From the NCBI RefSeq assembly GCF_900496995.4, contig NW_024470399.1, positions 47,886 to 111,885 of the forward strand: a stretch of 64,000 nt of DNA. The letters run 5' to 3'. Source of the stretch: Aquila chrysaetos chrysaetos. Lineage: Eukaryota; Chordata; Aves; Accipitriformes; Accipitridae. The position numbers and the translations under genes were made by a program. How positions within the stretch are numbered: position 1 is the stretch's first letter; each line of letters opens with the position of its first letter. This document shows positions 1 through 64,000 of this stretch, in pieces. The notes beneath the pieces were generated by a model. The model saw only the letters and a program-made list of their open reading frames with translations, ran no database searches and had not been told where the DNA came from.

Positions 1-95
1 CTACCGGACCAATGGGAGCGCGGGTGGCCCGCCGGTCGGATTGCCAATCAGCACGGAGGGGCGGGGCTTCGCCGGGCCGCTGCTTTGTGGTGAGT
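1..95 (+). promoter_or_regulatory. ZBTB3: Probable ZBTB3 promoter and untranslated first exon
   Basis: Two CCAAT elements lie near positions 10 and 45 (CCAATGGGAGCGCGGG and GCCAATCAG), followed by a GC box. A GTGAGT donor lies at 90-95 and a CCGCAG acceptor ends at 425, just before the coding exon. This fits a CpG promoter with one untranslated first exon. The transcription start is inferred, and the promoter may extend left of the window. Confidence 0.5.
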
Positions 96-124
96 GGGGA
101 CGGGGAGCGCGGAACCGGGACGGG

Positions 125-335
125 CTTGACCGGGCCCCGCCGGGGCTGACCGAGCCTCAACGGGGCTGAACGGGCCCCACCGGGGATGACCGAGCCTGAA
201 CGGGCCCTGCCGGGGCTCAAGGGGCCCCACCGGGGTTGAACGGGCCTGAACGGGCCCTGCCGGGGATGAAAGAGCCTCACCGGGGATGAACGGGCCCCAC
301 CGGGGCTGAACGGGCCCCGCCGGGCCAGCCCTGCT
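125..335. repeat. GC-rich minisatellite in the ZBTB3 5' intron
   Basis: About ten imperfect copies of a unit near 20 bp, built on CCGGGGCTGAACGGGCC with variants (GATGAACGG, CTGACCGAG). It fills most of the intron between the putative first exon and the coding exon. Confidence 0.75.
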
Positions 336-450
336 GCCTCCCGGCCGGGCCAGACCCTCTCGGCAGGCCAGCCCCGGCTGAGCCCCCCCCGCCACTGCCA
401 CCAGCCCCTCCTTGTCCCCCCCGCAGGCCGGCACACCCCCGCGGGACGCC

Positions 451-1663
451 ATGGAGTTCCCCGAGCACAGCCGGCAGCTGCTGCGGGGACTGCGAGAGCA
501 ACGGGCCCAGGGTTTCCTCTGCGACTGCACCGTGCTGGTGGGCAGCGCCCCGTTCCCGGCTCACCGCGCCGTCCTGGCTGCCTGCAGCGCCTTCTTCCAC
601 ATGTGCTACGCCGAGCGGTTGGACAAAGGCGACTTGGTTTGCCTGAACAGCGAGATCGTCACGCCGCCCGCCTTCGGGCTGCTCCTGGAGTTCATGTACG
701 AGGGGCGGCTGGCGCTGGCTGCCACGCCGCTGGAGGACGTGCTGGCGGCTGCCAGCTACCTGCATATGAACGACGTCGTCAAGCTCTGCAAGAAGAAGCT
801 GCAAGCGCGGGTGCCGGCCGAGGCCGACAGCACCAAGAGGGAGGAGGACGCCCCCGGCAGCCCCCCGCTGCCGCCCGCCGCCCCCCAGCAGCGCCCACCC
901 AGCCCCGGGGTGCCCCTCCTGGCCCTCCCCGGCCCGGCTCCGCAGGCTGGCGGCAGCGAGGAGCAGGGCGCTCCCCCCCCTGAGCTGCCGGCGTCCCGCG
1001 TGGACGTGGCCGACACCACGCAGCCCGGCATGGAGGGCGACTGGCCCCGCGCAGCCCCCCCGGAGGTCCCCCTCCCCAGCCCCAGCAGCTCGACGGAGGC
1101 CACCCCCCCGCGCCGCCTTCCCCGGGGGCGAGCTGCCTGCTCCGGGGGGGCTCTGTGCCGGGCCCTGGGCACCTGCCGCTCCCGGGGGGCTGCTGCCCGC
1201 TGCCGTCAAGGTCGAGGCCATCGTCATCTCCGATGAGGAACCCGAGGCGGGCGCCCGCCGCCCCGCCGGCCTCTTCCCCGGGCCGTCCCGCGCCCCGCGG
1301 CCCACAGCCTTTGGGGAGACGTCGGGAGAACCGCTGCCCTTCGGGCTGCCAGCTCTGCGGGAGCCGCTGTTCTTGCCACCGCTGGAGGGGCGCGGGGGCT
1401 TCGGGCTTTTCGCCGAAGAGGCGCCGACCTGCCCCACCTGCGGGAAAACCTTCTCCTGCTCTTACACCCTGCGCCGCCATGCCACTGTGCACACGCGGGA
1501 GCGTCCCTACGAGTGCCGTCACTGCCTGCGCAGCTACACCCAGTCCGGGGACCTCTACCGCCACATCCGCAAGGCCCACAGCCACGGGTCGACCACCCGC
1601 GGCAGCGGCGGCGGCGGCGGAGCCCACGCCGATCACGATCGCGATTGCGACAACCCGCCCTAA
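451..1663 (+). CDS. ZBTB3: Zinc finger and BTB domain protein 3, one +1 frameshift
   Basis: Nuclear BTB-zinc finger transcription factor. The start is the ATG at 451 in a GACGCCATGG context, opening [11 protein letters not shown] as in ZBTB3. The BTB/POZ domain covers about residues 15-120 ([30 protein letters not shown]). A proline-rich linker follows, then the conserved [14 protein letters not shown], then two C-terminal C2H2 fingers ([17 protein letters not shown] and [17 protein letters not shown]). The coding exon is uninterrupted, as in mammals. The BTB frame stops at 1236 while the fingers lie in another frame. Removing one C from the C7 run at 1103-1109 joins them into 403 residues, against 574 in human from memory, so the linker is short. 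The break looks like a sequence insertion, not decay. Both ends are unmistakably ZBTB3. Confidence 0.93.
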
Positions 1664-1810
1664 ACGGGGACGGGGCGGCGGAGCCGGCGGGCGGCGGGAC
1701 CCGGGGGAGCGCCGGGGGGCGGGGTCTGGGCCATGGGGGCGGAGCCCTGCGACGAGGGGCGGGGCCCTGCGGCGGCGGAGCGGAGCGGGTGTACGGCGGT
1801 CACGTGGGGG

Positions 1811-1816
1811 AATAAA
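1811..1816 (+). terminator. ZBTB3: Polyadenylation signal of ZBTB3
   Basis: Canonical AATAAA about 150 bases after the stop codon on the same strand. Confidence 0.8.
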
Positions 1817-2039
1817 GCGCCGTTGGAAAGGGGCAGCGGGTGATCCCTGAAGGGGGCGGGGCCTGAGGTCACGCCCACGCGGCGCCCCCATTGGCTTTCC
1901 GCGGTCCAATGGTCGAACGCCGCGGCCGGTTTCCCTGTCTGGGCAGGGCGCGTGTTCGCTGGTTACGGTAGCGCCCCCTGGCGGACGGGAGGAGCTCGGG
2001 CAGCCCCCCCCGTCCCCCCGTCCCCGTCCCGTCGCAGTC

Positions 2040-2420
2040 TGAACTGGGCCGAATCCCAGTTCAGCCCAGTCTGGGCCCCAGCCCAACCCAGTCCCAGTCC
2101 CAGCGGGGCGCAGGCACCGACTTGGTCCCGTCCCAGTCCCATCCCAATCCCTCCCTGCCCTGCCCCAGTCTCTCTCAGGTCTACCCCAGTCCCTCCCAGG
2201 CTGTCCCAGTCCCTCCCCATCTCATCCCAGTCTCTCCCACTTCTTCACACTCCCTCCCAGTACTTCATCTCGTCCCAGTCTCTTCCACTCCCTCCTAGTC
2301 CCATCCCAGTCCCTCACATTCCCTCAGTTTTGTCCCAGTCTGTCCCATTCCCTCACACTCTCTCCCACTCCCTCCCCATCTCGTCCCAGTCCCACCCCAG
2401 TCTCTCCCAGTCCCGCACAC
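2040..2420. repeat. CCCAGTCC-type pyrimidine-rich simple repeat
   Basis: Intergenic stretch between the ZBTB3 and RCE1 3' ends. It is a long run of short imperfect units around CCCAGTCCCTCCCA, almost all pyrimidine on the + strand. No gene is seen in 1820-2430. Confidence 0.75.
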
Positions 2421-2435
2421 CAAGGTTTAAAGCAC

Positions 2436-2441
2436 TTTAAT
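2436..2441 (-). terminator. RCE1: Possible RCE1 polyadenylation signal (ATTAAA)
   Basis: ATTAAA on the minus strand, about 90 bases past the corrected RCE1 stop. It is a variant signal and no better candidate lies nearby. Confidence 0.4.
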
Positions 2442-2531
2442 CACAAAAATAGAGCTCTGTGCGGCGGCACCTATAAAAACGGAGTCGGGGGGGAGGAGTC
2501 GGGGGTCCGGGGCGGGCGCCCCGCGCCCGGG

Positions 2532-5500
2532 TCAGGAGCAGGCGGGGGGGGGCCCCCAGACGAGGGGCGCAGACAGGAGCCCCCCCGAAGAAGGCGGGTT
2601 CGGTGAGGGGGTGCAGGAGGAGGAGGAAGAGCAGGACCCCCAGCAGGTAACAGGGGAGCAAGGCCCGACGTCGGGGGTGTTCCAGCGCCGCCCCCACCGC
2701 CGGGAACCCCATCGAGTTGCAGAAGGAGTGACACAGCACCGGGCCCGCCAGGTGGCCTGCGGGACGGACGGACAGACGGACGGACAGAGGGTGGGTGGAC
2801 GGAGGGGCTGAGCCCCCCCCCCCCCCCCAGCCCTGCCCGCGCCCCACCTGTCCTGAGGAAGATGAAGGCCGTGTAGGCGCCGAAGACGGCTGTGTAGGAG
2901 AACTGGAAAGCTGGGGGGGGGGCAGGTGGGGGTGGTCGGGGTGGGTGGGGGCCTGGGCACCCCCATACCCCCCCCCCAGGAACCCTGTATCCCCCCGGGG
3001 CACCCCACACTGCCCCAGGCATCCCACATCCCCCCCCAGACACCCCATATGTCCCTTAAGCACCCTGTGCCCCCCCCAGGCACCCTACACACCCCCTCCC
3101 CACCCCGCATCCCCCCTCGGGCACCCCACTCCACACCAGGCACTCCATATCCCACCCCCCAGCACCCTAAGGACCCCCCTGGGCACCCCATAGGCCCCCC
3201 CCAGGAATCCTGTATCCCTGCAGGGCACCCCACACTGCCCCAGACACCCCAAATCCCCCCCCAGACACCCCAAATGCCCCTTAAACACCCTACACAGCAC
3301 CACCACCCACCTTGGGTACACCACACTCCTTTGGGCCCCCACTCAGGGACCCCAACCTGCCCCAAGCACTCCATATCTGCCCCCCCCCCAGCACCCCAAG
3401 GCCCCCCCCCGGGCACCCCATAGCCCACCCCCCTCCCCGCCGCAACGGTACCTGCCGACATGAAGATGCTACTGACGGAGCCCTGCCGGAACCGGAGCTG
3501 CTCGATGACGTGGTGGAAATGGGCTGGCGGGGGGGGGAAAGAAAGGGGCTGTGAGTGTCGGTTTGGGGGTTCCAGGGTGGGGGGGTGTCCCCGGGGGGGG
3601 ACTGCACTCACCCACGCCGAAGAAGAGGGGGCAGGCGAGGACGGCGGGGCCGGGGCCGGTGCAGGGCACCAGCATGGGCAGCATGCAGGCGCGGAAAACC
3701 AGCTCCTCCGTCAGCGGAGCCACCACCTGGTTCCGCAGCCAGCGCACGTCGCCCAGGCACAGCGCCCAGAAACGGGGGTCTGCGGGAGAAGGAAGCACCC
3801 CAAAACCCACCGCTGCTGACCCCAAAACCCGCTGCCCCGCCTTGGGGTCCCCTGACCCAACAGGTCCCCCCCCCCTCCAAAACCCAACTCGGCCACCCCC
3901 AAGGTCACCACACCTTGTGAAACCCCTCAGGTCCCCAACCACCCCCCCAAAACCCGGTGCCATGTCCCCTTTCCCAACCCCCCGCTGCCCCCCCAAAGCC
4001 CCCACCCTGTTATCCGCCACCCTGCTTGGGACCCCTTACCCACCACCCCCCAGCCCCTGACCCCCCCCTCCCTGAGTCGTGTGTCCCCCCCTTACCGAAA
4101 GCCACCCTGACGCCGTCGAGCCAGCGCCAGGGACAGTCCATGGAGAGCTGGATGAGGGGCCCCAGGAAGAGGATCTGGGGGAGATGGGGGGGTCAGGGGG
4201 GGCTGGGGGACTGTGCCCCCCCCCCCCAGCCCCACACCTACCATGGTGAGCAGCAGCGGCAGGAGCGTGGCCGGCACCAGCCCCTCCAGGCGCAGCCCCA
4301 GCAGCGCCGGCAGCGGGGTGTCCGGCTGCGGGGAGGAAAGGGGGGTCAGCACCGTTCAGGGCGGGGGTGTGTTGTCCCTGTGTGTCCCCCCCCCAAAGCA
4401 CAGCCCCCCCCAACCTCACCTTGACGCCCGTCAGCTCCTTCCAGAGCCAGACGAAGGCCGGGGAGAGCCCCGAGACCACCAGGACGCTGGTGAAACGCCG
4501 CTTGATGACGGACGGGTGGTCCCTGTGGCAGAGGGGGTCAGCATGGGGTGGGGGGGGGGCTGCCCCAACAGCACTCCCCACCCCACAGACACTAAGGAGC
4601 TCTCCTGGGACCCCACAACCCCCCCTTACATACTCTATAAAGCCCCCAATACCCTGAAGACACTCTCCCAGGTACCCTCAATGCACCCCAGACCCCAGAT
4701 ATCCTATAAACCCTCCAGACCCTTCAGGCCCCCCCCAGGTACCCTATAGACCTCCCAGACCCCCCCCCAGGACCCCCAGACCTCCCCCAGGTACATTATA
4801 GACTTCCCAGACTCCCTCACATATCCCATAGACCCTGCCAGGATGCCCATACTTCACCCAGGTATCCTGTAGCCTCCCAGACCCCCCCAGGTACCCTACA
4901 GACCCTCCAGACACCCCCCTAGCACCCCCAGACCTCCTCCAGGTACCGTATAGACCCCCCCAGGACCCCAGACCTCCCCCAGGTACCTTACAGACCCCCT
5001 CAGACATCCCCCAGACCCCCCAACCCCCCCAGACCTCCCCCATGTACCTTATAGACCCCCCCAGACACCCCACAGACTCCCAGGTACCTTATAGACCCCC
5101 CCAGACACCCTACAGATCCCCCGGCCTCCCCCAGGTACCTTATAGACCCCCCCAGACACCCTACAGATCCCCCAGACCCCCCCCTTAGCACCCCCAGATG
5201 TCCTCCAGGTACCTTATAGACCCCCCCAGAGACCCCCCAGACCCCCCTAGGACCCCCAGACCTCCTCCAGGTACCTTACAGACCCCCCCTAGACCCTCCC
5301 AAGAAGTCCCCTCGCCCCCCCGGAGCTACTCCCCTCCGTCGCACCCCCCCCCCCCCCCCCGAGACCCCCGGCCCGTACCGCGGCAGGGGGCTGCCCCAGA
5401 CGTAGAGGCTGCCCACGTAGGAGCAGGCCAGGCTGAGGCAGGCCAGCACGGCGGCCCAGCACGGCCCGGGCCCGGCGGCGGCGGCGGGGGCCGGGCCCGA

Positions 5501-5590
5501 TCCCGGGGCCGCTCCCGAGGCCGCTCCCGGGGCCGGCCCGGCGCGACCCGCGGCCCAGGACGAGCCGCCCGCGGCCTCCGACACCGCCAT
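2532..5590 (-). CDS. RCE1: CAAX prenyl protease 2 (RCE1), eight exons
   Basis: ER membrane CPBP-family protease that removes the last three residues of farnesylated or geranylgeranylated CAAX proteins such as Ras. Exons on the minus strand are 5379-5590, 4420-4522, 4242-4325, 4096-4174, 3612-3779, 3452-3523, 2848-2910 and 2532-2756, all with GT-AG borders and matching phases. Catalytic motifs are present: EELVFR in exon 5, the histidine of FFGVAHFHH across exons 5/6, and [12 protein letters not shown] in exon 8. As read, the frame runs past the expected end to a stop at 2437. Removing one base from the nine-base run at 2544-2552 gives the ending GAPPACS and a stop at 2532-2534 (334 residues, close to the 329 recalled for human), so the longer tail is probably an artefact. 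The ATG at 5590 opens a hydrophilic N-terminus before [15 protein letters not shown]. Confidence 0.95.
2960..3425. repeat. Minisatellite in RCE1 intron 6
   Basis: Imperfect tandem units of about 30 bases containing GGCACCCCACACTGCCCCAG, with no exon inside. It fills the intron between RCE1 exons 6 and 7. Confidence 0.75.
4600..5330. repeat. Minisatellite in RCE1 intron 1
   Basis: Imperfect tandem units around CCCCCAGGTACCTTATAGAC, alternating with CCCCAGACCTCC segments. It fills RCE1 intron 1. The long ORFs here come from the repeat. Confidence 0.8.
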
Positions 5591-5720
5591 GGCGCCGCGG
5601 GGCGGGGCCAGGGGCGGGGCCGGGCGCCGCGGGGCGGGGCGCGGCGGGGCGCCAAGGTTGGGGGGAGGGAGCGGGGCGTGTCAAGGGGCGGGGAGAGGCG
5701 TTGCGGGGCGTGGCCGGGAG
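5591..5720 (-). promoter_or_regulatory. RCE1: RCE1 CpG promoter
   Basis: GC-box-rich sequence (GGGGCGGGGC copies) directly upstream of the RCE1 start codon. No TATA box is seen. The exact start site is not visible. Confidence 0.5.
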
Positions 5721-5729
5721 CGGGGAGGG

Positions 5730-6235
5730 GCGAGGAGATGGGAATTGGGTGGGAAACTGGGTGGGAAACTGGGGTGGAGCGGGGATGGGGGAACTGGGAT
5801 TGGCTGGCAGAACTGGGAGTGATTGGGGGAACTGGCACTGACTGGGAGAACTGGGAACGACTGGGAGAACTGGGACCGATTGGGAGAACTGGGAACAACT
5901 GGGAGAACTGGGAACAACTGGGAGAACTGGCATTGACTGGGGAAACTGGCACTGACTGGGAGAACTGGGAATGACTGGGGGAACTGGGACCGGTGGGAGA
6001 ACTGGGACTGGTGGGAGAACCGGGAACGACTGGGGGAACCGGGAACGACTGGGGGAACTGGGAATGACTGGGGGAACTGGGACCGATTGGGAGAACTAGG
6101 AATGATTGGCAGAACTGGCGTTGACTGGGGGAACTGGCACTGACTGGGAGAACTGGGAACGACTGGGGGATCTGGGAAAGACTGGCAGAACTGGGAATGA
6201 CTGGCAGAACTGGGTTGGGGGTACCAGTCCTGGGG
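5730..6235. repeat. AACTGGGA-type minisatellite between RCE1 and TOP6BL
   Basis: Tandem copies of GGAACTGGGAATGACTGGG and close variants, with a unit near 19 bases. It fills the 0.7 kb between the RCE1 promoter and the TOP6BL stop. No gene is seen. Confidence 0.8.
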
Positions 6236-6318
6236 GGCTGCCAGGACCAGCTGGGACCAAGTGAACTGGGTGAACTGGGTCAGCACAGGGATATGGTGGG
6301 GGGCTCCGTCCCCGTCCC

Positions 6319-9300
6319 TCAGCCCGTCCACTCGGCCAGGCTGGCCACCTCCCGCTGCCACGCCTGCGGGATGGGGGGGGGGGTCAATGGGGGGGTTAAG
6401 GGGGGGGGCCACCCCTGGGGACCCCCCACCAGTGACAGCCCACCTGGCCCTCGCTGCTCTGGGGACACTCCTCCTCCTTCTCTTCCTCCACCCGTCGTCC
6501 CCTCCGCACATGGGGACCCTCTGGGGACCCTGCGGGGGGTGAAGGGGGTGTAAGGGGCCGGGGGGGGTGGATTCCCTCCCTGCCCCCCCCCCGGCTTGTC
6601 CCTCACCCCGCCGGGTGTCCCCGGGGGTCTCGCAGGAGGCGCAGGGCAGCAGACGCCGGTGGGTGACTTCGGCCAAGCTCCGCCTGACGGCCGCCGCCAG
6701 TGCCGGGGTGTCCTCGACCTGCGGGGACACGGGGAAGGGGTCACCCTCCCCCCCCCCCACACAGAGGCCCCCCCCCCGGAGTCTGTTCCCCCCCACTCCC
6801 AACCTGCATGGTGCGCAGGCAGGCCCGCCGAAAACGGGCGCTGGTGCTGCCGGTCACCACGGCCGTCACCGCGTCCAGCACGACGGGCAAGGACCGTGCC
6901 AGCCGCTCCTGACCCTGCGGGACGGGACGGGAGGGGGGGATCAGGGGGTGTTGGTGGCCCCCCCCCCCAGCACCCACCCCCCCCACACACACCACCGGCA
7001 CCCACCTCGTGCCGACGGCACAGCTCCTCCAGGACGGGGTGGACGAGGGTCCGGAGGCCGGTGGCCAGCGCCGGGCGGCTGCTCAGCAGCGTCTGGTCCA
7101 GGTGGGCCAGCAGTAGCCGGCGAGCGGCTGGGGAGGGCGGCCATCACGCTGGGAGGGGGGGGGGGACACAGCCGGGGACACCCCCAGCCGCCCCCCCCCC
7201 CGCGACACACCGGCGTCGTAAACCTGGAAGGGATCCTCGTGGCGGAGGAAGAGGAAGAGCAGGAGGGTCTGGGGGTGACGGTCCCCCCCCGGGACGCCGG
7301 TTCCGTGCCGCACGGCGTAGGCGGCATCGGGGGTCACCAGCTCTGCGGGGACAAGATGGGGTGCTGGGGGGGGGTACTCCCACCAGCGGGACCCCCTTGC
7401 CATCACCAGACCCCCCCCCCCCCCCCACACACACGCACCTTCCTCGCCCTCCGGCTGCTCACGGGGGGCCGCGGTGAAGCCGAATCGCTCCCAGTCGGCC
7501 AGCCAGGAGGGATCCTGGAAAAACCGGGGTGGGGGCGGCGTGGCCGGTAGCCCCACCGGGTCGTAGAGGAACAAGTAGCCACGGTCAAGGAGAACGGCCT
7601 GGCCCGATGCGTGGCCCCCCCCCCCACCAAAACCCCGAACCCCCCCGCCGGGACCCTGGGATATGGCGGGTGGCGGCAAGGCGGGTGGGCAGGTTTGGGG
7701 TGGGACGGTGGCAGGGGCAGAATGCGGCCGCGGGGACGATGCTCAGTTCCCCCCCCAGGCCCGCCGCGGCGGCCGGGGGGGGGGATGCGTAGACGGATGG
7801 GGGTCCCCAGCGTGGGATGGATCCTGCTGCAAGGGGGGGCGACCCCGGGGTCTGACGGCCTGGAGTTCCGGGGGAGGGGGAGATGGGGGAGGTGGGTGCT
7901 GTGTCCAGCTACCCCCCCCAGGACACCCAGAACCCCAGGGACAGCGGGGACACACCGCCCCCCCCGGCATCACGTCCCTGTCCTCGTCCCCATCCCACTG
8001 ACCCCCCCCCCCCCAGGCACCACATCCCTGTCCCTGTCCCACTGACCCCCCCAGGCACCCTGTCCTGTCCTGCTGACCCCCCCCAGGCACCCCCGTCCTG
8101 CAGACCCCCCCTAGGAACCACATCCCTGTCCTGCTGACCCCCCCCAGACACCCCGTCCCACTGACCCCCCCCCCCCAGGCACCCCATCCCTGTCCCCATC
8201 CCGCTGACCTTGGGCCCCCCCCCAAACCTGTCCCCATCCCTGTCCCACGGACTCTGGGTCACCCAGTCCCTGTCCCACCGACCCCAGCCCCCCCCCACCC
8301 CGTATCCCGGTGACCCCAAGCCCCCCCCCCCTCTTCCTCGAGCCCCCCCCCCATCCCCATCCCCATCCCGTACAGTGCAAAGTGCCGGCTCTGGACCCGC
8401 AGCCGCGCTCCCGCCACGGCCCAGGCGTTCTCCCGCCTGCGGAACCAAGGGAAGGGGCTGGCACCGGGCTGGGACCCCCCCCCCGGGCTGGGGACCCCCC
8501 CCCCACCGTGTCCCCCCGGGGGGGGTGTCCCCAGGGTGGCGGTGGGGGTGTCTCCGGGGGCTCACCCGTAGGTGTGCGAGGCCACGGTGCCGTTCACGCT
8601 GACGCAGAAGTGAAATTCCACCTGGGGGGAGGCGGGGGTCAATGTGGGGACCCCCCCCCACACCCACCCATGGGTGCACCCCGGTGTGTGTGTCCCCCCC
8701 CCCGGGGACGGTACCTCGGGGTGCACCACGCTCGTCTTATGGAGGAACCGCCGCAGGGCGACACAGGCGGGTGACAGCGTGCCGGGGGGGGGGCTGAGCT
8801 GGGGGGGGGAAACAGAGAGCGCCGGGGGGGGGGGGGGGGGCACCCCAATGCACCCCACAAACCGGACACACAACCCCCCGGGTGGCCAGACCCGGGGCGG
8901 GGTGGGGGTCCTGCTTGTTCACACCGGTTTTGGGGGGCCCAGCCCAGCCCCACCAAAGGACTGGGACCAGTTTGGGGGCCCCTTGGCCCTAGTGTGGGTT
9001 TTGGGGTGCTGCCCCCCCCCCCCCCCCACCGGTGACCCCATTCTGCTGTGTGTGTCGTCGCCCCCCCCCCCCAAAACCAGGCCGTCCCAGCTATATTTAT
9101 CCACCCGCCCTACTTGCGGCAGGAGCGGGTGCTCCCGGGGGGCCTCCGGCCCCGATTCTGCCCCCCCCCAAGGTCACCCTGGGGCGTGGGGAAGGAGGGC
9201 GTTTGTTGGGGGGGGGGGGGTGTCGTCCCCCCCCAGCCTCACCTGGAAGGCCAAACGCAGCCGGGCTCGGCGCAGGATCCGGCCGCAGCACAGGGCTGGG

Positions 9301-10353
9301 GTGCTGGGGACCCCCGGTAGCTCCAGCAACCCCCGGGCGGCTGCAAGGAGGGTTGGGGGGGGTTTGGGGTGGGGGGGGTGCACAGTGAGGACCCCCCCTG
9401 AGGGGGGGGGGCTGGGGTCATCTCCTACCTCCCCGCAGGTCTTCGGCCTCGACGCCGCGGCTCAGCTCCCTGCCGGCCGCCACTGGGGGGACAAGGGGGG
9501 TGTCGGGGGTCCCCTCAACCAGAGCCCCCCCCCCCGCACTGTCTCCCCCCCCAGGCCCCCCCCCACGCACCAGTGATGGTGCAGAGGGGCTGGCCCGTGT
9601 CCCCCCCGTCCCCCTCTGCCGCCAGGGCCACCAGCAGGGACCCCCCCCCTCGGCTCACGGCTCTCGGGGGGCCGCAGGCCCAGGAGGAGCCGCTCCAGCA
9701 CCTGTGGGCACCGGCGGCCATGGAGGGGACCCCCCCGACCCCCCCCCATCCTCCCCAGGGACCCCCCAGGACCCCTCCCCAGCCTTCCTAGGGACCCCCA
9801 AAGCCCCCAAACCCCCCCCCCATCCTCCCGAGTGACCCCTGAGCCCCCCTACAGACACCTGAACCCCCCCCATCCTCTCTGGGACCCTTGACCACCCCAG
9901 AGACCGCCCCCGAGACCCCCCAAAACACCCCCCCTCATCCCTCCTAGGGACCCCTGACCACGCCAGAGACCCCCCCAAGCCCCCCCCAATCCTCTCTGGG
10001 ACCCTTGACCCACCCCTGACCCCCCCCAGACCCTCCCTCATCCCTCCTAGGGACCCCTGACCACCCCAGAAACCCCCAAGCCCCCCCCCAGTCCTCTCAG
10101 ACCACCCAAAACCCTCCCTCATCCCTCCTAGGGACCCCTGACCCCCCCCAAGGCCCCCCCCAAGCCCCCCCCAGTCCTTTCTGGGACTCTTGACCCACCC
10201 CCGACCCCCCCCTCATCCTCCCTAGAGACCCCTGACCCCCTCCAAGACCCCCCCCCGGGGACCCCTGACCCCCCCATCCTCCCTAGCCCCCCCCCCGGCC
10301 TCCCCCCTCCCTCTCAGACCCCCCCGCACCGCGCGCACGGCCTCGTCCGCCAT
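6319..10353 (-). CDS. TOP6BL: Type 2 topoisomerase VI subunit B-like (C11orf80)
   Basis: Likely the B-like partner of SPO11 in meiotic double-strand-break formation. It is named from its place between RCE1 and SPTBN2, as in mammals, and from exon content. About 15 minus-strand exons were traced: 10330-10353, 9571-9701, 9429-9482, 9243-9340, 8715-8798, 8566-8621, 8374-8436, one from about 7870 with an unclear end, 7439-7598, 7211-7342, 7006-7127, 6804-6914, 6607-6718, 6444-6529 and 6319-6363. Apart from the unclear exon, phases agree throughout. Recognisable stretches include CVALRRFLHKTSVVHPE and LLDRGYLFLYDPVGLP. The last exon, AWQREVASLAEWTG, resembles the tryptophan-bearing C-terminal helix that binds REC114 in mammals (from memory). 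Single extra bases break the frame at 9641-9649 and probably at 7775-7784. The family match needs a database check. Confidence 0.7.
7915..8300. repeat. Minisatellite in a TOP6BL intron
   Basis: Imperfect units of 25-40 bases built on CCCCAGGCACCACATCCCTG with long poly-C spacers. No exon is seen inside. Confidence 0.7.
9740..10320. repeat. C-rich repeat in TOP6BL intron 1
   Basis: Imperfect units around TAGGGACCCCTGACC with CCCCCC spacers. The minus strand is correspondingly G-rich with many possible quadruplex runs. Confidence 0.7.
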
Positions 10354-10735
10354 GTCGCGCCCCCTCCCCTCCCCTTTTCCCGCGAGCGCCCCCTGGCGGC
10401 GCGGAGGAAGAGGGGGGCGCCGGCGACCCCCTCGGGGGCGGGGCGGGTCGCCATGGCAACGGGCGGGGGGGGGGCAGCGCGACCGATCTCCCCCGGGCGG
10501 GGCCACCGGGCGCCGTCGTCATGGCAACCGCCCCCCCCCCCCCCCCCGCGCGGCGGAGGCGCCGGCCTGCGTTACCATGGCGACGGCCTCCTCCAACCCC
10601 CTCCCTCTTCCAGGTGACCCCGCCCCCCCGTGCCGCTCTGGCCCCGCCCCCCGCCCCGCCCCTCCCGGCCGCGCCGTCCGCGGGTGTGATGAGCTGCCGC
10701 GGCCTCAGCCCGCTCCGCCACCGCAGCGCGCAGGT
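10354..10735. promoter_or_regulatory. Divergent CpG promoter of TOP6BL and SPTBN2
   Basis: Extremely CpG-rich sequence between the TOP6BL start codon (minus strand) and a plausible SPTBN2 untranslated exon ending at a GTAGGA donor near 10734. Repeated CCATGGCAAC/CCATGGCGAC segments occur. The head-to-head arrangement is seen directly. Promoter activity and the untranslated exon are inferred. Confidence 0.55.
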
Positions 10736-11284
10736 AGGACCGGGCCGGGGCGGCGGGGGGGGGGCACACACATACACACAAACACCGGGAGAGGAGCCCC
10801 CCCCCCCGCCCCGACCCGACCCCCGATCCCGCACCGGCTCCGCATCTTCCCTCCCCCCGGGCCCCGCATCCCCCCGGCCCCGCATCTTCCTCCCCCCCCC
10901 CGGCCCCGCATCCCTCCCCGGTCCCCGTCGTCGTGTCCCCCCCCCCTCGTTTCCCGCACACCCCCCCCCCCCCCGGCACTGCGGCAGCCGCTCCGCTCCC
11001 CGCAGCGCCGGGCAGAGCCCCCCCCCCGCTTTGTCCCGGGGTCCCGCCAGCGCTGCGGGGCCCCCCCCCAAAAAAAAGACCCCAAACCCCACGCGTGTTG
11101 GTGCCCTGCGCCCCGCACACGCGTGCCCAGCCCCCCCCCCCAAGGGCCCCGGCACGGGGGGGGGGGGGGACGGGGGGGGCGGCCGCTGATCCCCGCACTA
11201 AGAGCATTAGCTGCCGGCCGGAGCCGGCGCGGGGGGGGGGGGGGGGGGAAAAGGTGGGGGGGACACACACACAGGGACACGGGG

Positions 11285-11660
11285 ACCCCCCCGGGGACGG
11301 GAGGATGGGGGGGGGGTCTTGAGGAGTCCCTGGGGGGGGGTCCGGGGTGGCCGGAGAGGATTGGGGGGGGGGTCTTGAGGGGGGTCAGGGGTCGCTAGAG
11401 AGGAGGGGAGGTTCGGGGGGGGTTGGGGGTCGTTAGGAGGGATGGGGGGGTCTTGGGGGGGAGTCAGGGGTGGGGGGGGTTCTTGGGGGGGTCAGGGGTC
11501 GGTAGGAAGCGGTGGGGTTCTTAGGGGGGTTGGGGGTCACTAGGAAGGATGGGAGGGTCTTGGGGGGGTCCGTGGGGGGGTCAGGGGTCACTAGGAAGGA
11601 TCCGGGGGGGGGTCTCTGGGTGCTCAGGGGTCCCTAGGGAGGAGGGGGGGGGTCCCTCTG
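11285..11660. repeat. G-rich repeat in the SPTBN2 5' intron
   Basis: Units around GGGGTCAGGGGTCACTAGG with runs of six or more G. The G-rich strand is the sense strand, so both DNA and RNA could form quadruplexes. No exon is seen between about 10735 and 11960. Confidence 0.7.
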
Positions 11661-11960
11661 TGGGTGCCCTGTGCCCCCTCGTCAGGGCTGGGGTCCCTCT
11701 ACTGGATCGGGGGGGTCCCCCACAGTTTCGGGGGGGACACGACAGGTCCCTGGGGAGATGAGATTGGGGGGGAGCGGCTCCTTCCCCCCCCCCCACTCTC
11801 CTGCACCTGCCCTGCACCGTCCCCCCTCCGTGTGCCACCCCCCCACTGCCAGGACCCCCCCCCCCCCAAAGTGACAAGACCTCCCCCCCCTCCAGTGACA
11901 GGACACCCCCCCGCAGTGCCAGGACCCCCCCCCCGGTGGCAGGACCCCCCCAGGGCGGCC

Positions 11961-36132
<24,172 letters not shown>

Positions 36133-36348
36133 AGCCGGGGGCTGGGGGGGGGGGGGTGCCCTGGGACGCGGGGGGGGGGTCCCGGCGGAGCCGATGGAGG
36201 GACGCGGCGGGGGGGGCAGCACGGGGAGGGGCAGCGCGGGGGGTGTTGCTCACCGCCCCCCCCCACCCCGCGCCGTCGTGCCTTCCCGCCCCGGGGTCCC
36301 CGTGTCCCCCCCGCGTCCCAGTGATGTCCCCGCGCAGCCCCAAACCCC

Positions 36349-36354
36349 AATAAA
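36349..36354 (+). terminator. SPTBN2: Polyadenylation signal of SPTBN2
   Basis: AATAAA about 215 bases after the SPTBN2 stop codon on the same strand. Confidence 0.85.
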
Positions 36355-36394
36355 GCGACTGTAGAGACCGGGCGGGCCCTGAGTGCGCCGGCGG

Positions 36395-36930
36395 GGCGGG
36401 ATTGGGATTGGGATTGGGATAAAGTGGGAACAGGATGGAGATGAGGGTGGGATGGGATGGTTGTGGATCAGGATGGGGTGGTTTTGGGTTGGGATGGGAT
36501 GGGTTTGGGACGGGATGGGATGGGTTTGGGACAGGATGGGGTGGTTTTGGGTCAGGATGGATGGGATGGATTTGGGACGGGATGGGATGGGTTTGGGTCG
36601 GGATGGGGTGGTTTTGGGACAGGATGGGGTGGTTTTGGGAGAGGATGGGGTGGTTTGGGGTCAGGATGGGGTGGATTTGGGACGGGATGGGATGGGTTTG
36701 GGTCAGGATTGGATGGTTTTGGTTCAGGATGGGATGGTTTTGGTTCAGGATGGGATGGTTTTGGTTCAGGATGGGGTGGTTTTGGTTCAGGACGGGGTGG
36801 TTTTGGGATGGGATGGGATGGATTTAGGTCGGGATGGAATGGTTTTGGGACAGAATGGGGTGGTTTTGGGTTGGGATGCGATGGTTTTGGGTCGGGATGG
36901 GGTGGTTTTGGGGCGGGATGGGGAGGGAAC
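36395..36930. repeat. GGGATGGGGTGGTTTTGGG minisatellite downstream of SPTBN2
   Basis: About 25 imperfect copies of a 21-base unit (GGGATGGGGTGGTTTTGGG plus two or more variable bases) between the SPTBN2 poly(A) signal and the RBM4 copy 1 promoter. The strand is rich in G and T. Confidence 0.85.
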
Positions 36931-37074
36931 GGGCTCGGGGATGGGCAGGGCGGGTGCCCGTGGGTCACACCAGTGCTCCCAGTACGGGACTCCAGCACTC
37001 CGTGGGTTCCCCCCCCCCCCCGCCCGCCATCAATGGGCCGCCCCAGCGCCCCCCCCCCCCCGGAGGCTGCAATG

Positions 37075-37290
37075 GACTGCTCCGCCACCCGCTCGCCCCG
37101 CCCTCTCCCACCCATGACTGGCTGCGGCGGCCCCGTGGGCGAGCCCACCTATGCCAGCCGTGGAAGGGTGACGGAGCTCGGTGACCGTTTGACGGACAGC
37201 TCCGCTGCCCAATGGGAGCGCGGGAGGCGGAGGCCGAGCTGGGTAGCGCCGCCGCCATTTTGTGAGGACCGCGCGGCGGACGGGGCGCAG
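37075..37290 (+). promoter_or_regulatory. RBM4: RBM4 copy 1 promoter and untranslated exon 1
   Basis: A CCAAT element sits at about 37208 (CCAATGGGAGCGCGGG). The YY1-like GCCGCCATTTTGTGAGG follows at 37251-37267, then a GCGCAG/GTGGGG donor ending exon 1 at 37290. This arrangement is typical of housekeeping RNA-binding protein genes. The start site is inferred from the YY1-like element. Confidence 0.65.
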
Positions 37291-37559
37291 GTGGGGGCGG
37301 GGCTGCGGCGGCGCCGGTACCGGGAGGGGGCGGCGGGGCCGGGGGGGGGAATGTGTGTGTGTGTGAGAAGGTGGGGAGGGATGGGGGGGCGACAAGTTTG
37401 GGGGGGGGGGGCAGGCAGGCAGGCAGCACTGCCGGCGGGGCCGGACCGGGCGAGCGGGATGACCTGGGCCCGGGCCCGGCCCCGCTGAGGCGCTCAGAGG
37501 CCTCGGGGAAGGCGGCGGGGGGGGGAAGACCCGGGGGGGGGAGCGGGGCATCGGCCCCA

Positions 37560-38255
37560 GGGGGGGGTCCGGAGGGGGGGTTGTAGGCTTTGGGGCGGGG
37601 CTCTGCCCGGTGGGGGGGGGGCAGACAGGGTTTTAGGGTGTTTCTAGGGTTTTTTGGGGGGTACAGCCCCGCGGGGGGGGCAGGCAGGGTTTCGGAGTGT
37701 TTCTAGGGGTTTTGGGGGGATACAGCCCTGCGGGGGGGCAGGCAGGGTTTCGGAGTGTTTTTAGGGTTTTTTTGGAGAGGGTACAGCCCCGCGGGGGGGG
37801 CAGGCAGGGTTTTGGGGTGTTTCTAGGGGTTTTGGGGGGATACAGCCCTGCGCGGGGGGCAGGCAGGGTTTCGGGGTGTTTTTAGGGGATTTTGGGGGGG
37901 CAGGCAGGGTTTTGGGGTGTTTCTAGAGGTTTTGGGGGGGCAGGCAGGGTTTTGGGTTGTTTCTAGGGGTTTTTTGGGGGGCACAGCTCTGCGGGGGGAG
38001 CAGGCAGGGTTTTTGGGGTGTTTTTAGGGGTTTTTGGGAGGGCACAGCCCTGCGGGGTGGGGAGGGCAGAGGTTTAGGGTGTTTCTAGGATTTTTGGGGG
38101 ATACAGCCCTGTGGGGGGGTACAATGGCAGGGTTTCGGGGTGGTTTTAGGGGTTTTGGGGGGGCACAGTCCTGTGGGGAGAGGAGGGCAGAGGTTTGGTG
38201 TGTTTCTTGGGGGAGATTTGGGGTGTCTGGGGGCACAGCCCTGTGGGGGTCTGTG
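37560..38255. repeat. 60-bp minisatellite in RBM4 copy 1 intron 1
   Basis: About ten copies of a unit near 60 bases containing GGCAGGCAGGGTTTTGGGGT and TTTCTAGGGGTTTTGGGGG. Copies are clear at about 37681, 37739, 37801 and 37860. It fills the intron up to a poly-C tract before the coding exon. Confidence 0.85.
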
Positions 38256-38346
38256 CCCCCCCCCCCCCCCCCCCCGTACAGCGCATCTCAGCAGCACTAA
38301 ACCCCCCCCCCCCCCCCCCGTCCTCCCCCGTTGCAGGCTGGGCGAG

Positions 38347-41189
38347 ATGGTGAAGCTGTTCATCGGGAACCTGCCGCGGGAGGCGACGGAGCAGGAGATC
38401 CGCTCCCTCTTCGAGCAGTACGGGAAGGTGCTGGAGTGCGACATCATCAAGAACTACGGCTTCGTCCACATCGAGGACAAGACGGCGGCCGAGGACGCCA
38501 TCCGCAACCTGCACCACCACAAGCTGCACGGCGTCTGCATCAACGTGGAGGCCAGCAAGAACAAGAGCAAGGCCTCCACCAAACTGCACGTCGGCAACAT
38601 CAGCCCCGCCTGCACCAACCTGGAGCTGCGGGCCAAGTTCGAGGAGTACGGCCCCGTCATCGAGTGCGACATCGTCAAGGATTATGCCTTCGTTCACATG
38701 GAGCGGGCGGAGGACGCGGTGGAGGCCATCCGTGGGCTGGATAACACCGAATTCCAAGGTGATCCGCGCTGGGGTCGCGGCTGAGATCTGTGGGGAGCGG
38801 GGATGGGTCTGGTGCTTCGAGCCCCAGGGGTCTCCGGGAGGATTCCCCATGTTCCTGTTAAGATGTTTTCGCTCCCTCCCAGCTCCGGCTGCGCAGGTTG
38901 GGGGTGCGGCAGCAGCACCGGGGTGACTGGCCCGCCGGCGATCCTCGGCGAGGCCGCAGCCGGCACCGCGCTCAGCTCTGCGGCAGAGCAGCGCCGCCAG
39001 GCTCACCCGCCCTCCCCCTCGCTGGAATTAAGTGCAAATGAGGGGTTTTTTTGGTTTTTTTTTTTTTTTTGCACTCCAGCTCCCCTCGTGCCGTGCAGGG
39101 CGCGACGAGGGCCAGGCCGGCGCGGCACAGCCGCTTTCCTGTCCGGCGAGCCCGAGCGCCGCTTTCCCGGTCGCCGGTGCGGCCGTGGCAGCCAGAGCGA
39201 GGGCAGGGACAGTTGGGGCTGGGCCGGGGGAGGACGGGACTGATCCATCTCTGACTTAACCCAGCACGGCCGCCCCGCAGGAGGATCCCGACGGCGAAGT
39301 CCCAACTCTTGTGCCGACGGCCGCCGCGCCTGGTCCTGCCGGGCCGGAGCAGCGGGTCCCGCCCGCGCGGCGTGAAGCCAGGCTGCCTCCCGCCCTTGTA
39401 GCGTTGCCCTGCCTGGTAAGAGGGTGAGCGGAGGCGCCCGATCCCGCGCCGGCCGTGTCCCCGCTGCCGGCAGCACGCGGCATTGCTCGCTCGGGCTCTC
39501 AACGTGCCGCCCCGGGCCCTCGCCCGGCTCCCAGACGAGACGCGGCGCGGGCGCTTTCGCTGGCAGCCTCCTCCTCTCGGCCTCTCGCGCGAACGCAGCG
39601 GCGGGGCCGAGCGTCCGGATTTGAGCTCGCGGCTGAGACTCGGCGGCGTGGCGCTGATGGCGAGCGCGTCCCCTCTCCGGAAGCGGTGCCGGCGGGCGGG
39701 CCGGGTCGGCAGGGAGGTGTCCGGTGCTTCACCCCAAGCGGCGGTGGGGCTGGGCTTGGCCCTCCTGGTTCCTGCTGGGGTTTTGGCAAACCCCGCTGCC
39801 CCGATTCCGGGTGTCCCCCAAAACTCTTCTCCAGCCGGGACGGCGCAGCCGCATCCGGAGCTCCCCGGCTGCGGGGCATCCGCGGGACCAGCAAATGCCC
39901 CCGGCTGCGCTTGGCTTGCCTCGTGCCGCGCTTGAAGCCGGCCCCCGTCCAAAGCCTCGTTCGCTCCGGGGCGGTTGTCCGGCGTCGCATCCGTCTGGCC
40001 GCCGCAAGGAGCGCGCTGGCGGGAGCATTTTCCGGCGGGAAGCTTGCCGTTGATGCGGGGCCGTCCCCGGGCTGCTGCGGCAGCACCGCCGTGTGCCGGT
40101 TGCCGGCAGAAAGCCGTCTTTGGCCGCTCGCTGGGGTAGTCGGCGGCTCGCCGGCTGGCTGAGCCGCCGGAGCCCGTCCTGGCTTAGCCTGGGGTGGCCG
40201 GCGTGGGCAGTGCTCGGCCTCGCTGGCAGAGCCCCGTCCCCGGCGGCGCCTTCCTGGTAAGTCGGGTGGCTGGCGGCCGGCAGGCGGCTCCCGCTCGAGC
40301 CCGCCGTGGGCTCCTCCTGCGCCGGGTCGCTCCCTGCCGCGGTGCCCGGCGCCGTCGGAGGCTGCGCGGCTGCGGGGTAGGGGGGGAGGTGGGGGCAGCG
40401 GCCGGTCCCGTCCCGCTGCCCGCTGGCGCCCGTGGCTGTGACCACGCTCTCGGTGCGGCCTCACTGATCGCCTCCCTCTCGCGTCTCTTTCCTCAAGGCA
40501 AGCGGATGCGCGTGCAGTTGTCCACCAGCCGGCTCCGGACGGCGCCCGGGATGGGAGACAAGAGCGGCTGCTACCGCTGCGGGAAGGAAGGGCACTGGTC
40601 TAAAGAGTGCCCGGTAGATCGCCCGGGGCAAGTGGCGGACTTTGCTGAGGCCTATAACGAGCAGTACGGAGCCGTGCGCACTCCCTACACCGCGGGCTAT
40701 GGGGAGACCGTGTATTACGATGAGGCGTACGGCGGGATGGCCGACTACTACAAGCGCTACCGCGTCCGCTCCTACGCCACGGCCTCTGCGTACGACGCCT
40801 ACGCGGAGCAGACCATGGCCCAGTACTCCCAGTACGCCCAGTACTCCCAGGTCCAGTCCTCGGCCATGGCCGCCACCACAGCCATGGCCAGTCGCATCCC
40901 CACCACCCTAGACGCGTACGATAGAGCTCTGCTGCCGACCCCGGGCGCGGCGGCCGCCGTCGCCGCCGCCGCCACCGCCGCCGCGGCGGCCGCCTCCTCC
41001 ACCTATTACACCCGGGATAGAAGCCCCCTGCGCCGCACGGCCGCCGCGGCCACCACCGTCGGAGAGGCGTACACGTACGAGCGTGGGCAGCTGTCGCCGG
41101 TCTCCTCGGTGGCCCGGGCCTCCCTCTACGACATGCAGCGGTTCGGGCGGGACCCGTACGCGGACCGGGCGCGGTACTCTGCCTTTTGA
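38347..41189 (+). CDS. RBM4: RNA-binding protein 4 type gene, copy 1
   Basis: Nuclear RNA-binding protein of alternative splicing and translation control. Coding exons are 38347-38758 and 40498-41189, giving 367 residues. The N-terminus [20 protein letters not shown] begins RRM1 (about 2-72). RRM2 covers about 78-148 ([20 protein letters not shown]). A CCHC zinc knuckle, [14 protein letters not shown], lies at 162-175. The C-terminal half is alanine- and tyrosine-rich and ends RARYSAF, as in human RBM4. The splice falls inside FQ-G-KR and uses an unusual CAAG acceptor. A 3'UTR intron starts at 41197. It sits next to SPTBN2 on the same strand, the place and orientation of human RBM4B, but sequence alone cannot say which paralogue it is. 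It is almost identical to the gene at 58495-60631. Confidence 0.95.
38759..40497 (+). other. RBM4 copy 1 intron between coding exons
   Basis: 1.74 kb with no coding potential recognised. It holds a poly-T run with GCACTCCAG near 39046-39080 and several GGTAAG donor-like sites (for example near 39416 and 40257), which could mark alternative exons. It is not similar to the matching intron of copy 2, except for the last part before the acceptor (CTCGCGTCTCTTTCCTCAAG). Confidence 0.6.
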
Positions 41190-41978
41190 GCCGGAGGTGA
41201 GCGTGTTGGCAGGTCTGGCGCACGGCGCCTTGCAACCGGCGGTGCCTCCGGGCACCGCGGGGGGGGTTCCCCGGCTGCTGGAGATAACGGGGCGCGCGTC
41301 CCCTAGCCCCTGGTTGTGCCGGTCGAGCGTCTGCATCTCGATGCGAGCCGGGATGAAGGGTCGCGGTGAAGCAGACGGGGTCTTGCCGGGCGTTAAAGCC
41401 CAGGCACCGGCTCCGGCCGCTCCGCCCGGCGTGGGGCGGACGGTGAGGACTTGCCGTGGCAATCGGTGCTGCTGCCGGCGAGTCGCTTGCCCTCGGGGCT
41501 CCCGCTGCCTTTAATTAGCGTTCCCCCCCCCCTCCATAGCCGAGGCCGAGCCCTTGTGCCCAGGTGCCGTCCTGGCACAGTTACTGCGGGGTGGGGGGGT
41601 TCCCGCAGAGCCCCCAGCCCCTGTGCCGTGGCTGCCACGCGCATCCCCGGGAGCAGCCCCTGTCCGGGGATGGCTCCCAGGCTGTGCCCGGTAAAAGCCG
41701 CCGGCAGCCGGGCTGCCACCCCGGCGTGGGATGGCTGCCGCCCCTGGCACACCGCTGCGGGTGAGCCGGAGCCGTGGGGGCTCCCGGCATCTCCCCGGCA
41801 TGGGGCGGCCACAGAGCCCCCCACCGCTGCCGCGTCAGGATTCTGGTTGCTCTCAGGAAGCCGGCAGCTCCTCCGGGTGCCCGCTGGGGCTCGGCGCGGT
41901 CCCCGGCACGGTCCCGGCTGGTGCGGGGACCGGCGCCTGCACCGGGCGCTTTGCGCCAACTCTGCTTTTCTCTTTCAG

Positions 41979-42610
41979 GTAAGATATTTGCGGCTGGACG
42001 TCGGGTTCCCGTCGCACACCGAATCGGCACCGCGCGTCTCGTGCTGCGCCGGGCTTCAAAGCGCAGCCGGGTTCAGCTAACGAGTCTGTTCCTAACGGAC
42101 GCTCAGCTTCTTCCCAGCCTTGGTCAGAATAGCTCGACCCCCCCACCCCCGCCCTCCCCCCAGCTTTCCGTTCTCATTGCCAGGATTTGCTTTTCAGGTA
42201 GTTTGGGGACCCCCACCCCTCCCCTAGCTGGTCTAGGCTCAGGTCGTGAGCGAGAGTAGCCGTAGCCGTAACTGCAGCAGTAGCCGCAGTGCCAGCTTTG
42301 CTTTGCTTTGCTTTTCCTGCCCCCGGCCAGCGTGGAGCGGCTCGCTCCCTCGCTGGAGCTTCCTTTATTATTATTCTTTCTTTTCTTTTTTTTTTTTTCT
42401 TTATTTTGAAGAGGATGAATAAATCCACTCGTAGCTTTTTAATACGAAATGACGTAGCTGACTCAAGGCCGCCACGCCGCGCTCCCCCTGCACCGCGCCG
42501 GCGTGGGAGCACCGACCTTGTGTTTGGAGCTCACCCCGCGCCCCCCGTGGCGTTTAGCGTCCCCCAACCCCACTCTCCGGTAAAATAAAACTCAAATTTT
42601 TAACAAACCC
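41979..42610 (+). other. RBM4: RBM4 copy 1 terminal untranslated exon
   Basis: The acceptor TCTCTTTCAG ends at 41978, matching a donor at 41197 just after the stop codon. The exon runs to the poly(A) signal at 42584-42589. It includes a T-rich stretch at 42360-42410. Confidence 0.6.
42584..42589 (+). terminator. RBM4: Polyadenylation signal of RBM4 copy 1
   Basis: AATAAA in a TAAAATAAAACTC context at the end of the terminal exon. Confidence 0.8.
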
Positions 42611-44193
42611 CGCTGGCTCCGGCACCGGTTATTTCTCTGGACTCAACTCCCCCCGCCCCGCCCCAAGCCCAGCTTGTAACCTCCTGGACTTACCGGTGCT
42701 GCCTGCGGCCCTGCCTGCCGACCAGCTCCCCGCGGGGGTCTGTGCTGCAAACGAAGGGGCAGATGAGCTGGGGGGGAGGGGGGCAGCCACCTGAAAGGGG
42801 ACCCCAGCCCCCCAAAAGGGGACCCCAGGGCCCTGCGCTGCCCTAGCTAACGAATGGGGCCTGGCTTTTCCGACGCCCCTGCCCCGGCTCTCATCCTGGT
42901 GCCCCTATGCATCCCCACCTTCTCTGCGCCCCAGTGGGGTCCTTCCTCTTCCTCCTCTCCCTCAGGGGCAGCACCTCTGAAACTACCTGCTAATTAACCT
43001 GCCCAGGGCTGGCTCGTTAGGCCTGTGCTGCTCCCCCTGCCTCTCGGTGCTCGTTAAGTAATGACATTAGGCCCGGGACCGTGCCTTCGTCGACGTCCCA
43101 GCCCTTCGGCCGTTCTCCGGGCCCCGGGGTTTTGCGGTGGGAGCCCCGAGCTTGTTGCCTGCCGTCAGCTGCTGTGTTTCCAGCGCGATTCCGCCTCCAC
43201 TAATTGCCTCCATCTCATCAGCCGCTAATTGACTCTGTGCGATCACCCGCGGGCTCCTCCGTCACCGGGGTGGGCTCAGGTATGGTCCCAGGACCTGAGG
43301 GTGCGCGTCCCCCGGTGCCTGCCCTGGAAAACGAGGGGGAGAAGCATTAGACCCTTCTGCCCTGCTAATTACCACAGTGGTTAATGAGCCCCAGCCAGGC
43401 AATAAGGCGCAGCAGCAGGCAGCTGTCCCCCCATGGCACGACCTGTGTTAACCAACCAGGACTACACCGCGACCCATCCCCGGTTCGGGGGAGAGATGAT
43501 GCGACAGAAAACACTTTCAGAGACTTTAATGGCCGTTGCGGTGGCACGACCAGCCAGGGCGAGCCGGCAGCCGGCTCTGCCACACGGTGCCGGCAGCGCT
43601 GAGCGATACACACACGACCAGCCGCCGCGGCCGAACCGGGGCAGGAGCAAACACCGACCTCGCTCTTGTGCACATGCGGCTTCTCCTCTCAAAATCAGCC
43701 ATTCTCACCCAAAAAAAGGCACCGAGCACAGGTTAGGGGCTGGAGCACTGGTGATGGCGTGCGTTTACCACAGCGTACAGTCAGGCCGCTGCTGCCTGAG
43801 TCCAGCAGTGCCATCGGGAACGCTCCGGCACTTCCTGCTACCGGTGAAATGCTGCTCGTGCTCCGAGTCTGCCTCCTCTGCAGCGGAATAAGCAGCTCCA
43901 GCACTTACTGGTGCCGGGGCTGCAGCTGGGACCGGCGCCGGGTGACCCAACCGCACAAAACCAGTGTTTTCTGAGGCGGTCGGTGACTTTGCTGCTGGGA
44001 ATTGGCCGCCGTAGCCAAGGATGGGAGCAGGGAGACGGATGCAACAGCCATGGGTCTGGCCGTGTCACCGTGCCGGCGGTATCGGCCCCTCGCCAGAACG
44101 GCGGTGGCACTGACGGCACTGCTGGTCCCCCGAAGCACCGGGCTGGGAAAGAACCAGACGGGAGACGGTTGGGAAACGGTGAAGAGCCCAGCA
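42611..44193. other. Intergenic region between convergent RBM4 copy 1 and RBM14
   Basis: 1.6 kb without a supported gene. It is less GC-rich than its surroundings and free of minisatellites. The part at 42980-43390 holds several TAATTA/CTAATT cores. Short ORFs here lack any recognisable domain. Confidence 0.6.
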
Positions 44194-44199
44194 TTTATT
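44194..44199 (-). terminator. RBM14: Polyadenylation signal of RBM14
   Basis: AATAAA on the minus strand, about 510 bases past the RBM14 stop codon. No closer signal was noticed. Confidence 0.7.
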
Positions 44200-44706
44200 T
44201 AGTCGTACAAAACCTCGCTGCTGCGCTGAGCCCGGCGCTGTGCCGCGGACTGATGCTGGAAAAGGGGGAAATAAACCCAAAAAAGGGGAACTCGTGGTAT
44301 AAAAGAGCGCGGGCTCCGCTCGGTGGCAGCGATCGCTCAGGTTATAAACCGCTACCAAGCACCAGTGGTGCCGATGGCCACGCGTGCCTCGAGTGAAAGA
44401 CGGTTCCACGACGCTATGGCGAGAGCCAGAGGCAGAGGTTGGTGACCCGCGCGCCCGTTGCCTGCTCCCCCCACGGGAGCGCAGCACTCTTTCCAACCGT
44501 AACCGCGGATCCTTCTACAAAACTCAAAAAAAGAGAAAGAACAAAGAAAAAGCAGCTAAAAAAATAACCGTCCCTGCCCCGGGGACAACGGCCGGAGGCG
44601 GCGAACCGCGCCAGGTGCGGCGGCGGGCGGTGAGGCGCAGCACCGAGTACGAGCCCGCGGCGACGCAAGCGGCCTTAACCCCCACCCCGTCCCGGTGCCG
44701 CCCGGC

Positions 44707-47700
44707 TCAGAGGCGGCGCTGGTAGCCCGAGTGGACGCGGGTGGCGGGCAGGTAATCGCCGTAGCCGCCCGAGTAACGGGCGTAATCGGCGTGCGCTTCT
44801 GGAAGGCGGCGGTAATCCATCGGGGACTTTGTCGGCGACCGGCGGTACGCGAGCGGCGAGTCCGCTAAGCGGCGGTAATCTGAGAGGTCAGACAGACGGC
44901 GCTCGGAACCGTACCTGGTCGAGAGAAGAGACAGGTGGTGAATGAGGGGGAGGGCGCCTGAATCCGCCGCCGGCGGCGACCGCGTCCTGCCCGGGGACGC
45001 GCCGCGGTGGCATGACACCGCCGGGCTTCGGGCGGGCAGCGCCGCAGGCAAAGCCGGCAGCTCAGGACGGAGAAGCGGCACCCGGCGCACCCACGGGTCA
45101 GGCGCTGGGCGCCATGGGAGGCCTGGCCGCCAGCGAGCGCGTGCCGCCGGCTCCCCCCCCACACCCGGCCCCGGACGAAGCCCCCATCCCCACCCCGCAG
45201 CGCGTGCCCCCCCCAGGAAGCCGGGGGAGGGAGTTACGCGGGGGTCTGCGCCGCGGGAGCAGAGCCACCGCGCCCACGGGCCGGCACGTGGCGCCCGCCC
45301 TTCTGCACGCCGGGCGTTAGCGAGCCGCGCCGGAGCCAAGAGTAAGCCCCGAGCCGGGCGCCGGCATCCACCGGGGCGGCGTGGAGCGAGTCGCGCGGCC
45401 GTCCGGCCCCGGCCCGGCGCCGTACCTTTTTGCCAGAGCGGATGATTTTTTGTACGGGTCGTCGTAGGCGGCGCTGCGAGGCGGGGAGAGGCGGGTGCGC
45501 TCGTAGGGCGGTGCGACGGCGGCGGCCTGCGACAGGCCCAGGTAGGAAGCCGCCTGCTGCCCCAGCTGGCTCGGCCCGTCGTAGGCGCTGCCCGGCTGGG
45601 CTCGGTAGGCGGCCGCCAGCGACGCGGAGGAGGCCTGCTGCGCCGGGTAGGACGCCGCCATCGAGCCGGAGGCCTGGGCCCGGTAGGCGGCCGTCAGCGG
45701 GGCGGAGGCCTGCGCCTTGTAGGAGGCGGCAGCGGCCTGGCTGCCGTAGGAGGCGGCCAGCGAGGAGGCCGCCTGGGCGCCGTAGGTGGCGGAGAGCGCG
45801 GCGGCGGCGGACTGGCTGCCGTAGGAGGCGGGCAGGTTGGCGGCGGGCTGGGCGCCGTAGGAGGCGGAGTGGCCGGCGGCGGGCTGGGCGCCGTAGGAGG
45901 CGGAGAGCGCGGCCGCCGGCTGGGCGCCGTAGGAGGCCGAGTGGCCGGCCACGGGCTGGTAGGCGGCGGCGGTGTGACCGGCCACGGCCTGGGCGCCGTA
46001 GGAGGTGGCGTGCGCGGCCACGGCCTGGGCGCCGTAGGAGGCCGAGAGCGTGGCACCGGGCTGGGCGCCGTAGGAGGCGGCATGACCGTCTACGGGCTGG
46101 GCGCCGTAGGAAGCGGCGTGACCGGCAGCGGCGGCGGCCTGGGCGCCGTAGGAGGCCACGTGCGTGGCCACGGCCTGGGCGCCGTAGGAGGCGGCAGGGC
46201 CGGCGGCGGCCTGGGCGCCGTAGGCGGCGGCGGCGGCCTGGGCGCTGTAGGAGGCGGAGTAGCCGGAGGCGGCCTGCGCCCCGTAGGAGGAGGCCAGGGC
46301 GGCGGACTGGACGCCGTAGCCGGAGAGCTGGGAGGCGGCGGGCTGCGCGCCGTAGGAGGCGGCGGCCTGGGCGCCGTAGGAGCCGAGGGAGTTGGCGGCG
46401 GGCTGCGCGCCGGAGGCGCCGAGGGAGACGGAGGGCTGGGAGCGGTAGGCGCTGCCCAGCGAGGCGGAGGGTTGGGCGCGGTAAGAGGCGGCCTGGCCGG
46501 TGGTGGGCTGCGGGCGGTAGGCCACGCCGAGGGAGGCGGAGGGCTGGGCGCGGTAGGTGGCCCCCAGCGAGGCGGAGGGCTGGGCGCGGTAGGCGGCCGG
46601 CTGCGCCGTCATGGGGAGCGTCACCGCCGCGTAGCCGGCCCGGGTGGGGGAGCGCCGGAGGGGGCTGCGGTCCCTCCCGAAGTAGGAGGGGGAGGCCGGC
46701 CTGGCCTGCGCCTCGAAGGCCTCGTACTTGCCGGCGCCGCCGGTGCCGAAGCGCTGCTGGTAATCGTACAGGGAGGAGGCGGAGGTGTAGCCGGCAGTGG
46801 CGGCCGAGGGGAAGGCGGCGTCTGCCGCCCGGCGCTGCTGGTCGAAGCCCTCGATCTTGGGCTGGAACTTCTCGCGGTACTCCAGGCCGATCCTCTTGTT
46901 CTTGTCGAGGCCGAGGGCGGGCGGCAGGGCCTGGCCCGCGCCCTTCTTCTGGACGTTGGTGGAGAGCTCCACGTTCACTCTGCGCCCCTTCACCTCCTTC
47001 CCGTTAAGGTTTTCGATGGCAACCTTTGCATCTGCTTCGTTCTCCATGTGAACAAATGCATAGTCTGATAAAGCAGCAGACAGAGGGTTATCAGTGGGGG
47101 GAGAAAAGACAATTCGTTACAGGATCGAACGCTTATCGAGCCTCGCCGGGACCGCGGCAGCGTGCGGCTCGGCAGCGGCGGGACAGGCGCCGGGACGGGC
47201 TCTGCCGGCCCCGTTCCGCTGCTGCTGCTGCTCAGGCAGCGAAGAGACAGAACCACCTTCGTTTGCTTCCACCCCACCATTAATTTGGCCGGAGCCTAAC
47301 GAGACCGGCCACCCACCCGGCGTCCCCTGGCTCAGGAACACCCCATCACCGCTTTTTTGCTCTGTTTTCCCCCGCGTTGTCCCTCCCTTCGCCCACACCC
47401 ACCGCAGCCGCTTCTCCCTGCGCCGACGGAGCTCGGCACCCTGCCCTGCGGCTCGGCGGCCTCTCGCCAACAGCAACTCCTCCCTCCCCGTCCTCCGGCA
47501 CCTGGGGACCAAGAGCCCCGGGAGGGCAATGCAGCCCTGCCAGCACCACGGGCTCAGCCGGGCCATCCCACCAGTAAGCGGAGCAAAGCCAGAGAGGGCC
47601 GGCACCCGCCGAGACACCGAGACGTGCCGAGGGGGACGGAGCGCCAGCGACAGGAGAGAGGGAGAGGAGGAGGGGAGGGGGAGAAGGAGAGGAGAGGGGG

Positions 47701-49827
47701 GAGAAGGAAGGGGAGAGCACCCGAGCACAACCTGCGGCACCGCACACCCAGCCGAGCACCCGGGCCAAGGCGAGGAGCCGGGCGAGCAGCACGGCGCGAA
47801 CACGGCACCGAAGCAGAGAGGCGTCAGAAAGGAGATGGAGAGCAAGGCGAGGAGCGGTAGAAGCAGGACCCGGAGCGACCGTGCCGGGTCTGCGGCAGGA
47901 GAGCGGGTCACCCGCAGCACCGCAGGCAGCCTGCCCGTCCCCCAGCGTGGCTCTCGCCACGACACTGTGCCCACGCCAGGTCCAGCAGCCGCCCGTGGCT
48001 CTCAGGCCAACGGTTTCAGGGTTCGGATGCCACCGCAGTAGCCGGGGGGTTGCCCCCGTGGCACGACGGGTCCGGGAGGCCGGCATGGGGTGGAAGGGCG
48101 GCTCCTCTCGGCAACCCCGTGGCATCCCCCCTGCAGTCATGGACCAGGGATCACCGGAACCGGTGCCGCCGGCGACAGCCCACTTTAGCCTACGGCCAGA
48201 AGGCCGGTGTACGGCTTGGCCAGGGCGGCCCATCCAAGGGAGCACGGCATGCTTAGAGCATCGCTCGCTGAGCAAACCCCATCCTGGTACCTCAAGCTCC
48301 AGCTAAACATCAGTGCCGCTTCGCCCACCCTCCCGCGCGTGCCCCCTCCGCTCTGCCATCCCGCCCCTCCCTGGCTCCTATCCCACATCCACGTATCCCG
48401 CTCCGGCAGCCTAAGGAGGGGATGTCTCCTCCGTTCACCCGCCCAGCCCTCCTGCCGCCCCCTTAGGCGGCCGCAGCACTCCCACCCCTCTGTGGGGGAC
48501 CCCACAAATTGGCCACCGGCCAAGGGGATGCCAGAAACTTTTGGCGTGGGTTTGGGGTGGTTTCTGATGGGCTCCGCTGGGAAGCTGCGTCCTGGCGGGA
48601 CGGAGCCGGTGGGCCTGCGACCTGGGACAAGAGAGCAGAGGCAACAACATCACCCTCCCGGGAGGCGGAGGAGCTGACTGGGACGCTGCCGGGGCAGGGG
48701 GGCGGAACGGGACGGGACGGGCACCTCGGGGAGCGGCTGTGTCGGCTGCGTGACATGGGGATGACACCTTTTCCCATCAGGGTCAGGGGGAAGGTGGGAT
48801 GACACTGTCCCCCTGGTCACGCCGTACTGCAGGGTCCCTGATGCGGAGCCCTTCGAGCCCCCTCGGGAGTTTGACAGCGTGGGGGTTTTTTATGGGCTTC
48901 GGCTCTCCCGCCTCGGCTGATGGGCAAGCATCTCGCTCCACGTTGGAGCGTGTTTGTGGAGGTGAAGCCATGGTAGAGTCGCAGTGGGATGGGGAAGGGA
49001 AGCGCCTCACGTCAGGGAAGAATTACAGAGGCAGCAGCAGCGGGTTACCCCCGCCCGGGCTGGGGGGAGGCGAGGAAGGAGGACGTGGCCTGGCTGGAAA
49101 GGCTGGCGAGAGCGCACCCCGGGGGGGGCGTTTAACGGGGCAGAAGGGAGGGATGGGCTCTGGAGAACCCAGAAGGGCTCGCACGGCTCCGGCTGGGGCT
49201 GGCGGCAGGGGACCCAGGGCCCTGCTCCGTGTGCGGGGGCGCCGCCAGATCGGGCCGGGGGCGGTGGAGAGGGGGAGGTAGGGGCGGGGGGGGGGAGCCG
49301 CAGCCAGGCAGACGGAACACGGGTCACCCGAGCCGAGAGCGGGGCCGGAGCGGCTCCGAGGACGGAGGTGAGCGGCGAGCCAGTTGTGGCGGGGACTGAG
49401 CTCGGCGAGGGCTGCGGGGCGGCCCCGGGGGAGGCGAACAGGCTTGTGCGGAGCCCCCGTCCGCGGCGGCGGGTCCGGTACCTTTCACCACGTCGCATTC
49501 GACGACGGTGCCGTACTGCTGGAAAAGCGAGCGCAGCTCGCCGCTGGTGCAGGCGGCCGAGACGTTACCGACGAAGATCTTGCAGGTGTTGGTGGGCCGA
49601 GGCCGGGAGGGCTCGACCACGATGCGGCGACCGTGCAGCTGGTGGCCGTTGAGCTGGGTGATGGCGCGGGCCGCCGCCGCCTCATCCCGGAGGTGCACGA
49701 AAGCGAACTGTTTCATGAGGGCGATGCCGAGCACGGGCCCGGCGGCGCCGGCGAACAGCTCGCTCAGCTCCTCCGCCGTCGCCTCCTCGGGGACGTTGCC
49801 CACGAAGAGCTTTATGCCGGGACGCAT
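44707..49827 (-). CDS. RBM14: RNA-binding protein 14 (CoAA/PSP2), three exons
   Basis: Nuclear coactivator and paraspeckle protein with two RRMs and a prion-like region. Minus-strand exons are 49482-49827, 45426-47064 and 44707-44914, giving 730 residues (669 recalled for human). Exon 1 codes RRM1 ([19 protein letters not shown]) and most of RRM2 ([20 protein letters not shown]). The splice falls inside [11 protein letters not shown]. Exon 2 carries [12 protein letters not shown], repeated [10 protein letters not shown] units, then some thirty SYGAQ(A/P)A(A/V) units that form the low-complexity domain. Exon 3 ends [10 protein letters not shown]...GYQRRL, as in mammals. The extra length lies mainly in the YGAQ repeats. 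It is convergent with RBM4 copy 1 and followed upstream by the CCS 3' end. No frame break was found. Confidence 0.97.
47065..49481 (-). other. RBM14 intron 1
   Basis: 2.4 kb with no supported exon. A purine-rich tract (GGAGAGGAGGGGAGGGGGAG type) at about 47640-47720 is the only clear local structure. ORFs on either strand show no known domain. Confidence 0.6.
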
Positions 49828-50160
49828 GGTGGCGGCAGCGGCGGGGAAAGGGGAGCGGGAGCTCGGCGCGGCGGCAGCGGCCTCACAAAATGGCGGCGTC
49901 TCCTCAGCGCGGAGCGGGAGCGGCGACCGCGCGACTGCGCCTGCGCGCCGCCCGCCGTGTGCGCGCCCTCCCCACCGCGCCTGCGCGCCGCCCGCTCCTC
50001 CCGCGCCCCGCCCACTCCGCTCTCCCGCCGCCACCACCGCGCCTGCGCGCCCCCCGCCCACCGTCGCGTCGGCCACGCCCCCGCCCCGCCCCCAAGGCGG
50101 CCGCCGCGCTGGCCACGCCCACCCTTAAAGGGGCCGCTGCGGGCCCGGGGAACGCGCAGC
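49828..50160 (-). promoter_or_regulatory. RBM14: RBM14 CpG promoter
   Basis: The minus strand carries GCCGCCATTTTGTGAGG at 49881-49897, about 55 bases before the start codon and identical to the element at RBM4 copy 1. GC boxes and repeated GCCTGCGCG-type sequence lie upstream to about 50060. It borders the CCS 3' end. Confidence 0.6.
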
Positions 50161-50235
50161 GCCGAGCACCGCGGGGACGAGCAGCGCCCGACCCCGGTCC
50201 CCCGAGAGCCGCGGAGGCTGCAGAGCGAGTTATCG

Positions 50236-50241
50236 TTTATT
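50236..50241 (-). terminator. CCS: Polyadenylation signal of CCS
   Basis: AATAAA on the minus strand, 20 bases past the CCS stop codon, so the 3'UTR is very short. Confidence 0.8.
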
Positions 50242-50260
50242 GCTGTCCCGGGGGCGGCTC

Positions 50261-52716
50261 CTAGAGGTGGGGGGCCGGGGCTGCCGTGGGGCTGGAAGCT
50301 GCCGCGGGGCCGGGCGCCGCCGTGGGGCCGGGGGCTGCCGTGGTCCGGTCCCTCTCCTCCCACAGGGTCACGCCGTCGCAGGAGCAGACCCGCTTGGGGT
50401 TCTGGAAGAGCCCGGCTGCGCGGGCCACCACGCCGCAGGCCAGCCTTGGCGAGGGGGGAGAGGGGAGGTGAGGGGGTGAGCAGCCCCCCCCCCCCCCCCC
50501 CCATCCCCAAAGACCACCCAGACACCCCCCCTGCACACTCACCCCGGCCCCGAGTTCCCCGTCACCCGGGACAGCGGGTGGGAGCCCCGGCCCAGGTCGT
50601 CCTCGCCTGCATCCACCACCACTGAGCGCCCGATGATGTCCCAGACCTGGCGGGGGGGTGGGGTGGGGGTTGTAGGGGGCTCAGGACCCCCCAGAGCTGT
50701 GGGGCTGGGGCCGGACCCTCCCCACGGCCGTGGGACACAGCCCAGACCCCCTCCCCACAGCCGTGGGACCGGGGTCAGACCCTACCCATGGCCGTGGGAG
50801 GGGGCCGGTCCCTCCGTGCCCCCCCCCGCAGCCTCACCTTCAGGCGCGAGTCCTCCATGCGGAAGCTGGCTTTGCCTTCAGCATCAGCCCAGATGTTCCC
50901 CAGGTCCCCGACGTGCTGCAGTGGAGCACGGCGGGGGGGGGGTGAGGGGGGGTCCGGGAGCCCCCCCCTCAGCCCCATGGAGCGGCCGCGGCCGCCGGCT
51001 CACCCGGTGCTGGTCCTGGGGTCCCCCGTGGCACTCGCCGTCGGGGTTGAAGTGGCCCCCGCAGCTGCGGGGGTGAGGGAGAGACACAGGGTGAGACTGG
51101 GGTGCCTGCACCCCCAGACCCGGGGGTGTCCCGTCCCCGTGTCGCCCCCCCCCCCCCCCCCCACCACCGCGGTACCTGTCGCAGGGGCGCGAGAGGTCCC
51201 CGAATTCGTGGACGTGGATCCCGTGGGGACCCGGCGGGAGCCCATCGACGGCGCCGTCCACCAGGCACCGCGTCGGCGAGACCTGCAGGAACCGCACCAG
51301 GCCCCGCACCGCACCGGGGCCGGAAAGCGCCGCCACCGCCGCCCCCAGGTTCGCTGCGGGGAGACGTGTCGGCACCCCAAATCCCGCGCACGTGTCCCCC
51401 CTCCCCGACAGCCCCAAATCCCGCTTACCGTCATCAGAGCCCCCCATCCCCTTCAGCACCGCCCGGCGCCCCGACTTCTCCAGCAGCTCCCGCACCCGCT
51501 CGGCCGCCGCCGTCGTCTCCACCAGCACCGTCTGCGCCTCCAGCCGCAGCTCCAGCAGCCGCACGTCTGCGGGGAGGGAGAGGGGGTGACGATGGTGGGG
51601 GGGGGGGGGGAAGTGCGGTGTCCCCCAACTTTGGGGGTGTTGGGGAACATGGGGGGGGCTCACCTGGGGCTTCCCGCAGCGCCGACCGCACGGCGTCTGC
51701 GCAGCCCTGGCACTGCATCTGCACCGCGAACTCCAGCTGTGGGGAAAGGGGGTGGGGGGGTCAGCACCCGGTGAGGGGGCCCTGCACCCCCAAAACTCCC
51801 ATAACCAGGGCTCTGCACCCCCAAAACTCCTGTGCAAGGGGCTTTAAACACCCAAATCTCTCCTGCAAGGGACCCTGCACCCCCAAAACTCCCATGCAAG
51901 CGGCCTTAAACACCCAAAATTCCCATGCTAGGGGCCCTGCACCCCCAAAACTCCTGTGCAAGGGGCCTTAAACACCTGAAACTCCCCTGCAAGGGGCCCT
52001 GCACCCCCAAATGTGGGTGCCTGGGGCCCTGCACCCCCAAAACTCCCATAACCAGGGCTCTGCACCCCCAAAACTCCTGTGCAGGGGGCCTTAAACACCT
52101 GAAACTCCCCTGAAAAGGGCCCTGCACCCCCAAAACTCATGTAACAAGGGCTCTGTACCCCAAAACTCCTGTAACCAGTGCTCTGCACTCCCAAAACTCC
52201 TGTAACCAGGGCCCTGCACCCCCAAAACTCCCCTGCAAAGGGCTCTGCACCCCCAAATGTGGGTACCCGGGGCCCTGCACCTCCAAAACTCCCCTGCAAG
52301 TGGCCTTAAACACCCGAAATTCCCATGCAAGGGGCCCTGCACCCCCAAAACTCCTGTAACCAGGGCTCTGCACCCCCAAAACTGCCCTGAAAAGGGCCCT
52401 GCACCCCCAATCGTGGGTACCCGAGGCCCTGCACCCCTAAAACTCCCGTGCAAGGGGCCTTAAACACCCGAAACTCCCCTGCAAGGGTCCCTGCACCCCC
52501 AAAACTGCTGTAAACAGGGCCCTGCACCCCCAAAACTCCCGTGTAAAGGACCCTGCACCCCCAAACCCTGGACCCTGGGCCCTGCACCCCCAAAACTCCC
52601 CCGCAAGGGGCCTTAAATACCCAAAACCCCCCTGCAAAGAGCCCTGGCACCCCCAAAGCTCCCGCGCAAGGGGCCCTGACCCGGCAGCTGCTCCCGCTCG
52701 GCCCCGGCGCCGCCAT
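50261..52716 (-). CDS. CCS: Copper chaperone for superoxide dismutase, eight exons
   Basis: Cytosolic chaperone that inserts copper into SOD1 and oxidises its disulfide. Minus-strand exons are 52681-52716, 51664-51736, 51429-51566, 51176-51353, 51004-51064, 50838-50915, 50543-50646 and 50444 down to 50261, giving 283 residues (274 recalled for human). Domain 1 is the copper-binding fold with MQCQGC (MxCxxC) at residues 19-24. Domain 2 is SOD1-like (GIHVHEFGDLSRPC, GGHFNPDGECHGGPQDQH). Domain 3 has the CxC pair in KRVCSCDGVTLWEE. The tail is a proline/alanine-rich extension ending APAPHL. The last intron ends in a CCAAG acceptor. The gene is divergent from CCDC87, as in mammals, and no frame break was found. 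Confidence 0.96.
51770..52670. repeat. 31-32-bp minisatellite in CCS intron 1
   Basis: About 28 copies of a unit near 32 bases containing CCCTGCACCCCCAAAACTCC. Alternate copies carry GGGGCCTTAAACACC instead. It fills nearly all of CCS intron 1. Confidence 0.9.
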
Positions 52717-52854
52717 GGCCGCGGACTCCGCCCGCCCCGGAACCACCCGCGGGGTCACGGGGGGACGGCCGGACCTAACTGGGGACGGACCGGAAGTGGA
52801 TCAACCGGGTGCGGAGGGATTTGGCGGTAGAGCCACTTCCGGCGTGCCGTCGCC
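52717..52854. promoter_or_regulatory. Divergent promoter of CCS and CCDC87
   Basis: Only 138 bases separate the CCS start codon from the first + strand ATG. Two ETS-type sites face each other: CCGGAAGT at 52790-52797 and ACTTCCGG at 52835-52842. No TATA box is present. Paired ETS sites are common in bidirectional CpG promoters. Confidence 0.65.
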
Positions 52855-53238
52855 ATGGCGACAGAGCGGTAGGCCGCAGGGTCCCGCCGGGGCCGGTGGG
52901 GGGGGGGGCTGCCGGTCGGGGGGGGGGCCCGCCGGGGTGGAGTGGGGGGGTTTGAGGGTCCCCAGGGGGGTTTGGGGGCTCGGGGGAGGGGGGGGGCAGG
53001 CGGAGACGCCTCCCCGTGGGTTTGGGGGGGCTGCAGGGCGCTCGGGGGGGGGCCTGATCTGCAGCCCCTGGCCTCCGCCACCAGCCCAGGGACCCCCGGA
53101 GCGACCGGCGGCCCCCGCCCGGAGCCCCCCGCCACCAACAGCCGCGCTGGCACCGCTGGGCTTCGCCGCCGCCGCTCGCTGCCAGAGCAGAGGGGTGGCC
53201 GGCGGCTGACGGGGGTGTCGCCGCCGCCATCCCCAGTG

Positions 53239-54627
53239 ATGCCCCACGGGGAACAGCCGGTCCCCGAGATCCCACCGGACGCCCTCGCGGTGACGGCGGA
53301 TCTGCTGCGGCTGACGCGGCGAGAGGCCGGCGAGCAGCAGAGGGAGGCGAGTGCCGCGTGCCTGCTGCCGCCGCTCTTGGCGGCTCTCACCCGCCGCAAC
53401 GAGGACGACGCGCGGCTCCGGCAGCTCCGGGGTCTGCGGCTGCCATCGCCGCAGCTGGGGCTCCCACCGGCCCCTCGGCACCCCGGCCGGCGACTGCTCC
53501 TGTGGCCCAGCGTGGCCGGGCCGCGGGTGCCGCCGGACAGGGCCTTCGCCGAAGGGGTGACCCTGCGGCTGCACCCGCCGCTGTGCTGCGACGCTGGGGA
53601 GGACGCCGGGCCGGATCCCCTGGGCGTGCAGGAGCTCTACCAGGAGTTGAGCAGGGGCAGGGCCCTCCCTGCTGAGCGGCTGCAGTTCCACTGCGATCCC
53701 CTGGTCGAGCCGGCAGCCGCCGTGGCAGATCTGCTCCCCACGGGCGAGCGGGAACACCAAAATGCCGGCGAGATGCCGCGGCATGGGGATGGCCGGCACG
53801 GGCAGCGGCAAAGCACCTGCCTCTTCGAACGCCAAAACGCTGGCGAGATGCTGCGGCACAGGGATGGCCGGCATGGGCACCGGCAAAGCGCCTGCCTCTT
53901 TGATGACTACCTCGAGTTCGTTGCGGCCACCGGCTCCGACTTCCTCCATGCCATTTTCCACCTGCGTGACAGTGACGGTGAGGAGGAGCCGGCGGAAGCC
54001 CCACAGCCGCGCCACGACCCGGCGCCGGCACTGGCAGAGCCGTACGAGAAGGGGCTGTGGAAGCCAGCGCTGCCGGGACCGGCGCTGGCAGGGCTGGAGC
54101 GGCTGCAGAAGCGCCTGTGCCGGCTCTGGGCCGCGCTGGGCGTCCCCAGCTGGGAGAGGCTGGAGATGGCGGTGAAGTACGGTGCCGGCGGGGCCCTGGC
54201 ACGGCTGCCGGCAGCACTGGAGGCCTGGGAGGCAGCGGCCGACGGCATCCTGCGGCGGGAGCTGCTGCTGGTGCGGCTGGAGCGGCTGGAGGAGCGCGGC
54301 TCCGACCCCGGACGCTTCTTCCGCGGGGGCCCGGCGTCGGCGACAGAACGCGCCGGGGAGGCGCGTGCCCGCGGCCGCCTGCACGCCGCGCTGGCCCGGT
54401 GCGAGGCGCGGCTGTCGCCCGCCCTGCGACACCTGCGGGACGGTTTTGGGGACACGGTGACTTTCCGGGGACGCCCCTACGCCGAGAAGATGCGCCGGGA
54501 CGTGGTGGAGATGCTTTACCAGCTGCAGCAGCGCCGCCGCGCCGGGGCTCTCCAGGCCGCCCTGGGGGGGCAGCCGCAGCATCCCCCCCCTGGCACGGCG
54601 GGTGCCGAAAAGCCGGGGTGTCAATAA
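53239..54627 (+). CDS. CCDC87: Coiled-coil domain-containing protein 87, short form
   Basis: Protein of poorly known function, linked to sperm in mammals. It is recognised by place (head to head with CCS), by the uninterrupted exon and by C-terminal matches: FHCDPLVEPAA, LFDDYLEFVAATGSDFLHAI and TVTFRGRPYAEKM followed by VEMLYQLQQRRR. The chosen start, MPHGEQPVP at 53239, gives 462 residues against 849 recalled for human, so the N-terminal half is largely missing. The frame is open upstream to 52942, and a MATER micro-ORF with a GTAGGC donor at 52855 hints at an upstream spliced exon, but the phases do not agree, so the true start is unsure. A tandem duplication of 25 residues (NAGEM..RH.DGRHG.RQS.CLF) lies at 53757-53906. 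The stop codon lies inside the poly(A) signal. Confidence 0.85.
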   Translation: MPHGEQPVPEIPPDALAVTADLLRLTRREAGEQQREASAACLLPPLLAALTRRNEDDARLRQLRGLRLPSPQLGLPPAPRHPGRRLLLWPSVAGPRVPPDRAFAEGVTLRLHPPLCCDAGEDAGPDPLGVQELYQELSRGRALPAERLQFHCDPLVEPAAAVADLLPTGEREHQNAGEMPRHGDGRHGQRQSTCLFERQNAGEMLRHRDGRHGHRQSACLFDDYLEFVAATGSDFLHAIFHLRDSDGEEEPAEAPQPRHDPAPALAEPYEKGLWKPALPGPALAGLERLQKRLCRLWAALGVPSWERLEMAVKYGAGGALARLPAALEAWEAAADGILRRELLLVRLERLEERGSDPGRFFRGGPASATERAGEARARGRLHAALARCEARLSPALRHLRDGFGDTVTFRGRPYAEKMRRDVVEMLYQLQQRRRAGALQAALGGQPQHPPPGTAGAEKPGCQ

Positions 54628-54628
54628 A
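54623..54628 (+). terminator. CCDC87: Polyadenylation signal overlapping the CCDC87 stop codon
   Basis: AATAAA with the TAA stop at 54625-54627 inside it, so the 3'UTR can only be as long as the gap from the signal to the cleavage site. Confidence 0.8.
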
Positions 54629-54723
54629 CCGCGGGAGCGCAGCGTTGTGGGGGTCCCCCCCTCCCCTTGCTGGGGGGTCCTGGCACCCGAACCCCACCCA
54701 GGCACCGCTGCTGAAAAAATACG

Positions 54724-54729
54724 TTTATT
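54724..54729 (-). terminator. Polyadenylation signal of the HARBI1-like gene
   Basis: AATAAA on the minus strand, about 370 bases past the stop of the HARBI1-like gene and only about 100 bases from the opposing CCDC87 signal. Confidence 0.75.
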
Positions 54730-55096
54730 CACCCCGAAACGAGCGCAGACAAGGTGGGGGGGGGGGGTCAGCGCCGAAACGGGGAGCACTGGGGGATGCG
54801 GCAGCCCCTGGGGGGGACACAGGGACGCCCCCCCCTTTGTCCTTGAGCAGGGAGGGACACCCCCTTCTTGTAGGGAATGGAGACCCCCACCTTGTTGCAG
54901 GGAACAGGGGGACCCCCCCTCAGAGTAAAAGGGCGAAGGCAGCCCCCCCTCTTCATAGAGGACAGGGGCTGCTCCCCACTTTTGTGTCCCCCCCCGACGT
55001 AAACCTTGGCGGGGGGGGGGTGGATCTGGGCTCAGGCGTCCCTGCACGCCCCCCTCAGAGGACCAGAGCCCCCCCAGATTTTTGGGGGGGGGTGTC

Positions 55097-56968
55097 TCAT
55101 CCGAGGCCGTCCTTGACCTGCTGGACAATGCGGGCCCGCACGGCCCGCGCCTCGCTGGACGTCTGCCCGTGGGGGGGCGGCAGGGGTAGGTCGGGCTCGA
55201 TTTCGGGGGGGGGGCAACCCCTCGGGCAGCTCCAACGGCATGCGCCGGCGTAGGGCGATGTTGTGGAGGATACAACAGGCTAAAAAAATCTGACAAACTT
55301 TTTGGGGGGCGTATTGCAGACACCCCCTCCCCTTGTCCAGGCAGCGGAATCGCAGCTTGAGGAGGGCGAGGGTCCGGCGCAGGACGGCCAACGCCTGGTG
55401 GTGCAGCGCGTTGTACCGCTCCTCCGCCGCGCCGCGGGGCGCCGCGATCGGCGTCATCAGCCACGGCTTCAGCGGGTAGCTCCGGTCGCCTGGGGGGGGG
55501 GGACACGCACACGGAACGGGGAGGGTCAGAGAGGTGCGGACCCCCCCCCCCGCCCGCCAGGGGGGAGAGTGGCACAGGGCAAATGGACTGCGGCACGCGC
55601 GATGGCGTGGGGCGGGTGCGTCCCCCCGGTGCCGGGGTGGGGGGGTGGTCTGGGGGTCCGCTGGGCCTGAGGGTCGCCCCCAGACCCCCAAATGACCCCC
55701 AGACCCCCCCCCAGACCCCCAGGTCACCCCCAGACCCCCAAATCACCCCTAGACCCTTGAATCTCACCTACACTCCTGGGTCTCCCCCAGATCCCCAAAT
55801 CACCCCCAGACCCCTGGATCTCACCCAGACCCCCCCCAGACCCCCAGGTCACCCCCAGACCCTCGGGTGACCCCTGAGTCCCCCAAATGATGCCCAGAGC
55901 CCCCCAGACCCCCAAATCACCCCCAGGTCACCCACAAACCCTCAAATCACCCCCAGACTTCCACCAGGCCCCCGGGGTCTCCTCCAGATCCCCAGGTCAC
56001 CCCCAGACCCCCCGGTCACCCCTGAGACCCCCAAATGACTCCCAGAGCCCTGCAGACCCCCGGGGTCTCCCCCAGACCCCCAAATCACCCCCAGACCCCC
56101 CCCCCAGACCCCCGTGCCTCCCCAACCACCCCTCGCACCGTCACCACAGCTCTGGGGCTGCGGGACCCTCCCTTGGAGACCCCCGACCCCCCCGTACCGC
56201 CGCCCCCCCCCCCCCCCGCCTCACCCAGCAGCCAGGCGCCGTCAGGCCGAGCCCCCTCCAGCAGCCGAGCCAAGGCCGAATTCTCCAGGACGGCGGCGTT
56301 GGGGCAAGAACCGGGGAATTTGGCCACCACGTTGGTGATGGTGCCGGCGGCGTCGCACACCACCTGCATGTTCATGGAGTGGTAATTGCCGGCGTTTGCG
56401 GTAAGCCGGTTCGTTTTCGGAAGGAGCCCGTAACGCCACGTGCATGCCGCCCACCAAACCCAACACCCCGGGGAAGGCGCCGGCGACCGTCCCGGCGCGA
56501 GCGGTCGTCGGCGGGAAGGCGATGTACCGCGCCGCCCGCCGCTGCAACGCCTCCAAGAACTGCGCCAGGCAGTTGGACATGGCCGACTGGCTGATGCCGG
56601 TGCTGTCGCGCGTGGCCGTCTGGAAAGAGCCGGAAGCCAAGAAGGTGAGGGCGGAGGTGACCTTAACGGCAACCGGCAGAGCGTGGCTGCGACCCGTCAG
56701 GCTCTCCAGGTCGGCTCCCAGCTCCCGGCACAGCCCGGCGATGGCGGCTTTGTCCAGCCGGTAACGCCGCAGCACCTGCTCCTCGCTCAGGTCCAGGAAG
56801 GAGCAGCGCGCCCGGTACACCCGGTGCTCGGGGTAGAACCGACGACGTCGGCCTCGCTTGCGGCGGGGGGTCGGGACCCCCCCGGGACCCCCCCCGCTCG
56901 TCGCCGCCTCTCCCCCCCCCCGCTCCGCGCTCCCGCACCCGCCGCAGCAGCAGCACCGAGTCCGACAT
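55097..56968 (-). CDS. HARBI1-like (harbinger transposase-derived) protein, catalytic residues lost
   Basis: Two minus-strand exons, 56225-56968 and 55097-55489, code a DDE_Tnp_4-type protein related to HARBI1. Similarity is clear in SGSFQTATRDSTGISQSAMS, WLLGDRSYPLKPWLMTP and LKLRFRCLDKGRGCLQYAP, and in CQIFLACCILHNIALRRRMP. Three single-base insertions break the frame: a G/C run in 56874-56935, the AAA at 56395-56397, and ten G at 55205-55214. Removing them gives 377 residues from MSDSVLLL to KDGLG, near the 349 recalled for human HARBI1. The first catalytic Asp (VDC in HARBI1) is Gly in LVGGMHVAL, and the third acidic residue (VIEKTF) is Arg in VLRRTL; the second Asp (LLGD) is kept. The protein is therefore probably not an active nuclease but a domesticated DNA-binding relative. 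It could also be a decaying copy. Confidence 0.82.
55680..56130. repeat. CCCCCAGACCCCCAAATCA repeat in the HARBI1-like intron
   Basis: Imperfect units of about 18-30 bases that fill the single intron of the HARBI1-like gene. Confidence 0.8.
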
Positions 56969-57390
56969 GGCCCGGGGGCGGGGCTGCGGCGGGAGGGGCG
57001 GGGCTGCGGCGGGAGGGGCGGGGCTGCGGCGGGAGGGGCGGGGCTGCGCGCAGAACGGCGCTGGGCGAGGAGGGGCGGGGCTCTGTGGGAGAGGGGCGGG
57101 GCTCTCGGGGTAAAGGCGGGGCTCTATGGACGGGGATCTGCGGAGAAGGGCGGGGCCCAAAGGGAGAGGGGCGGGGCTCTGGGAGAGAGGGGCGGGGCTC
57201 TGGGGGAGAGGGGCGAGACCCAAGGAAGGGGCGTGGCTCCAGGTTAGGGGCGGGGCTCTACAGTCAGGGCCCTGGGGAGAAGGGCGGGGCCCTAAGGGAG
57301 AGGGGTGGAGCTCTAGGTGAGGGGCGGGGCTCTACGGACACGGCTCTAGGGAGAGGGGCGGGGCGCGAAGGGGCGGGGCTAGGCCCAGTG
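56969..57390. repeat. Tandem GC-box array
   Basis: More than fifteen GGGGCGGGGC or GGGCGGGGCT elements at 20-30 base spacing. The first four are exact 20-base copies of GGGAGGGGCGGGGCTGCGGC. It lies between the divergent HARBI1-like and RBM4 copy 2 genes. Confidence 0.85.
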
Positions 57391-58007
57391 GGGGCCGGAC
57401 GGTGCCGGCCCCGGTCGCCAGGGGTCCCGGTGGCGGCAAGGCCCAGGGAAGGGCGGGCGGGGGGGGGGGGGTGTGTGTCCCGGTGAGGCCTGCGGGTCCC
57501 GGTGCCAGTAGGGGCGGCCTGCCAGCTCTGTCCCGGCCCAGGTCCCGGTCCCGATCCCGGTGGGGGCGGTGGGTCCCGGCACCCCCCGCCCCCGCCTCGG
57601 CCGACCCCGCTCCGCCGCTCCCGCCGCTCCGACCCCGCCGGCCTCCGCCGCGCCGCCAGGCCACGCCCCTCCTCCCCGCCCCGATTGGCCGCCGCCGGCT
57701 TCACGTGCCCGGAAGGTCCCGCCTCCCCGCTCCGGCCCGGCTCTCTCACCTCCGGCGCGCCGCTCACACGCGATTGGCCAACGGGCGGACGGGCGGTGCT
57801 CCGACGCGTGACTTCATCCGGCGCGGGGTTGGGCGGGAGCCCCCGCGGCGGCTCGGCCAATCGTGTCGAGCCCCTGGGCCGATCTCCGCCAATCAGCGGG
57901 CGTGGTGGGCGGGACTCCAGGGGGAAAGGGGAGCCGCGGGGGCGGAGCCGAGGCCGCTGCCATTTTGTCGCCGTCACCGTCCCGGCGAGAGGGAGCGCGG
58001 TGCCGCG
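57391..58007. promoter_or_regulatory. RBM4B: Divergent promoter and RBM4 copy 2 untranslated exon 1
   Basis: Four CCAAT/ATTGG elements lie near 57683, 57771, 57856 and 57891. TCACGTG is near 57701, and a YY1-like GCCGCTGCCATTTTGT lies at 57953-57968. A CCGCG/GTGAGA donor ends exon 1 at 58007. The right half belongs to RBM4 copy 2; the left may also serve the HARBI1-like gene. Confidence 0.65.
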
Positions 58008-58494
58008 GTGAGACCCCCCGGCCCGGCCCGGCCCGGCCTGGGGAGGGGGGGAACCGGGCCGGGCCCGGGCCCTGCGGCCCCGGGGGGGGGACCGGGACGG
58101 GCCGGGGCTCCGCTCGGGACCCGGCGGGGGCGGGGAGGCTTCCTGGCTCGGGGTCCGCTCCGGCCACTCTGAGAGGAGCCGGGGCCCGGAGGGGTGTCCC
58201 AGCCTTGGGGTGAGCTCACCCCACGCCCAGGCCGACCCCTCCGTGTTCCCGGGGCCTGGGACGGCTCCCAGCCGCCCGGAGAGTCCCTGGAGGGGGGTGG
58301 TGGGGGTCTTCCCCCGGCCCTGCCCGCAGGGAGAGGCCCCTTCCAGGGCAGGGGAGCGGATCTGGGCCCAGGGGTGAGCTCCGGTCCCTCACTGTGAAGC
58401 CGGGGATGGTGGGGGGGGGCGTGTCTTGGCTGAGCCACCCCCTGAGATGCCGCTTCCCCCCCTCCCCGTCCTCCCTCGTTGCAGGCTGGGCGAG

Positions 58495-60631
58495 ATGGTG
58501 AAGCTGTTCATCGGGAACCTGCCGCGGGAGGCGACGGAGCAGGAGATCCGCTCCCTCTTCGAGCAGTACGGGAAGGTGCTGGAGTGCGACATCATCAAGA
58601 ACTACGGCTTCGTCCACATCGAGGACAAGACGGCGGCCGAGGACGCCATCCGCAACCTGCACCACCACAAGCTGCACGGCGTCTGCATCAACGTGGAGGC
58701 CAGCAAGAACAAGAGCAAGGCCTCCACCAAACTGCACGTCGGCAACATCAGCCCCGCCTGCACCAACCTGGAGCTGCGGGCCAAGTTCGAGGAGTACGGC
58801 CCCGTCATCGAGTGCGACATCGTCAAGGATTATGCCTTCGTTCACATGGAGCGGGCGGAGGACGCGGTGGAGGCCATCCGTGGGCTGGATAACACCGAAT
58901 TCCAAGGTGATCTGGGCCACGGCCCTGGGCTGGGATAGGTAGCACCGGGCTGGGCCCGGAGGAAGCAGGTCAGGTAGGGGAGAAAGGCGTAGGGCCGTCC
59001 CGGCGCATGGGGGAAGATCCTGCTCCGGCCCTCCTCTCCCTGGTGCCGCTCCACGAGGGTTTTCTGCTGGTGCGGGGCCGGATTTGCGCCGCTGTCGCGT
59101 ACCTGGCGCCAGACCTCGCGCGCGGTGGCCGTGGCAGCTGATGCCGCAAGGGACGACTGGCGCGGTCGTGACTGCCGCCACGTTCCAGCCCCAGGGGCGT
59201 TCGGTGCCTTTTTTATCTTCTTGGCGCTCTGGGCTTTGGCTCCTGGGGGGCGGGTGGTGCTGGCACGTGGCTTCGGAGAGAGCTGTGTCCCTCCGCCGGC
59301 ACCCACCGCGTTCCCGGCAGCGCCGCGCTACCTCCCGTGTCGCTCGGCTGGTGGTCTGTCCGCGGGGTCAGTGTTGGCGCGGTGGCTTTGTCTCAAGACA
59401 CAGAGCGGTTTTGCAGCAGTGTTTTTTGTAGGAAAAGGGTGAGATTTGTTCCAAAAATGGCAGGTTTGGCGTGAGCTCCGCCCCTGTGAACTCTTCCAGG
59501 GCTTGTGGCGCAGCAGGGACCCGTGGGGCATCCCTGCTCTGGTCTGTGCCGCTGGCAGGCTGCGAAGCTGGGGGGAAAAAGGGCGATGAAGGGAAAACTG
59601 GATCCGGGGAGCCGCAGGTGGACCCTGGTGCGGGACAGGCAGTGCCCCGCGGTGTCGTGTCGGTGCCCGAGTGCCGCTTCCCGTGTCCGGGTGGTGCCGG
59701 GGCGGCTCTTCCTCTGCCGTGGCTCGCGGTGCCGCCCGAATCCGTGGCGAACCCCCCCGGTTCTGCGGGGCGCGGGGTCACCGGCGCAGGCAGAGGCGGT
59801 TCGGTTCCCTCCCTGCCCGCAGAGGTGCCGGCCGATGGCTCGTCGGGGAGCCCGGGGAGAGGTGCCGGCCGGCGCCGGCCGCCCTCCCCGCCGCCGCGGT
59901 TAACCACAGCCTCTCCCCTCTCGCGTCTCTTTCCTCAAGGCAAGCGGATGCGCGTGCAGTTGTCCACCAGCCGGCTCCGGACGGCGCCCGGGATGGGAGA
60001 CAAGAGCGGCTGCTACCGCTGCGGGAAGGAAGGGCACTGGTCTAAAGAGTGCCCGGTAGATCGCCCGGGGCAAGTGGCGGACTTTGCCGAGGCCTATAAC
60101 GAGCAGTACGGAGCCGTGCGCACTCCCTACACCGCGGGCTATGGGGAGACCGTGTATTACGATGAGGCGTACGGCGGGATGGCCGACTACTACAAGCGCT
60201 ACCGCGTCCGCTCCTACGCCACGGCCTCTGCGTACGACGCCTACGCGGAGCAGACCATGGCCCAGTACTCCCAGTACGCCCAGTACTCCCAGGTCCAGTC
60301 CTCGGCCATGGCCGCCACCACAGCCATGGCCAGTCGCATCCCCACCACCCTAGACGCGTACGATAGAGCTCTGCTGCCGACCCCGGGCGCGGCGGCCGCC
60401 GTCGCCGCCGCCGCCACCGCCGCCGCGGCGGCCGCCTCCTCCACCTATTACACCCGGGATAGAAGCCCCCTGCGCCGCACGGCCGCCGCGGCCACCACCG
60501 TCGGAGAGGCGTACACGTACGAGCGTGGGCAGCTGTCGCCGGTCTCCTCGGTGGCCCGGGCCTCCCTCTACGACATGCAGCGGTTCGAGCGGGACCCCTA
60601 CGGGGAGCGGGCGCGGTACTCTGCCTTTTGA
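58495..60631 (+). CDS. RBM4B: RNA-binding protein 4 type gene, copy 2
   Basis: Same two-coding-exon plan as copy 1: 58495-58906 and 59940-60631, 367 residues, with two RRMs, a CCHC knuckle and the alanine/tyrosine-rich tail. Base by base, the first coding exon is identical to copy 1. The second differs at five positions, one silent change near 60089 and four close to the end, giving [15 protein letters not shown] instead of [15 protein letters not shown]. Introns differ in length and sequence. The symbol is provisional: copy 1 has the RBM4B position, so either name could apply to either gene. Both encode nearly the same protein and presumably act in splicing control. A 3'UTR intron runs from 60639 to 61107. 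Confidence 0.93.
58907..59939 (+). other. RBM4 copy 2 intron between coding exons
   Basis: 1.0 kb with no supported exon and no strong repeat. Similarity to copy 1 begins only about 25 bases before the acceptor. Confidence 0.6.
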
Positions 60632-61107
60632 GCCGGAGGTGAGCGCCGATGCCGGGCGGGCCGGCCCCGGCGCTGCCGACGAGGGAGCTCAGCTCCCACC
60701 CGGTGCCGCGGGGCGAGCGGCGTTCGCCGGGGACACTGGGTCGACGCCGGGCACCGCGGGGGCCGTCGGTTCCGTCCGGTGACGCCGGTGCCGGCGGGTA
60801 ACGAGCCTTCCCCTGGCAGGAAGCGACGCCGCGGCGGACCACCGCGGACCACCGGGGACTTGCCGACGCCCCGGATTCCCCCTACCGCCCCGGATCCCGC
60901 CACGTCAGGTCAGACGTGACCCGGGCCGCCGCCGCCGTCACCGCCGCGCTCCCTCCCTCGTCACCGGGGCCACGGACCCCCCCCCCCCCCCCTCGCCGGA
61001 GCGGGCGCCGTCGCCACCGTCACCGCCGCGTCCCCGTCTGTCCGTCTGTTCCCCCCCATCCCTGGGCTGGCGCCCGCCCCCCCTCTCACCTCTCTGCTCT
61101 CTTCCAG

Positions 61108-61340
61108 GTCCGGCGGCCTCGGACGGAGCCCTCGCCCCCCCCCACCGCCTGCGCCCCCCCTTTTTGTACGGAGCTTCCCCAGACCCACCCCCCGCACCCC
61201 CCTGGGGCCTCACTGCCCCCCTCCCCGAGGATGGGACCCCCCCCCGGCCCCATCTTCCTCCCCCTCGGGGTGCTCACAGCCCCCCATCCCCCCCCCTCCT
61301 CCAATTTTCCAGCAAAATAAAGGTTTTCACCGACTCCTGT
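61108..61340 (+). other. RBM4B: RBM4 copy 2 terminal untranslated exon
   Basis: The acceptor CTCTCTTCCAG ends at 61107, and the poly(A) signal AATAAA lies at 61316-61321. Apart from the splice design it is unlike the terminal exon of copy 1. Confidence 0.65.
61316..61321 (+). terminator. RBM4B: Polyadenylation signal of RBM4 copy 2
   Basis: AATAAA in AGCAAAATAAAGG context at the end of the terminal exon. Confidence 0.8.
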
Positions 61341-61708
61341 GTCTGCCTGTCTTTTGTGGGGGAGGTGTGTGTGTCATTCCCCAGTGCTGGGACCCCCCCC
61401 CCCTCTATCCCGCACAAGGCTGGGGGGGACACACACAAGGGGACACCCCCCCCAGCCCCGTTCTTGAGGTCTGCGAGGGGGGGGAACTGGGGGTGGCACG
61501 GACCCGTTTCGGCGCCGGACCCTGTTCCGTGTCTGACCCCTTTCGCGGACGGACCCGTTTCCGGGCCGGACCCGTTTCCGGGTGGGACCGCCGGACCCTT
61601 TTTGGCGCCCGCGCCGTTTTTTTTAAGCGCCGCCCGCCGCCGGTTTCCATCCGGGTCTGTCTCTTCCCGTGACGTCAGTTCCGGCGCGGCACCGTCTCCT
61701 CAGCGACC
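61341..61708 (+). promoter_or_regulatory. ZNRD2: RBM4 copy 2 / ZNRD2 intergenic region with ZNRD2 promoter
   Basis: About 370 bases hold CCGTTTCCGGGCCGGA-type repeats (61500-61610) and a GTGACGTCAG element (CRE/ATF type) at about 61669, 40 bases before the ZNRD2 ATG. No gene is seen. Confidence 0.55.
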
Positions 61709-64000
61709 ATGGCGCTGAACGCGGGTGCGGGCGGGGCCGGGACCCCCCGAGACCCCCCCCGGGCCCCCCTCCACCCTCCGGGCCCCCCCCCACACCCCTT
61801 GGACCCCCCCCCTCCCGCCGGTCCGGGCCCCCCCTCAGCCCTTCCCGGCCCACCCCGCCCCGTTCCGGGACCCTCCCACGACCCCCGAGGCCCTCCCCAC
61901 CCCTTGAGCCCCCTCCTCCCGCCGGTCTGGGCCCCCCCCCCCCGCGCACTCGGGCCCCCCTAACCCCCCCCCCCCCCCCACGTTCCGGGACCCCCCCCGG
62001 GCCCCGTTCCCCCCCCCCCCAGGGCCCCGCTCCCCGTGGCCGCGTTCCCCCCTTCACCCCGGGATCCCCCGTGTCCCGTGTGTGTGTTCCCCCCCCCACC
62101 GGTGACCCCCCCCCCGTGTCCCGCAGGCGCGGAGCCGTCCCCGTTGGCGGCGGAGCTGGAGGCGCGGCGGGGGCGGCAGGAGCGGGTCAGCCGGGCCATG
62201 GGGCAGCTGCTGCTGCGGGGGTACCGCATGCTGGGGCGGTGCTGCCCCCACTGCGGGGTGCGCAACGGGGGGGGCTTGGGGGGTGGGAGTGGGGCTGGGA
62301 ACGGGGATATGGGACAGGGGAGTGGGGCTGTGCGGCTGGGAGTGAGGGTGGGAATGGCGCTGGAATATGGGGCTGGGAACGGGGCTGTGGGGCTGGGAAC
62401 GGGGATATGGGGCTGGGAATGGGGATATGGGGCTGGGAACGGGGCTGTGGGGCTGGGAACGGGGATATGGGGCTGGGAACGGGGCTGTGGGGCTGGGAAC
62501 GGGGCTGTGGGGCTGGGAACGGGGCTGTGGGGCTGGGAACGGGGATATGGGGCTGGGAACGGGGCTGTGGGGCTGGGAACGGGGATATGGGGCTGGGAAC
62601 GGGGCTGTGGGGCTGGGAACGGGGCTGTGGGGCTGGGAACGGGGATATGGGGCTGGGAACGGGGCTGTGGGGCTGGGAACGGGGGCTGTGGGGCTGGGAA
62701 CGGGGATATGGGGCTGGGAACGGGGCTGTGGGGCTGGGAACGGGGCTGTGGGGCTGGGAACGGGGCTGTGGGGCTGGGAACGGGGATATGGGGCTGGGAA
62801 CGGGGGCTGTGGGGCTGGGAACGGGGATATGGGGCTGGGAACGGGGCTGTGGGGCTGGGAACGGGGCTGTGGGGCTGGGAATGGGGATATGGGGCTGGGA
62901 ACGGGGCTGTGGGGCTGGGAACGGGGATATGGGGCTGGGAACGGGGCTGTGGGGCTGGGAACGGGGCTGTGGGGCTGGGAACAGGGATATGGGGCTGGGA
63001 ACGGGGCTGTGGGGCTGGGAACGGGGCTGTGGGGCTGGGAATGGGGATATGGGGCTGGGAACGGGGCTGTGGGGCTGGGAACGGGGCTGTGGGGCTGGGA
63101 ATGGGGATATGGGGCTGGGAACGGGGCTGTGGGGCTGGGAACGGGGATATGGGGGTGGGAACGGGGCTGTGGGGCTGGGAACGGGGATATGGGGCTGGGA
63201 ACGGGGCTGTGGGGCTGGGAACGGGGCTGTGGGGCTGGGAACGGGGCTGTGGGGCTGGGAATGGGGATATGGGGCTGGGAACGGGGCTGTGGGGCTGGGA
63301 ACGGGGATATGGGGCTGGGAACGGGGCTGTGGGGCTGGGAATGGGGATATGGGGCTGGGAATGGGGCTGTGGGGCTGGGAGTGAGGGTGGGAATGGGGCT
63401 GTGGGGCTGTAATATGGGGCTGGGAATGGGGCTGTGGGACTGGGTTGGGGGCTATGGGGCTGTGGGGCTGGGAGTGGGGCTGTGGGTCTAGGTTGGGGGC
63501 TGTGGGGCAGGACTGTGGGGCCGGCACAGGCCGCCGGGGCCACTCTGACCCCCCCCCCCCGTGTCCGTCCGTCCCCCCCCCAGGACCATCCTGCTGCAGG
63601 ACAAACAGCAGCAGCTCTACTGCGTGACCTGTCAGGAGCTGGACTGCGACGGGGAGGGGGGCGGCCCCGGTAGGGACCGGGGGCGGGGGGGCGGCCGGGC
63701 TTGTGGGGGGGGGGGGGGCAGCTGGGGGGGGGGGGGGACAGGGCTGGGGGGGTCTGGGGGGTCTGGGGAATCGGTAAAGGGGACAGGGCTGGGGCTGGGG
63801 GGAGTCCAGACTGGGGGGGGGCTCTGGACTGAGGGGGGGGGGTCCATCCCCGCCTGACCCCGTCATTCCATCCTACAGCGCCGGAGCCCCCAGCCGCCCC
63901 CTCACCGCCCCCGCTCCAGCCTGCCGCCCCCCGTCCCGAGCACTGCGAGGGAGCGGCGACGGGCTTACGGGGGGCTTCGGCTTCTTCTTCTTCTGACCCC
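61709..64000 (+). CDS. ZNRD2: Zinc ribbon domain-containing protein 2 (SSSCA1/p27), 3' end cut off
   Basis: Small zinc-ribbon protein, a Sjogren/scleroderma autoantigen in humans. Exons are 61709-61724 (MALNA), 62127-62257, 63584-63669 and from 63879 to the window edge. The core is GQLLLRGYRMLGRCCPHCG then TILLQDKQQQLYCVTCQELD, which carries the four zinc cysteines (CPHC and CVTC). The last visible exon contains AAPRPEHCEGAATGL, matching human ZNRD2. Exon 2 is one base too long for the phase of exon 3: the GGGG at 62255-62258 should be GGG. With that base removed CG joins TILL. The stop codon lies outside the window. Confidence 0.94.
62280..63460. repeat. 20-bp two-variant minisatellite in ZNRD2 intron 2
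   Basis: About fifty-five 20-base units of two kinds: A, GGGGCTGTGGGGCTGGGAAC, and B, GGGGATATGGGGCTGGGAAC. Many stretches follow a B-A-A order (60-base period), with changes near the ends. All three frames stay open, so very long false ORFs appear on both strands. Confidence 0.95.

Follow-up and report, generated by a model that had tools for sequence, protein, structure and literature searches.

Surplus bases that break the frames of conserved genes on a GC-rich contig of Aquila chrysaetos chrysaetos are very probably base-calling errors

A small unplaced contig of the Aquila chrysaetos chrysaetos genome (GCF_900496995.4), very rich in GC, carries frame breaks in conserved genes that are very probably extra-base errors of consensus base calling. 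The window, which is the whole stretch of 64,000 nucleotides that was analysed, is NW_024470399.1:47,886-111,885, part of a 112-kb contig (C107). A preliminary description of the window had listed twelve breaks, each repaired by removing one base, and had read them as insertion-biased sequencing or assembly error. The follow-up drew on Pfam, exon phase, the exon lengths of paralogues and a spliced aligner that allows for frameshifts; several of the reference sequences were human proteins. The letters at all listed places are as had been described, including TTT at 56395-56397, GGG at 24778-24780 and GGGG at 62255-62258, and thus long G/C runs are found at some of the sites but not at all. Eleven of the twelve breaks gained strong to moderate backing; at the remaining one, TOP6BL 9641-9649, neither version has a Pfam match. 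The breaks, with the genes that served as controls, are listed below in window coordinates.

1103..1109, plus strand: ZBTB3 frame break, +1, at C7 (the aligner prints -2, the same class)
2544..2552, minus strand: RCE1, one base probably in excess close to the stop codon, at G9 (the aligner match ends before it)
7775..7784, minus strand: TOP6BL frame break, +1, at G10, in Pfam DUF4554
9641..9649, minus strand: TOP6BL, suspected +1, at C9, judged by eye
11979..36129, plus strand: SPTBN2 gene, 35 aligner exons, aligned frames without a stop codon
24778..24780, plus strand: SPTBN2 break, +1, within a spectrin repeat, at GGG; strong support
32265..32274, plus strand: SPTBN2 linker, +1, at C10 (placed by the aligner within 32256-32274)
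33084..33092, plus strand: SPTBN2 linker, +1, at G9 (placed by the aligner within 33084-33097)
33132..33139, plus strand: SPTBN2 linker, +1, at C8 (placed by the aligner within 33132-33140 and printed as -2, the same class)
38347..41186, plus strand: RBM4 copy 1, intact control, from the aligner
45416..49815, minus strand: RBM14 control, frame unbroken to residue 604 of the 669 of the query
55205..55214, minus strand: HARBI1-like gene, C-terminal +1, at G10 (a -2, of the same class, printed by the aligner close by); moderate support
56395..56397, minus strand: HARBI1-like gene, +1 within conserved core sequence, at AAA as read on the gene strand, exact base ambiguous; strong support
56874..56935, minus strand: HARBI1-like gene, N-terminal +1, seen as a frame change only, at any of the C7, C8 and C10 runs
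58495..60628, plus strand: RBM4 copy 2, intact control, from the aligner
62255..62258, plus strand: ZNRD2, +1 at an exon end, GGGG, by exon phase only

The exon of SPTBN2 that holds the break at 24778 is 758 nt long, versus 757 nt in SPTBN1 of the same genome, and a codon HMM also drew a shift in SPTBN2, at window 24779. The three shifts in the linker (32265, 33084 and 33132), where the exon ends given by the aligner are unreliable, are backed by frame reading and by alignment to the human SPTBN2 linker. The exons sum to 7094 nt with some ends set by hand, and the total given earlier was 7107; for the HARBI1-like gene the sum, also with some ends set by hand, is 1132 nt and the earlier total 1134. 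A one-base step at 7775-7784 raises the DUF4554 match of TOP6BL from 16.7 bits (profile 63-90) in the uncorrected frame to 47.1 bits (63-125). The BTB frame of ZBTB3 and its downstream zinc-finger frame are offset by +1, and the extra base could equally well lie in the G7 at 1144-1150. Removal of one base from RCE1 gives a C-terminus of ...APPACS*, resembling the human end, ...APLCS*. The uncorrected RCE1 frame is still open past 2544-2552. Judged from these frames, the site would alter the end of the protein and not disrupt it, and the support for an extra base is moderate.

The direction of the shifts is one-sided. Across 14 genes and 23,729 nt of coding DNA on C107, 13 of 13 accepted shifts are +1, and TOP6BL 7775 is also +1. 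The two-sided sign probability for 14 of 14 is 0.00012, a generous figure because 11 of the 14 came from a list chosen for one-base fixes. Shifts found independently of that list are +1 in five of six cases (two in MTA2, one in GANAB, two in SPTBN4, one in SPTB being the remainder of the set). The MTA2 shifts (C107 16,180-16,225 and 17,790-17,805) and the GANAB shift (C107 about 44,742-44,751) lie outside the window and are all +1; MTA2 is conserved, since of 667 residues aligned to human MTA2, 605 are identical. ZNRD2, one of the MTA2 sites and the HARBI1-like N-terminus were placed by exon phase or frame change alone. With regard to marks of pseudogenes, the aligned frames on C107 are free of stop codons, and zero of the accepted shifts there are of the lost-base kind.

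Spectrin paralogues of the same genome allow a comparison across base composition. Three of 18 exon lengths differ modulo 3, all three on GC-rich contigs. SPTBN4, on the separate GC-rich contig C118, has two +1 shifts: its core exons are 304 and 265 nt, versus 303 and 264 nt in SPTBN2, and the reading frames of the 304- and 265-nt exons place the extra base in SPTBN4 and not in SPTBN2. SPTBN1, on a macrochromosome of 42% GC (C8), has zero shifts in 628 and 819 aligned residues, about 4.3 kb. In SPTB, on C89 (62% GC), a single core shift belongs to the opposite class, with either two bases gained or one lost, and so speaks against a bias purely towards insertion. That contig holds two copies of SPTB, which, with long pieces 82-95% alike, were taken as paralogues, not haplotypes. 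C107 and C118 are affected, SPTB on C89 has one shift, and SPTBN1 on C8, the sole gene at 42% GC, is clean; from these few controls, errors may be worse in GC-rich, poorly covered contigs than in ordinary sequence. The earlier reading of insertion-biased error is upheld by the recurrence of the +1 direction in MTA2, GANAB and SPTBN4, genes that the preliminary description had not seen. Within the window, the near-identical exons of RBM4 show zero indels between copies, a comparison that says little because those exons hold no G/C run of at least 7.

Most shifts coincide with G/C runs of 7-10 or fall close to one, and about four of those on C107 lie at short repeats. Among 34 coding G/C runs of at least 7, the broken stretches hold 3 of 3 ten-base runs, 3 or 4 of 6 nine-base runs and few of 18 seven-base runs; these are raw counts, and an inserted base itself lengthens its run. 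The shift rate on C107, 13 in 23,729, corresponds to Q32.6. PMC8081667 puts PacBio CLR contigs before polishing at Q30-35 and names short indels, which cause frameshifts, as their most frequent error, giving no direction of error in the passages compared; the rate on C107 (about Q33) fits this range. The base caller would have written one surplus base, mostly where G or C is repeated 7-10 times and in some cases at short repeats. These bases would probably have escaped correction by short reads, which drop out at 70% GC. That the DNA itself is without the surplus bases is inferred, as is the sequencing technology at fault.

A number of other shift calls were dropped. The aligner's +2 call at the RCE1 N-terminus falls in a single open frame, as does its +2 call in the GANAB linker, where the phases also agree. 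Frame reading removed three +1 calls past the zinc fingers of ZBTB3 and five calls in the SPTBN4 linker (8819 -1, 8926 +1, 8984 +1, 9000 +1, 9391 -2). A -2 call in TUT1 falls within a stretch of X. Two calls in L013 (3180 +2, 3142 +1) were discarded, the true SPTBN1 exons lying outside the stretch compared, and in the SPTB linker three calls (567 +1, 506 -1, 471 +1) fall where the query is non-homologous. No homology support was found for the codon HMM shifts at C107 22641 (+1), at window 37265 (+1), at window 30109 (-1) and 30167 (+1) in an intron, or at window 32244 (-1, a 23-nt piece). Searched against Rfam at gathering thresholds, the window gave zero matches.

Part of the list could be misread gene structure, such as alternative splice sites, divergent linkers or a longer C-terminus. 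For RCE1, ZNRD2, the HARBI1-like N-terminus and TOP6BL 9641 the case depends on phase or on weakly conserved sequence, and the aligner made further calls in such stretches that have since been dropped. This explanation is unlikely, and it fails for the breaks inside conserved sequence, namely SPTBN2 24778, HARBI1-like 56395, TOP6BL 7775, ZBTB3 and the MTA2 C-terminus. Another explanation keeps the extra bases in the DNA and bypasses them through programmed +1 ribosomal frameshifting or RNA processing. The accepted shifts on C107 are all +1, as at known programmed +1 sites. Yet the breaks share no common motif, their contexts ranging from G10 to GGG, AAA and GGGG; they hit many genes on two contigs, up to four times per gene; and the SPTBN1 counterpart of the broken SPTBN2 exon carries no shift. 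Such a bypass deserves almost no credence.

Long G/C runs mutate by slippage, and on a fast-mutating dot chromosome this could have broken the genes, leaving pseudogenes or segregating null alleles. Avian dot chromosomes do lose genes and have unstable intron repeats, as described in PMC12954441. Real mutations are nevertheless very unlikely. The shift direction is one-sided on both C107 and C118, the protein sequences flanking the breaks are conserved, and SPTBN2 would need four separate breaks yet has aligned frames without a stop codon. Moreover, frame breaks were found in four conserved genes without a second copy. The genome search found none for ZBTB3 (window 1000-2000), the HARBI1-like stretch or MTA2, and none for the SPTBN2 exon at 22645-23515, whose other matches are paralogues at 66-75%. 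Redundant pseudogene copies are therefore unlikely for these four genes, which are those that the search took in; RCE1, GANAB, TOP6BL, ZNRD2 and SPTBN4 lay outside it.

Base-calling error, the preferred explanation, makes this an ordinary sequence-accuracy problem with no new biology. Automatic annotation would probably label SPTBN2, MTA2, GANAB, ZBTB3 and SPTBN4 as pseudogenes or add introns of 1-2 bases. In birds, such annotation would overstate how many genes have been lost from the GC-rich dot chromosomes, on which real gene loss is under study.

Large tandem arrays occupy introns of GC-rich genes in the window. These resemble the intron stuttering of avian dot chromosomes (PMC12954441); unlike the frame breaks here, stuttering consists of expansions in introns, and the words "frameshift" and "homopolymer" are absent from the main text of that paper. 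It is highly improbable that some of the extra bases are real and a base-level counterpart of stuttering, with coding G/C runs on this dot-chromosome-like contig gaining bases in the animal and breaking conserved genes. A parallel to base-calling error is PCDH17 in an earlier assembly of the zebra finch, in which false insertions in a GC-rich exon were annotated as introns of 1-2 bp (PMC9516821). There, as here, surplus bases break frames in GC-rich coding DNA. Unlike PCDH17, which was judged by a newer assembly and mapped reads in the same account, the unplaced contig was judged here by homology only. Unpolished PacBio CLR contigs (PMC8081667) have a similar error rate and the same outcome, false frameshifts.

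The reading frames were followed with a purpose-written spliced protein-to-DNA aligner that allows frame steps at a cost, run on the genes with a reference. The references, mostly human proteins, proved sound by their identities to the DNA: 605 of 667 residues for MTA2, 664 of 931 for GANAB, and 569 of 628 and 782 of 819 for an SPTBN1-based query against SPTBN1 of the same genome. The preliminary description had listed twelve breaks repaired by removing one base; eleven are supported, several only moderately. SPTBN2 has four shifts across 35 exons, each at or within about 10 bases of a listed site, all of the one-extra-base (+1) class and with no stop codons in the aligned frames. The breaks in ZBTB3, in the core and C-terminus of the HARBI1-like gene and in ZNRD2 are as claimed, by frames and aligner. 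The RCE1 shift was placed by eye from the last residues, past the end of the aligner match. For TOP6BL 7775-7784, the Pfam domain DUF4554 scores 16.7 bits uncorrected and 47.1 bits across the site with a one-base step, domain similarity that lends this shift independent support; at the second TOP6BL site (9641-9649), the twelfth break, Pfam matched nothing.

The window, with 71% G+C by base counts, forms the final 64,000 bases of contig C107 (111,885 bases), in an assembly of 1.234 Gb and 144 contigs. By tblastn, Pfam, PDB matches and eye, the contig carries TAF6L, TUT1, MTA2, EML3, B3GAT3, GANAB, ZBTB3, RCE1, TOP6BL, SPTBN2, two RBM4 genes, RBM14, CCS, CCDC87, the HARBI1-like gene and ZNRD2. 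Several of these names are provisional; a Pfam search with CCDC87 gave no match. The size of the genome, the gene content and the GC-rich, gene-dense sequence suggest a bird dot chromosome.

The two RBM4-type genes (38347-41186 and 58495-60628) are identical over coding exon 1 (412/412) and differ at 5 of 689 bases in exon 2, and their alignment ends no more than about 40 bases beyond the exons, which looks like exon-limited gene conversion. The HARBI1-like gene (55100-57000), 38-46% identical to human HARBI1, is probably a domesticated transposase gene in its own right. SPTBN2 and ZNRD2 carry large tandem arrays in their introns, which resemble the "sequence stuttering" reported from chicken dot chromosomes (PMC12954441). 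Compared with 15 nearby exons, the seven arrays gave a top match of 13 bases (E 0.01), no sign of origin from those exons.

Intronic tandem arrays
16321-17503
19901-21534 (34 copies of 48 bp)
23847-24445
26406-27079
28171-29292
30961-31649
62290-63524

Outside the window, on the same contig, MTA2 adds two +1 shifts, one ahead of the last ~18 residues, where the conserved EPIVLED end is read in another frame, and one placed by phase at an exon end. GANAB, also outside it, adds one, at an acceptor G run. Across 14 genes of C107, with 23,729 coding nt between them, thirteen shifts were accepted, and all thirteen are +1.

Accepted shifts per gene on C107
SPTBN2, 4
HARBI1-like, 3
MTA2, 2
ZBTB3, 1
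RCE1, 1
ZNRD2, 1
GANAB, 1

With TOP6BL 7775 added, 14 of 14 are +1 (two-sided sign probability 0.00012), though 11 of these came from a list itself picked for one-base fixes. The shifts found without that list therefore give a fairer tally: two in MTA2, one in GANAB, two in SPTBN4 and one in SPTB, of which five of six are +1. No shift was accepted in seven of the 14 genes: both RBM4 genes, RBM14 (to residue 604 of 669), CCS (residues 85-272 of 274), B3GAT3, TAF6L (375 residues, the PDB pieces being separated by X) and CCDC87 (judged solely by its open frame). None was accepted in TUT1 or EML3 over partial alignments to PDB-derived pieces.

Coding exons of the gene set contain 34 G/C runs of at least 7 bases. 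All three ten-base runs lie at or inside broken stretches (SPTBN2 32265, HARBI1-like 55205 and 56912). Three of the six nine-base runs do so (SPTBN2 33084, RCE1 2544, GANAB), and one in MTA2 may. Seven runs have eight bases: SPTBN2 33132 lies in such a stretch, and two more may. Eighteen have seven bases, and of these the candidates in ZBTB3 and the HARBI1-like gene may lie in one. This trend is descriptive, and partly built in because an insertion lengthens its own run. The rest of the shifts fall in GGG, AAA (gene strand), GGGG and, in MTA2, a stretch of five Cs (plus strand), all of them short repeats.

The genome has at least four beta-spectrin paralogues, and 18 of their exons were compared by length, independently of the human references. 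Three differ modulo 3, all on GC-rich contigs, C107 and C118 (68.5% G+C in the fetched stretch). The SPTBN2 exon of 758 nt compares with 757 in SPTBN1 and 760 in SPTBN4; SPTBN4 exons of 304 and 265 nt compare with 303 and 264 in SPTBN2 (one comparable pair each), and the reading frames assign the extra base to SPTBN4. SPTBN1, on macrochromosome contig C8 (42% G+C), has no shift across 628 and 819 aligned residues. On C89 (62% G+C) one core exon of SPTB is 759 nt against 757 in SPTBN1, either two extra bases or one lost, which speaks against a pure insertion bias. Thus the +1 rule has been demonstrated on C107 and C118 alone. C89 holds two SPTB copies in opposite orientation (371001-381000 and 509001-514500; stretches L014, L015 and L016), with long pieces 82-95% alike. 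Both are in frame over aligned core exons but for one shift at 9474 of joined L014+L016; the second copy has none in 744 aligned residues, a stretch that excludes the 759-nt exon.

Real mutation of the C107 genes would be expected to give losses besides gains, and stops. It should also spare conserved genes with no second copy, and a genome search for second copies of ZBTB3, the HARBI1-like gene, MTA2 and SPTBN2 found none. Programmed frameshifting at the extra bases would call for a shared signal, but no motif is common to the sites. Extra-base consensus error covers the direction, the run-length dependence and the occurrence on two GC-rich contigs, and also the sparing of genes without long runs, such as RBM4. 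Both the observation of frame breaks and their attribution to insertion-biased error stand, subject to the reservations already given. What is useful here is the caution they offer to annotation and to counts of lost genes.

The frame breaks are very probably an artefact of an already known kind. According to PMC8081667, PacBio CLR contigs that have yet to be polished reach Q30-35, and their commonest errors are short indels and frameshifts; the C107 rate (13/23,729, or Q32.6) lies inside that range. Other reports describe indels introduced by an early assembler on merging haplotypes (PMC5632298), bird dot chromosomes on which PacBio HiFi reads drop out (PMC13320880), and a GC-rich exon of zebra finch whose false insertions had been turned by annotation into introns of 1-2 bases (PMC9516821).
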